49,149 nucleotides of DNA from Sagittula sp. P11 (GTDB lineage: Bacteria; Pseudomonadota; Alphaproteobacteria; Rhodobacterales; Rhodobacteraceae), in NCBI RefSeq assembly GCF_002814095.1, contig NZ_CP021919.1, positions 1-49,149 of the forward strand, given 5' to 3'. Positions 1 through 49,149 of this stretch are shown here, in pieces (the first letter of the stretch is position 1; each line of letters begins with the position of its first letter). The notes below the pieces were generated by a model. It saw only the letters and a program-made list of their open reading frames with translations, was not told the origin of the DNA and ran no database searches. Position numbers and translations under genes: made by a program.

Positions 1-710
1 AGGACCTGCTGGCCCGCGCGCCCGCGCTGCTGGACGATCTCGACGCGCTTCTGGCCGAGGTCTCCGACAGCTCGCGCGGGTTCACCGGCGTCATCCGCAT
101 CTCGGCCCCCGTCACGTTCGGAGAGGTCTACGTGGCGGACATGCTGGCCCGCTTCGCCGCCCGCAATCCGGAGCTGACCTTCGACCTGCGCCTGCACGAC
201 GGGTTTGTCGACCTCGCCAGCGAGGGGATCGACCTGGCCTTCCGCGTCGGACAGTCGGACATGCGGTCGCTGAAATCCCGCAAGCTGGGAGAGATGCGTT
301 CGGTCGTGGCGGCCAGCCCCGATTACATCGCCGCGCAGGGCGCCCCCGCAACCCCGGACGACTTGCGCCACCATGCCTGCATCCTCGACACGAACCGCCG
401 TACGCCGCGCCGCTGGGTGTTCCTGAAGAATGGCAAGGAGCAGGCGGTGGACGTGCAGGGCCGGCTCCACGTCAACTCCGCCCGCGCGGCGGTGGAACTG
501 GCGGCCGCCGGGCTGGGCATCTGCTACGTCCCGCGCTTCGCCGTGACGGAGGCGATGGCCGCGGGCCGCCTTGTGCCCGTCATGGAGGGCTACGACGGCA
601 GCGCGATCCAGGTCAGCGCCGTCTACCTCGAAGGGCGCAGCCTGCCCCGCAAGATCCGCGCCCTGATCGACTTCGCGGTGGAGGACAGCCGCGCCGCCGC
701 CCTTCTCTGA
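1..710 (+). CDS. LysR-family transcriptional regulator, C-terminal part (5' end outside window)
   Basis: The reading frame is open from base 3 and ends with TGA at 708-710, so only the effector-binding half of the protein is present. The visible part starts in the linker region and has the LysR substrate-binding pattern: a conserved 'GVIRISAPVTFG' segment, then 'RNPELTFDLRLHDGFVDLASEGIDLAFRVG', typical of the alpha/beta effector domain. The N-terminal winged helix lies to the left of the window. The first ATG in view (132) is internal and is not the start. The target gene cannot be seen; it may be to the left. It is followed by the leftward quinone oxidoreductase gene, so the two are convergent and the LysR need not regulate it. 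Family call is secure, specific role unknown. Confidence 0.85.
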   Translation, partial: DLLARAPALLDDLDALLAEVSDSSRGFTGVIRISAPVTFGEVYVADMLARFAARNPELTFDLRLHDGFVDLASEGIDLAFRVGQSDMRSLKSRKLGEMRSVVAASPDYIAAQGAPATPDDLRHHACILDTNRRTPRRWVFLKNGKEQAVDVQGRLHVNSARAAVELAAAGLGICYVPRFAVTEAMAAGRLVPVMEGYDGSAIQVSAVYLEGRSLPRKIRALIDFAVEDSRAAALL

Positions 711-723
711 CCGATCCCTGCAT

Positions 724-752
724 AAAAAGGGCGACCCCGCAGGGCCGCCCTT
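724..752 (-). terminator. Rho-independent terminator of the quinone oxidoreductase gene
   Basis: AAGGGCG (727-733) pairs with CGCCCTT (746-752), with three further inner C:G pairs after one mismatch. On the minus strand the hairpin is followed by a T run (complement of the A run at 724-728). It lies 25 bases past the stop of the leftward gene at 777. It may also slow transcription from the convergent LysR gene. Confidence 0.7.
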
Positions 753-776
753 CGGACGTCGGAACAGGCCGGGCGT

Positions 777-1634
777 TCAGCCCAGCACGGCCTTCAGCGT
801 GTCGCGCATCGGGGTTGTCGGGCGGCCGATCAGGCGGCTCAGGTCGCGGGACTGCGTGGCCAGAGCACCCTGCCCCGCCTTAGCGTCGCTGTCGGCCAGG
901 ATGCCGGCGAACCCTTCGGGCAGGCCCGCGCCCACCAGCGCGGCCGCATAACCCGCCTGGTCCATGTTCACATAGGCCACGTCCTTGCCGGAGACTTCGC
1001 TCAGCAGTGCTGCGTATTCGGTCAGGGAAAAGTCGCTGTCGCCGCCCAGTTCATAGACGTCACCGGCCTGCCCTTCGCCCGCCAGCACCACCGCCGCCGC
1101 TTCGGCATAGTCCTGCCGCGACGCGGTGTTGAAGCGTCCCTCGCCCGCGGCCCCGAAGTGCTGGCCCATGCCCACGGCCTGCGGTGCGGTCCCGGCGATG
1201 TTCTCCGAATACCAGCCATTGCGCAGAAGCGCGTGGGGAAGGCCGCTGTCACGCAGCATCGCCTCGGTCTGAAGGTGCTCTTCGGCGAGTGCCATGCCGC
1301 CCGTTTCGGCGTTCAGGATCGAGGTATAGGCGACGAACCCGACGCCCGCGGCCTTTGCCGCCTCGATCACGTTGCGGTGCTGCGCGGCACGTTTGCCGAT
1401 CTCGGACGACGAGATCAGCAGCAGCCGGTCGATCCCGTCGAAGGCCGCGCGCAGCGCCTCGGGGTTTTCGTAGTCGGCCTGCCGTGCGGCAATGCCCTTC
1501 GCCTCGAACGCCTCGCGCGCAGAGTCGGAGCGCACCAGCACGACGATGTCGCTTGCGGGCACAAGCGTGGCGAGGTGATCGACCACCTTCTGCCCCAACT
1601 GCCCCGATGCGCCGGTCACCAGATACTTGGTCAT
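777..1634 (-). CDS. qorB: NAD(P)H:quinone oxidoreductase, QOR2/YtfG type (NmrA-like SDR)
   Basis: 285 aa, the usual length for QorB/YtfG. The N-terminus has the Rossmann motif TGASGQLGQ (residues 7-15). It continues with '[12 protein letters not shown]', 'ADYENPEAL' and '[10 protein letters not shown]', which match the NmrA-like atypical SDR fold that reduces quinones with NADPH and has no catalytic Tyr-x-x-x-Lys of classical type. The gene is divergent from an HxlR regulator, the same arrangement as ytfG-ytfH in enterobacteria and qor2-qorR in actinobacteria, which supports a role in redox or electrophile (quinone, diamide) response. The start is at the only ATG preceding the Rossmann motif. 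Expression is probably controlled by the HxlR protein from the shared intergenic region. Substrate is inferred from the family only. Confidence 0.85.
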
Positions 1635-1649
1635 GATCTTTCCTTTCAG

Positions 1650-1682
1650 GTATAGAATCGGATACAGGTCTCATTTAGAGAC
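1650..1682. promoter_or_regulatory. Candidate HxlR operator between qorB and the HxlR gene
   Basis: Two adjacent palindromes lie in the 109-base divergent promoter region: GTAT-N8-ATAC (1650-1665), and GTCTC (1668-1672), spacer ATTTA, GAGAC (1678-1682). Their position just upstream of the qorB start fits an autoregulatory HxlR repressor site. Which of the two is bound is not known. Confidence 0.45.
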
Positions 1683-1743
1683 TTACCCCTTGCCCCGAAA
1701 GGAGGCAGTTTTTCGGGACAAGGTAACAGAAAGGGAACCGCCC

Positions 1744-2133
1744 ATGGTATCGACCGTCACCGACCGGCTGCAGGACTGGAAAACACAGGGATTCGATCCC
1801 ACCAACTGCCCGGTGCGGCAGGTGCTTGACCACGTGTCCGCCAAGTGGCCCGTCCTGATCCTGATGGAGCTGGAACCAGGGCCGGTGCGCTTCAACGCCC
1901 TGCTGCGCGCCCTGCCCGACATCTCGAAACGGATGCTGACCCAGTCGCTGCGCAATCTCGAACGCGATGGAATCATCCGGCGCGAGGTCTTTGACACCAA
2001 GCCGCCCAGCGTCTGCTACAGCCTGACCGAGCTGGGAGAGGGCCTGCTGCCCCACATCATGGCCATGGTGGACTGGGCTACGCAGGGCATGCCCCACATC
2101 GCAGCCGCGCGCGCCGCCTTCGACCGCGCCTGA
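1744..2133 (+). CDS. HxlR-family winged-helix regulator (QorR/YtfH-like)
   Basis: 129 aa from the ATG at 1744. An upstream in-frame ATG at 1627 would overlap qorB and run through the operator, so it is rejected. The protein has the HxlR signature: one Cys close to the N-terminus (TNCPVRQVL), '[49 protein letters not shown]' as the winged helix, and '[12 protein letters not shown]' in the wing/helix 5. In QorR and YodB proteins the N-terminal Cys senses quinones, diamide or aldehydes. The equivalent Cys is present here, so redox-controlled repression of qorB and of itself is the likely job (family knowledge plus context). Confidence 0.85.
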
Positions 2134-2193
2134 GGTCCGGCGCCCGTTCTTTCGGCACGCAGGCCGGGCGCGGCGGCGTCAAAGGTGACTGCG

Positions 2194-2233
2194 CGACAAA
2201 TTAATTGACAATTTTTGTCGAGTTAGGCTATCC
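2194..2233 (+). promoter_or_regulatory. hemP promoter embedded in an AT-rich palindrome (candidate iron-responsive operator)
   Basis: CGACAAA (2194-2200) and TTTGTCG (2214-2220) form a perfect 7-bp inverted repeat with a 13-bp spacer. A TTGACA -35 hexamer (2205-2210) lies inside it, and a second palindrome AATTG-A-CAATT overlaps it. Seventeen bases further is CTATCC (2228-2233), a plausible -10. A repressor bound here would block RNA polymerase. The regulator (Fur/Mur, Irr, RirA or other) cannot be told from sequence. Confidence 0.55.
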
Positions 2234-2309
2234 GGGTCGGGACAAGCCCGCCAACCCGTGGTGAGGCATTTGAAAAGACGGCACAAAAGACCTGTCGAAG
2301 GATCGTGAC

Positions 2310-2474
2310 ATGCCCCAGGGCCAACTTCCGCAACCCGAGATCACAGACGATGGAACCACCCGCTACGATGCCCGCAGCCTGATCCCCGGAGGCGTCAAGG
2401 CCGAGATCGAGCTGAACGGTCAGGTCTACACCCTCCGCATCACACGGGCCGGCAAGCTCATCCTGACGAAATGA
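2310..2474 (+). CDS. hemP: Hemin uptake protein HemP
   Basis: A 54-aa reading frame with an AAGGA ribosome site 7 bases before its ATG. The C-terminal third, 'GQVYTLRITRAGKLILTK', is the HemP family signature ending in GKLILTK. HemP is a small protein linked to haem uptake; in some proteobacteria it acts as an activator of haem transport genes. Here it is not next to hmu genes. It leads a short transcript with an FMN-dependent oxidase and faces a TonB/ExbBD/siderophore receptor set, so it most likely belongs to the iron-starvation response. Its stop overlaps the ATG of the next gene (ATGA), so the two are translationally coupled. Confidence 0.9.
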   Translation: MPQGQLPQPEITDDGTTRYDARSLIPGGVKAEIELNGQVYTLRITRAGKLILTK

Positions 2475-3589
2475 CCGATCAGGCCCGTGCCCTGCCCGGC
2501 GGGCTGGCCGGTTACGCCACCCGGGCCGAGGCCCTCCTGCCGCCCGCAACCGCCGCTTATTTCCTGCGCGGCGCCGGGCGCGAGGAAACCTGCCGGGCCA
2601 ACCTGCGCGACCTCGAACAGATCCGCATCTGGCCCCGTGCGCTGGCGCCTCTGGCCGGGGGGCACACGCAGCGGACCCTGCTCGGACGACGCCTCGACGT
2701 GCCGATGCTGATCGCGCCCATGGCCTACCTGCCGGTGCTGGACGCAGAGGGCGAGGCAGGCGTCGCGGCGGCCGCCACCGCGCAGGGTGTCGGCATGTGC
2801 CTCAGCGCCCAGGCCGGCCAGCCGATGGAGACGGTGCGCGAAGCAGGCACCGCCTGCCAGTGGATGCAGCTTTACTGGCAGGCCGGGCGCGCGCCCACCA
2901 TGGCGCTGGCCGAACGTGCCGCCCGCGCCGGGTTTGCAGCTCTGGTCCTGACCGTCGATGCGCCGGTGAACGGCATCCGCGACGCGGAGATCGCCAGCGG
3001 CTTCACCCTGCCCGCGGGCATCCGCGCCGTGAACCTCGACGGTCTGCCGCGGCCCCAGTTCGCCCCTTTGAAGGACGGCGAGTCGGTGCTTTTCGACCGG
3101 GTCGCCCATGTTCTGCCCGACTGGGAGGACGTGGCGTGGTTCTGCGCCAATGCCCCCCTGCCCGTCCTGCTGAAAGGACTCCTGCACCCTGCCGACGCGG
3201 CACAGGCTGTCGTTGCCGGGGCGGCGGGCGTCATCGTCTCCAACCACGGCGGGCGGGTGCTGGACGGTGCGCCCTCGGCGATCTCCGCCCTGCCCGGCGT
3301 CGTGGCGCAGGTGTGTGGCGCGGTGCCGGTGCTGATGGACGGCGGCATAAGGCGCGGCGCCGACGTGTTCAGGGCGCTGGCGCTCGGCGCCTCTGCGGTG
3401 CTGATCGGCCGCCCGGTGTGTCACGGTCTGGCCGTGGCGGGCGCGCTGGGGGTCAGCCATGTGCTGCGCCTTTTGAGGGATGAGCTTGAAGTGACCATGG
3501 CGCTGGCGGGATGCCGGACGCTGGAGGACATCTCCCCCGCCTGCGTCCAGCCCCCTACCCTTTCCGGATCGTGTAGTTCAGAGGGATGA
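2471..3589 (+). CDS. FMN-dependent alpha-hydroxy-acid oxidizing protein (lactate dehydrogenase / glycolate oxidase family)
   Basis: 372 aa, normal for the family. Recognisable parts are 'PMLIAPMAYLPVLDAEGE' in the N-terminal FMN region, 'QLYW' with an active-site Tyr, the signature SNHGGRVLDG with the catalytic His around residue 258, and 'VLMDGGIRRGADVFRALALGA' for FMN phosphate binding. Members oxidise L-lactate, glycolate or related 2-hydroxy acids and pass electrons to quinone or O2. The gene starts inside hemP (ATGA overlap) and its last 35 bases overlap the convergent tonB end. Related genes are often found near fiu/piuC loci, which suggests a role in siderophore or hydroxy-acid handling during iron limitation (inference). 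Exact substrate unknown. Confidence 0.85.
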   Translation: MTDQARALPGGLAGYATRAEALLPPATAAYFLRGAGREETCRANLRDLEQIRIWPRALAPLAGGHTQRTLLGRRLDVPMLIAPMAYLPVLDAEGEAGVAAAATAQGVGMCLSAQAGQPMETVREAGTACQWMQLYWQAGRAPTMALAERAARAGFAALVLTVDAPVNGIRDAEIASGFTLPAGIRAVNLDGLPRPQFAPLKDGESVLFDRVAHVLPDWEDVAWFCANAPLPVLLKGLLHPADAAQAVVAGAAGVIVSNHGGRVLDGAPSAISALPGVVAQVCGAVPVLMDGGIRRGADVFRALALGASAVLIGRPVCHGLAVAGALGVSHVLRLLRDELEVTMALAGCRTLEDISPACVQPPTLSGSCSSEG

Positions 3590-4409
3590 CCAGCGTGAAG
3601 CTGTCGCCCGTCAGGTGGTTCGGCGGCGTCGGCAGCCGGTCGAGCTTGTCGAAGACCTCGAGCGCCGCTTCGTCCAGCACGGCCGCCCCGGACGACTGCT
3701 CCACCTCCCGCGCGGTCACGGCGCCGTAGCGGTCGATGGTGAACTTCACGCGCACCTCGCCTTCCAGCCCCTTCTTGCGCGCGGACGGCGGGTAGGCCTT
3801 GGCCTTGGCGATGCGCAGCACGACGGCTTTCTGCCATTCGGTGATCTCGGCCATCTGTTCGGCAGTCAGGCCCTCGCTCTCGGCCTGCGCGGTTTCGGCC
3901 TGCGCCTCCGCATCGACGCCGGAGACGGAGGCCTCCGACGCCTCCGCCTCTACCGCGCCGGTCTGGCTGGCCTGGTCGATCTGCTCTTCCTCGAACTCCT
4001 GCGCGACCTCTTCGGCGATCTCTTCGGTTTCCTGCTCCGGCTCGGGCGTGGCGATGCCGAATTTCAGCTCCTCGTCCTGCACCTCGTAGGGCGTCTGGTT
4101 GAGGATCGGCTCGTCCGCCGCGCGCGCCGCATGGACGGCCTCGGGCGATTCCGTGACGGTCGGGGCTTCAACCGCTTCCTCGACGGCGGTGCTGTCCTCG
4201 CCCGCGTCGGAGGGGGCGGCGATGATGTCGGAGAGGTCGAACATGATCGCGCCCTGCACGCCGGTGTCCTCGCGCCGCACCTCTGGCTCCGGCTCCGGCG
4301 CGCGGGCCAGGAGGCTCGCGGGCAAGGCGACATGCACGGCCAGGCTGACCGCCACGCCCGCCACCACCATCGGCAGAAGGCCCGCCGCCCCGCGGTAGGC
4401 TAGGCTCAT
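3555..4409 (-). CDS. tonB: Energy transducer TonB
   Basis: 284 aa. It has one N-terminal membrane segment (about residues 12-35), a long periplasmic spacer and a C-terminal TonB domain: 'YPPSARKKGLEGEVRVKFTID...' with 'GEVRVKF' and the final 'SFTLVIPLNYTIRKG'. TonB carries proton-motive energy from ExbBD to outer-membrane receptors. The spacer (about residues 120-185) is strongly acidic, rich in Glu and Ala, rather than the Pro/Lys-rich spacer of enterobacteria. It is the last gene of fiu-piuC-exbB-exbD-tonB, and its ATG overlaps the exbD stop (ATGA). The 3' end overlaps the convergent oxidase gene by 35 bases. Confidence 0.92.
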   Translation of the reverse strand: MSLAYRGAAGLLPMVVAGVAVSLAVHVALPASLLARAPEPEPEVRREDTGVQGAIMFDLSDIIAAPSDAGEDSTAVEEAVEAPTVTESPEAVHAARAADEPILNQTPYEVQDEELKFGIATPEPEQETEEIAEEVAQEFEEEQIDQASQTGAVEAEASEASVSGVDAEAQAETAQAESEGLTAEQMAEITEWQKAVVLRIAKAKAYPPSARKKGLEGEVRVKFTIDRYGAVTAREVEQSSGAAVLDEAALEVFDKLDRLPTPPNHLTGDSFTLVIPLNYTIRKG

Positions 4410-4873
4410 TCCACGGCCTCCCCTGCGCCGCCGGCCTCTGTCCCCTCGGGCGCCGCGGCCTCGTCCAGACCCACCAGCCCGACCTTCAGGTATCCGTCGG
4501 CGCGCAGCACGTTCATCACGCGGATCAGCTCTCCGTAGGGCACCGCCTTGTCGGCGCGGATATAGAGCCGCTCGTCGCGGTTCAGCATGGTGGCGATGCC
4601 GATCTCCATCACCAGCGCGTCGAGCGTGGTTTCCACCTCGCCCACGGCAAGCGACAGGTCTTCCTTCAGGGTGATGAACACCGGCTCGGACGGGCGCTGC
4701 GGCGCTTCCGCCACGGCGACCGGCAGTTCAACCGGAATGTCCACGGTCGACAGCGGCGCCGCCACCATGAAGATGATCAGCAACACCAGCATGACGTCGA
4801 TGAAGGGCGTGATGTTGATGTCGGCGTTTTCCGCCATGTCATCGTCATCGCCACCCGAAAGCCTTGCCCCCAT
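4406..4873 (-). CDS. exbD: Biopolymer transport protein ExbD
   Basis: 155 aa from the ATG at 4873, which has a GGCGGAG ribosome site. The upstream in-frame ATG at 4993 lies inside exbB and is rejected. The protein has the ExbD pattern: a short cytoplasmic tail, 'INITPFIDVMLVLLIIFMVAAPL' as the single membrane helix with its essential Asp (IDVMLV), and a periplasmic domain with 'IRADKAVPYGELIRVMNVLRADG'. With ExbB it forms the proton-driven motor for TonB. It lies 4 bases after exbB and overlaps tonB by 4 bases, so the three are one unit. Confidence 0.93.
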   Translation of the reverse strand: MGARLSGGDDDDMAENADINITPFIDVMLVLLIIFMVAAPLSTVDIPVELPVAVAEAPQRPSEPVFITLKEDLSLAVGEVETTLDALVMEIGIATMLNRDERLYIRADKAVPYGELIRVMNVLRADGYLKVGLVGLDEAAAPEGTEAGGAGEAVE

Positions 4874-4877
4874 CGGA

Positions 4878-5687
4878 TCACTCCGCCGCCTGATGCTGCG
4901 CCACGTCGCCGAAGGTCTCGGGCCGCGCCATCCTTGGCCGCATGGCCAGATCCAGATCGCGGGACAGGGTCCGCTGCACCAGCGCCGAGGCATCGCCCAG
5001 CATGACCTTGTACCCGCCCAGCATCCGCGCCAGCAGGTTGTAGAAGATCACGGCGGGTATTGCCGCGACAAGGCCGATGGCCGTGGCCAGCAGTGCCTCT
5101 GCGATGCCGGGGGCGACGACGGCCAGGTTCGTCGTGTTGGTCTCGGCGATCGAGATGAAGCTGTTCATGATCCCCCAGACCGTCCCGAAGAGGCCGATGA
5201 AAGGCGCGGTGGAGCCGGTGATCGCCAGGAGGGCCGAGCCGCGCTGCTGGCTGCGCGCCGCTCCGACCTCGACCCGCGACAGCGCGCTTTCGGCCCGTTC
5301 CTTGATGCCGGCACCGGGCGCATTGCCTGAGCGCTGACGTTCTGCCAGAGCCGCCCGGACCATGGCGCCCATGACGCCGCGCCGCTTGCGGAACCGCGCT
5401 GCGGCGGTTTCAAGCGTTCCGGCCCGGTCGAGCGCGCGGTAGTTCCGCGCCAGCCGCCGCCGCGCCAGCATCAGCAGCACGACCCGGGCCAGGAAGATCG
5501 CCCAGACCAGTACCGAGGCCACGGCCAGCGCCACCATCACCGATTTCACGACGATGTCGGCGGCAAGGTACATGCCGACCGGCGACATGTGGTCCTGACC
5601 GGCCTCCGACAGCCAGGCAAGCAGCTCTGCACGCAGAGCGTATACATACGGTATGTTCAGAAAATCCATGGTCAGACGTCCGTCCAT
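4878..5687 (-). CDS. exbB: Biopolymer transport protein ExbB
   Basis: 269 aa with three membrane segments. The first (about residues 45-75) follows a periplasmic N-terminus; the second and third frame the MotA/TolQ/ExbB signature '[25 protein letters not shown]' and '[27 protein letters not shown]'. It is the proton channel partner of ExbD. The ATG at 5687 overlaps the end of piuC by 16 bases; an alternative ATG at 5669 lies just past the piuC stop and would remove six residues. Neither has a strong ribosome site, so coupling to piuC translation is likely. Confidence 0.92.
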
Positions 5688-6355
5688 TGGCGGATCATGT
5701 TGTGGTAGATGCCGGTCAGGGTGACGACCTCCGGGTCATCGACACCGACCCGCCCGGCCAGCGCCTGGATCGCCTGGTCCATATCGAAGAGGATCGTGCG
5801 CTGCTCGTTCGAGCGGACCATGCTTTGCAGCCAGAAGAAGGACGACACCCGCGCGCCCTTTGTCACCGGCGTCACCTCGTGCAGAGAGGTCGAGGGATAG
5901 AGCACCATGTCGCCCGCAGGCAGCTTCACCTCCTGCGTGCCGTAGTGGTCCTCGACGATCAGTTCGCCGCCCTCGTATTCCTCCGGTTCCGAGAAGAAGA
6001 TCGTCATCGACAGGTCGGTGCGCAGCCGCTCGCCGCTGAAGGGGTTCACCCGGATGGCGTTGTCGACATGCACGCCGAAGGTCTCGCCGCTTTCGTAGCG
6101 GTTGAACATCGGTGGCAGGATGCGCAGCGGCAGCGCGGCGGACAGGAACAGCGGCGTCTGGTGCAGCCGCTCCATGATGCGCTGGCCGATGGCCTGCCCC
6201 GCCTGCGACCGAGGGTCGAGCTGGCGGTTGCGCTTCACGCCCTGCGACTGTGCCCCGGCAGAGGCGCGCCCGTCCTGCCAGTCGGCGGCGTCCAGCTCTG
6301 CCCGGATCGCCTGCACCTCGTCCTTGGCGAAGAGCTCGGGGATGGTGATGAGCAT
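5672..6355 (-). CDS. piuC: PKHD-type Fe(II)/2-oxoglutarate hydroxylase PiuC (YbiX)
   Basis: 227 aa from the ATG at 6355, which has a GAGGA ribosome site. A longer frame from 6403 would cross the hairpin upstream and is rejected. The iron ligands of the double-stranded beta-helix are visible: His96-x-Asp98 (HVDNA) and His159 (STSLHEV), with Arg169 ten residues later as the expected 2-oxoglutarate ligand. YbiX/PiuC genes lie beside catecholate receptor genes (fiu, piuA) in many proteobacteria and are iron-regulated, but their substrate is not settled. Here the gene follows the receptor and precedes exbB, in the same transcription unit. Confidence 0.92.
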
Positions 6356-6387
6356 GTCGTCCTCTTCGATGAATGGCCCCGATGAGT

Positions 6388-6417
6388 GGCGGGGACGGCG
6401 CAAACGCCGCCCCCGCC
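6388..6417 (-). other. Strong intercistronic hairpin between receptor gene and piuC
   Basis: GGCGGGG (6388-6394) pairs with CCCCGCC (6411-6417), and CGGCG (6396-6400) with CGCCG (6405-6409) around a 4-base loop. No T run follows on the minus strand, so it looks less like a terminator than a 3' stabiliser or partial attenuator that would raise receptor mRNA relative to piuC-exbBD-tonB. Confidence 0.5.
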
Positions 6418-6434
6418 GGTGAAAGTCCCGTGCC

Positions 6435-8905
6435 TCAGAACTTCATGTCGATGGCGACCCATGCCTCGCGCCCGGGGGCGACGTAGGTGAAGGGTTCACC
6501 CGAACGGTAGGCGGTGTCGTAGTAGACCTCGTCGCCCGCGTTCTTCACGCCGAACCGCACGTCCATCCGGTCGTTGATGTCGTAGGAGCCGACAAGGTCG
6601 AACGACCAGTAGGACGGAAGCCGGTTGTCGTTGGGCGCCAGGGAGCCCAGCTTGACCTCGCCCTTCCAGTTCGACTGCACGCCCAGCATCAGCCTGTCGG
6701 TGACATCGTAGGTGGTCAGCAGGTTGAACTGCTGGTGCGCGATGGTGGCCAGTTCCTTGCCGACGACGCTGGAGTCCGCGGAGTCGAGGATTTCGCTCTC
6801 CATGAACACCGCGCCACCGTACAGGCCGAACCGGTCGACCTTGCCCGCAACGCCCAGCTCGATCCCGCGCAGGCGGTATTCAAGCGTGTCCTGCGTGACC
6901 GCGGACCCGCGCGGACCAACGTCCTCGCGCGCGTTCTGCTTGGTGGTCTGGAACAGCGCCGCCGTCAGAAGCAGATCGTCCATGAGCTCGTATTTCGCGC
7001 CAAGCTCGTAGGCGATGTTGCGTTCCGGCTTCAGCGTTTCGCCGCCGGTGTCGAGACCGCCGTAGAACCCGCCGCCCGCGGCGACCTCTGCCCCCATCGG
7101 GGTGGTGGACGTGGCCGCGCTGCCGTACAGCGTCAGCGCCTCGGTCGGCTTGTAGGTCAGGCCGAGGTTGCCGTTCCACATCACGTCGTTCCGGCTGAGC
7201 GTCGAGCCGGAACTGGTCCGCTCGATGTCATAGGAGTCCACACGCACGCCCGCATCCAGCGCCCACTGCGGCGAGAACTCGATCCGGTCGACGAAGTAGG
7301 CCGACAAGGTCTGAACCTCGGTGACGGTCTTGTCGTGGTTGCGCGACGGCATGTTGCCGTCCCAGCATGGTGAGGTGTCCGGGTCCTCGACGTCGACCGT
7401 GCATCCGCGTCCGCCCCCCGGGAAGTCTTCGGTGGAGCCGGGGTAGCGGTCGGCCATCACCTCCTCCTTCTGCACCATCACGCCGGCGACGAAGTTGTGC
7501 CCCACTCCGAACCATCCGGCCTCGCCCGTCACTTCGGTGGTGTTCGAGATCACGTCCGTCACCTGGTAACGCGACTTGTCGCTGATCCCGGTCGTCCAGT
7601 CGGACGGATCGTTCGACCCGTTTTCCGTCGTGCTCGACGGTGCGGTCAGGATGTAGTCGTTGATCGTCTCCGAGGCCCGCAGAGTGTTGGTCAGCGTCAA
7701 CCCGTTGCCCATGTCCCAGGTCACGCGCCCTGTCGCGACGTGGCGGGTGGCTTCCTGGTAATCGCGATCCGCGATGCCGTAGAAGGTGTCCCGGTCGACA
7801 CCGAACTCCGTCACCGGGCCGGTCTTGCCGTCCGGACGTCCGGTGGTGAAGGGCACACCCCAGTCCGGTGTCTGGTCGAAGCGGGTGAAGGAGTAGGACG
7901 CATCCACCGTCACGTCGTCGGTCAGCTTGTAGCGCAGCGCCACTGCCGCCCCCTGCCGGTCGTCACGCACGTCGTCGCGCCCGGCCACCCAGCCTTCCTG
8001 CAGCATGGTGTTGAACCGCAGTTGCAGACGGTCGTTGGTGGCAAGGTTGATGTCCGCCGTCGCCCGCACGGTGCCCGCGCTGGTCGCCTCGAACGAGTAG
8101 TGCTGGAAGTCCACGTCCTGCGGCTGCTTCGTGGTCAGGTTGATGGTGCCGCCCGTGGCGCCCCGCCCGCCGACCGACCCGGACGGGCCTTTCATGATCT
8201 CGACCTGCTCGGTGTCGAAGGTCTCACGGACCGAGGTGCCTGGATCGCGCACGCCGTCGACGTACACGTCGTTGTTCGCCTTGAAGCCGCGGATGTAGAT
8301 GTTGTCGCCAAAGGCATTGCCGCCCTCGCCGAAGCCGAGGCTCATCCCGGCGTGTTGCGCGCCAGTTGCCGGACGGAGGTGGTGTTGGTGGTTTCCAGCA
8401 CCTCTTTCGTGACGGCTGTCACGGTGCGCGGCATGTCCGCGATCTCGCCCCTGAGCTTGGAGTTCGCGCTGGTCACGGCGCGGAACGGCGCGTCTGGGTC
8501 GGCGTTCGGGTTGGTGCCTGCGGTGGCCTGACGTGCGGCCTCTGCTGCGGCCGCGGCTTCGGCGGCTGCCTGTGCAGCGGCAGCTTCTGCGGCCTCCTGC
8601 TCGGCACAGACCGGGGTGCCCGCCAGTTCCGGCGTGCAGACCTGCGGCGCGGGTGCGCGGCGCGGGGCCGAAGCGGTACGGCGCGGTGCGGGCGCCACAC
8701 GGGCCGGAGCCGGTGCCGGCTCTGCCGTCGTCTCCACCTCGAGCGTCGGCAGGACGATCGTGGCTCCGTCAGCGGCGGTGTCCTGGGCATAGGCGAAACC
8801 GGCCAGGCAGGCGGCGGTCAGGGAGGTCCCGACCATCAGGTTTCTTTGCCCCACGGAAGTTCGGGCGGCCGCAGCGGGCCGCTGTCTCAGACTGCGCATT
8901 TCCAA
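6435..8905 (-). pseudogene. TonB-dependent siderophore receptor, Fiu/PiuA-like, split by a single-base frameshift
   Basis: Two reading frames form one receptor of about 823 aa: an N-terminal part (8342-8905, 187 aa) and the rest (6435-8345, 636 aa). Part 1 has a signal peptide ending near FAYAQD, an unusual Ala/Pro/Arg-rich stretch, then the start of the plug, ending 'RQLARNTPG'. Part 2 continues with 'GFGEGGNAFGDNIYIRGF', 'DVYVDGVRDPG' and the barrel, ending in an aromatic residue (DMKF), as expected for BAM insertion. Receptors of this group run straight through this junction. One extra C in the CCC run at 8346-8348 would restore the frame. The ATGA overlap could in theory allow coupled translation, but a plug split there would not be a normal receptor. 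Catecholate specificity is inferred from the neighbouring piuC. A ribosome site (GAGGGA) precedes the ATG at 8905. Confidence 0.85.
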
Positions 8906-8995
8906 TGTCCCTCAGGTTCGTGATTTTTTGACGCTGCGAAGCTGTCTGGACACGGAAATCTGGATGGCGCAGCAAGTAGCTGTCTCTTATCCGAG

Positions 8996-9006
8996 TGATT
9001 TAATCA
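8996..9006. promoter_or_regulatory. Palindrome upstream of the receptor operon (candidate iron-response site)
   Basis: TGATT-T-AATCA is a perfect 11-bp palindrome in the 259-base non-coding stretch between the receptor start (8905) and the toxin gene (9165), about 90 bases before the receptor ATG. It lies in the only clearly AT-rich part of this stretch. The rest of the stretch shows no gene and no other clear structure. Assignment to an iron regulator is a guess from context. Confidence 0.3.
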
Positions 9007-9164
9007 GTTAAAGATGCGAAAGGATTGCCGGGATTTCTGTGTCGCAAATACCACGCGCGTCCCCTGCATCGTCCGGACGCTAACCGGTGCCAGCGAACGG
9101 GGCATCGTGCGTTCGAGGTGGACCGCAGGGAATGCGGACGTCCGCAAACCGTTGAAAACCCGCA

Positions 9165-9755
9165 CTAGCACCTCGTCAGGTCCGCCGCATAGGTCCCGCG
9201 AATCCAGCTCGGAGGGTTCGGGCGCACGGTCTCCAGCGCGCCGCGCCGGAAGGTCAGGACCAGCTTCGGCGGCTGCCCGGCCACCGAGTTGTCGTAGACC
9301 AGCCCGGTGTCGGCCATGCGCACGGCCTCGCGGATCAGCGGCGCCGACCGGTCGTAGCGGGCGCGGATCTTGTCCTCCGGCACGCAGTGACCGCCCTGTT
9401 CCACGCGGAAGGCCACGCGCGCGACGGAGAGGTCGGCGCTGTCGACGCCCACGTGCATCACCCAGACGTCATATCCCCGCGCCTGCGCATCCCGCAGGAG
9501 GTCGAGCTTGGAGGGATGGGAAAACACCGTCTCGGTCACGAGGTCACCACCCCGGGCGATGATCTCGGCCCGCCGGGTGTCGGCGATGCGGGCGGCTTCG
9601 TAGGAGGCCTCGGGGCCGGGATCGCGCAGTTCGTCGCGCTGGATCAGGTCGGCATTGACGAAGGGACCCGCGAAGGCCGGCGCCACGCGGGTCTGGTAGA
9701 GGGTCGACTTGCCCGCCCCGTTGGGGCCGGCCAGCAGGATCATCGTTGGGGTCAT
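9165..9755 (-). CDS. Zeta-toxin-like P-loop kinase (toxin of a toxin-antitoxin pair)
   Basis: 196 aa. A Walker A motif GPNGAGKST sits at residues 10-18. It is followed by 'FVNADLIQRD' (residues 32-41), the nucleotide/substrate-binding pattern of zeta toxins and the related COG4185 kinases, and by 'TETVFSHPSK', the substrate loop. Zeta toxins phosphorylate UDP-N-acetyl sugars and so block cell wall synthesis; the substrate of this COG4185-type branch is not established. Its ATG overlaps the stop of the upstream antitoxin gene by 4 bases, the usual antitoxin-first order. On a plasmid the pair probably acts as an addiction module. Confidence 0.8.
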   Translation of the reverse strand: MTPTMILLAGPNGAGKSTLYQTRVAPAFAGPFVNADLIQRDELRDPGPEASYEAARIADTRRAEIIARGGDLVTETVFSHPSKLDLLRDAQARGYDVWVMHVGVDSADLSVARVAFRVEQGGHCVPEDKIRARYDRSAPLIREAVRMADTGLVYDNSVAGQPPKLVLTFRRGALETVRPNPPSWIRGTYAADLTRC

Positions 9756-10111
9756 TCGCCGGGCGACGGTTCCGCCCGGACAATGGTGCCCGATGCATCA
9801 AGGCCCACGGCCCCGCCGGTGTTGCGCAGCGCGTCGAAGTGCGCCTCTTCCCCGGGGCCGGGCGCGTCCATCCGCGCAAGGAAGCGTTCGGTCCAGACGG
9901 CCTTTTCCTCGGCGGTGAGGGTCGAGGTCTCCGCCTCTCCGGCCAGGACCCGCGACAAACGCGCGTGATCGAAGGTTCCGGAGCGTTCGATGGCGCGGCC
10001 GATGCGGGCCCAATGGGTGATCTGGCCGGCCAGCGAGCGGCTTTGCAGTTCGGATTCGACGCGGGCGTCTTCCACCAGCGTTTCGTCTGCGAATTTCACG
10101 GATCTGGCCAT
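9752..10111 (-). CDS. ParD-like antitoxin of the zeta-type pair
   Basis: 119 aa from the ATG at 10111, which has an excellent AGGAGGTG ribosome site. The frame extends upstream to 10159 but that would cross the operator. The N-terminus, 'MARSVKFADETLVEDARVES', followed by 'RSLAGQITHWARIGRAIE', matches the ParD-like antitoxin family that binds DNA by a ribbon-helix-helix-like segment. The rest, with 'LTAEEKAVWTERFLARMDAP', would neutralise the kinase. It is coupled to the toxin by an ATGA overlap, which sets antitoxin in excess. Function is inferred from family and order. Confidence 0.78.
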   Translation of the reverse strand: MARSVKFADETLVEDARVESELQSRSLAGQITHWARIGRAIERSGTFDHARLSRVLAGEAETSTLTAEEKAVWTERFLARMDAPGPGEEAHFDALRNTGGAVGLDASGTIVRAEPSPGE

Positions 10112-10132
10112 GGGGCACCTCCTGCACCTAAA

Positions 10133-10159
10133 GGTGGCAATTTGCCACCCCGTTGTCAA
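10133..10159 (-). promoter_or_regulatory. Promoter and palindromic operator of the toxin-antitoxin operon
   Basis: GGTGGCAA (10133-10140), one base, then TTGCCACC (10142-10149) is a perfect 17-bp palindrome. On the minus strand a TTGACA -35 hexamer (10159-10154) lies directly upstream, so the palindrome falls in the -35/-10 spacer. It ends 21 bases before the antitoxin ATG. This is the expected place for autorepression by the antitoxin or the complex. Confidence 0.7.
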
Positions 10160-10168
10160 GACAGCCGC

Positions 10169-10912
10169 TCAGCGCCCGCCGCTGATGTCTACAATCGTTC
10201 CGGAGATATAGGAGGCGTCGTCGGACATAAGCCAGACCACTGTGCGCGCGACCTCCTCCGCCGTGCCGGTCCGGCCCAGCGGCACGGCAGTTCCGGCGGT
10301 CTTCAGCCGGTCGCCCCGGCCTGCGGCGGCGTGGATCTCCGTCTCGATCAGGCCGGGCGCCACGGCGTTCACGCGGAAGCCCTTCGGTCCGGCCTCCTGC
10401 GCGAGCCCGACGCAGAGCGTGTCGATGGCGCCCTTGCTGGCGGCGTAATGCAGCCATTCGCCCGCGCCGCCCAACCGGCCCGCGCGGCTCGACATCAGGA
10501 CGATGGCGCCGCCGTCGGGCATGGTGCGCAGGGCCGCCTGCGCTGTCAGGAAGGTGCCCGCGACGTTCACATCCAGCACCCGGCGCAGATCGTCGGCGGA
10601 GAGGTCGCCCAGACCGCAGGCCGGGCCGGTGATGCCGGCGTTGGCAAAGACGCCGCCGGGCGCGCCGAAGCGGTCGACGCAGGTGGCGAAGAGCGCGGCA
10701 ACCGCGCCCTCGGCCGCCGCATCGCCCTTGCAGGCGACGGCGTGACCGCCCTCCTCCGCTACACGGTCGCACAGCGCCCGAGCGGCAGCGTCGTTGGAGG
10801 CGTAGGAGAACACGACCGGATGGCCGCGTCCTGCGAGCAGGGCGACCGTGGCCGCCCCGATGCCCCGGCTGCCGCCCGTGACGACAACCGGGAAGGCTTC
10901 AGAACGCGACAT
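10169..10912 (-). CDS. SDR-family oxidoreductase
   Basis: 247 aa classical short-chain dehydrogenase: cofactor motif TGGSRGIG (residues 12-19), NAG in 'VFANAGITG', catalytic Ser in 'VLMSSRAGR' and YAASK. The C-terminus 'ISGTIVDISGGR' is typical. It is the last gene of the leftward GntR-led unit, and its start overlaps the BKACE gene end by 14 bases. With the BKACE and 3-hydroxyacid dehydrogenase it probably performs a reversible oxidation of a hydroxy acid or hydroxyacyl intermediate. An FabG-like 3-oxoacyl reductase is possible; the real substrate is not evident. Confidence 0.82.
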   Translation of the reverse strand: MSRSEAFPVVVTGGSRGIGAATVALLAGRGHPVVFSYASNDAAARALCDRVAEEGGHAVACKGDAAAEGAVAALFATCVDRFGAPGGVFANAGITGPACGLGDLSADDLRRVLDVNVAGTFLTAQAALRTMPDGGAIVLMSSRAGRLGGAGEWLHYAASKGAIDTLCVGLAQEAGPKGFRVNAVAPGLIETEIHAAAGRGDRLKTAGTAVPLGRTGTAEEVARTVVWLMSDDASYISGTIVDISGGR

Positions 10913-11834
10913 TGTCGGCGCCCTTGAGGTCCAGCATGCCGCGCGCCTCGTCCGGTGTCGCGACCTCCAGACCCAGCCCTTCCAGCAGGAGCCGCGCCTT
11001 GCGCACCTGGTCGGCGTTGCTTTCCGCCAGCTTGCCCTTCGAGATCCAGAGCGAATCCTCCAGCCCGACGCGGACGTTGCCGCCCTGTGCCGCAGCCTGC
11101 GCCGCGACGTTCATCTGGTTGCGGCCCGCGCCCAGCACCGACCACACGTAGTCGTCGCCGAACAGCCGGTCTGCGGTGCGCTTCATGTGCGCCACATCCT
11201 CGGGGTGCGCGCCGATGCCGCCCAGCAGGCCAAAGACCGTCTGGACGAGGAACGGCGCCTTCACCAGCCCACGGTCCACGAAATGCGCCAGGTTGTAGAG
11301 ATGCGAAGTGTCGTAGCACTCGAATTCGAAGCGCGTGCCATTGGCGTTGCCGACCTCGAGGATGTGCTGGATGTCCGCGAAGGTGTTCTTGAACACCAGG
11401 TCGCGGCTGTTCTCGAGGTGCTGGCGTTCCCACTCGTGCTTGAACTCGGTGAAGCGGTTCAGCATCGGGTAGAGGCCGAAGTTCATCGAACCCATGTTCA
11501 GGCTCGCCACCTCGGGCTTCAGCTCGGCCGCCGGGCGCATCCGTTCGGCCACGGTCATGTGGGGCGAGCCGCCGGTGGTCAGGTTCAGCACCGCGCCGGT
11601 CGCCTGCTTGAGCTGCGGCAGGAAGGCGCGGAAGGCGTCCGGGTCCTGCGTGGGCTTGCCGGTTTCCGGGTCGCGCGCGTGCAGGTGCAGAATCGTCGCG
11701 CCCGCCTCGGCGGCGGCGAGGCTGTCGGTGATGATCTCCTGCGGTGTCACCGGCAGATGCGGCGACATCGAGGGGGTATGGATCGCGCCGGTGACGGCGC
11801 AGCTGATGATGATCTTGTTGCTGGTTCTGGGCAT
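10899..11834 (-). CDS. Beta-keto acid cleavage enzyme (BKACE / 3-keto-5-aminohexanoate cleavage family, DUF849)
   Basis: 311 aa from the ATG at 11834 with a GGAGGAG ribosome site. 'SCAVTGAIHTPS' and the zinc-binding His-x-His in 'LHLHARDPETG' (His50, His52) are family marks, as are 'NLTTGG' and 'SVLGAGRNQ'. BKACE enzymes transfer a beta-keto acid's acyl part to CoA: beta-keto acid + acetyl-CoA gives acetoacetate + a new acyl-CoA. The gene follows a 3-hydroxyacid dehydrogenase (gap 23 bases), which would make the beta-keto acid. The same pairing is known for carnitine breakdown, but no thioesterase or betaine genes are here. The keto acid used is unknown. Confidence 0.88.
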   Translation of the reverse strand: MPRTSNKIIISCAVTGAIHTPSMSPHLPVTPQEIITDSLAAAEAGATILHLHARDPETGKPTQDPDAFRAFLPQLKQATGAVLNLTTGGSPHMTVAERMRPAAELKPEVASLNMGSMNFGLYPMLNRFTEFKHEWERQHLENSRDLVFKNTFADIQHILEVGNANGTRFEFECYDTSHLYNLAHFVDRGLVKAPFLVQTVFGLLGGIGAHPEDVAHMKRTADRLFGDDYVWSVLGAGRNQMNVAAQAAAQGGNVRVGLEDSLWISKGKLAESNADQVRKARLLLEGLGLEVATPDEARGMLDLKGADNVAF

Positions 11835-11857
11835 GCCCGTTCTCCTCCGGGGAAATC

Positions 11858-12802
11858 TCAGGCGCGGCTCTGGCCGCGCAGGAATTGCATAAGGGCCGTC
11901 AGGCGGCTGTCGCGCCGGGCTTGGGCCTTCGGGATATCTTCGAGCGGCACGGACGCGCGCCGGGCGGCGTCGATCTGGTCGAGCGCGGGACCGGACCAGT
12001 CGGCAGGCTCGCGCTGGCTGGGCGCCATGTTGGTATACATACCGGCATAGCGGGCGACGTAGTCGCGCACGCCGCCGGGCGCGTTCAGGTCGATGGTCTC
12101 GAATGGACCCACCACAGCCCACCGCGGCGCCAGCCCCTCGCGGATGCCGATGTCCACGTCCTCCGGCGCGGCGATGCCCTGATCAACAAGGCGAAACGCC
12201 TCCTGCAGGAGCGCGCCCTGAAGGCGGTTCATCAGGAAGCCGTCGACCTCGCGCTTCATGCGGATGGGCTTCTGCCCGACCCGCTCCATGAGCTGCGCGG
12301 TGCGTTCGACCACCTCCGGATCGGTCCAGGGCGCCGGGACAACCTCGACCGCAGGGATCAGGCTGGGCGGGTTGATCGGATGGGCCACGACGCAGCGGTG
12401 CCGCCCGGCCAGCCCCTCGGTGAAGGCGGAAGGCAGCAGCGCGGAGGTGGAGCTGGCAAGCACCGCATCCTCGGGCGCCAGCCGGTCGAGTTCGGCCCAC
12501 ACGGCCTGCTTGATCTCCAGCTTCTCCGGGACGTTTTCCTGCACGTGGGACACGCCCTTCAGCGCGTCGGCAAGGTCGGTCGCCACGCGGATGCGGGAAG
12601 CGACCGCATCCGGTGTCTCTCCCATCAGCAGGTCGGCTGCGGCCATCTCCTCGGCCATGGCGCGGATGCGGTCGGGGGCTGCCGCGGCCACCCCCTCCGT
12701 CGCATCGTACATCGCGACGGAGCAGCCGCCGCGGGCGAAGGTCACGGCCCAGGCGCAGCCGATCAGGCCGCTGCCGACGATCGCGATCGAAGGCTCCGCC
12801 AT
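11858..12802 (-). CDS. 3-hydroxyacyl-CoA / 3-hydroxyacid dehydrogenase, lambda-crystallin (L-gulonate 3-dehydrogenase) group
   Basis: 314 aa. NAD-binding GSGLIGCAWA is at residues 10-19, the catalytic His is in 'VVAHPINPP', and 'DGFLMNRLQGALLQEAFRLV' starts the helical C-terminal domain. 'GLAPRWAVVGPFETIDLNAPGG' is typical of the lambda-crystallin / L-gulonate and L-carnitine dehydrogenase branch, which acts on free 3-hydroxy acids rather than CoA esters. Its product would be the substrate of the next gene (BKACE). The start codon shares one base with the stop of the upstream SDR (TGATG), so the two are coupled. The precise substrate is not determinable. Confidence 0.85.
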   Translation of the reverse strand: MAEPSIAIVGSGLIGCAWAVTFARGGCSVAMYDATEGVAAAAPDRIRAMAEEMAAADLLMGETPDAVASRIRVATDLADALKGVSHVQENVPEKLEIKQAVWAELDRLAPEDAVLASSTSALLPSAFTEGLAGRHRCVVAHPINPPSLIPAVEVVPAPWTDPEVVERTAQLMERVGQKPIRMKREVDGFLMNRLQGALLQEAFRLVDQGIAAPEDVDIGIREGLAPRWAVVGPFETIDLNAPGGVRDYVARYAGMYTNMAPSQREPADWSGPALDQIDAARRASVPLEDIPKAQARRDSRLTALMQFLRGQSRA

Positions 12803-13581
12803 CACAGCGTCTCCACGTTGCCGCAGACGCTGAGCGCCTGCCCCGAGACGTTGCTGCCGCCCGGGCTGGCGAGGAAGAGACACATGGCCGCGATGTCCTC
12901 CGCCGTCACCATCCGGCGGAGCGAAACCTTGGCGAGGTACTGCTCGCGCATCTCCTCGAAGGACACGCCCACCTGGTCGGCGCGGGCCTGGATCACCTTG
13001 TCGATGCGCGGTCCCTTCACGATGCCGGGCAGGATCGCGTTGGCGCGCACGCCGTCGGGGCCCATCTCGGTGGCGAGGCTCTTGGCCAGGCCGATCACGC
13101 CCCACTTCGACGCGGCATAAGGTGTGCGGAAGGCGTAGGGCAGGCGCCCGGCGACAGAGGCCATGGCGATGAACAGGCCCTTGTTGGCCTTCAGCTCGGC
13201 CTCGCCGAAGCGGGCGGCCAGGTAGGCGCCGCGCAGGTTGATCTCGAGGCATTCGTCCCAGTCGGCCTGGCTGATCTCTCCCACGCGGGAGGTCGGCCCG
13301 GCGACACCGGCATTGGCGATGACCACGTCTAGGCCGCCCATCTGCTCGCGCGCCTCCTCGAACAGCGCCTTGGTCTGCGCCTCGTCGGCGGCGTTGGCCA
13401 CGCTGCCGGTGATCGCGCCGCCGGTCGCGGCACTGACCGTCGCCTCGTCGATGTCCGAGATATGGACGCGGGCGCCGGTTTCGACAAAGCCGCGGGCGAT
13501 GGCCTGGCCGATGCCCCCTGCCCCGGCGGTGATCAGGACGCGCAGGCCCTTCGCAGGCGTCAATGATCCGAGAATGCTCAT
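12802..13581 (-). CDS. SDR-family oxidoreductase
   Basis: 259 aa. Cofactor motif TAGAGGIG is at residues 18-25, with 'VIANAGVAG', 'IAMASVAGR' (catalytic Ser) and YAASK. 'NAILPGIVKGPRID' and the end 'VSGQALSVCGNVETL' resemble 3-hydroxy-acid / sugar dehydrogenase SDRs in BKACE clusters. A GGGAGGA ribosome site precedes the ATG. It is the first catabolic gene after the GntR gene (51-base gap) in the leftward unit and probably oxidises the imported hydroxy acid or an intermediate. Confidence 0.82.
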   Translation of the reverse strand: MSILGSLTPAKGLRVLITAGAGGIGQAIARGFVETGARVHISDIDEATVSAATGGAITGSVANAADEAQTKALFEEAREQMGGLDVVIANAGVAGPTSRVGEISQADWDECLEINLRGAYLAARFGEAELKANKGLFIAMASVAGRLPYAFRTPYAASKWGVIGLAKSLATEMGPDGVRANAILPGIVKGPRIDKVIQARADQVGVSFEEMREQYLAKVSLRRMVTAEDIAAMCLFLASPGGSNVSGQALSVCGNVETL

Positions 13582-13632
13582 GATGTTGGTGTCCTCCCTG
13601 TGGTGATGTTCGGCGCGATGGCCGGGACGGCG

Positions 13633-14352
13633 TCAGCCGCCCTGATGGCCCGGCGCCGGGCGGGCCTCTTCCTCAAGCCGGGCGCGTATGTCGATGGCCG
13701 CGGTGCGGATGTCCTCGACGATGGCGGTCCTGAGCCCCTCCGGATCGCGCGCTTCGAGCGCGGTCAGCGCGGCGTCGTGAAACGTCATCGAGGTCGCCAT
13801 GTGATGGTGATCCGGCACGCTGACCCGGATCGAGGGGCCGACCGCCAGCCACAGCCGCTTGATGATGTCCATCAGAAGCGGCCAGTGCGCGGCGCGGTAG
13901 ATCCCGCCGTGAAAGGCGGCGTTGGCGGCAAGGTAGCGGTCGGTCTCCTGCCCTTCCGCGGCGCGCGACAGCTCCTTGTGGAGGGCGCGCACCCGGGCGA
14001 TGTCGCCCGCGGTGACCTGCCGCGCGGCGCGTTCGGCGGCCATGCCTTCGTTGGCGATGCGGATGGCGGTGACCTCGTCGAAATTCTCCGGCGTGAGCGT
14101 GCGGACCTGCAATGTCCGGCTGCTTGTCAGTTCCAGCGCACCTTCGGCGGTGAGCCGTGTGAGCGCCTCGCGCACCGGCATCGCGCTGACCCCAAGCTGC
14201 TGCGCCATCCGCCGCGAAGAGATGACCTCACCCGGCAGGTAGGCGCCTGTCACAAGCCCGTTGAAGAGCCTGTTGTAGATCTGTTGCTGAAGACTGTCGC
14301 GCTGGAGGGGCGTTGAAATGGAGTCGAGGCCGGTGACGGAATCGCCTTGCAT
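13633..14352 (-). CDS. GntR-family regulator (FadR/FCD subfamily)
   Basis: 239 aa. A winged helix at about residues 18-85 ('LQQQIYNRLFNGLVTGAYLPGEVI', 'LGVSAMPVREALTRLTAEGAL') is followed by an all-helical FCD ligand domain with His residues for metal or ligand binding ('ANAAFHGGIYRAAH', 'HHHMATSMTFHDAAL'). It lies at the head of the leftward catabolic unit and is divergent from the TRAP transporter gene. It most likely represses both wings and responds to the transported carboxylate or its CoA ester (usual for FCD regulators). Confidence 0.87.
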   Translation of the reverse strand: MQGDSVTGLDSISTPLQRDSLQQQIYNRLFNGLVTGAYLPGEVISSRRMAQQLGVSAMPVREALTRLTAEGALELTSSRTLQVRTLTPENFDEVTAIRIANEGMAAERAARQVTAGDIARVRALHKELSRAAEGQETDRYLAANAAFHGGIYRAAHWPLLMDIIKRLWLAVGPSIRVSVPDHHHMATSMTFHDAALTALEARDPEGLRTAIVEDIRTAAIDIRARLEEEARPAPGHQGG

Positions 14353-14390
14353 CGTGGCGCCCTTTGGTTATCGTTGATCTGTGATCGCAG

Positions 14391-14412
14391 TTTGCCGAGC
14401 GCCTCGGACAAA
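14391..14412. promoter_or_regulatory. Candidate GntR operator in the GntR-TRAP divergent region
   Basis: CCGAG (14395-14399), spacer CGC, CTCGG (14403-14407), flanked by TTTG and CAAA (one base out of register), forms an imperfect 22-bp palindrome in the 171-base gap. A second possible site is TGATC-TG-TGATC at 14375-14386. Either could bind the GntR protein. Confidence 0.35.
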
Positions 14413-14523
14413 GTCAAGCGGGGCAAGGAAAACCTGCGATGCCAGCGCCCTTTTCGGAGGGCGAATCAGATCTGTCCGACCCGGGGAGGAGACACCGGGC
14501 GGACCCATTTGGGAGGACACGAC

Positions 14524-15558
14524 TTGAAAACTGTTGCGACACTGACTGCAGCGCTCGCCATTTCCACTGCCGGCTTCGTGCAGGCCGAGACGCTCGACGT
14601 AGCCAGCACCTTCCCCAAGAACATGCCGTTCCTCGGTGAGGGCGCGGAAGTTCTGGCGAAGAACATCGACATTGCCACGCATGGCGAGGTGAAACTGCGC
14701 GTCCACGGTGCAGGCGACCTCGTCCCGGCGCTGGAAGTGCTGAACCAGGTCAGCTCGGGCGCGATCCCGGCGGGCTGGGACTTCATCGGCTATTGGGGCG
14801 GCACGATCCCGGTTGCCGCGCTGGCGGGCGCCATGCCCTTCGGCCCCGGCCCGGACCTGTTCACCGGCTGGATGTGGGAAGGCGGCGGCATGGAGATCGT
14901 CCAGAAGGCCTACACGCCGCTGAACGTCAAACTGCTGCCCTGCCACGTCACCGCGCCCGAGCCGGGCGGCTGGTTCAACAAGGAGATCAACACCGTCGAG
15001 GACCTGCAGGGCCTTCGCATGCGGATTTCCGGCATGGGCGGCCAGGTGCTGAACAAGCTGGGCGCATCGACCCAGCTGATCCCCGGCGGCGAGCTTTACG
15101 TCGCGCTCGAGCGCGGCCGCATCGACGCGACCGAGTTCTCGCTGCCCGTGGTGGACAAGTCGCTCGGCTTTGCCGAGATCGCGAAGTACTACTACTTCCC
15201 GGGCTGGCACCAGCCGGCAAGCTGGAACTCCCTGATCGTCAACATGGACGTCTGGAACGGCTTCGGCGAGGAAGTGCAGGAGCAGATCCTGACCGCCTGC
15301 AAGGCGACCGTGACCTGGTCGCTGGCCGCCGCACCGGAACCGCAGGGCGAGATCATCGAGGAGTTCCGCGCGATGGGCGTCGAGACCAAGCGCTTCCCGG
15401 ACGAGGTTCTGGCCGCGCTGCGCGAAGCCTCCACCGAAGTTCTGGAAGAGGCAGCCGCCGCCGACCCGATCGTCGCCGAGGCGTACCAGTCCATCCAGGA
15501 CTACATGGCCAAGGCACAGGTCTGGAACGACCTGCAGCAGATCCCCGCAGCGGACTGA
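14524..15558 (+). CDS. dctP: TRAP transporter substrate-binding protein, DctP family (TakP-like)
   Basis: 344 aa reading from a TTG codon at 14524, chosen because GGGAGGA lies 7 bases before it and the product begins directly with a signal peptide ('KTVATLTAALAISTAGFVQA'). An upstream ATG at 14347 would add about 59 residues with no homology-like pattern. The mature part shows the TRAP binder pattern: 'EPGGWFNKEINTVEDLQGLRMRISGMGG' with the ligand-binding Arg, then 'LYVALERGRIDATEF'. It resembles the branch that binds 2-oxo or hydroxy monocarboxylates with a metal ion. Next to a degradative HMG-CoA reductase, mevalonate is a reasonable ligand (inference). Confidence 0.88.
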   Translation: MKTVATLTAALAISTAGFVQAETLDVASTFPKNMPFLGEGAEVLAKNIDIATHGEVKLRVHGAGDLVPALEVLNQVSSGAIPAGWDFIGYWGGTIPVAALAGAMPFGPGPDLFTGWMWEGGGMEIVQKAYTPLNVKLLPCHVTAPEPGGWFNKEINTVEDLQGLRMRISGMGGQVLNKLGASTQLIPGGELYVALERGRIDATEFSLPVVDKSLGFAEIAKYYYFPGWHQPASWNSLIVNMDVWNGFGEEVQEQILTACKATVTWSLAAAPEPQGEIIEEFRAMGVETKRFPDEVLAALREASTEVLEEAAAADPIVAEAYQSIQDYMAKAQVWNDLQQIPAAD

Positions 15559-15565
15559 TCCTGCC

Positions 15566-16165
15566 ATGACTTCGCGTTCCAGACTGGAGCGCGTCGGCCA
15601 TGCGCTCGTGCAAACGGGCGCATGGCCAGGACGCGCCGCGGCGTGGCTGTTGCTGCCGATGATCGCGCTGGTGCTCGTGGCCGTGATCGGATCGCTCATG
15701 CACGTGGGCCAGATCGCCACGTGGCAGACCGACCTGCCGCTCTTCGGCACAGAGCTGACCCTGACCGGCCTTGCCGAGCTGCAATGGCATCTGCTGGCCA
15801 TCATCATCATGCTGGGCATGTCCTATGCCCTCGCACGGGATCAGCACGTCCGGGTGGACCTTGTCTACGACAAGCTCTCGACGCGCGGCCGGGCGGTGCT
15901 CGACCTCTTGGGCGACGTGATCTTCCTGCTGCCCTTCTGCGTCATCATCGGCTGGCTGAGCCTCAGCTTCGTCGAGTTTTCCTTCAACACCGGCGAACGC
16001 TCCGACTACGGCGGGCTGACCGACCGTTACCTGATCAAGGCGTTCCTGCCGCTCGGGTTCGTCTTTCTCGGGATCACCGGGATCGGCCGCATCCTGATCC
16101 ATCTCGGGCGCATCTTCTCGCCCGCACCGGCAGAACACCCAGAACACGAGGACCGGAATGGCTGA
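15566..16165 (+). CDS. dctQ: TRAP transporter small permease, DctQ
   Basis: 199 aa with four membrane helices (about residues 25-50, 65-90, 110-135 and 150-175). 'LARDQHVRVDLVYDKL' is the characteristic DctQ loop after helix 2. It starts 7 bases after the binding-protein gene and its end overlaps dctM by 8 bases. It pairs with DctM as the membrane part of a sodium-driven TRAP uptake system. Confidence 0.88.
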   Translation: MTSRSRLERVGHALVQTGAWPGRAAAWLLLPMIALVLVAVIGSLMHVGQIATWQTDLPLFGTELTLTGLAELQWHLLAIIIMLGMSYALARDQHVRVDLVYDKLSTRGRAVLDLLGDVIFLLPFCVIIGWLSLSFVEFSFNTGERSDYGGLTDRYLIKAFLPLGFVFLGITGIGRILIHLGRIFSPAPAEHPEHEDRNG

Positions 16166-17501
16166 ATATGCGCTTCCCCTTGCCATGGTCGGGGTGCTGA
16201 TCGCCGGCATCTTCTCCGGCTACCCGGTCGCCTTTGTGCTGGCGGGTGTCGGCATTCTCTTCACCTTCATCGGCGACGTGCCGCTCTTGTTCCTGAACAC
16301 GGTCTCGTCACGCATCTTCACCGGCACGCTCACAAACTGGCTGATGCTGGCGGTGCCGCTCTTCGTGTTCATGGGCCTGATGCTGGAGAAATCCGACATC
16401 GCCAAGAACCTCCTGCTGTCGCTGGAAAAGATGTTCGCACAAAGGCCGGGCGGGCTTGCCCTGTCGGTGACCATCGTGGGCGTCGTCATGGCGGCCTCCA
16501 CCGGGATCATCGGGGCCTCCGTCGTCATGCTGGGCCTGATGGCGCTGCCGGTGATGATCAAGCAGAACTACTCCATGTCGCTGGCCGCCGGGACGATCTG
16601 TTCCGCCGGGACGCTGGGCATCCTCATCCCGCCCTCCATCATGCTGGTCCTCGTGGGCGACATCCTGTCGATCTCCATCGGTGACCTGTTCATGGGGGCG
16701 GTGATCCCGGGCGTCGTGCTGGGCGGGCTCTATGCCGCCTACATTCTCGTGACCACCTGGCTCGACCCGTCGAAGGCGCCCCCGGCACCGAAGTCCGAGG
16801 CCACCCCGATCGGCGAACTGATCGTCACGCTGGCCAAGCACCTCGTGGCGCCGGTCCTGCTGATCCTCGGCGTGCTTGGGTCCATCGTCGCGGGTGTCGC
16901 CACCCCGACCGAAGCCGCCGCCATCGGTGCGCTGGGGGCCACGCTGCTCGCCGCGTTCATGGGGCAACTCACCCGAAAGAACCTTGTGGAATGCGTGCAG
17001 GAGACCGCGCTCACCAGCGCCATGATCCTGTCGGTCGCCATCGGCGCCACCGTCTTCTCGGCGATCTTCAAGCGCGTGGGCGGCGACTACATGATCGAGG
17101 ACGCGGTGATGGCCATCGCTTCCGGTCCCTACCAGACCCTGTTCCTCATCATGGCGCTGATCTTCGTGCTGGGCTTCTTCCTCGAATGGATCGAGATCTC
17201 CTACGTGGTGCTGCCGCTCTTTGCGCCGATCATCGCGGGGCTGGATTTCGGGCTGGGCAACTCCGGCATCACCCTGACGTGGTTCGCGGTGCTCGTGGCG
17301 GTCAACCTCCAGACATCGTTCCTGACGCCCCCTTTCGGATACGCACTGTTCTACCTGAGGGGCATCGCGCCGCCGGAACTGAGCATCGGCCAGATCTACC
17401 GCGGCATCGTGCCCTTCGTGCTGATCCAGATCTTCGGGCTGATGCTCTGCATCCTGTTCCCCTCGCTTGTGCTGTGGCTGCCCGCGGCGCTCGGTAACTG
17501 A
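16158..17501 (+). CDS. dctM: TRAP transporter large permease, DctM
   Basis: 447 aa and highly hydrophobic, with about 11-12 helices. Family marks include 'FSGYPVAFVLAGVGILFTFIGD', 'MLAVPLFVFMGLMLEKSDIAKNLL', 'GTLGILIPPSIMLVLVGD' and 'PTEAAAIGALGATLLA'. It is the transport subunit of the TRAP system. The start lies within dctQ and the gene is followed 8 bases later by an SDR gene, so transporter and enzymes are one transcript. Confidence 0.92.
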   Translation: MAEYALPLAMVGVLIAGIFSGYPVAFVLAGVGILFTFIGDVPLLFLNTVSSRIFTGTLTNWLMLAVPLFVFMGLMLEKSDIAKNLLLSLEKMFAQRPGGLALSVTIVGVVMAASTGIIGASVVMLGLMALPVMIKQNYSMSLAAGTICSAGTLGILIPPSIMLVLVGDILSISIGDLFMGAVIPGVVLGGLYAAYILVTTWLDPSKAPPAPKSEATPIGELIVTLAKHLVAPVLLILGVLGSIVAGVATPTEAAAIGALGATLLAAFMGQLTRKNLVECVQETALTSAMILSVAIGATVFSAIFKRVGGDYMIEDAVMAIASGPYQTLFLIMALIFVLGFFLEWIEISYVVLPLFAPIIAGLDFGLGNSGITLTWFAVLVAVNLQTSFLTPPFGYALFYLRGIAPPELSIGQIYRGIVPFVLIQIFGLMLCILFPSLVLWLPAALGN

Positions 17502-17509
17502 GGACATCC

Positions 17510-18274
17510 ATGTCAGACCTGTTCGACCTGAAAGGCCGCCGTGCCGTCGTGACCGGCGGCACCAGCGGCATCGGCCTCGCCATCGCGCGGGCCTTTCTCG
17601 AGGCCGGTGTGGAAGTGATCATCACCGGCCGGTCAGAGGCGCGCGGTGCCGAGGCCCTCGCTGCCCTGACGCCCCACGGCACGGTGCATTTCGTCGCCGG
17701 GGATGCCGGTTCCGAAGACGACGCGGCGCGGCTTGAAATGGCCGTGACCGAGCTTCTGGGCGGCTTCGACACGCTTGTCTGCGCTGCCGGGACCAACCGC
17801 CGGATGCGGCCCGAGGACCTGACCCTCGACGACTGGGAAGCGGTGATCGACACCAACCTGACCTCGGTCTTCCTGACCTGCCGCGCGCTCTATCCCCTGC
17901 TGAAGGAAAGCGGCGACGGCTGCATCGTGACCGTGGGTTCCATGATGTCCGTGCTCGCGAACGAGGCCACCAGCGCCTATGCCGCTGCCAAGGGCGGGGT
18001 GGTGCAGTTCACCCGCAGCCTCGCCGTGTCCTGGGCGTCGGAAGGCATCCGCGCCAACACCATCCTGCCGGGCTGGATCGACACGCCGCTGACCCGGCAG
18101 GCCCGCAAGGACATGCCCGGGCTCGACGCCCGCGTCACCTCCCGCACGCCGCTGGGTCGCTGGGGCCTGCCGGAGGAAATGGCCGGCACGGTGCTTTTCC
18201 TCGCCTCGCCGGCGGCTCGTTTCATCACGGGGGCGGCGATCCCCGTGGACGGCGGCTATCTCATTCGCGGCTGA
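17510..18274 (+). CDS. SDR-family oxidoreductase (gluconate 5-dehydrogenase-like)
   Basis: 254 aa. TGGTSGIG is at residues 16-23. 'LVCAAGTNRR' stands where NNAG is usual (first Asn replaced). The catalytic Ser is in 'VTVGSMMSVLANEATSAYAAAKGG' with YAAAK, and the end is 'GAAIPVDGGYLIRG'. The 'TNRRMRPEDLTLDDWEAVIDTNLTSVFLTCRA' stretch is like gluconate 5-dehydrogenase / 2-deoxy-gluconate dehydrogenases. It lies between the TRAP genes and HMG-CoA reductase, so it may oxidise or reduce the imported substrate, for example interconverting an alcohol and an aldehyde (inference). Confidence 0.82.
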   Translation: MSDLFDLKGRRAVVTGGTSGIGLAIARAFLEAGVEVIITGRSEARGAEALAALTPHGTVHFVAGDAGSEDDAARLEMAVTELLGGFDTLVCAAGTNRRMRPEDLTLDDWEAVIDTNLTSVFLTCRALYPLLKESGDGCIVTVGSMMSVLANEATSAYAAAKGGVVQFTRSLAVSWASEGIRANTILPGWIDTPLTRQARKDMPGLDARVTSRTPLGRWGLPEEMAGTVLFLASPAARFITGAAIPVDGGYLIRG

Positions 18275-18302
18275 CCCCGCCTTTCCCTCGCAGGAGACTC
18301 CC

Positions 18303-19574
18303 ATGACAGACCACACGTCCCGCCTGCCCGGTTTCGCTCAGGCCAGCCGCGAAGAGCGCATCGGCATCCTCGCCGAACGGCTTGGCGGCAATGCCGAGGC
18401 GCTGCAGCTTTTCGACAACCTGGGCCCTATCGAAGGCGGCCTCGTCGACCGGCTGATCGAGAACGCCATCGGGGTGATGCCGGTGCCGCTCGGGCTCGCC
18501 ACCAACATGATCGTCGACGGGGAAGAGATGCTCGTGCCCATGGCGACCGAGGAAAGCTCCGTCATCGCGGCGGTCTGCAATTCGGCGAAGCGCTGCCGGG
18601 ACACCGGCGGGTTCTTCACCTCCTACTCCGGTTCGCTGACCATCGCGCAGGTTCAGCTTTGCGGCCTGAGCGATCCTCGCAACGCCCGCGCGCAGATCCT
18701 CGGCCGCACCGACGAGATCCGTGCCATCTGCGACGAGGTCGACCCGCAGCTCACCTCGCTCGGCGGCGGCCTGCGCGAGGTCGACGTGCGGCTGGTGGAG
18801 GCGCGCTCCGGCACGATGGTGATCGTGCATCTGGTGGTCGACACGCTGGACGCGATGGGCGCCAACGCGGTCAACTCCATGGCCGAACGGGTGGCGCCCA
18901 TGCTGGCCGGCTGGACGGGCGCGCGGCCCCTGCTGCGCATCCTGTCGAACCTTGCCGACCGCCGTCTGACCCGCGCCCGCGCCGTCTGGCCCGCCGACCA
19001 GATCGGCGGCCCGGAGGTGGTGGAGGCGATGCTCTTGGGGGCCGAGTTCGCGGAAGCCGATCCCTACCGCGCGACGACCCACAACAAGGGCATCATGAAC
19101 GGCATCTCTGCCGTGGTGCTGGCCACCGGCAACGACACCCGCGCCATCGAATCCGGCGCCCATGCCTATGCCGCGCAGTGCGGGCAGTACGGCCCGCTCA
19201 CCCATTGGGAGAAGACCGCCGAGGGCGATCTGGCCGGGACCATCGAGCTGCCGCTGTCGCTGGGCATCGTCGGGGGCGCGACCCGCGTGCACCCGGTGGC
19301 ACAGCTCTGCCTGAAGGTCCTCGGCGCCGACAGTGCCGAGAAGCTGGCGCGCATCACCGCTGCCGTCGGGCTGGCGCAGAACTTCGGCGCGCTGCGGGCG
19401 CTGGCGACGGACGGCATCCAGAAGGGTCACATGGCGCTGCACGCGCAGAACGTGGCCATCGCCGCCGGTGCGGAGGGCGACGAGATCGAGTCCGTCGCGG
19501 CGGGCCTGCGCGCCCATGGCCGCGTGACGGAGGCCGAAGCCCGCAAGCTGCTGGACGACCTGCGCAAGGGCTGA
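18303..19574 (+). CDS. mvaA: Hydroxymethylglutaryl-CoA reductase, class II (degradative)
   Basis: 423 aa, close to the 428 aa of the Pseudomonas mevalonii enzyme. Family landmarks: 'ENAIGVMPVPLGLATNMIVDG', the catalytic Glu in 'MATEESSV' (about residue 83), 'DAMGANAVNSMAE', the catalytic Lys in 'THNKGIMNG', the Asp in 'GLAQNFGALRALATDGIQKGH', and the catalytic His in 'QKGHMALHAQN'. Class II enzymes of this type usually oxidise mevalonate to HMG-CoA with NAD and CoA. Most alphaproteobacteria use the MEP route and do not need mevalonate for isoprenoids, so a catabolic role fits. No HMG-CoA lyase gene lies in the window; it would have to come from elsewhere, such as leucine catabolism. Confidence 0.93.
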   Translation: MTDHTSRLPGFAQASREERIGILAERLGGNAEALQLFDNLGPIEGGLVDRLIENAIGVMPVPLGLATNMIVDGEEMLVPMATEESSVIAAVCNSAKRCRDTGGFFTSYSGSLTIAQVQLCGLSDPRNARAQILGRTDEIRAICDEVDPQLTSLGGGLREVDVRLVEARSGTMVIVHLVVDTLDAMGANAVNSMAERVAPMLAGWTGARPLLRILSNLADRRLTRARAVWPADQIGGPEVVEAMLLGAEFAEADPYRATTHNKGIMNGISAVVLATGNDTRAIESGAHAYAAQCGQYGPLTHWEKTAEGDLAGTIELPLSLGIVGGATRVHPVAQLCLKVLGADSAEKLARITAAVGLAQNFGALRALATDGIQKGHMALHAQNVAIAAGAEGDEIESVAAGLRAHGRVTEAEARKLLDDLRKG

Positions 19575-19622
19575 TCCACGGATCGCCGGGAGACGGATCG
19601 GACCGCCCCCGGCATATCCCCG

Positions 19623-20465
19623 TCAGCAGACGGTCCGGAAACGGTCGACGATAACGTCCAGAACCTCAGCGGGCGGGCGCTTCCACCAGTTGTCGACCGA
19701 GAACACCTCGACCTCGCAGAACCCGTCATAGCCCGCCGCCTCGACCATCCGCCGCAGCGGCTTCAGATCGGCGACCCCGTCCCCCATCATCCCGCGATCC
19801 AGCAGCATGTGGCGGGTGTCCTCCAGCCAGTCGCAAAGGTGGTAGCCGAAGATCTTCCCCGCCGCCCCGGGCAGGACCTCCGGCAGCGTCCGGTCCCACC
19901 AGACGTGGTAGACATCGACGGCGATGCCGACATGCGGCAGGTCGAGCGCCCGACAGACCTCCAGCGCATCCCTGACCGTGAACACGCAGGTGCGGTTGCC
20001 ACCGAACATCGGGTTCAGCGGTTCCAGCGCAAGCCGCACATTGCAGGCGGCGGCATGGTCGGCATGGCGGGCGATGCGTTCGGCCAACCGCCTGCGGCTG
20101 TCCTCCAGCCCCTTTGTCCCCGGCTCCGTTCCGCCGGTCACGATGGTCAGCACCGGGGCGCCCAGCCCCGCCGCCATGTCGATGGAGGCCGTCACCTCGT
20201 CGTCGCTGCCCGCGTCCCGCCCGGTCAGGTACGGCGTGCGGCACAGCCCCGCCACCTGCATCCCGGCGGCGCGGACCCGTTCCCCGATCCGCACTGCATC
20301 GCCACTGATCTCGCGCCGCCAGAAGACGATGCCGCCAAAACCGCGTTCGGCGCAGGCGTCGGTCACCTGCTCGGGCGACCAGCCCGCGCCATGGCCGTCG
20401 AGGATGTGGCCCAGCGTCGCCGTGTTCAGCGCCAGCGCCGAGGTGTCGCGCGAGAAATCCCGCAT
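19623..20465 (-). CDS. Sugar phosphate isomerase/epimerase-like TIM-barrel protein
   Basis: 280 aa from the ATG at 20465, which shares one base with the stop of the upstream gene (TGATG); the longer frame would lie inside that gene. It is an AP-endonuclease-2-type TIM barrel with likely metal ligands: Glu in 'RLALEPLNPM', Asp and His in 'GIAVDVYHVWWD', His in 'FGYHLCDW' and Glu in 'FCEVEVFS'. Proteins of this group isomerise or epimerise sugars and ketoses (xylose-isomerase-like, IolE/IolI, hydroxypyruvate isomerase). It is the last gene of the leftward unit with DUF993, SDR and acyl-CoA dehydrogenase. Substrate unknown. Confidence 0.82.
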   Translation of the reverse strand: MRDFSRDTSALALNTATLGHILDGHGAGWSPEQVTDACAERGFGGIVFWRREISGDAVRIGERVRAAGMQVAGLCRTPYLTGRDAGSDDEVTASIDMAAGLGAPVLTIVTGGTEPGTKGLEDSRRRLAERIARHADHAAACNVRLALEPLNPMFGGNRTCVFTVRDALEVCRALDLPHVGIAVDVYHVWWDRTLPEVLPGAAGKIFGYHLCDWLEDTRHMLLDRGMMGDGVADLKPLRRMVEAAGYDGFCEVEVFSVDNWWKRPPAEVLDVIVDRFRTVC

Positions 20466-21616
20466 CACGCCACGCCGTAGACCGCCAGCAGGCGCTTCAT
20501 GCGGGTCACCGCCATGTCCGGGTCGCGCAGCAGCCCGCAGCGGTCGGCCTGCCGGAAGACTTCGGTGAAATACGGCAGGGGGCGCATCGCCTGCGCGCCG
20601 TTCAGCATGACGAAGTGATCCTGGAAGCCGTTCAGCCACCCAAGGAAGACCACGCCGGTCTTGTAGTACCGCGTCGGCGCGCGGAAGATCAGCCGCGCCA
20701 GCGGCACGGTCGGGTCCAGCGTGGCCCGGAAGCCCGCCGCGTCCCCCTGCCCCAGAAGGTTTATCGCATGCGCCGCCGCGGGGGCCAGCGGGTCGAAGAT
20801 CCCGAGCAGCGCGTGCGAGAACCCCTGCCCGTCGCCTTCGATCAGTTCGGGATAGTTGAAGTCGTCGCCGGTATACATCCGCACGCCCGATGGCAGGCGG
20901 CGGCGCAGGACGACCTCCTTCTCCTTGTCCAGAAGCGAGATCTTGATCCCGTCGACCTTGGCGGCGTTCGCCTCGATGATCGCGACGACCGTCTCCAGCG
21001 CGTCCTCGAACCGGTCACTGCCCCAGTAACCGGCAAGCTGCGGATCGAACATGTCGCCCAGCCAGTGCAGGATAGCCGGGTGATCGCAGGCCGACAGAAG
21101 CTCCGTATAAAGCCGGATGTAATCGTCGGGGCCGCGGGCGACACGCGCCATGGCGCGGCTCGCCATCAGGATCACGCGGGCGTCCAGCGCCTGGATCGCA
21201 CCGAGCTGCTCCATGTAGGCGCGCTTCACGTCGTCGAGGCCCCGCGCCCCGGACGGGTCGAGGTGATCGGTCCCGCAGCCGTTGGCGACCAGCGCCTCGG
21301 GCAGCTCGGCCCGCGTGCGGCGGATCAGCTCCAGCGCGCCGGGCCAGTCGAGGCCCATGCCCCGCTGCGCGGTGTCCATCGCCTCGGCAATGCCCAAGCC
21401 CAGCCCGTGCAGGTGGTGGCGAAAGCGCATCGTTGCCGCCCAGTCCACCGCCGCCAGACCGGAGGGGTCGCTGGCGGTGAACGGATCGGCCACCACGTGG
21501 GCGGCGGAATAGACCACGCGCGCCGGGTTGGCGGGCAGCGGGGTCTCGGGCATCGGCGTGCCGGTCAGGCGGTAGTCCTCAAGCGCGCCGGTCTCGTCGG
21601 GCAAGGCGATCTTCAT
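20465..21616 (-). CDS. DUF993 family protein (dihydrodipicolinate synthase-like TIM barrel)
   Basis: 383 aa, matching the DUF993 family annotated as dihydrodipicolinate synthase-like. 'ARVVYSAAHVVADP' near the N-terminus, 'GTDHLDP', 'HWLGDMFDP', and the candidate Schiff-base Lys in 'VDGIKISLLDKEKE' followed by 'YTGDDFNYPELIEGDG' are visible. The lysine suggests a class I aldolase or dehydratase acting on a keto-sugar acid, but no activity is established that I know of. DUF993 genes are often beside a sugar isomerase TIM barrel and a sugar oxidoreductase; here the isomerase follows directly (TGATG) and an SDR precedes at 12 bases. Confidence 0.82.
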   Translation of the reverse strand: MKIALPDETGALEDYRLTGTPMPETPLPANPARVVYSAAHVVADPFTASDPSGLAAVDWAATMRFRHHLHGLGLGIAEAMDTAQRGMGLDWPGALELIRRTRAELPEALVANGCGTDHLDPSGARGLDDVKRAYMEQLGAIQALDARVILMASRAMARVARGPDDYIRLYTELLSACDHPAILHWLGDMFDPQLAGYWGSDRFEDALETVVAIIEANAAKVDGIKISLLDKEKEVVLRRRLPSGVRMYTGDDFNYPELIEGDGQGFSHALLGIFDPLAPAAAHAINLLGQGDAAGFRATLDPTVPLARLIFRAPTRYYKTGVVFLGWLNGFQDHFVMLNGAQAMRPLPYFTEVFRQADRCGLLRDPDMAVTRMKRLLAVYGVA

Positions 21617-21628
21617 GGGTGTGGTCCT

Positions 21629-22399
21629 TCAGAAGCGCGGCACCAGCATCCCGGCATCGGCCGAGATCGCCTGTCCGGTGGTGTACGGCAGCTTGCCGCT
21701 GGCGAGCGCGGCGATGATCCCGCCCATGTCCCCGGGCTGGCCGACGCGCGGAAAGAGGGTCAGGCCCGCCTGCGCGCGCGCTTCGTACTGCGCGATCACG
21801 GGGGCAGTCATTTCCGTGGCGATGAGGCCGGGCTGCACGTCGTAGACCGCGATGTTCTCGCGCCCCAGCCGCACCGCCCAGACCTTCGACGACATGGCGG
21901 CGGCGGCTTTCGAGACGCAGTATTCCGCCCGCGGCTCCGCCACCGCGACGGCGTTGGACGAGGTGACGTTGACCACCGCGTGAAACAGCGCCGGATCGCG
22001 GTCGCGCGCCAGAAGACGCCGGGCAAAGGCCGCGGTCAGGAAGAACGGCGCCTTGGCGTTGATCGCAAGGCAGCGGTCGTAGCTGTCCTCGGTGACGTCC
22101 AGCGGATCGCCCCGCTGCATCACGCCCACCCCGGCGTTGTTGACCAGCGTCGTCAGCGGGCCGAGCGCCGCCTCCACCCGGTCCAGCGCCGCACCATGCG
22201 CGTCGAGGTCGGCGACGTCGAAGGGCGCGGCCACGATTGGTATGCCCTCCGCCTGCACCGTCCTGACGGCGGTCTGCAACTCGTCGTCGTCGAAAGGGCC
22301 GTTGAGCGCGATGGCAAACCCCTCGCGCGCCAGCGCCACCGCGGCGGCCAGCCCGATGCCCCGGCTCGACCCGGTGATCAGCGCGACCTGTCCGCTCAT
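21629..22399 (-). CDS. SDR-family oxidoreductase (annotated elsewhere as 3-ketoacyl-ACP reductase-like)
   Basis: 256 aa from the ATG at 22399, overlapping the acyl-CoA dehydrogenase stop by 4 bases. TGSSRGIG is at residues 9-16, with 'LVNNAGVGVM', 'NVTSSNAVAVAEPRAEYCVSKAA' (catalytic Ser, Tyr and Lys) and 'YTTGQAISADAGMLVPRF'. It probably acts on a 3-hydroxyacyl or polyol intermediate in the TetR-regulated pathway. It sits between the acyl-CoA dehydrogenase and DUF993, linking CoA and sugar-type steps. Confidence 0.82.
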   Translation of the reverse strand: MSGQVALITGSSRGIGLAAAVALAREGFAIALNGPFDDDELQTAVRTVQAEGIPIVAAPFDVADLDAHGAALDRVEAALGPLTTLVNNAGVGVMQRGDPLDVTEDSYDRCLAINAKAPFFLTAAFARRLLARDRDPALFHAVVNVTSSNAVAVAEPRAEYCVSKAAAAMSSKVWAVRLGRENIAVYDVQPGLIATEMTAPVIAQYEARAQAGLTLFPRVGQPGDMGGIIAALASGKLPYTTGQAISADAGMLVPRF

Positions 22400-23541
22400 G
22401 CCGCGGCCCCCTTCGCCAGCAGTTCGCGGGCGATGATCATCCGCTGGATCTGGTTCGTGCCCTCGTAGATCTGCGTGATCTTGGCGTCGCGATACAGCCG
22501 CTCCACCTCGAACCCGCGGATGTAGCCCGAGCCGCCGAAGACCTGCACCGCATCCGCCGTGCGCGCCACGGCCATGTCCCCGGCAAAGCACTTCGCCATC
22601 GAACAATAGCGCGTGGCATCCGCACCTGTGTCGATCTTGTAGGCGGCGTTCAGCACGAGAAGGCGCGCCGCCTCCACGTCCTTTGCGATGTCCGCCAGAA
22701 GCCACTGGACCCCCTGGAACTCCGCGATGGCCTTCTTGAACTGCTTGCGCTGCGCGGCGTAGTCCACCGCCGCCTCGAGCCCCGCCTGACCGATCCCCAC
22801 GGCCAGCGCGGCAATCCCCACGCGGCCCTTGTCGAGCACGCTCATCATCATGTGAAACCCGCGTCCCTCGACGCCCAGCAGGGCCTCTGCCGGCAGCCGG
22901 ACGTTGTCGAAGTTCAGCGCGCCCACCTGGCTGGCGCGCTGGCCCATCTTGTGTTCCTTCGGCCCGCGCGACACGCCCTCGGCATGCAGGTCGACGATGA
23001 AGATCGACATGCCGCGGTGCCCGGCCTCCGGATCGGTCCGCGCGAGGACAAAGCCCACGTCCGCCACCGGCGCGTTGTGGATCCAGATCTTGCCGCCGTT
23101 CAGCACCCAGCCGTCGCCGTCCTTCACGGCGGTCGATCGGATGCCGGACACGTCGGTCCCCGCCTCGGCTTCGGTGATGCAGTAGGCGCCCCGCTTCTGC
23201 GCCGTCAGAAGCGGCGCCAGCCACCGGGCGCGCTGCGCATCGGTGCCGTGCTGTACCAGCAGCGTAGAAAGCAGCTCCACCAGCCCGCATTGATCGGCGA
23301 CGCTGGCATAGCCGCGCGACAACTCCTCCATCACCAGCGCATAGGTCACCGTGTCGAATCCCGGTCCGCCCATCTCTTCCGGCACGCTGATGCCGAACAG
23401 GCCGAGCTCCGCCATCTGGTCGTAGATCTCGCCGGGAAAGCGTTCCTCGTCGTCCAGCGCCTCCGCCGCGGGGCGAATGACGTCCTGCGCAAATTGCCGG
23501 GTCATGTCGCGCACCTGAACGTGCATCTCTGTCAGAAACAT
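22396..23541 (-). CDS. Acyl-CoA dehydrogenase
   Basis: 381 aa from the ATG at 23541 with a GGGAGG ribosome site; a frame from 23607 would run back through the promoter and operator and is rejected. Clear family marks: 'LGLFGISVPEEMGGPGFD', 'CITEAEAGTDVSGIRSTAV' (FAD/substrate), 'GGKIWIHNAP', 'QFKKAIAEFQGVQ', 'VFGGSGYIRGFEVERLYRDAKITQIYEG', with the catalytic Glu (about residue 360) in YEGTNQ. It introduces the alpha-beta double bond into an acyl-CoA with FAD and passes electrons to ETF. It is the first gene of a four-gene leftward unit (SDR, DUF993, TIM barrel follow) and is driven from a promoter overlapped by a TetR-type operator. Confidence 0.92.
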   Translation of the reverse strand: MFLTEMHVQVRDMTRQFAQDVIRPAAEALDDEERFPGEIYDQMAELGLFGISVPEEMGGPGFDTVTYALVMEELSRGYASVADQCGLVELLSTLLVQHGTDAQRARWLAPLLTAQKRGAYCITEAEAGTDVSGIRSTAVKDGDGWVLNGGKIWIHNAPVADVGFVLARTDPEAGHRGMSIFIVDLHAEGVSRGPKEHKMGQRASQVGALNFDNVRLPAEALLGVEGRGFHMMMSVLDKGRVGIAALAVGIGQAGLEAAVDYAAQRKQFKKAIAEFQGVQWLLADIAKDVEAARLLVLNAAYKIDTGADATRYCSMAKCFAGDMAVARTADAVQVFGGSGYIRGFEVERLYRDAKITQIYEGTNQIQRMIIARELLAKGAAA

Positions 23542-23553
23542 CTCGCCTCCCGC

Positions 23554-23598
23554 AGTAACTAGATGGTTACTTTTAGGCAGGCGCGGCAGTTTGGTCAA
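23554..23598 (-). promoter_or_regulatory. Promoter and operator A of the acyl-CoA dehydrogenase unit
   Basis: On the minus strand TTGACC (23598-23593), a 17-base spacer and TAAAAG (23575-23570) form a promoter. The palindrome AGTAAC-N6-GTTACT (23554-23571) overlaps the -10 and the start point and ends just before the ribosome site. The same motif occurs at four other promoters in this region (23641, 27852, 38402 and 39680 areas), pointing to one repressor, probably the TetR protein at 38520. Confidence 0.7.
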
Positions 23599-23612
23599 GT
23601 CCCTCATGAGGG

Positions 23613-23657
23613 TTGATTTGCCGCCGCCGATCTGCGCTATATAACCATGCAGTTACT
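23613..23657 (+). promoter_or_regulatory. Promoter and operator B of the aldo/keto reductase-MaoC unit
   Basis: TTGATT (23613-23618), an 18-base spacer and CTATAT (23637-23642) form a plus-strand promoter. ATAAC-N6-GTTAC (23641-23656) overlaps the -10 and start point, followed by GGGAGG before the ATG at 23672. It is divergent from operator A, so this intergenic region has two operators. Confidence 0.68.
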
Positions 23658-23671
23658 TATGGGAGGACGGC

Positions 23672-24685
23672 ATGAAACCCGATGAGAAGGTGAAATTCGG
23701 ACGCGTCGATCTGGAGGTGACCCCCTTCGGATTCGGCACTGCCCCGATCGGCAACATCTTTCGCGAGATCGACGAGGACACCTCGGACGCGATGATCCGG
23801 GAGGCGTGGGATCAGGGCGTGCGCTACTTCGACACCGCGCCGATGTACGGCCACGGGCTGGCCGAACTGCGCACCGGCCACGGGCTGCGCTGGAAGGACC
23901 GCGACGATTTCGTGCTGTCCTCGAAGGTCGGGCGCATCCTGAAACCGGCGCGGAAGGCCGACATCGACTACGCGCCATGGACCAACGCCGGGCGCTTCAC
24001 GATGCACTTCGACTACAGCTACGACGGCACCATGCGCAGCTTCGAGGACAGCCTGCAGCGGCTGAACCTCGAACGGATGGACATCTGCTTCATCCACGAC
24101 ATCGACGTCTTCACCCGCGGGACCGAGCAGCCGGAAGTGTTCCGGCAGGCGATGGATGGCGCGTGGAAGGCTCTGTCGGAGCTGCGCGACCAGGGTGTGG
24201 TCAAGGCAATCGGTGTCGGCGTCAACGAGTGGGAAGTCTGCCACGCCGCCCTGCAACAGCGCGACTTCGACTGCTTCCTGCTGGCCGGGCGCTACACCCT
24301 GCTGGAACAGGAATCGCTCAACGAATTCCTGCCGCTCTGCGAGGAACGCGGTGCGGCAGTCGTGGTCGGCGGCGGCTTCAACTCCGGCATCCTCGCCACC
24401 GGGGCGAAGGAGGGCGCAAAGTACAACTACGCCCCCGCCCCGGCAGAGATCATGGATCGCGTCCGCCGGATCGAGGCGGTCTGCGCAGACTACGACGTGC
24501 CCCTGCCCGCCGCCGCGCTGCAGTTCGTCGTGGCGCACCCCGCGGTGCCGACCTTCATGGCGGGCACGCGGACGGTGGAGCAGTTGCAGCAGAACCTCGC
24601 GTGGTTCAGCCACCCGATCCCCGATGCGTTCTGGGCGGACCTGAAAGCCAAGGGACTGCTGCGAGAAGACGCCCCCACACCATGA
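23672..24685 (+). CDS. Aldo/keto reductase (D-threo-aldose 1-dehydrogenase / pyridoxal 4-dehydrogenase group)
   Basis: 337 aa with a GGGAGGA ribosome site. The TIM-barrel AKR pattern is clear: 'VTPFGFGTAPIGNIF', 'YFDTAPMYGHGLAE' (catalytic Asp and Tyr), 'VLSSKVGRIL' (catalytic Lys) and 'ICFIHDID' (His). It continues with 'GVVKAIGVGVNEW' and 'FLLAGRYTLLEQ', which are marks of the L-fucose / D-threo-aldose 1-dehydrogenase branch that oxidises free aldoses at C1 to lactones. The gene is divergent from the acyl-CoA dehydrogenase and overlaps the following MaoC gene by ATGA. It would make a sugar lactone/acid from an imported sugar or sugar-like compound (inference). Confidence 0.85.
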   Translation: MKPDEKVKFGRVDLEVTPFGFGTAPIGNIFREIDEDTSDAMIREAWDQGVRYFDTAPMYGHGLAELRTGHGLRWKDRDDFVLSSKVGRILKPARKADIDYAPWTNAGRFTMHFDYSYDGTMRSFEDSLQRLNLERMDICFIHDIDVFTRGTEQPEVFRQAMDGAWKALSELRDQGVVKAIGVGVNEWEVCHAALQQRDFDCFLLAGRYTLLEQESLNEFLPLCEERGAAVVVGGGFNSGILATGAKEGAKYNYAPAPAEIMDRVRRIEAVCADYDVPLPAAALQFVVAHPAVPTFMAGTRTVEQLQQNLAWFSHPIPDAFWADLKAKGLLREDAPTP

Positions 24686-25137
24686 GCGGCAGGACACTCG
24701 GGCCGGGCCAGTATGGCCTGGCCGACCTCCGGACCGGCGACGTGATCGAAACCGGGCAATGCACGGTGACACCTGCGCTGATCGACGCCTTCGCCGCCAT
24801 GACCGGCGACCGGTTCAAGATCCACATGGACCGCGACGCCGCCCTGCGCCACGGGTTCCGCGACCGGGTGGCACACGGGCTGTTGGTACTGTCTCTGGTC
24901 GATGGGCTGAAAAACCAGGCTCCGGCGCAGTTCGCGGCGCTGGCCTCGCTCGGCTGGGACTGGAGCTTTTCCGCCCCGGTCCTCGCCGGGGACAGCATCG
25001 CCGCGACGATCACCGTCACCGGCCTGCGCGCCACCTCTGACGGAAAGCGCGCGGTCGCCACTCTGGACTTCGACGTGACGAACCAGCGCGGCGAAACCGT
25101 GCAGCGCGGGGTGAACCGGCTGATGATCTACGCCTGA
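24682..25137 (+). CDS. MaoC-family (R)-specific enoyl-CoA hydratase-like protein
   Basis: 151 aa hot-dog fold protein. 'DAFAAMTGDRFKIHMDRDAAL' carries the hydratase 2 motif with the catalytic Asp and His (usually D-x4-H), and 'FRDRVAHGLLVLSLVDGL' is the matching helix. The ATG lies within the AKR stop (ATGA), so both are made together. It probably hydrates or dehydrates an acyl-CoA intermediate of the TetR-controlled pathway. The end meets the Dabb gene end convergently with 21 bases between. Confidence 0.85.
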   Translation: MSGRTLGPGQYGLADLRTGDVIETGQCTVTPALIDAFAAMTGDRFKIHMDRDAALRHGFRDRVAHGLLVLSLVDGLKNQAPAQFAALASLGWDWSFSAPVLAGDSIAATITVTGLRATSDGKRAVATLDFDVTNQRGETVQRGVNRLMIYA

Positions 25138-25138
25138 C

Positions 25139-25156
25139 CGCCCCCGACAAGGGGCG
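25139..25156. terminator. GC-rich stem-loop between convergent genes
   Basis: CGCCCC (25139-25144) pairs with GGGGCG (25151-25156) around a 6-base loop, in the 21-base gap between the MaoC stop and the Dabb stop. No T run on either side, so at best a weak or factor-aided terminator for both directions. Confidence 0.35.
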
Positions 25157-25158
25157 CG

Positions 25159-25470
25159 TCAGAGCTCGATATCGCAAACGAAGACACCCTCCGCGCCACC
25201 CTCGACGCAGGCAACGATATCGGCGCCGATGGCCTGATGCACCTCGTCGACAAGGTAGGCGTCACGCACCTCCGCGTCGCGGAAATCGAACCAGAACATG
25301 TCGAGGAAACCGCGCACCAGCGGCGTCTCGACCGAGACGTTCTGCCGGTGTTGGAAATCCTCGATGCCGTCGATCCGGTCGGCCAGCCCGGCCAGCCGGT
25401 CGTACAGCGCCTGTTTCGTCGCCGCGTCCACGTCCCCGCGGAACCGCAGGTGCACAAGATGTCGGATCAT
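25159..25470 (-). CDS. Dabb-family (stress-responsive A/B barrel) protein
   Basis: 103 aa. 'MIRHLVHLRFRGDVD' at the start and 'YDRLAGLADRIDGIEDFQHRQNVSVE' are typical of the Dabb dimeric alpha/beta barrel. 'DMFWFDFRDAEVRDAYLVDEVHQAIG' carries the family His. Dabb proteins often sit inside catabolic clusters; some are aldolase- or cyclase-like enzymes (olivetolic acid cyclase is a plant member), most have no known activity. It is the last gene of the CoA-transferase unit, 3 bases after the enoyl-CoA hydratase gene. Confidence 0.82.
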   Translation of the reverse strand: MIRHLVHLRFRGDVDAATKQALYDRLAGLADRIDGIEDFQHRQNVSVETPLVRGFLDMFWFDFRDAEVRDAYLVDEVHQAIGADIVACVEGGAEGVFVCDIEL

Positions 25471-25473
25471 CGT

Positions 25474-26259
25474 TTACTCTCCCCTGCCGCCGAAATCCGG
25501 CGGTCGTTTCTCCCTGAAGGCCGCGACGCCCTCCTGCAACTCGTCGCTGGCCGCCGCAATCCGCCCGGCGAGGGCGTCGAGAACACGCTCCCGCTCCTCG
25601 CCCTCGGCGGCATTGACCAGCATCTTGGTCAGCTCGGTCGCCAGCGGCCCGCGTTTCAACAGCGCCTGCGCCAGATCGCGGGCCGCCCCAAGGCTCTCGC
25701 CCTGCGGCACCACCCGGTCGGCCAGACCCGCGCGCAAGGCCTCCTCCGCCGACAACACCTCTCCGAACAGTGCCATGCGGCGGACCACCTGCGCGCCAAA
25801 GCGGCGCACGGCCCGCTGCGTCCCCGACCACCCCGCGATGATCCCCAGCCCGGTTTCCGGCTGGCCGAAGCGCACATGGTCCTCGGCGATTCGGTAGTCG
25901 GCGCAGGCGGCCAGCTCCAGCCCGCCGCCCAGCACCGGGCCGTTCAGCGCGGCGATCACCGGCTGCCGCAGCCGGGCCAGACGGTCGAGGACCGCGTGGC
26001 CGTCGCGCACCCAGTGGCGCCCGAACGCGGCGGGGCCTTCCGCGCTCCACGCGGCAATGTCGCCCCCGGCACAGAAACTGCGCCCGCTGCCCGTCAGGAT
26101 CAGGACGCCAATGTCCTCGCGCCGCTCGACCTGCCGGCAGAGATCGGCAAGCGCCTCCATCATCGCCGCGTCCAGCGCATTGCGCTTGTCCTCGCGCGTC
26201 AGGCGCAGCACGCCGATTCCGCCCCCGGCTTCCAGCGAAAGATGGGGCCAGCCGGTCAT
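25474..26259 (-). CDS. Enoyl-CoA hydratase/isomerase family protein
   Basis: 261 aa from the ATG at 26259 (ATGA overlap with the CoA-transferase stop); a frame from 26304 would lie within that gene. Crotonase fold marks: 'LTREDKRNALDAAMMEAL', the oxyanion segments 'FCAGGDIAAW' and 'NGPVLGGGLELAACADYRIA', and 'FGQPETGLGIIAGWSGTQRAVRR' with an active-site Glu. It probably hydrates the enoyl-CoA made by the acyl-CoA dehydrogenase. It is part of a coupled CoA-transferase-hydratase-Dabb unit. Confidence 0.88.
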   Translation of the reverse strand: MTGWPHLSLEAGGGIGVLRLTREDKRNALDAAMMEALADLCRQVERREDIGVLILTGSGRSFCAGGDIAAWSAEGPAAFGRHWVRDGHAVLDRLARLRQPVIAALNGPVLGGGLELAACADYRIAEDHVRFGQPETGLGIIAGWSGTQRAVRRFGAQVVRRMALFGEVLSAEEALRAGLADRVVPQGESLGAARDLAQALLKRGPLATELTKMLVNAAEGEERERVLDALAGRIAAASDELQEGVAAFREKRPPDFGGRGE

Positions 26260-27836
26260 GCCCGGGCAAGCTCCAGCGCCATCGTCCCCGGCTGGAACAG
26301 ACACGCGTCCATGGTCTTCAGATCGTTGGCAACCCGCAGCTCCGTGGCCGCCTGATCCAGGATGTCCTGCTGCACGTCCAGTCCCGGCGCCACCTCCGTC
26401 ACGACCAGCGCGCCCTCGACCAGCCGGATCACGCAGCGCTCCGTCACGTAGGTCACGTCCTGACCCAGCTCCCGCGCCCGCGCGCCCGAAAAGGACACCT
26501 GGTCGACCGCATCGACGAACTTCGCGACCTTGCCCTCGCTGTCGATCACCAGTTGCCCGTCCTCCACCCGCATCTTCGCCCCGGCGTTGAAGTTGCCGGA
26601 GAACACGATCTTGCGGGCGCGCGCCGTGATGTCGACGAATCCCCCGGCCCCGGCGGTGCGATGCGGCACGCCGCGCAGCCGCGAGACGTTGACCGACCCG
26701 TCCCGCCCGACCTCGAGGAAGGACAGCAGCGAGGCATCGAATCCCCCCGCCTGAAAATAGGTGAACTGGTGCGGCGAGGCGACGAAGGCCTCCGCGTTGG
26801 CGGCGCAGCCGAACTTGAAGTCCAGGAGCGGCACGCCGCCCACCGCGCCCTGCTCGATCATCCAGGTGACCGCACCGTGCAGCCCCTCCTCGACAAGGAT
26901 CCGCGGCACGTTGGCCGAGATGCCGAAGCCGATGTTCACCGCCCAGCCTTCGCGCAACTCCTGCGCCACGCGGCGGGCGATGACCTTGCCCACGTTGAAA
27001 TCCGCCGGGCGGAACGTGTGCAGCGGGCGGATCAGCTCGCCGGAGATGGCGGGGTCGTAGTCGGTCGCGGTGGTCTGCAACTGCCCGGGCGCCTCGACGA
27101 CCACGTCCACCAGGATGCCCGGCACGCGCACGTCATGCGGCCGGATGGAGCCGTTCTGCGCCACCCGCTTGACCTGCGCGATGACCAGCCCGCCGGAGTT
27201 GCGCGCGGCCAGCGCCAGCTCCATCGCGCCGAGGTAGGCGCCCTCCTGTTCGAAGCTCAGGTTGCCGCGCTCGTCCGCCGTGGTGGCGCGGATGATTGCC
27301 ACATCCGGCCGGATCGCCGGGAAATAAAGCCAGTCCTCGCCCTCGAACTCCCGGTGGAAGACCAGCGGTTCGGCCCGCGCGGCGTCGTTCATCGCGCAGC
27401 CTTCCAGATCGGGATCGACGAAGGTCTGCAGCCCCACCTTGGTCAGCACGCCGGGCCGCTTGGCCGCCCCCTCGCGCAGCATGTCGAAGACGATGCCCGA
27501 GGGCACGTTGTAGGCCTTCACCTGCCCGGCGGTAATCATCTGCCAGATCTTCGGCGGCTCCGCCTTCGTCGGGCCCGAGGGGTAGGACCCGCCGATGATC
27601 TTCGTCAGCATCCCCGGCTTGGCGATGTGATCCACACCCGGCGTGCCGAACATGTCCCCGGCCGCGATCGGATGAACCGAGGTCAGGTTGCGCGGCGATC
27701 CCGTCGCGTCGAACCGCGCGCCAAGCGCGGCCAGCACGGCGTCGGGACAGCACAGCCCGCTCGACGCGTTCACGGCGACGATCGCACCATCCCCGATCCG
27801 GCGGACGGCCTCCTCTGCGGTCGCGGTCTTGGACAT
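26256..27836 (-). CDS. Acyl-CoA:acetate / 3-oxoacid CoA-transferase, single-chain (YdiF/PCT type)
   Basis: 526 aa from the ATG at 27836; the frame upstream to 27941 crosses the promoter and is rejected. It is a fused alpha-beta family I CoA-transferase. The first half has 'RIGDGAIVAVNASSG' and 'IIGGSYPSGPTKAEPP', the second half has 'NIGFGISANVPRILVEEG' and the catalytic Glu in 'MIEQGAVGGVPLLDFKFG'. Such enzymes activate a short-chain, often hydroxylated, acid by moving CoA from acetyl-CoA. Here it would be the entry step into the CoA-dependent part of the pathway. It is divergent from an aldo/keto reductase with operator C between. Confidence 0.9.
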   Translation of the reverse strand: MSKTATAEEAVRRIGDGAIVAVNASSGLCCPDAVLAALGARFDATGSPRNLTSVHPIAAGDMFGTPGVDHIAKPGMLTKIIGGSYPSGPTKAEPPKIWQMITAGQVKAYNVPSGIVFDMLREGAAKRPGVLTKVGLQTFVDPDLEGCAMNDAARAEPLVFHREFEGEDWLYFPAIRPDVAIIRATTADERGNLSFEQEGAYLGAMELALAARNSGGLVIAQVKRVAQNGSIRPHDVRVPGILVDVVVEAPGQLQTTATDYDPAISGELIRPLHTFRPADFNVGKVIARRVAQELREGWAVNIGFGISANVPRILVEEGLHGAVTWMIEQGAVGGVPLLDFKFGCAANAEAFVASPHQFTYFQAGGFDASLLSFLEVGRDGSVNVSRLRGVPHRTAGAGGFVDITARARKIVFSGNFNAGAKMRVEDGQLVIDSEGKVAKFVDAVDQVSFSGARARELGQDVTYVTERCVIRLVEGALVVTEVAPGLDVQQDILDQAATELRVANDLKTMDACLFQPGTMALELARA

Positions 27837-27842
27837 ATCCGG

Positions 27843-27901
27843 TTGCCTCTTAGTAACTAACTGGTTATTTGCAATATGCCGCCAAGTCGTGCCACGATCA
27901 A
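27843..27901. promoter_or_regulatory. Divergent promoters with operator C (CoA-transferase / aldo-keto reductase)
   Basis: Minus strand: TTGATC (27901-27896), 17-base spacer, CATATT (27878-27873), driving the CoA-transferase. Plus strand: TTGCCT (27843-27848), 17-base spacer, TATTTG (27866-27871), driving the AKR. The operator AGTAAC-N6-GTTATT (27852-27869) lies at the minus start point and within the plus spacer, so one bound repressor could block both. Confidence 0.62.
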
Positions 27902-27959
27902 GCCCGATATTGCCGCCCGTCACGCGGATCACGCGGCCCATTCACAGGGAGAGCCAACC

Positions 27960-28778
27960 GTGACCATCTATTTCGAAAAGACCTATCAACGCTCGTTCGG
28001 CACGTTTCCCCTGACGGGGCAGGAACTGCACGATGCCGTTCTCGCCGCCGCCGAGGTGGGCTATCGCGCCTTCGACACCGCGCAAATGTACGGCAACGAG
28101 GCCGACACCGGCGCGGCGCTCAGGGCCACCGGCCTCAGCCGAGATGAGCTGTGCATCACCACCAAGGTCGACATCGCCAACTTCAGCGAGGAGGCGTTCC
28201 TGCCCTCGGTCGAGGAAAGCCTGAAGAAGCTGATGATCGACCAGGCGGATGTGCTGCTCCTGCACTGGCCGACTCCGGGCGGCGACATCCGCCTGTCGCT
28301 GGAGCTGCTGCAGCAGGCGCACGACCGGGGGCTGGCCCGGCACATCGGGGTGTCGAACTACACCGCCCAGATGATGCACGACGCCCGCGCCATCGTGGAC
28401 GCGCCGCTGGTCACCAACCAGGTCGAATTCCACCCGCTGCTCAATCAGGACAAGCTGCTGACCGCCGCGACCGAGACCGGCATCCCGCTTGCCTCCTATT
28501 GCTCCGTGGCGCGCGGCGAGGTGTTCAAGCACGCGATCTTCGGCGAGATCGGCGAAACCTACGGCAAGAGCGCCGCGCAAGTCGTGCTGCGCTGGATCCT
28601 GCAGAAGGGCGTCAGCATCAACACCATGTCCACGAATCCCGCCAACATCGCCGCGAACTTCGACGTGATGGACTTCACCCTCTCGTCCATCGACATGGCG
28701 CGGATCGAGGACATGACCCGCACCGGCTACCGGATCGTCGGCAAGGACCTCGTGCCCTACGCACCGGATTTCGACTGA
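27960..28778 (+). CDS. Aldo/keto reductase (2,5-diketo-D-gluconate reductase group)
   Basis: 272 aa from a GTG codon at 27960 with GGGAGAG in front; the frame upstream to 27876 has no ribosome site and lies in the promoter. AKR tetrad: Asp and Tyr in 'RAFDTAQMYGNE', Lys in 'LCITTKVDI', His in 'VLLLHWPTPG'. 'HIGVSNYTAQMM' and 'VTNQVEFHPLLNQDKLL' place it with 2,5-diketo-gluconate reductase-like AKRs, acting on keto sugars or other carbonyls with NADPH. It stands alone between divergent operator C and a terminator, and would be co-expressed with the CoA-transferase unit. Confidence 0.86.
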   Translation: MTIYFEKTYQRSFGTFPLTGQELHDAVLAAAEVGYRAFDTAQMYGNEADTGAALRATGLSRDELCITTKVDIANFSEEAFLPSVEESLKKLMIDQADVLLLHWPTPGGDIRLSLELLQQAHDRGLARHIGVSNYTAQMMHDARAIVDAPLVTNQVEFHPLLNQDKLLTAATETGIPLASYCSVARGEVFKHAIFGEIGETYGKSAAQVVLRWILQKGVSINTMSTNPANIAANFDVMDFTLSSIDMARIEDMTRTGYRIVGKDLVPYAPDFD

Positions 28779-28790
28779 GGCGCGGCTGAA

Positions 28791-28820
28791 CGGAAAAGGG
28801 GGCGGCGCTCAGGCCGCCCC
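28791..28820 (-). terminator. Rho-independent terminator of the leftward transporter-dehydrogenase unit
   Basis: GGGGCGGC (28799-28806) pairs with GCCGCCCC (28813-28820) around a 6-base loop. On the minus strand it is followed by CTTTTCC (complement of the A run at 28794-28797). It lies 20 bases past the GMC oxidoreductase stop and between convergent genes. Confidence 0.72.
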
Positions 28821-28840
28821 AGGCCTGACAGGGAGGTGCG

Positions 28841-30445
28841 TCAGCGGTTTCCCCGCACCAGGTCGGCGGCCTTCTCGCCGATCATGATGGTGGGGGCATT
28901 GGTGTTGGACCCGATCAGGCTCGGCATGGCCGAACTGTCGCAGATCCGCAGGCCGTCCACGCCGCGCACCCTGAGCTGCGGATCGACAACCGCCATGGGA
29001 TCGCTCTCCGGCCCCATCTTGCAGGTGCAGGTCGGGTGGTAGGACGTGCGCCCGAACTGTCGGGCATAGGCTTCGTAATCGGCCTGCGTCCTGACACTGT
29101 CGTCGGGAAAGCAGATCCTGCGGAAATGTTTCTGCAGCGCCGCCTGTTCAAAGATCTCGCGGCTGATCTTCACCCCCTCGACCGAGGTCTTCAGATCCTC
29201 CGGGTCGCCCAGGAAATTCGGATCGACCACGGGCAGCGCCGCAGGGTCGGAGGACCGCAGCCGCACCGTCCCGCGCGACCTGGGGCGCACCGCGTAGCTG
29301 TTCAGCGTGACGCCCGACGACCCCTTCGGCACCGAAGGCACCCCCGCCTCCGCCCCCGCGCCCGCAAGGAAATGAAACTGCAGGTCGGGGATCGGCAGGG
29401 AGCGGTCGGCATACCAGAAGGCCCCGCCCTCCACCACGTTCGAGGTGACCGGCCCGGACCCGAACAGCAGGTATTGCGCCCCAGCCCAGGCCATCCAGTG
29501 CGGCTTGTTGTACTTGTCGAGGCTCTGGTGCCCGTTCAGCTCCGCCACGATGTCGATGCCGAAATGGTCGGTCAGGTTCTCGCCCACGCCGGGCAGGTCG
29601 GCCACCACGTCGATGCCATGCTCCCGCAGGTGCGCCGCCGGTCCCATCCCCGACAGCATCATCAGCCGCGGCGATCCGATGGCCCCGGCAGTCAGCAGCA
29701 CCTCCGATGCGGCGCGCGCCGTCGTCCGCGTCCCCTTCTGCGCATAGTCGACGCCAACCGCGCGGCCCCGCACCACCACGATCCGGTGCACCAGGCACCC
29801 GGTCCGGACGGTCAGGTTGGGCCGCTTCATCGCCGGGCGCAGGTACCCCACCGCCGCCGAACAGCGCCGGCCGTTCTTCGTGGTGGTCTGGTAGATGCCC
29901 GAACCTTCCTGCACCGCGCCGTTGAAATCCGGGTTGTAGGGAATGCCGCGCTGCTGGCAGGCCTGCAGGAAGGCGCGGGTCATCGGCTGCGGCTCCTTCA
30001 GGTTCGACACGCCCAGCTCGCCCTCCGTCCCGTGCCACTCCCCGGCCAGGAAGGTGTTGCCCTCGGAGCGCAGGAAGTAGCGTTTCACCTCGGCAAAGGA
30101 CCAGCCTTCGCAGCCTTCGTCGTTGGCCCAGCGGTCGTAGTCCGCGGGATGGCCGCGGGTGAACACCTCGGCGTTGATCGACGACCCGCCGCCGATCACG
30201 CGCGCCTGCGCATAGGGAATCTCGCGGTTGTTGGCGTGCTTCTGCGGCGCCGTCACCATCCCCCAGGTGAGCGGCCCGGTGGTCATCTTGGCAAAGCCCA
30301 CCGGCATGTGGATCAGCGGATGGGTGTCCTTGCCCCCGGCCTCCAGCAGCAGGACGCGGGCGGAGGCGTCTTCGGTCAGCCGGTTGGCCAGCACGCAGCC
30401 TGACGACCCGCCGCCCACGATGATGTAGTCATACTCCTCCGACAT
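28841..30445 (-). CDS. GMC-family FAD oxidoreductase (choline/alcohol dehydrogenase-like)
   Basis: 534 aa. FAD-binding 'IIVGGGSSGCVLANRLTED' at the N-terminus, GMC signature 1 around 'VIGGGSSINAEVFTRG', signature 2 'GAIGSPRLMMLSGMGP', and the catalytic region 'SYHPTCTCKMG' (active His) with 'SNTNAPTIMIGEKAADL' at the end. GMC enzymes oxidise alcohols (choline, PEG, sugars) to aldehydes or ketones. The start overlaps the aldehyde dehydrogenase end by 17 bases, so alcohol and aldehyde oxidation are coupled. The BetA-like pairing does not prove choline as substrate, since the transporter is of sugar type. Confidence 0.9.
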   Translation of the reverse strand: MSEEYDYIIVGGGSSGCVLANRLTEDASARVLLLEAGGKDTHPLIHMPVGFAKMTTGPLTWGMVTAPQKHANNREIPYAQARVIGGGSSINAEVFTRGHPADYDRWANDEGCEGWSFAEVKRYFLRSEGNTFLAGEWHGTEGELGVSNLKEPQPMTRAFLQACQQRGIPYNPDFNGAVQEGSGIYQTTTKNGRRCSAAVGYLRPAMKRPNLTVRTGCLVHRIVVVRGRAVGVDYAQKGTRTTARAASEVLLTAGAIGSPRLMMLSGMGPAAHLREHGIDVVADLPGVGENLTDHFGIDIVAELNGHQSLDKYNKPHWMAWAGAQYLLFGSGPVTSNVVEGGAFWYADRSLPIPDLQFHFLAGAGAEAGVPSVPKGSSGVTLNSYAVRPRSRGTVRLRSSDPAALPVVDPNFLGDPEDLKTSVEGVKISREIFEQAALQKHFRRICFPDDSVRTQADYEAYARQFGRTSYHPTCTCKMGPESDPMAVVDPQLRVRGVDGLRICDSSAMPSLIGSNTNAPTIMIGEKAADLVRGNR

Positions 30446-31958
30446 GATCCCCCCTCACGCGATCCAGGGCGTGCGTTTTCCCGATCTCGACATGCACCGA
30501 CTTCACCTGGGTGTATTCCTCGACCCCGTACATGCCCGCCTCCCGGCCCCAGCCGGACTGCTTGAACCCGCCAAGCGGCAGCTCCGGCCCGCCGGCCAGC
30601 GTGGTGTTCACCCAGAAACGACCCGCCTGCACCCGGCGCGTGACCATCAGCGCCTTGTCGATGTTCTTTGTCCAGACGCTCGCCGCAAGCCCGTAGTCGG
30701 TGTCGTTGGCCATGGAGATCGCCTCCTCCACCGTGTCGAAGGGCATGACCGTCAGAACGGGGCCAAAGATCTCCTCGCGCGCGATGGCCATGTCGGCGGT
30801 CACGTCGCCGAAGACGGTCGGCGCGATATACTGGCCGCGCCCGAAATCCAGCGCCGTTCCGCCGCAGATCAGCCGCGCACCCTCCGCCTGCCCCTTCTCG
30901 ATGTAGGACAGGATCGTGGCGTTCTGGGCATCGGTGGTGATCGCGCCGATCTGGGTCGCCTCGTCCAGCGGATCGCCCACCACTGCCCGGGCCAGCTTGT
31001 CCCGCACCTTCTGGGCGAATGCGTCCGCGACAGAACGTTCGACGATCAGCCGCGACCCGGACACGCAGCATTGCCCGGTGTTGAAGGCGATGCCGAAGGC
31101 CACCCCGTCCGCCGCGTCGTCGAGGTCCGCGTCGGCAAAGACGATCTGCGGGTTCTTCCCGCCCAGCTCCAGCCCCAGCTTCTTGAAGTTCGTCCGGCCC
31201 GCCGCCTCGACCACGCGCCGCCCCACGGCAGTCGAGCCGGTGAAGGACAGCATGTCGACCTTCGGATGCTCGATCAGCGCCTGCCCGATGGTGGACCCCG
31301 ATCCGGTGACCACGTTCATGCAGCCGTCGGGCAGCCCCGCCTCCGTCAGGATTTCCGCAAGAATCAGCGTCGTGGCGCTCGTCACCTCCGAAGGCTTCGC
31401 AACGATGGTGCAGCCGGAGGCCAGCACATAGGGCACCCGCTCGCACAGGATGAGGAAGGGGAAGTTCCACGGCGTGATGATGCCCACCACCCCCACCGGC
31501 TCGCGCGTGACAAGGCCCAGCATCCCGTCGCCGAGGTTGTTGAAGCTGTCGCCGTGCAGGCTCCGCGCAAGGCCAGAGGCATAATCGAACATGTCCGCGC
31601 AGCCCGCCACCTCGCCGCGCGCCTGGCTGATCGGCTTGCCGTTCTCCAGCGTCTCGAAATAGGCGATTTCCTCGGCGCGTTCGCGGATCAGCGCCCCGGC
31701 CTTCAGCAGCACGGCGGCCCGCGCCTGCCCGCCATGGCCCGACCACCGCCGGTCGTCGAAGGCGGCGCGCGCCGCATCCACCGCCCTGTCGAGATCCCGG
31801 GTCGTGCATTTCGGAATCCGGGTCACCGGCACGTCATGCCCGGGCGAGCGGCGCTCGAACACCTCGCGGGGTCCGGCGGGCACAAAGGCGCCGTCGACGA
31901 AAAAGCCGAACGCGCGCGGTTCGGACGGCAGCGAAAGCCGTGTGCTGCTGGTATCCAT
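30429..31958 (-). CDS. NAD(P)-dependent aldehyde dehydrogenase
   Basis: 509 aa from the ATG at 31958 with an AGGAGAG ribosome site. Typical ALDH marks: 'ITPWNFPFLILCERVPYVLASGCTIVAKPSEVT', the catalytic Glu in 'LELGGKNPQIVFADADLD', the catalytic Cys in 'FNTGQCCVSGSRL', and 'EEIFGPVLTVMPFD'. It lies between the cupin and the GMC oxidoreductase and probably oxidises the aldehyde made by one of the alcohol dehydrogenases. Resembles betaine- or lactaldehyde-type ALDHs, but substrate cannot be assigned. Confidence 0.92.
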   Translation of the reverse strand: MDTSSTRLSLPSEPRAFGFFVDGAFVPAGPREVFERRSPGHDVPVTRIPKCTTRDLDRAVDAARAAFDDRRWSGHGGQARAAVLLKAGALIRERAEEIAYFETLENGKPISQARGEVAGCADMFDYASGLARSLHGDSFNNLGDGMLGLVTREPVGVVGIITPWNFPFLILCERVPYVLASGCTIVAKPSEVTSATTLILAEILTEAGLPDGCMNVVTGSGSTIGQALIEHPKVDMLSFTGSTAVGRRVVEAAGRTNFKKLGLELGGKNPQIVFADADLDDAADGVAFGIAFNTGQCCVSGSRLIVERSVADAFAQKVRDKLARAVVGDPLDEATQIGAITTDAQNATILSYIEKGQAEGARLICGGTALDFGRGQYIAPTVFGDVTADMAIAREEIFGPVLTVMPFDTVEEAISMANDTDYGLAASVWTKNIDKALMVTRRVQAGRFWVNTTLAGGPELPLGGFKQSGWGREAGMYGVEEYTQVKSVHVEIGKTHALDRVRGDHVGGV

Positions 31959-31989
31959 CTGTCTCTCCTGATGTGGGTTCGGGCGCGGC

Positions 31990-32559
31990 TCAGCTGCGCC
32001 TGTCCAATGCGTGCCGCCAGTCGTTCCACCCGCCATCGACGGAGGACGGCGCGGCGTGCCAATGCGGCATGGCCTCGCCGGTGGCAGGGTCGCGGGCGGG
32101 AATGGGCAGCATCATGATCCGCTTGCAGGCGTGGACGTAATCCTCCTGCGTGAGGAACTGCTCCTGGATGTCGTCCCAGTCGCGCCCGTCGGGATAGCCG
32201 CCGCACATGTGGATGTTCTCGGACTGGGCCGTCATCTCGTGGCTGACGCCCGCCGGCATGACGATCACGTCCCCCGCCTCGATCCGGACCTTTGTCCATC
32301 CGCCCTCGCCCACGGAAAGCGAGAACTCCATCCAGCCCTGCGCACAGCCAAGGCATTCATGCGTCGTCGAATGGAAATGCGCGTATTCGTAGATGCCGGG
32401 GTAATCCCAGTTGTTCGACCAGCCGTTGCTGCGGAACCGTTCCTTCAGCGCCTCTGCCCCGCCGCCCGGCACCGCGCCGCGATGCACCAGAAGCGGAAAG
32501 CGGCTGTTGGGGATCAGCCCCTGCGGCTGCGAGGTGTAGGCTTCGGTGGTGATGGCCAT
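31990..32559 (-). CDS. Cupin-domain protein
   Basis: 189 aa from the ATG at 32559 with an AGGAGGAG ribosome site; an ATG at 32586 would overlap the upstream gene and is less likely. Cupin motif 1 is partly seen in 'YEYAHFHSTTHECLGCAQG' (His and Glu metal ligands), motif 2 in 'IEAGDVIVMPAGVSHEM'. YjlB-like cupins are seen beside sugar and alcohol catabolic genes; they may be isomerases, lyases or accessory proteins. It sits between the Zn alcohol dehydrogenase (19 bases upstream) and the ALDH gene. Confidence 0.82.
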   Translation of the reverse strand: MAITTEAYTSQPQGLIPNSRFPLLVHRGAVPGGGAEALKERFRSNGWSNNWDYPGIYEYAHFHSTTHECLGCAQGWMEFSLSVGEGGWTKVRIEAGDVIVMPAGVSHEMTAQSENIHMCGGYPDGRDWDDIQEQFLTQEDYVHACKRIMMLPIPARDPATGEAMPHWHAAPSSVDGGWNDWRHALDRRS

Positions 32560-32578
32560 GTCCGTGTCTCCTCCTGCA

Positions 32579-33604
32579 TCATTCACTCATCACGATCTGG
32601 GTCTTCAGGTCCCCGGACCGGTCGCCGAGCGTGTCGAACGCCAACTGAATGTCGTCGAGGGCAAAGCTGGCGCGGGTAAACGGCTCCGTCTTCAGCCGCC
32701 CGTGCACCAGCAGCGTCAGCGCGTCGTGCATGTCCTGTCCCATTCCCGCGACCGACCCCTTGACCGAATTCTCCTGCAGGATCGTGTCGAGGATCGGCAG
32801 CGCCAGCGTCTCGTCCGGGCCCGTCAGCCCGAAGGCGGCAAGGTGCCCGCCCCGGCGCACCAGCCGCAGGGCAGCGGCGTAAAGCGCGGGGTTGCCCACG
32901 CTCTCGATCACCAGGTCGGCGCCACGCCCGTCGGTCGCCTCCATCACCGCCTGCCTCAACTGCCCCGGATCGGACACACCGATGTCCGCGCCGCAGTCCA
33001 GCGCCATGCGCACACGATCCGGGGAGAGGTCAGTGACGATGATCGGGGCAACCCCGATGGTCCGCAGAAGCTGGACATGCAGGTTGCCGATCGGCCCCGC
33101 GCCGATCACCAGCGCCGACTGCCCGAAGGTCACCTGCGCCTTGCGCGCCGCGCGCACCACGCATGACAGCGGCTCGGTCAGGGCCAGCACCTCGAAGGGC
33201 ACATGCTCCGGCGCGGGCATCACCAGCCGCGCGGGCACCGTCATGTAGTCGGCAAAGGCGCCGTCCATGGTGATGCCCATCTGCTGCATCCCGGGGCAGT
33301 TCAGGATCTCGTTGCGGCGGCACCAGTAGCAGCGCCCGCAGCCGATGTTCATGTCGACCACGGCCTTTGTCCCGACCTCCGGCCCGTCGACCCCCGCCCC
33401 CAGCGCCGCGACGGTGCCGGTGAACTCGTGACCCGGCACCATGGGCAGGCTCTCTGCCGCGTAATGTCCGTTGAAGATGTGCAGGTCGGTGCCGCAGATG
33501 CCGACCCGCGCGATCCGGATCAGGATCTCGCCGCGCCCGGGTTTCGGGATCGGCCGCTCCTCGATCTCGAACCGCCCGGGTTCCTTCAGCACTGCCGCAC
33601 GCAT
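32579..33604 (-). CDS. Zinc-dependent alcohol/polyol dehydrogenase (MDR family)
   Basis: 341 aa. Catalytic zinc ligands are in 'GICGTDLHIF' and 'VPGHEFTGTV', structural zinc Cys residues in 'CGRCYWCRRNEILNC', and the Rossmann motif is 'VIGAGPIGNLHVQLL'. It is closest to sorbitol / threonine / L-galactonate type dehydrogenases that oxidise a secondary alcohol of a polyol or sugar acid. The start shares bases with the permease stop (ATGATG); an ATG three bases upstream (33607) is equally possible. Its link to the ABC permease by overlap suggests it acts early on the imported compound. Confidence 0.88.
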   Translation of the reverse strand: MRAAVLKEPGRFEIEERPIPKPGRGEILIRIARVGICGTDLHIFNGHYAAESLPMVPGHEFTGTVAALGAGVDGPEVGTKAVVDMNIGCGRCYWCRRNEILNCPGMQQMGITMDGAFADYMTVPARLVMPAPEHVPFEVLALTEPLSCVVRAARKAQVTFGQSALVIGAGPIGNLHVQLLRTIGVAPIIVTDLSPDRVRMALDCGADIGVSDPGQLRQAVMEATDGRGADLVIESVGNPALYAAALRLVRRGGHLAAFGLTGPDETLALPILDTILQENSVKGSVAGMGQDMHDALTLLVHGRLKTEPFTRASFALDDIQLAFDTLGDRSGDLKTQIVMSE

Positions 33605-34545
33605 CATTTCACGATCCTCATCTTCGACCGGTCGATGGTCATCGCGATGGCAGCGATCAGGATGATGCCGAAGATCATCTGCTGCATGGTCGCATCCACC
33701 TCGAGGTAGACCATGGCCGAGCGTATCACGACAACGATCAATGTCCCGACCAGAGTGTTGATGACCCCGCCGACCCCGCCGGTCAGCGGCGTGCCCCCGA
33801 CCAGCACCGCCACGATGGCGAGGATCAGGAACCCGTTCGCCAGGTTCGCGTCGCCCCCCGACAGCTTGACCGAGAACATCAGCCCGGCAATCGCGGCAAA
33901 CGTCCCCGACAGCGCAAAGGCAAGGATCTTGATCCGGTCGACCTTCAGGCCCGAGGCCACGGCGGCCAGCTCCCCTGCCCCCACCGCCTTCAGCGCGCGG
34001 CCAAAGGTTGTGCGGGTCTGCAGGAACCACGCCACCGCCAGCAGCACGCCCGCGATGATCAGCTCATGCGGGACGCCCGCGGTGTTGCCGAACATCCAGC
34101 CAAAGCTCGCGTCCCGTATCTCCGCATCCATCGACAGCGCGCGTTCGCCCGACAGGTAGCGCGCGCCGGAAAGCGCGATGAACCCCATGGCCAGCGTCGC
34201 AACGAAGGAGGGCACGAACTGCCGCGTGGTGATCCAGCCCGACAGCGCGCCGATGCCGAAGCCCGCCACGATACAGACCACCGCGACCAGCACCCCGAAC
34301 TGGGCCAGGTAGACGGTCGCCACCACGGTCACGAGGTTCGCCACCTGCTGCACCGACAGGTCGATCCCGCCGATGTAGATCGCGAAGGTCATCCCCAGCG
34401 CCATGATGAACAGCGGCACGATATCGGCCACCAGCGCCACCATGCCCGACGGGTTGAAGAAGGCCGGGTTGACCACGCCCACCAGGATCACCAGCACCGC
34501 CAGCGTGAACCACGGGAACCAGGGTTTCAGTTTCTCCAGTGACAT
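33604..34545 (-). CDS. Sugar-type ABC transporter permease (RbsC family)
   Basis: 313 aa with about 8-10 membrane helices. 'PLFIMALGMTFAIYIGGIDLSVQQVANL' and 'GGTPLTGGVGGVINTLVGTLIVVVIRSAMVYL' are conserved BPD_transp_2 segments. It is one of two permeases of the system and lies 10 bases after the ATPase gene. Two different permeases imply a heterodimeric channel. Confidence 0.9.
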   Translation of the reverse strand: MSLEKLKPWFPWFTLAVLVILVGVVNPAFFNPSGMVALVADIVPLFIMALGMTFAIYIGGIDLSVQQVANLVTVVATVYLAQFGVLVAVVCIVAGFGIGALSGWITTRQFVPSFVATLAMGFIALSGARYLSGERALSMDAEIRDASFGWMFGNTAGVPHELIIAGVLLAVAWFLQTRTTFGRALKAVGAGELAAVASGLKVDRIKILAFALSGTFAAIAGLMFSVKLSGGDANLANGFLILAIVAVLVGGTPLTGGVGGVINTLVGTLIVVVIRSAMVYLEVDATMQQMIFGIILIAAIAMTIDRSKMRIVK

Positions 34546-34555
34546 GCCGTCCCCC

Positions 34556-36060
<1,505 letters not shown>

Positions 36061-36071
36061 CGACCCGCCCC

Positions 36072-37082
36072 CTATTTCACGAAGCTGATGGTTTTGCGGT
36101 TGGTCGACAGGATCACGGCAAGGATCACGAGGATGCCCAGCACACCGTCCTGCACGTAGCCGGGCAGCCCGATCACCACCATGCCGTTGCCGATGACAAA
36201 GACGATCAGCACGCCGACCAGCGTGTTCCACACGCCGCCGATCCCGCCCCAAAGCGCGGTGCCCCCGACCACGACCGCGGTGATCGACAGGAACATGAAG
36301 TTGTTGCCGGTGGCGGTCTCGGCGATGCCGATGCGGCCCACCGCCAGCAGCGCGCCCACCGAAAAGAACACGCCCGCCAGCGTGAACCCCATGATCCGCA
36401 CCCGGTTGACGTTCAGGCCGGAGGCAATCGCCAGGTCCTCGCCCCCGCCCACCGCGTAGAAGTTGCGGCCCAGCGTGGTGCGCGTCTGGATGAACCAGGC
36501 GATCAGCAGGAAGACCGCAGCGACATAGACCATCAGAGGAAAGTTCAGGATGCGCTGGGTCAGGAGCGCGCGGAACAGCTCGTCCTCGATGCGGATGCGG
36601 TCGCCGCCGGTCATCACCATGGCAAGCCCCGTCCCCACGAACCCCATGGCGAGCGAGGCCATGAACGACGGGATCTTCAGCTTGACGTGGATCAGCCCGT
36701 TGACGAACCCCAGCGCCGCACCGACCAGCATGGCGATAGGGATGGCAAGCCAGGCCCAGCTAGCCAGCGTGCCCCCCAGCCACAGGAAACAGAAGGCGAA
36801 GGACACCGCGCAGACCGACACCGTCCCCTCCATCGACAGGTCGATGGACCCCATGATGATGATGAAGGTCACGCCGATCGCCACCATCAGCGCGGGCGAG
36901 GCGGCGATCAGGATGCGCGCGAAGTTGCGTGTCGACAAGAAGCGCGGCTCCATCACGGCGAAGACCGCGCAGAGCACCAGCAGCACCAGAAGCGGCGCCC
37001 ATTTCGCCAGCGTCTCGCGCCCGATCCCGGCACCGGCCCGGCGCGCGCCTTCTGTCCTGCCCGTGGTTTCAGTGATGGCCAA
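36072..37082 (-). CDS. Sugar-type ABC transporter permease (RbsC family)
   Basis: 336 aa from a TTG codon at 37082, chosen for the GGGGAGG ribosome site 7 bases before it; an ATG at 37136 would place this site inside the gene. 'SPALMVAIGVTFIIIMGSIDLSMEGTVSV' and 'VVVGGTALWGGIGGVWNTLVGVLIVFVIGNGMVVIGL' are typical of the family. It is the first permease of the transporter, 11 bases before the ATPase gene. Confidence 0.88.
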   Translation of the reverse strand: MAITETTGRTEGARRAGAGIGRETLAKWAPLLVLLVLCAVFAVMEPRFLSTRNFARILIAASPALMVAIGVTFIIIMGSIDLSMEGTVSVCAVSFAFCFLWLGGTLASWAWLAIPIAMLVGAALGFVNGLIHVKLKIPSFMASLAMGFVGTGLAMVMTGGDRIRIEDELFRALLTQRILNFPLMVYVAAVFLLIAWFIQTRTTLGRNFYAVGGGEDLAIASGLNVNRVRIMGFTLAGVFFSVGALLAVGRIGIAETATGNNFMFLSITAVVVGGTALWGGIGGVWNTLVGVLIVFVIGNGMVVIGLPGYVQDGVLGILVILAVILSTNRKTISFVK

Positions 37083-37178
37083 GATGTGTCCTCCCCAAAG
37101 CGGCCGGCGCGGTCCTCTGACCGTCATCCGGCGCATGGGCCAGCCGGGAACGCGCCCGGCTGGCCCGGTCCTCCCGGA

Positions 37179-38291
37179 TCAGTTGTAGGCGATGGGTCCG
37201 TTCGACGGGCCCCAGAAGTCGTTCCAGTCGTAGCTCGGCACGCTGTCGAGGTAGTTCGCCTTGAACTCCAGCGCGTCCTCCGGCTGCACCATGATGGTCG
37301 GGCCGTAGAATTCGCGGTGCTCGTTGGGTTCCTCGGACGGTTTGAAGGTGCCGATGGCCGCGTGATAGGCCAGCGCCGCGGTGATGCCGCCGCCCCAGTG
37401 CGGGTTGGTGAACACGGTGGCCAGGATCTTGCGGTCCGCGACCAGCTGCACCGCCTGCGGGTTGCCGTCATAGGACACGATGGGCATGTCCTCGATCCCC
37501 TCGGCCCGCAGCGCCTCGAGCACGCCATAGGCGATGGTGTCGTTTGCGCAATGCACGCCGGTGATCTCGTCGCCATAGCGCGTCAGGAAGGCGGACATCA
37601 CCTGGTTGGCCTTCTGGGTGTCCCAGTCCGCCGGTTCCGCCGCCAGCAGTTCCACATCCGGGTAATCCTCCAGCGCGTTCTTCAGGCCCTGAAGCCGCTC
37701 GATGGCCGGGTTGTTCGACGCGATCCCGCCCAGGTGCACGACGCCACCCTTGCCGCCCATCGCCTCAAGCAGGATGCGCGCGGTCTCTTCCGCCGGGCCC
37801 TCGTCCGACCAGCTCATGTGGCTGACGTAGTTGTCGCCGAAATCCCACGGGTGCAGGTCGTCGGTCTTGTTCCACAGGGTCGAGACATAGGCGTTCGCCT
37901 CCGCCACCGCCTCCACCACCGGACGCGCGTTCGGCGCGTCGTTGGTGTCGATGGCAAGCGCGAGGTTGCCGCCCGTCTTCGCCAGAATCGCCTTCACGTC
38001 GGCCAGCGACTTCTCCGACGACCCTTCGTTGATGAGGTGCGTGAGCGCGTCCTTCGACATGCCGAGGCTTTGCACGAAGGCCTCGCCGCCCGACACGATC
38101 TCGTTCCAGTAGGGGTTGGTGCGGTTGCGGTAGGACCACGCGATGGTCGGGTCGGTCAGCGCAGCCCGCGCCATGTTCGGACCCAGCGCGCCAAGTGCCG
38201 CCGCCCCGCCCAGCCCGTAGGCCGACGCGAACAGGAAGTTCCGGCGGTTGATTTTCTCTTTCTCGATGAAGCCCTTGATGAAATTCGACAT
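37179..38291 (-). CDS. Sugar-type ABC transporter substrate-binding protein, Tat-type signal
   Basis: 370 aa. The N-terminus 'EKINRRNFLFASAYGLGGAAALG' has a twin-arginine (RRxFLF) export signal, so the protein is probably folded before export. The mature part is a ribose-binding-type periplasmic binding fold: 'IAWSYRNRTNPYWNEIVSGGEAF', 'LALAIDTNDAPN', 'GVHCANDTIAYGVLEAL' and 'PIVSYDGNPQAVQLV'. 'WSDEGPAEETARILLEAMGGKG' is the inter-lobe helix. It is the first gene of the leftward transporter-dehydrogenase unit, downstream of operator D. Ligand unknown: a sugar, polyol, cyclitol or sugar acid. Confidence 0.9.
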   Translation of the reverse strand: MSNFIKGFIEKEKINRRNFLFASAYGLGGAAALGALGPNMARAALTDPTIAWSYRNRTNPYWNEIVSGGEAFVQSLGMSKDALTHLINEGSSEKSLADVKAILAKTGGNLALAIDTNDAPNARPVVEAVAEANAYVSTLWNKTDDLHPWDFGDNYVSHMSWSDEGPAEETARILLEAMGGKGGVVHLGGIASNNPAIERLQGLKNALEDYPDVELLAAEPADWDTQKANQVMSAFLTRYGDEITGVHCANDTIAYGVLEALRAEGIEDMPIVSYDGNPQAVQLVADRKILATVFTNPHWGGGITAALAYHAAIGTFKPSEEPNEHREFYGPTIMVQPEDALEFKANYLDSVPSYDWNDFWGPSNGPIAYN

Positions 38292-38393
38292 GGTTTTCCT
38301 CCCTCAACGGCGCTGTGCCGTCCTCCTGAAACACGCGTGATGTCCCGGCCCCTCCGGGGTGCCGCACCGCCCTTCATCGCGGACGGTCGCCAG

Positions 38394-38436
38394 ATAACGC
38401 ACTAACTGGTTACTTCCTTGTTCATCGAATCGTCAA
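38394..38436 (-). promoter_or_regulatory. Promoter and degenerate operator D of the sugar transporter unit
   Basis: On the minus strand CTTGACG (-35 hexamer 38436-38431), a 17-base spacer and GTAACC (38413-38408) lie in the TetR-transporter divergent region. The right half-site GTTAC with TAACTGGTTACTT context (38404-38415) matches operator C, but the left half-site is poor; an ATAAC lies 4 bases further out (38394-38398). It is the weakest of the five operator copies. Confidence 0.5.
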
Positions 38437-38519
38437 GCCCCATGAAAGCTTTGGGGCGAAAACGGCCCATGGCAGCGAGCGGAAGCTTTTGACCGCGCCC
38501 CGCGAAGTGAGGTAGGGGC

Positions 38520-39191
38520 ATGGGAACCACGCCGGGGCGAAGGGAAGAGATGGCAGACGACACAACCAGGAAGACCCGCGATGCCGACGCGACGCGCGCG
38601 CGCATCCTTGCCGCCGCGAAGAAGGAATTCGCCAAGAGCGGTCTGGGCGGCGCCCGTGTCGACGAGATCGCCGACCGCGCCAAGGCCAACAAGCGGATGA
38701 TCTACCACTACTTCGGCAACAAGGAGGACCTGTTCCGCATCGTGCTGGAGGAGGCCTACACCGACATCCGGACCGCCGAGCAGTCGCTGGAACTGGAACA
38801 CCTGCCCGCCCGCGACGCGCTGGAAAAGCTGATCCGCTTCACCTGGGATTACTACCTGAAGAACCCGGAATTCATCACGCTGGTGAACAGCGAGAACCTG
38901 CACAAGGCCCGCCACCTGAAGAAGTCCGAAAAGATTGACGTCCTGTTCCAGCGCTTCGTCGGCATGGTCGGCGGCCTTCTGGAACGCGGCGTCGAGGAAG
39001 GCGTCTTCCGCCCCGGCATCGACCCCGTGCAGCTCAACATCACCATCGCCGCCATCGGCTACTACTACCTGACCAACCGCTTCACCGGCTCCATCGTCTT
39101 CCGGCGCGACCTGATGTCCGCCGAGGCCCTCGAAGAGCGTCTGGCCTTCAACATCGAAACGATCATGCGGCTGGTCTGCATCGAGCCCTGA
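38520..39191 (+). CDS. TetR-family transcriptional regulator
   Basis: 223 aa. Helix-turn-helix at about residues 25-70: 'RARILAAAKKEFAKSG', 'GGARVDEIADRAKANKRMIYHYFGNKEDLFRIVLEE'. The C-terminal ligand domain has 'LEKLIRFTWDYYLKNPEFITLVNSENLHKA' and 'FVGMVGGLLERGVEEGVF'. The start at 38520 has GAGGT at 6 bases; an internal ATG at 38550 with a weaker site would remove 10 residues. It is divergent from the transporter unit and is the only TetR in the window, so it is the best candidate to bind the GTAAC-N6-GTTAC palindromes at five promoters. An acyl-CoA or pathway acid is a likely inducer. Confidence 0.9.
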   Translation: MGTTPGRREEMADDTTRKTRDADATRARILAAAKKEFAKSGLGGARVDEIADRAKANKRMIYHYFGNKEDLFRIVLEEAYTDIRTAEQSLELEHLPARDALEKLIRFTWDYYLKNPEFITLVNSENLHKARHLKKSEKIDVLFQRFVGMVGGLLERGVEEGVFRPGIDPVQLNITIAAIGYYYLTNRFTGSIVFRRDLMSAEALEERLAFNIETIMRLVCIEP

Positions 39192-39194
39192 ACG

Positions 39195-39626
39195 TCACCC
39201 CTGCGTCAGCCCAAGCGCCCGGATCGCCGCCTCGGCGCAGGCGATGTCCTCGTGCTCCTGCGCGCCCGACACGCCAAGCCCGCCGATGCAGGCCCCCTCC
39301 TCGAAGACCGCGAGTCCCCCGCCCCAGGCGATGAACCTTTGCCGCGTGGCAAGGCCCAGCGACAGGGTCGGGCTGGCGGCCATGCGTTCGCCGAAGGCCC
39401 GCGTCGATTTCCGCAGCGTGCCGGCGGTATAGGCCTTGTCCACCGCGAAGGCCGCGACGGGCGGCGCGGCACCGTCCGTCCGGCCGAAGGCAACGAGCGT
39501 GCCGAAGGGATCGGTGACCGCCGCCGCAACCTCCCAGCCGTTGTCCCGCGCGTGGGTCATCGCCGCCTCCACAAGGGCAAGCGCCGCTGCATAGGTGATC
39601 TGGGGTCGGGTCTGGCTGATCTGCAT
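39195..39626 (-). CDS. HbpS/GlcG-family haem-binding-like protein
   Basis: 143 aa. 'AALALVEAAMTHARDNGWEVAAAVTDPFGTLVAFGRTDGA' and 'AFAVDKAYTAGTLRKST' are the core of the GlcG/HbpS family (also the PduO C-terminal domain). 'FIAWGGGLAVFEEGACIGGLGVSGAQEHEDIACAEAAIRAL' is the conserved end. Members bind haem or corrinoid or act as accessory proteins in diol, glycolate and alcohol catabolic clusters; the precise role is unclear. It is convergent with the TetR gene (3-base gap) and has its own copy of the operator upstream. Confidence 0.85.
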   Translation of the reverse strand: MQISQTRPQITYAAALALVEAAMTHARDNGWEVAAAVTDPFGTLVAFGRTDGAAPPVAAFAVDKAYTAGTLRKSTRAFGERMAASPTLSLGLATRQRFIAWGGGLAVFEEGACIGGLGVSGAQEHEDIACAEAAIRALGLTQG

Positions 39627-39679
39627 GGTCGTTGGGTCCTTCGAGAGGGCGGGCGACGCCGGGATGGCCGCCGCACCAT

Positions 39680-39695
39680 GTAACCATTCGGTTAC
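39680..39695 (-). promoter_or_regulatory. Operator E upstream of the HbpS/GlcG gene
   Basis: GTAACC-ATTC-GGTTAC is a perfect 16-bp palindrome with 6-base arms, 54 bases before the ATG at 39626. It is the best-formed copy of the TetR-type operator in this window. No clear -10 hexamer could be fixed next to it. Confidence 0.65.
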
Positions 39696-39696
39696 G

Positions 39697-40048
39697 GCGA
39701 CCGTGTCACCGACAAGGCCCCCCTGTCAACGCCAACCGGCGCCGCCACCAGCCGCCATTCCCGGGCCCGTCACCCCTGCCCCGCCGATTCTCTGCCCGGC
39801 ACAGCCAAGCCTTTGACCGCAAAGCCCTCCCTGCTAAGCTGTGAAAACTCGCTTTTCCGCCATAACTCAATTTTTCCAAATTATTTCATAGCCTTGCAGC
39901 GGGATCTTCACCCAACGCGCGAAACGGCGGACCGGCGCCTTCGCCCCTCGGCGCAAGAAACAGTTGCCAACACCCCTTTCGCTTGCGTAAAGAAACGGAA
40001 AATAAAGCGCTGGCGAAAAACAGCGTTCCTGACGAGGCGGTGAAACAG
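39697..40048 (+). promoter_or_regulatory. Leader and promoter region of repABC
   Basis: About 350 bases without a convincing gene. It contains an AT-rich island at about 39840-39895 (runs of A/T such as TTTTTCC and AAATTATTT), unusual for this GC-rich DNA, followed by a GC-rich leader. The repABC promoter and RepA-binding sites are expected here, but I could not fix a convincing -35/-10 pair. Confidence 0.4.
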
Positions 40049-41230
40049 ATGGCGGGAACTGAGCCCATCCATATCAATACCCGTATCCGCGAAAACGCGG
40101 GGAACCTGGCAGGTGCGCTCGAACAGCACCTCCTGAAAAGCTTTGCCCCCGACGCGCGCAAGCAGCTCCGCCTGTTCTCCGCCGGAGAGGCCGCCGACCT
40201 GCTCGGCATTTCCCCCAGCTTCCTGCGCAAGCTCCATTTCGAGGAACGCGTGCCCGAGGTCCAGACCTCTGCCGGCGGCCGCCGCTCCTACTCCGCCGAC
40301 GACCTGCTGACAATCCGCCGCATTCTCGAGGACAACTCCCGCACCACCGGCACGTACCTCAAGGGCCGGCGCGAGGGCGACAAGGTGCAGGTGCTCAGCT
40401 TCCTGAACTTCAAGGGCGGCTCGGGCAAGACGACCTCCTCGATCCACGCCGCGCAGCGCCTCGCGCTCAAGGGCTACCGGGTGCTCGCCGTCGACATCGA
40501 CCCGCAGGCCTCGCTTACCTCGCTCTTCGGGTTCCAGCCGGAATACGACTTCCTGCACTCCGGGTCGATCTACGACGCGATCCGCTACGAGGACCCCCTG
40601 CCCTTCTCCGAGATCATCCAGGAAACCTATTTCCCCGGTCTCCACCTCGCCCCGGGCGGGCTGATCCTGCAGGAGTTCGAGCACGAGACGCCGACTGCGC
40701 TGCGCAACAACATCCAGCCCGCCTTCTACGCCCGCATGGCCGCCGCCCTGCAGGAGGTCGAGGACCGCTACGACGTCATCATCTTCGACTGCCCGCCGCA
40801 GCTTGGCTACCTGACCATGTCCGCGCTCTGCGCCTCCACCGGGATCCTGATCACCGTGGTGCCGAACATGCTCGACGTCGCCTCCATGTCGCAGTTCCTG
40901 CAGATGAGCGCCGACCTGCTCGACGTGGTGTCGAACGCCGGTGCGCGGATGGAGTTCGACTTCCTCCGCTTCCTCATCAACCGCTACGAACCGCAGGACG
41001 GCCCGCAGCAGCAGGTGGTCGCCTTCCTCCGCAACCTCTTCGGCAGCGAGGTCATGGTCGCGCCCATGCTGAAATCCACCGCGATTTCCGACGCAGGACT
41101 GACCCAGCAGACCATCTACGAGGTCGAGCGCAGCGCCTTCCACCGGTCCACCTACGACCGCGCGATAGAGTCGCTGAACGCCGTGAACGACGAGATCGAG
41201 GCACTGATGCAGCAGGCATGGGGACGCTGA
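40049..41230 (+). CDS. repA: Plasmid partitioning protein RepA (ParA-type ATPase of repABC)
   Basis: 393 aa from the ATG at 40049, with GAGGCGG in front; a TTG at 39983 would give a 22-residue extension. An N-terminal DNA-binding region (residues 43-90: 'FSAGEAADLLGISPSFLRKLHF', then 'GRRSYSADDLLTIRRIL') precedes the deviant Walker A KGGSGKTTS (122-130), 'VLAVDIDPQASLTSLFG' (Walker A') and 'YDVIIFDCPPQLGYLT' (Walker B). RepA is the partition ATPase and, with RepB, represses the repABC promoter. Length and order (A, B, C) match the repABC family. It ends one base before repB starts. Confidence 0.95.
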   Translation: MAGTEPIHINTRIRENAGNLAGALEQHLLKSFAPDARKQLRLFSAGEAADLLGISPSFLRKLHFEERVPEVQTSAGGRRSYSADDLLTIRRILEDNSRTTGTYLKGRREGDKVQVLSFLNFKGGSGKTTSSIHAAQRLALKGYRVLAVDIDPQASLTSLFGFQPEYDFLHSGSIYDAIRYEDPLPFSEIIQETYFPGLHLAPGGLILQEFEHETPTALRNNIQPAFYARMAAALQEVEDRYDVIIFDCPPQLGYLTMSALCASTGILITVVPNMLDVASMSQFLQMSADLLDVVSNAGARMEFDFLRFLINRYEPQDGPQQQVVAFLRNLFGSEVMVAPMLKSTAISDAGLTQQTIYEVERSAFHRSTYDRAIESLNAVNDEIEALMQQAWGR

Positions 41231-41231
41231 C

Positions 41232-42194
41232 ATGGCACGCAAGGGGATTCTGACCACCGGCAACGCAACCGAGACCGCGCAGCCTTCGCGGCGTCCCAGC
41301 CCCACCGCCCCGCGCGGCACCGTGGGCGCGCTGCAAAGCTCGCTCACCCGCCTGCAGGAAAGCGCCGTGCAGGAGATCGAGGCCGAGCGCATCGTCGATG
41401 CGGGTGTGGCCGACCGCCTGGGCGACGATCCCGTGGCGGACGAGGCGCTGCAAGACAGCCTGAAGACCTACGGCCAGCAGGTGCCGGTGCTGGTGCGCCC
41501 CCATGCCGGGCAGCCGGGCCAGTTCGAGATCGTCTATGGCCGCCGCCGGGTCCGCGCGCTGCGCGCGCTCGGCCTGCCGGTCAAGGCCATGGTGCGGCAC
41601 CTCGACGACCAGGCGCTGGTGCTGGCCCAGGGCCAGGAGAACACCGCCCGCAAGGATCTGTCGTTCATCGAAAAGGCCAGCTTTGCCGCCCAGCTCGACG
41701 CGCTGGATTACGACCGGCAGACAATCGCCGCGGCGCTGTCGATCGACCTGCCCATGGTCAGCCGGATGCTGCGCGTGGGCCGGGCCTTCGACATCGGCTT
41801 CCTGCGCCACATCGGTTCGGCCCCGGGGATCGGGCGCGAACGCTGGCTGAAGCTGGAGGAGGCGATGCAGCGCCCCGCCATGGCCGACAAGGTGGAGGCC
41901 TGCCTGCCGCTTCTGGCCGACATCGCCGACAGCGACACCCGGTTCGAACAGGTGCTGGCCTGGGCCAGCGACGCCCCCAGCCCGCTGAAACCCCGCGCTG
42001 CCACGGGCCGTGCGCGCAAGGTCGTCAGCGAGGCCGGATATGAAATCGGCAAGATCCGGCATGGCGACAAGGGGCTGGTGCTGACCGTGCCGCACGGCGA
42101 CGCGCCGGAGTTCGCCCGCTGGGTCGACGCCCAGGCAGAAGACATCGTCAAGGATCTTTACGACCGCTGGATCAAGTCGCGGTCGGAAGACTGA
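41232..42194 (+). CDS. repB: Plasmid partitioning protein RepB (ParB-type)
   Basis: 320 aa. The ParB/Srx nuclease-like core shows 'VADEALQDSLKTYGQQVPVLVRPH' and the arginine box 'YGRRRVRALRALG', 'GQENTARKDLSFIEKASFAAQL', and a helix-turn-helix at 'IAAALSIDLPMVSRMLRVG'. The C-terminus would dimerise. RepB binds parS and helps RepA move plasmid copies; the two palindromes at 43409-43471 are likely sites. It is translated right after repA (1-base gap). Confidence 0.95.
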   Translation: MARKGILTTGNATETAQPSRRPSPTAPRGTVGALQSSLTRLQESAVQEIEAERIVDAGVADRLGDDPVADEALQDSLKTYGQQVPVLVRPHAGQPGQFEIVYGRRRVRALRALGLPVKAMVRHLDDQALVLAQGQENTARKDLSFIEKASFAAQLDALDYDRQTIAAALSIDLPMVSRMLRVGRAFDIGFLRHIGSAPGIGRERWLKLEEAMQRPAMADKVEACLPLLADIADSDTRFEQVLAWASDAPSPLKPRAATGRARKVVSEAGYEIGKIRHGDKGLVLTVPHGDAPEFARWVDAQAEDIVKDLYDRWIKSRSED

Positions 42195-42236
42195 ACCGAA
42201 ACCCGAGCAGACAACAAAGGAGGCACGAGCCCGGAC

Positions 42237-42287
42237 AAAAGAAAAGCCCCCCAGGACAAATCCCGGAGAGCTCTCTCATTTCTCGCA
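42237..42287 (-). ncRNA. Antisense counter-transcribed RNA (ctRNA / incompatibility RNA) of repABC
   Basis: In the repB-repC gap, a minus-strand promoter is followed by about 50 bases ending in a terminator. GCTCTCCGGGA (complement of 42261-42271) can pair with TCCTGGGGGGC (complement of 42246-42256), 11 pairs including G:T, loop TTTG, then a TTTTCTTTT tract (complement of 42237-42245). Position, strand and size match the known repABC antisense RNA that limits RepC synthesis and determines incompatibility. The exact start (about 42285-42287) is inferred from the -10. Confidence 0.78.
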
Positions 42288-42293
42288 CTCTTG

Positions 42294-42322
42294 AGATAGC
42301 CGTTCCCCCCTGATCCTGTCAA
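42294..42322 (-). promoter_or_regulatory. Promoter of the repABC antisense RNA
   Basis: Minus strand TTGACA (42322-42317), a 17-base spacer, and CTATCT (42299-42294). This is the best-matching promoter in the window and close to the alphaproteobacterial consensus. A strong constitutive promoter is expected for a ctRNA. Confidence 0.78.
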
Positions 42323-42324
42323 CG

Positions 42325-42353
42325 CCACCGATTCGGTGGAGCGGTCTTTTTTT
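42325..42353 (+). terminator. Attenuator-like hairpin and T run in the repC leader
   Basis: CCACCG (42325-42330), loop ATT, CGGTGG (42334-42339), then a seven-T run (42347-42353), 19 bases before the repC ATG. In repABC plasmids the ctRNA favours a stem-loop in this leader that stops transcription or hides the repC start. This hairpin is the likely element. The T run begins 7 bases after the stem, so its efficiency as a terminator is uncertain. Confidence 0.62.
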
Positions 42354-42371
42354 GTCTTTCGTGAACTGAAA

Positions 42372-43433
42372 ATGACGGAACTGTCCCGAATCCGCTTCGG
42401 GCAGCCTGTCGGGATGTGCCCGGAGGCCGGCCCTGCGCCCGCCGACAAGTGGGCCATCCTCGACGCGCTGACCCATGCCGCCGAGGACTTCGGCCTCAAT
42501 CACCGGACACTGGGTGTGCTGCGCGCGCTCCTGACCTTCTTCCCCGACCGCGCCCTGCCCGCCGATCGCGGCGCCGGGGTGGTCTACCCGTCGAACCGCG
42601 TGCTCGCAGAGCGGCTGAACGGTATGCCGGAAAGCACGCTGCGCCGGCACCTTGCCACGCTGGTCCGCTCCGGGCTGGTGGACCGCCACGACAGCGCCAA
42701 CCGCAAGAGGTTCGCGCGGTTCGGCGGTGTGGCCTTCGGCTTCGACCTGAGCCCCCTCGCCCGCTATGCAGAGGCGCTGCAGGCCGCCGCCGACCGCGCG
42801 CTGGCACGTCGTGCCCAGGCGGACGCCTTGCGCGCCCGGATCGCCGCCGTCCGGCAACGGCTGCTGGAGGACGGCTGCGACGCGGCCGATCCGCTGATCG
42901 AGGATGCCCGCCTCTGCCAGCGCCGCAAGCTGCCCTTGGAAGAGCTGGAGGCGCTTGCGCAGGCCCTGGACAACCGGCTGACAACCGCCCTGCCCGCAGC
43001 CGGAATGAGCGCCAGCGACAGCCGGAATGAGCGGCACATACAGACTACAGATCAATCCGAATCTGTATCTTCCGTGGACATCCGCGACAGTGACGAGACG
43101 CCTGCCCTGTCGGAGGTGCTGGACAGTTGCCATGAATACCAGAGCTTCTTTCCAACGCGGAACCCGGACTGGCCGACGCTGGTCTCCGTGGCGGAGCGGT
43201 TGCATCCGATGATGGGCATAGACACCCAAGTCTTTGCCGAAGCACGGCAGAGGATGGGCGCAGAGCGGGCCGCAACGGTGCTGCTCTGCATGCTGGAGAC
43301 GATGGACAGGATCCGGAAACCGGGGGCCTATCTGAGGGCGCTGTGCCAGCGGGCGGACCGGGGTCTGCTGAACCTTGGCGGGATGCTGAAGGCCGCAAGC
43401 GGCGCGCGATTGTCAGCTGACAATTTCGGATGA
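42372..43433 (+). CDS. repC: Replication initiator RepC
   Basis: 353 aa from the ATG at 42372; a frame from 42336 would start within the attenuator hairpin. Little ribosome site is visible, in line with tight control. The N-terminal winged-helix region is clear: 'DKWAILDALTHAAEDFGLNHRTLGVLRALLTFFP' and 'YPSNRVLAERLNGMPESTLRRHLATLVRSGLVDRHDS'. A variable middle holds the presumed origin, and a C-terminal part has 'WPTLVSVAERLHPMMGID' and 'KPGAYLRALCQRADRGLLNLGGML'. RepC opens and loads the origin lying inside its own gene. Slightly shorter than many RepC proteins (about 400 aa). The last codons carry the first parS-like palindrome. Confidence 0.94.
   Translation: MTELSRIRFGQPVGMCPEAGPAPADKWAILDALTHAAEDFGLNHRTLGVLRALLTFFPDRALPADRGAGVVYPSNRVLAERLNGMPESTLRRHLATLVRSGLVDRHDSANRKRFARFGGVAFGFDLSPLARYAEALQAAADRALARRAQADALRARIAAVRQRLLEDGCDAADPLIEDARLCQRRKLPLEELEALAQALDNRLTTALPAAGMSASDSRNERHIQTTDQSESVSSVDIRDSDETPALSEVLDSCHEYQSFFPTRNPDWPTLVSVAERLHPMMGIDTQVFAEARQRMGAERAATVLLCMLETMDRIRKPGAYLRALCQRADRGLLNLGGMLKAASGARLSADNFG
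42998..43068 (+). repeat. Iteron-like repeats and inverted repeats inside repC (candidate oriV)
   Basis: AGCCGGAATGAGCG occurs twice as a direct repeat (42998-43011 and 43020-43033), exactly 22 bases apart, about two helical turns. It is followed at once by a less GC-rich stretch with ATACAGA (43038-43044) and TCTGTAT (43062-43068) as an inverted repeat, and ACAGAT (43047-43052) with ATCTGT (43061-43066). The origin of repABC plasmids lies in an AT-richer part of repC, so this is the best candidate. Confidence 0.6.
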
Positions 43434-43471
43434 CACCGGCGCGCCTCCGGCTGAATTGTCAGCTGACAATT
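43409..43471. repeat. Two parS-like palindromes at the repC 3' end
   Basis: ATTGTCAGCTGACAAT (43409-43424) and AATTGTCAGCTGACAATT (43454-43471) are perfect palindromes of 16 and 18 bp, with centres 46 bases apart. The first lies in the last codons of repC. Centromere sites of repABC plasmids are short palindromes with a GC centre near the rep genes, bound by RepB; these fit in size, place and central C-x-GC-x-G pattern. Confidence 0.72.
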
Positions 43472-43497
43472 TCCATGGCGCACACCTGTGCCCCATG

Positions 43498-44220
43498 TCA
43501 GCGGCGGTCGCGCCCCTGTTGCCAGCGTTCGAAATCGCGCTGTGCGGTTTCCAGCGTCTCGATGTTGAGGGTTCGTGTCACCAGCGCACGGTTCAGCGCC
43601 CGCACCCGTTTGTTCAGCGGCATGTCGTCAGAGGCCTCGTCGTCCACGCCGAGCTTTTCGTAAAGCGACAGGAGCCGGTTCTGCACGGTGCGCAGGGACA
43701 TGCCGCGGCGTTCGGCGATGATGCGGTCCTGAAGCCCGATGGCGAGGTCCAAGAGCACCGCGAACTCGCTGTCGTCGAGCGTGTTCCGGGGAGAGGCGGC
43801 GCGGCGTTGCAGCCGGTGGATTTCCCGGTCGACCATGATCTGCCCTTCGACCAGCACGGCGCGCAGGGCCAGCTTCAGCCGGTCGCGGGGCGCGGTCTTC
43901 AGCAGGTAGCCGTAGGCGCTGTCCTCCGGCACGATGGCGGCAATGCCGCGCAGGTAGGCCTCGTCCGCGTAGTTCGACCAGAAGAGGATGCGGGTCTCGG
44001 GCCGTTCGGTCCAGAGGGTGCGGGCCGCCTCGATCCCGTTGCGGCGGGACATGCGCAGGTCCATGACCACGGCGTCGATGGCCAAGGCGCGGGCCTCGTG
44101 CTCGGCCTCTTCGCCGTTCACCGCGTGGAAGATTTCGGTGACTTCGGGGAGGGTCTCGGCCAGCACGTCCTCCATGTAGGAGGCGTGGAACTGGTCGTCC
44201 TCGACAAGCAGAACCCTCAT
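43498..44220 (-). CDS. Response regulator, NarL/LuxR-type
   Basis: 240 aa. Receiver domain: acidic pocket 'VEDDQ', phospho-acceptor Asp54 in 'VVMDLRMS', and Lys in 'YLLKTAPRD'. C-terminal LuxR-type helix-turn-helix: 'LLDLAIGLQDRIIAERRGMSLRTVQNRLLSLYEKLGV' (about residues 155-195), with a 45-residue tail. Its ATG overlaps the kinase stop (ATGA), so the two form a two-component pair. It is divergent (through the kinase) from a sugar ABC transporter and probably binds the TTGCGG palindromes at 45423-45502. Confidence 0.88.
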   Translation of the reverse strand: MRVLLVEDDQFHASYMEDVLAETLPEVTEIFHAVNGEEAEHEARALAIDAVVMDLRMSRRNGIEAARTLWTERPETRILFWSNYADEAYLRGIAAIVPEDSAYGYLLKTAPRDRLKLALRAVLVEGQIMVDREIHRLQRRAASPRNTLDDSEFAVLLDLAIGLQDRIIAERRGMSLRTVQNRLLSLYEKLGVDDEASDDMPLNKRVRALNRALVTRTLNIETLETAQRDFERWQQGRDRR

Positions 44221-45383
44221 GGCCCGGTCCTCAGAGTGACGCGGACGACGGTGCCGTGATCGGCCTCGATATCCAGCCCGGCCGAGATCAGCCGCGCCCG
44301 GGTGCGCATGTGCATGAGGCCGGACTGGCGGGCGGGCGCGGCGGGTATGCCGCAGCCGTCGTCGCGCACGGTGATTGTCAGCAGGGCAGGGGCCGGATGC
44401 TCGACCGTCACGGAGATCCGGCTGGCGCCGGCGTGTCGGGTGGCGTTGTTGATCGCTTCCTGCGTGATGTGGAACAGCGCGGTGCGCACGGTGGGGTCGA
44501 GCGCGTCCGGCACCCCGTCCGTCAGGTCGTCAACCTCAAGTTGCGCCCCGGATTCGCCCGAGGCGCGTTCCAGGTGGACGCGGACGGCATGGGCGAAGCC
44601 GAACAGTTCCAGCAGGGTGGGCACGGCGGTGTCGATGATCCGGCGCAGGTCGTCGATTGTCTGCCGGAGGCGCGAGGCCAGCACGTCGCGGGGCAGGGGG
44701 CGGTCGCCGGTCGCCTCGCGCAGGAGGCGGGACAGGTCGGCGAGCGTCTGGTCGTGCAGGTCCATGCCGACGCGCTGGCGCTCTGCCTCGAGCGCGCGGG
44801 TCAGTTCCAGCGCGCCGCGGCGCAGCCCCTCGTCGCCGGTGGCGGAGCGGGGCAGGCGCCGCGCCCGGTCCGAGCGGTGCAGGATGTGGAACCACGGCGA
44901 GAGCACGTCGGCGATCTGCTGCGCCAGCGCGACCGTCTGTGCGTCGTAGAGCCCTCGGGTCGAATGGGAGAGGTTCAGCGTGCCGATGATCTCGCCGCGG
45001 ACGCGCATCAGCACGTTCACCCGGGCGCGCAGCTTGTGGTTCAGGATCGGCTCGCAGGTGGCGCCGGGAAAGGTGTAGCGCGGGTCCTGCGTGGCGTCCT
45101 CGGTCAGCATGACCTCGCACTGGCCGAGCAGCAGGTCACGGATCGGCGCGTGGTCGATCCGGCCAGAGGCGCGGGACCAGCGGGTGCGGATGCCGACCTC
45201 GTGGCTGACCACCCAGCCGGGGCGGTCCAGCAGGCAGATGTCGCAATGCGTGAAGGGGATCAGCGCGGCGATGTCACCGGCCACGGCCCCGAGCGCGCCG
45301 GTGATGTCCGTCACGCCGGTGAGCCGCCGCGCGATGTCGAGCAGCGCCACGCCGGTGCGCGGTTCGCCGAGGGTGTCGGCCAT
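44217..45383 (-). CDS. GAF-domain sensor histidine kinase (HisKA_3 / NarX-like)
   Basis: 388 aa from the ATG at 45383 with GGGAGGA in front; the frame continues to 45605 but that part covers the operators. A GAF domain fills about residues 10-165 ('CDICLLDRPGWVVSHEVG', 'VNVLMRVRGEIIGTLNLSH'). There is no membrane segment, so it senses a cytoplasmic signal. The phosphorylated His210 is in 'VGMDLHDQT' (HisKA_3), and the ATPase has 'QEAINNATRHAGASRI' and 'VRDDGCGIP'. The GAF domain has several Cys residues; a redox or small-molecule signal is possible but not shown. Confidence 0.88.
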   Translation of the reverse strand: MADTLGEPRTGVALLDIARRLTGVTDITGALGAVAGDIAALIPFTHCDICLLDRPGWVVSHEVGIRTRWSRASGRIDHAPIRDLLLGQCEVMLTEDATQDPRYTFPGATCEPILNHKLRARVNVLMRVRGEIIGTLNLSHSTRGLYDAQTVALAQQIADVLSPWFHILHRSDRARRLPRSATGDEGLRRGALELTRALEAERQRVGMDLHDQTLADLSRLLREATGDRPLPRDVLASRLRQTIDDLRRIIDTAVPTLLELFGFAHAVRVHLERASGESGAQLEVDDLTDGVPDALDPTVRTALFHITQEAINNATRHAGASRISVTVEHPAPALLTITVRDDGCGIPAAPARQSGLMHMRTRARLISAGLDIEADHGTVVRVTLRTGP

Positions 45384-45422
45384 GTGTCCTCCCTTGTCCG
45401 CGCGGCGCGTAATGGCGCTGCC

Positions 45423-45502
45423 TTGCGCGGTTCCGCAAGTCTGCCCCCGTTGCGGGGGAAATGGAACACCCGAACCCGCAAGTTCGTTGCGGGTTCCCGC
45501 AA
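45423..45502. promoter_or_regulatory. Cluster of TTGCGG/CCGCAA palindromes (candidate response-regulator sites)
   Basis: In the 240-base divergent region between kinase and binding-protein genes: TTGCG-N6-CGCAA (45423-45438); CCCCCG-TTG-CGGGGG (45444-45458); GAACCCGCAA (45472-45481) with TTGCGGGTTC (45487-45496); and TTGCGGG-TT-CCCGCAA (45487-45502), overlapping the previous one. Repeated related palindromes suggest cooperative binding, most likely by the linked response regulator, controlling the transporter and possibly the kinase operon. Confidence 0.6.
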
Positions 45503-45623
45503 CAGGTCTGCGGGCGACAGCCTTTACAGGGGCGGTGGGTATGGCCACCATTCCTCTCGCCGGCCGGGTGGAGAGAACCGGGCGGTCAAAGGTAGTGCGG
45601 CACACGCACAGGGAGGAAAATTC

Positions 45624-46643
45624 ATGAAGACGTTTCTGACGGGCGCGGCGACGCTGGCCCTACTGGCTGGCGCGGCGCATGCGGAAAGCCATCTGGCGGA
45701 CACTTCGGACAAGCGCATCGCGCTGTCCAACAACTACGCGGGCAACTCGTGGCGGCAAGCCATGCTGCAGACCTTCGAGGAGACAGCCGAGGCCGCCGTG
45801 GCCGATGGCGTGGTGGCGGCGGCGGATGCCTTCACCACATCCGAGAACCAGGCCACCGAGCAGGCCGCGCAGATCCAGAACATGATCCTGCAGGGCTACG
45901 ACGCCATCGTGCTGAACGCCGCCTCGCCGACCGCCCTGAACGGTGCGGTTGCCGAGGCCTGCGGCGCCGGGCTGATCGTGGTAAGCTTCGACGGGATCGT
46001 GACGGAGCCCTGCGCCTGGCGGATCGCGGTGGATTTCGCGGCGATGGGCAAGGAAGAGGTCGACTACCTCGCCGGCCGTCTGCCCGACGGCGGCAACCTG
46101 CTGGAGATCCGCGGCCTGGCCGGTGTCTTCGTCGATGACGAGATTTCCAAGGGCATCCACGAGGGTGTGGCGGAACACGACCAGTTCGAGATCGTCGGTT
46201 CGGTCCACGGTGACTGGGCGCAGGACGTGGCGCAGAAGGCGGTTGCGGGCATCCTGCCCTCGCTGCCCGAGATCGTGGGCGTCGTGACCCAGGGCGGTGA
46301 CGGCTACGGTGCGGCGCAGGCCTTCGAGGCCGCGGGCCGTGATACGCCGCTGATCGTGCTGGGCAACCGCCAGGACGAGCTGAAGTGGTGGGCTGAGCAG
46401 CGCGACGCCAACGGCTACGAGACGCTGTCGCTGTCGATCGCGCCCGGTGTCGCCTCGCTGGCGTTCTGGGTGGCGCAGCAGATCCTCGCGGGTGAAGAGG
46501 TGCCGAAGGACCTGACCGTGCCGTTCCTGAAGATCACGCAGGACGATCTGGACAGCGCGCTGGAAACCACGCCCGAGGGCTCTGTGGCGAATGTCAGCTA
46601 CACGCTGGAAGACGCGCAGGCGGTGATTTCCGAAGCAAAGTGA
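45624..46643 (+). CDS. Sugar-type ABC transporter substrate-binding protein
   Basis: 339 aa with a clear AGGGAGGA ribosome site and signal peptide ('MKTFLTGAATLALLAGAAHA'). The frame is open far upstream but only this start makes sense. A ribose-binding fold is shown by 'IALSNNYAGNSWRQAMLQTFEETAEAAV', 'QIQNMILQGYDAIVLNAASPTALNGAV', 'VVSFDGIVTEPCAWRIAVDFAAMGKEEVDYLAGRL' and 'GVVTQGGDGYGAAQAF'. It is the first gene of the two-component-regulated transporter. Trp and acidic residues line the likely ligand site; ligand unknown. Confidence 0.9.
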   Translation: MKTFLTGAATLALLAGAAHAESHLADTSDKRIALSNNYAGNSWRQAMLQTFEETAEAAVADGVVAAADAFTTSENQATEQAAQIQNMILQGYDAIVLNAASPTALNGAVAEACGAGLIVVSFDGIVTEPCAWRIAVDFAAMGKEEVDYLAGRLPDGGNLLEIRGLAGVFVDDEISKGIHEGVAEHDQFEIVGSVHGDWAQDVAQKAVAGILPSLPEIVGVVTQGGDGYGAAQAFEAAGRDTPLIVLGNRQDELKWWAEQRDANGYETLSLSIAPGVASLAFWVAQQILAGEEVPKDLTVPFLKITQDDLDSALETTPEGSVANVSYTLEDAQAVISEAK

Positions 46644-46655
46644 CGTAAGGGCATG

Positions 46656-46692
46656 CGCGCCCCGCACCGTCGTCCGGCGGGGGCGGGGCGCG
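46656..46692 (+). other. 10-bp GC hairpin between binding-protein and ATPase genes
   Basis: CGCGCCCCGC (46656-46665) pairs perfectly with GCGGGGCGCG (46683-46692) around a 17-base loop, with only TTT after it. This is a common way to protect the binding-protein mRNA and let only part of transcription pass to the ATPase and permeases. Confidence 0.6.
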
Positions 46693-46722
46693 TTTCCCGG
46701 CACGTCCTGACATGGGGACCGG

Positions 46723-48135
46723 ATGACCGACCAAGACCATACGCCTGTCGTCGCGCTGACGCAGGCGGCGAAACATTTCGGCCCGGTGCGGGCCCTCGAC
46801 GGGGTCAGCCTGCGGGTCGGTCCGGGGGATTGCCTCGGGCTCGTGGGGCACAACGGCGCGGGCAAGTCGACGCTGGTGAACCTGATCAACGGCACCTTCG
46901 GGCCGAGTTCCGGCGAGGTGGCGTTTCCGTCCGGGACGGAGGGCGTCCGCTCGGTCTTTCAGGAGCTGTCGCTGTGTCCGAACCTGACGGTGGCGGAGAA
47001 TCTGCGGGTGTCGCATCCCGGCCTGAAGGGCCTCGCGTGGCGACGGCAGGCGCGGGCGGAGATCCTCGCCAGCCTCGACAGGGTGTTTCCCGGCCATGGC
47101 ATCGACGCCGACGCGGAGGTCGACCGGCTGAGCATCGCGGAGCGGCAGATGGTGGAGATCGCCATCGGCTTTGCCCCGCGCGGCGGTGAGGCGCGGCTGG
47201 TGATCCTGGACGAGCCGACCTCGTCGCTGGACGAGGGCATCGCGCGGCAGCTTCTGGACCACGTGAAGGGCTTCTGCGCGGCGGGCGGGGCGGTGATCTT
47301 CATCAGCCACATGCTGGGCGAGATCTTTGCCGTGGCGAGCCGCATCGTGGTGCTGAAGGACGGCCGTGTCGTGGCGGACAGGCCCGCGGCGGAATTCACG
47401 CGCGCCGGGCTGGTGGATGCCATGGGCCACGTCGCGACGGAGGCGGTGGCCCAGCAGGCGGCGCGGTCGGCCCCGGGCGATGTGGTGATCCGTACGCCCG
47501 AGGGGCTGGAAGCGCGCCGCGGCGAGGTCGTGGGGCTGTCGGGCCTCGCGGGGCACGGGCAGGCGGCGGCGCTGGCGCGGCTGTACCTGTCGCAGTCCTC
47601 GGACTGGCGGGCGGGCCGGGCCTCGAAGGCCGTGTTCGTCGCGGGCGACCGGGCGCGCGACGGCGTGCTGCCCTTGTGGTCGATCCTGCGCAACATCTCG
47701 ATTTCCGTGCTGCAGCGCGACGCGCGGCGGGGGCTGGTGAACCGTGGCGCCGAACGCGCGCTGGCGGAGGACTGGCAGCGGCGCATCGGCATCCGCACCG
47801 ACGACCTGACGAACCCGATCCTGTCGCTGTCGGGCGGCAACCAGCAGAAGGTGCTGTTCGCCCGTGCGCTGGCCTCCGACGCGGAGGTGGTGGTGATGGA
47901 CGATCCCATGCGCGGGGTCGACGTGGGCACGAAGCAGGACGTCTATGCCATGATCCGCGCAGAGGCCGCGAAGGGCCGCACCTTCCTGTGGTATTCGACC
48001 GAGACCGAAGAGGTCTGCCAGTGCGACCGCGTCTTCGTCTTCCGCGACGGACGGATCAGCGCCGAGCTGACCGGCGACCAGATCACCGAGGAGCGCATCC
48101 TCGAGGCGTCCTTCGAAATGCAGGAGGCGTCCTGA
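46723..48135 (+). CDS. Sugar ABC transporter ATP-binding protein (RbsA/MglA type)
   Basis: 470 aa, two fused ABC domains. Domain 1: Walker A 'GHNGAGKST', 'LSIAERQMVEIA' in place of the signature, Walker B 'LVILDEPTSSLDEG' and 'FISHMLGE'. Domain 2: the degenerate Walker A usual for this family ('GLAGHGQAAAL'), signature 'LSGGNQQKVLFARAL' and 'VVVMDDPMRGVDVGTKQDVYAMI'. It is somewhat shorter than typical RbsA (about 500 aa), mainly in the linker between domains. It powers the transporter with the two following permeases. The stop shares a base with the next start (TGATG). Confidence 0.9.
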   Translation: MTDQDHTPVVALTQAAKHFGPVRALDGVSLRVGPGDCLGLVGHNGAGKSTLVNLINGTFGPSSGEVAFPSGTEGVRSVFQELSLCPNLTVAENLRVSHPGLKGLAWRRQARAEILASLDRVFPGHGIDADAEVDRLSIAERQMVEIAIGFAPRGGEARLVILDEPTSSLDEGIARQLLDHVKGFCAAGGAVIFISHMLGEIFAVASRIVVLKDGRVVADRPAAEFTRAGLVDAMGHVATEAVAQQAARSAPGDVVIRTPEGLEARRGEVVGLSGLAGHGQAAALARLYLSQSSDWRAGRASKAVFVAGDRARDGVLPLWSILRNISISVLQRDARRGLVNRGAERALAEDWQRRIGIRTDDLTNPILSLSGGNQQKVLFARALASDAEVVVMDDPMRGVDVGTKQDVYAMIRAEAAKGRTFLWYSTETEEVCQCDRVFVFRDGRISAELTGDQITEERILEASFEMQEAS

Positions 48136-49058
48136 TGCCACAGCGTTACCGGATCCTGTTGCCGGTCGTGTCGCTGGCCGTGCTGCTGGCGCTGACCTTC
48201 TGGATGCAGCCGCGGGCGATGAGCTACTTCGGCCTGAACCTGCTGTTCAACCTGGCGGTGCCGATCGCGCTGGCGACCATCGCGCAGATGATGATCATCA
48301 TGGTGAACGACATCGACCTGAGCCTTGGCGCCTTCGTGAGCCTCGTGGCCTGCGTGACCGCCACATGGCTGAACGACGCGCCGCTGACCGGGGTGCTGAT
48401 CCTCATGCTGCTGGTGGTGTCCTATGCGGCGATGGGGGCGGTGATCCACGTGCTGGAACTGCCCGCCATCGTGGTGACGCTGGGCATGTCCTTCGTCTGG
48501 GGCGGGCTGGCGCTGTTCATCCTGCCAACGCCGGGCGGGGCCGCGCCGGGCTGGCTGAGGACGCTGATGACGGTGAAACCGCCGCTGATGCCCATGGCCG
48601 TGGTGGCTGCCATCCTGATCGCTGTCGTGACGCATCTGATGGTCATGCGCTCCGGCCTTGGCACGGTGCTGCGCGGGCTTGGCGGCAACGCCCGGTCGGT
48701 CGCCCGTGCCGGGTGGAACGTCACCCTGCTGAAGGCCACGGCCTACGGGCTTGCCGGGCTGTTCGGCGTGCTTGCCGGCATGGCGCTGGTCGGGCTGACG
48801 ACCTCCGCCGATGCCAATATCGCGCTGCGCTACACGCTTCTGAGCATCGCGGGCGTGATCCTGGGCGGCGGTGAGTTCATCGGCGGCAAGGTGAGCCCGG
48901 TGGGCGCGGTGATCGGTGCGCTGACGCTGACGCTCGCGGCCTCCTTCCTGTCCTTCCTGCGGCTGTCGCCGGACTGGCAGATCGGCGCGCAGGGCGCGAT
49001 CCTGATCCTTGTCCTGACCGCACGGCTGCTGTTCTCGCGGCGGGGGGCTGCGGCATGA
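48135..49058 (+). CDS. Sugar ABC transporter permease (RbsC family)
   Basis: 307 aa, about 8-10 helices. 'IALATIAQMMIIMVNDIDLSLGAFVSLVA' is the conserved family segment (usually GGIDLS; here NDIDLS), followed by 'PAIVVTLGMSFVWGGLAL' and 'AGVILGGGEFIGGKVSPVGAVIGALTL'. Coupled to the ATPase gene by TGATG and to the next permease by ATGA. Confidence 0.9.
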   Translation: MPQRYRILLPVVSLAVLLALTFWMQPRAMSYFGLNLLFNLAVPIALATIAQMMIIMVNDIDLSLGAFVSLVACVTATWLNDAPLTGVLILMLLVVSYAAMGAVIHVLELPAIVVTLGMSFVWGGLALFILPTPGGAAPGWLRTLMTVKPPLMPMAVVAAILIAVVTHLMVMRSGLGTVLRGLGGNARSVARAGWNVTLLKATAYGLAGLFGVLAGMALVGLTTSADANIALRYTLLSIAGVILGGGEFIGGKVSPVGAVIGALTLTLAASFLSFLRLSPDWQIGAQGAILILVLTARLLFSRRGAAA

Positions 49059-49149
49059 ACCTGAACATGAACGTGAAACCGTGGCTTTGGGCGTGGCTGG
49101 CGGCCGCACTGGCCTTTGCTGCGACGCTGGGGCTGACCTCGGGCGCGGG
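49055..49149 (+). CDS. Second ABC transporter permease, N-terminal fragment (runs off window)
   Basis: The frame opens at ATG 49055 (ATGA overlap with the previous permease) and is open to the window end, giving 31 residues. It starts 'MNLNMNVKPWLWAWLAAALA', a short cytoplasmic tail then a hydrophobic helix. Position after one permease makes a second RbsC-type permease likely, but too little is present to prove it. Confidence 0.6.
   Translation, partial: MNLNMNVKPWLWAWLAAALAFAATLGLTSGA

What the first reader, a model, noticed from the sequence alone, without database searches (positions are those of the whole stretch)
23554..39695. Five related GTAAC-N6-GTTAC palindromes define a 16 kb TetR regulon
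The motif occurs at 23554-23571, 23641-23656, 27852-27869, 38394-38415 (degenerate) and 39680-39695 (perfect 16-bp form). The sites lie before the acyl-CoA dehydrogenase, two aldo/keto reductases, the CoA-transferase, the sugar ABC transporter and the HbpS/GlcG gene. Four overlap or touch a promoter with good -35/-10 spacing. The only TetR gene (38520) lies inside this set. I saw no copy elsewhere in the window. This ties otherwise scattered operons into one pathway under one signal.
Basis: partly seen in the sequence, partly recalled or inferred. Interest (0 to 1): 0.82.

Follow-up and report, generated by a model that had tools for sequence, protein, structure and literature searches.

The report
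TetR regulon for an unknown catabolic pathway
A single repressor protein appears to switch on and off about twenty neighbouring plasmid genes that import and break down an as yet unidentified alcohol- or sugar-like compound, and the same switch is kept in many relatives; it is a sound but ordinary kind of gene control.

Summary
Four sites match RTAACYANNYRGTTAY exactly (23555-23570, 23641-23656, 27853-27868, 39680-39695); the rest of the 5.58 Mb genome has none. The fifth, "degenerate" site (38394-38415) has a broken left half, yet is the best conserved: GCAC and GTTAC are invariant in 72 of 72 ABC-transporter/TetR intergenic regions. In 80 TetR-ortholog loci, 39 of 40 perfect GTAAC-N6-GTTAC sites lie within 250 bp upstream of a cluster gene, a zone of 4.1% of the bases. 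Among 198 same-family genomes the motif occurs in 12 of 14 with a close TetR ortholog and 3 of 184 others. A TTG[AC] -35 box sits at near-constant distance from the operators of several promoters. Best reading: a TetR-family dimer represses transporter and enzyme operons and is released by a pathway metabolite. Binding, repression and ligand are inferred. Corrections: the genes form one contiguous block, not scattered operons; the regulon probably reaches left to 19623; the transporter ATPase gene is frameshifted in this assembly. The substrate is unknown. A new member of a known kind; no published description was found in the searches made.

The parts
23555..23570 (.). operator 1, GTAACTAGATGGTTAC, before the acyl-CoA dehydrogenase operon (centre 21 bp from its start)
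   Evidence: TTGACC 28 bp upstream of the operator on the - strand
23641..23656 (.). operator 2, ATAACCATGCAGTTAC, before aldo/keto reductase 1 (centre 24 bp from its start)
27853..27868 (.). operator 3, GTAACTAACTGGTTAT, between CoA-transferase (-) and aldo/keto reductase 2 (+)
38394..38415 (.). operator 4, ATAACGCACTAACTGGTTACTT, between SBP (-) and TetR (+); most conserved site, overlapping half-sites
39680..39695 (.). operator 5, GTAACCATTCGGTTAC, before the HbpS-like gene (centre 61 bp from its start)
38550..39191 (+). TetR-family regulator (TetR_N + TetR_C_29), likely start 38550
   Evidence: identical to the MA-2 protein; 80 ortholog loci
37179..38291 (-). sugar-type ABC transporter substrate-binding protein (SBP)
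36072..37076 (-). ABC permease 1
34556..36060 (-). ABC ATP-binding protein, frameshifted by a one-base difference from MA-2 near 34811
33604..34545 (-). ABC permease 2
32579..33607 (-). zinc alcohol dehydrogenase
31990..32559 (-). cupin/ARD-like protein (Pfam scores below cut-off)
30429..31958 (-). aldehyde dehydrogenase
28841..30445 (-). GMC oxidoreductase
27960..28778 (+). aldo/keto reductase 2
26256..27836 (-). CoA-transferase (fused, FadX/YdiF-like)
25474..26259 (-). enoyl-CoA hydratase/isomerase
25159..25470 (-). Dabb-domain protein
24682..25137 (+). MaoC-like hydratase
23672..24685 (+). aldo/keto reductase 1
22396..23541 (-). acyl-CoA dehydrogenase
21629..22399 (-). SDR (3-ketoacyl reductase-like)
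20465..21616 (-). DUF993 protein (annotated in MA-2 as dihydrodipicolinate synthase family)
19623..20465 (-). sugar phosphate isomerase/epimerase-like (AP_endonuc_2)
39195..39626 (-). HbpS/GlcG-like protein

Best explanation
A local TetR-family repressor controls a contiguous catabolic block. Without substrate, TetR dimers sit on GTAACYANNYRGTTAC palindromes that lie at or just after the -10 region of the acyl-CoA dehydrogenase, aldo/keto reductase 1 and CoA-transferase promoters and probably of the HbpS-gene promoter, and on a special overlapping-half-site version at the ABC transporter promoter, and block RNA polymerase. A substrate or intermediate taken up by the ribose-type ABC transporter binds the TetR C-terminal domain and frees the promoters. 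The enzymes then oxidise an alcohol to an acid (GMC, alcohol and aldehyde dehydrogenases), activate it (CoA-transferase) and degrade it by a beta-oxidation-like route (acyl-CoA dehydrogenase, hydratases, SDR, DUF993). Shown: sites, conservation, position relative to conserved -35-like boxes, co-occurrence with TetR. Inferred: binding, repression, ligand, operon extents, substrate class.
For: Motif exact matches only here in the genome. 80 ortholog loci: RTAACYANNYRGTTAY up to 1 mismatch 72 sites in 50 of 80 loci, reversed control 2 sites in 2 loci; perfect GTAACN6GTTAC 40 sites against 3 in the reversed control, 39 of the 40 upstream of cluster genes. Top-ranked inverted repeat de novo. Co-occurrence 12 of 14 vs 3 of 184 genomes, Fisher 7e-15; without own genome 11 of 13, 8e-14. 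TTG[AC] at -23/-22 of the SBP operator in 70 of 73, at -30 to -26 of the acyl-CoA dehydrogenase operators in 17 of 17 distinct flanks and of AKR1 operators in 11 of 13. DNA-recognition segment (ANKRM.YHYF) invariant at the letters given in 23 aligned TetRs.
Against: No binding or expression data. 30 of 80 loci lack a site at up to 1 mismatch of the full pattern within the DNA held (at most about 20 kb). For the plain pattern with 1 mismatch the reversed control is not negligible: 32 sites in 26 loci against 86 in 55. G056 has the TetR but no site; G164 has sites and cluster but no TetR found; the G197 site and one of the two exact G029 sites lie by none of the cluster proteins, and the G197 one flanks a different TetR. 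No conserved -35 was seen on the TetR side of operator 4, so autoregulation is unproven. The CoA-transferase sites have the box at variable distance (4 of 12 distinct flanks at -30 to -26, 10 of 12 at -33 to -25). The generic promoter scan found nothing.
Confidence: 0.87

Rival explanations
1. The same sites are bound by this TetR acting as an activator or dual regulator, at least at the transporter promoter.
For: Some TetR-family proteins activate (FasR of M. tuberculosis is called a TetR-like activator in the abstract start of PMC7382501, seen in the listing). Operator 4 differs in form from the others and is the most constrained.
Against: Operators lie at or just after the -10 region or, in several relatives' aldehyde dehydrogenase promoters, apparently in the -35/-10 spacer, where a bound protein should block polymerase.
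Confidence: 0.07
2. A different regulator encoded elsewhere reads the palindrome and TetR is a bystander of the cluster.
For: The motif class also occurs beside an unrelated TetR in G197; a second strong TetR_C_29 match lies on contig C2 of this genome.
Against: The site nearest the TetR gene is the most conserved, TetR presence predicts the motif across genera, and in an annotated S. meliloti block TetR is the only listed transcription regulator from the DUF993 gene to the TetR gene, a toxin-antitoxin pair apart.
Confidence: 0.05
3. The palindromes are chance or neutral repeats.
For: At 2 mismatches the loose motif is not far above chance in the window (7 vs 3.06).
Against: Conservation and position in dozens of other genomes.
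Confidence: 0.01

Closest known systems
RutR (E. coli TetR-family repressor of pyrimidine use)
   Same: TetR fold (Foldseek ranks 4-8, TMq about 0.7); about 16-bp palindromic operator (passage of PMC10891134). That RutR's consensus shares an inner CCANNTGG is recalled, not from a call.
   Different: 24-25% identity; 43.8 bits against the RutR equivalog cut-off of 368; different target genes.
Uncharacterised TetR structures SCO4008 (2d6y) and DIP1788 (3npi)
   Same: Best sequence matches among solved structures, 68 bits each; ranks 2-3 and 15 by fold.
   Different: 25-28% identity; whether they belong to PF17938, and their targets and ligands, were not tested.
FadP, LiuQ, PsrA TetR regulons of acyl-CoA pathways (PMC5343134, passages seen)
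   Same: A TetR controlling a CoA-dependent catabolic set, found by the same kind of comparative footprinting.
   Different: Orthology and motif were not compared here; gene content here includes a sugar-type ABC transporter, GMC and DUF993.

Membership tests
TetR family of regulators | N-terminal TetR helix-turn-helix | tested here: met
   PF00440, 53.4 bits against cut-off 24
TetR family of regulators | all-helical C-terminal ligand/dimer domain | tested here: met
   PF17938 148.2 bits against 26.2; predicted nearly all-helical fold, mean pLDDT 87.3, matches TetR structures
TetR family of regulators | binding to a palindromic operator | not testable with these tools
   strong comparative support only
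TetR family of regulators | release by a small ligand | not testable with these tools
   none
RutR | RutR equivalog score | tested here: not met
   TIGR03613 43.8 bits, cut-off 368
FadR (Bacillus-type TetR) | FadR equivalog score | tested here: not met
   NF053878 50.2 bits, cut-off 200
ScbR family | ScbR equivalog score | tested here: not met
   NF041196 54.5 bits, cut-off 150

The most novel reading that the evidence does not exclude
The operator map delimits an undescribed CoA-dependent catabolic pathway for a polyol-like alcohol, with DUF993 and the isomerase-like protein as new enzymes (in S. meliloti a glycerate kinase sits where MaoC and Dabb lie here), conserved from marine Rhodobacterales plasmids to rhizobial pSymA, and governed by a two-register, unusually constrained operator at the transporter promoter.
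Probability: 0.45. Interest if true: 0.55.

Novelty: new member of a known kind. Interest (0 to 1): 0.4.

Why it matters
It gives a testable regulator, operator and gene list for a pathway whose substrate is unknown but whose genes are carried by marine roseobacters and by symbiotic rhizobia. Because the operator marks the member genes in each genome, it helps to fix the borders of the pathway (in relatives it also marks a second GMC oxidoreductase and a glyoxalase-family protein) and so makes the substrate search tractable. As gene regulation it is ordinary.

Tried and rejected
Loose motif at 2 mismatches: not informative (in the genome the reversed control is even commoner, 1060 vs 419). Generic promoter scan: nothing found, so -35 boxes were sought by cross-genome alignment. 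Literature: searches over open PMC text showed no paper on this cluster or motif, and none holding 'DUF993'. The lists were capped (15 of 174 and 10 of 141 shown) and only titles and abstract starts were seen; two searches gave one paper each, not read further (one an unrelated Streptococcus paper, one on glycerate kinases that mentions ttuD3). Subscription journals are not held, and the S. meliloti locus numbers and the name ttuD3 used as terms were recalled guesses, not checked. Passages of two papers were read. Substrate: NCBIfam and PDB sequence searches gave only general classes; a DUF993 relative has a solved structure named only 'Uncharacterized protein' (4dnh). Deoxyribonate-, pyridoxine- and cyclitol-type pathways were considered from memory and not adopted, for lack of a test. 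RutR membership was rejected on score. The coding-region control was mostly zero and is not leaned on. The wider motif has control hits as common as real ones, or commoner, in G164 and G056, so only its two sites against no control in G026 are used.

Rows dropped: MA-2 (L109) left out counts (72 of 73 rows used; the window itself is in them); window and L109 left out; hits under 38% identity or 40% cover left out of gene mapping (30-45% identity and 30-60% cover). 10 of 80 loci have no divergent SBP/TetR pair in view and are not. The ortholog cut of 64% identity for the Fisher test was set after seeing the gap to 51%; with all 35 genomes at E<=1e-40 the motif is in 12 of 35 vs 3 of 163. L087/L118 and L075/L122 hold the same DNA and are counted twice; one search counts distinct flanks. 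Confidence was lowered from 0.88 to 0.87 after the recount.
Full report
The window is G000:C7:1-49149, from a 5.58 Mb, 7-contig genome, and carries repA, repB and repC genes, so it is a repABC plasmid or part of one. All 20 cluster proteins of Sagittula sp. MA-2 plasmid p7 that were compared match the window at 96-100% identity, two of them with a break (ABC ATPase in two pieces; aldehyde dehydrogenase aligned over 494 of 500 residues).

The sites. Four of the five reported sites match RTAACYANNYRGTTAY exactly and that form occurs nowhere else in the genome. The plain GTAAC-N6-GTTAC form is perfect only at 23555 and 39680 in the whole genome. The fifth site, ATAACGCACTAACTGGTTACTT at 38394-38415, misses the consensus at three left-half positions.

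What other genomes say. The search for related loci gave 80 loci with TetR relatives of 70-93% identity, by record title mostly Rhodobacterales and Hyphomicrobiales (one record is titled Enemella, which I recall as an actinobacterial name). 245 candidates matched and only the best 80 are kept. In these 1.50 Mb, RTAACYANNYRGTTAY with up to 1 mismatch occurs 72 times in 50 of 80 loci, and the reversed pattern twice in 2 loci. Of 40 perfect GTAACN6GTTAC sites (reversed control 3), 39 lie within 250 bp upstream of a cluster gene and none inside one, though such upstream DNA is 4.1% of the bases. With one mismatch it is 76 of 86, two inside genes, and the reversed control has 32. The loci are related, so these are not independent events. 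The genes marked include the acyl-CoA dehydrogenase, both aldo/keto reductases, CoA-transferase, aldehyde dehydrogenase, HbpS, SBP and a second GMC oxidoreductase, and in three loci a glyoxalase-family protein. A count of all 5-mer inverted repeats, made without the motif, puts GTAAC-N6-GTTAC first (32 of 81 loci).

The transporter/TetR site. In 73 divergent SBP/TetR regions (70 of the 80 loci plus window, MA-2 and S. meliloti; 72 used for the counts) a 23-bp element TTAACGCACTAACTRGTTACTTY is found, with GCAC and GTTAC invariant in 72 of 72; the lowest match to its consensus is 17 of 23, while 1000 shuffles made from five of the regions never exceed 16. In some genomes the left part completes a second, shifted near-palindrome (GTAACGCACTAGTTAG), so the element may hold two overlapping dimer sites; this is inference. 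Searched in 292 genomes of the order, TAAYGCACYADYYRGTTACWT occurs once each in 10, with no control hit, and in all 10 the TetR ortholog lies within about 215 bp.

Co-occurrence. Of 198 same-family genomes, one per genus, 14 have a TetR ortholog at 64% identity or more. The exact motif GTAACYANNYRGTTAC is in 12 of these 14 and in 3 of the other 184, Fisher P 7e-15, or 8e-14 without the own genome. Of the three exceptions, G102 has a 70% identical TetR fragment at a contig end and the cluster at its sites; G164 has the cluster but no TetR found; G197 has a site beside an unrelated TetR. Of the two misses, G026 has two sites in a slightly wider form and G056 has none. One of the two exact sites of G029 lies by none of the cluster proteins.

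Mechanism. Operator centres lie 19-34 bp before the acyl-CoA dehydrogenase start, 23-29 bp before aldo/keto reductase 1 and 24-42 bp before the CoA-transferase. A TTG[AC] box lies 26-30 bp upstream of 17 of 17 distinct acyl-CoA dehydrogenase operators and 11 of 13 AKR1 operators, more variably before the CoA-transferase (10 of 12 at 25-33 bp), 33-35 bp before 4 of 4 HbpS operators, and 22-23 bp upstream of 70 of 73 SBP operators. With a usual spacer the operator lies at or just after the -10. Before the aldehyde dehydrogenase of relatives the box is at -5 or -11 in up to 11 of 16 distinct flanks (6 and 5), which puts the operator in the spacer. This geometry fits a repressor. The TetR protein has TetR_N and TetR_C_29 domains, a nearly all-helical predicted fold (mean pLDDT 87.3) nearest to SCO4942, SCO4008 and RutR, and a conserved recognition segment in 23 orthologs. 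Ligand and sign of regulation are inferred.

Pathway. Oxidoreductases, CoA-transferase, acyl-CoA dehydrogenase, hydratases and SDR suggest alcohol to acid to acyl-CoA and beta-oxidation; in S. meliloti a glycerate kinase sits in the block. The substrate is not identified.

Verdict. The finding is real and the interpretation good, with the corrections given. It is a normal local TetR regulon for a pathway of unknown substrate, hence moderate interest.

Noticed in passing
window 34556-36060: ABC ATP-binding protein gene has a one-base difference from MA-2 p7 near 34811 that breaks the frame at about residue 418 of 501; assembly error or real.
   Followed up: partly
window 14347-19574: TRAP transporter genes, SDR and a degradative-type HMG-CoA reductase (TIGR00532, above cut-off) near a GntR/FCD regulator: looks like mevalonate use, with no copy of the operator at up to 1 mismatch.
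   Followed up: no
window 39983-43433: repA, repB, repC genes: the contig is a repABC plasmid or part of one, a sibling of the 72-kb MA-2 p7.
   Followed up: partly
L112 3386-4442: In genome G197 an unrelated TetR (TetR_C_13) and an ABM-domain gene flank GTAACCATTCAGTTAC, so this operator type may be used by more than one TetR clade.
   Followed up: partly
L053 12491-13009, L064 11838-12353, L070 11760-12275: A glyoxalase/VOC-family gene follows the operator in three relatives; a VOC gene also lies beyond TetR in S. meliloti L111.
   Followed up: partly
G000 contig C2 about 248422: A second strong TetR_C_29 match is coded in the same genome; its operator was not examined.
   Followed up: no
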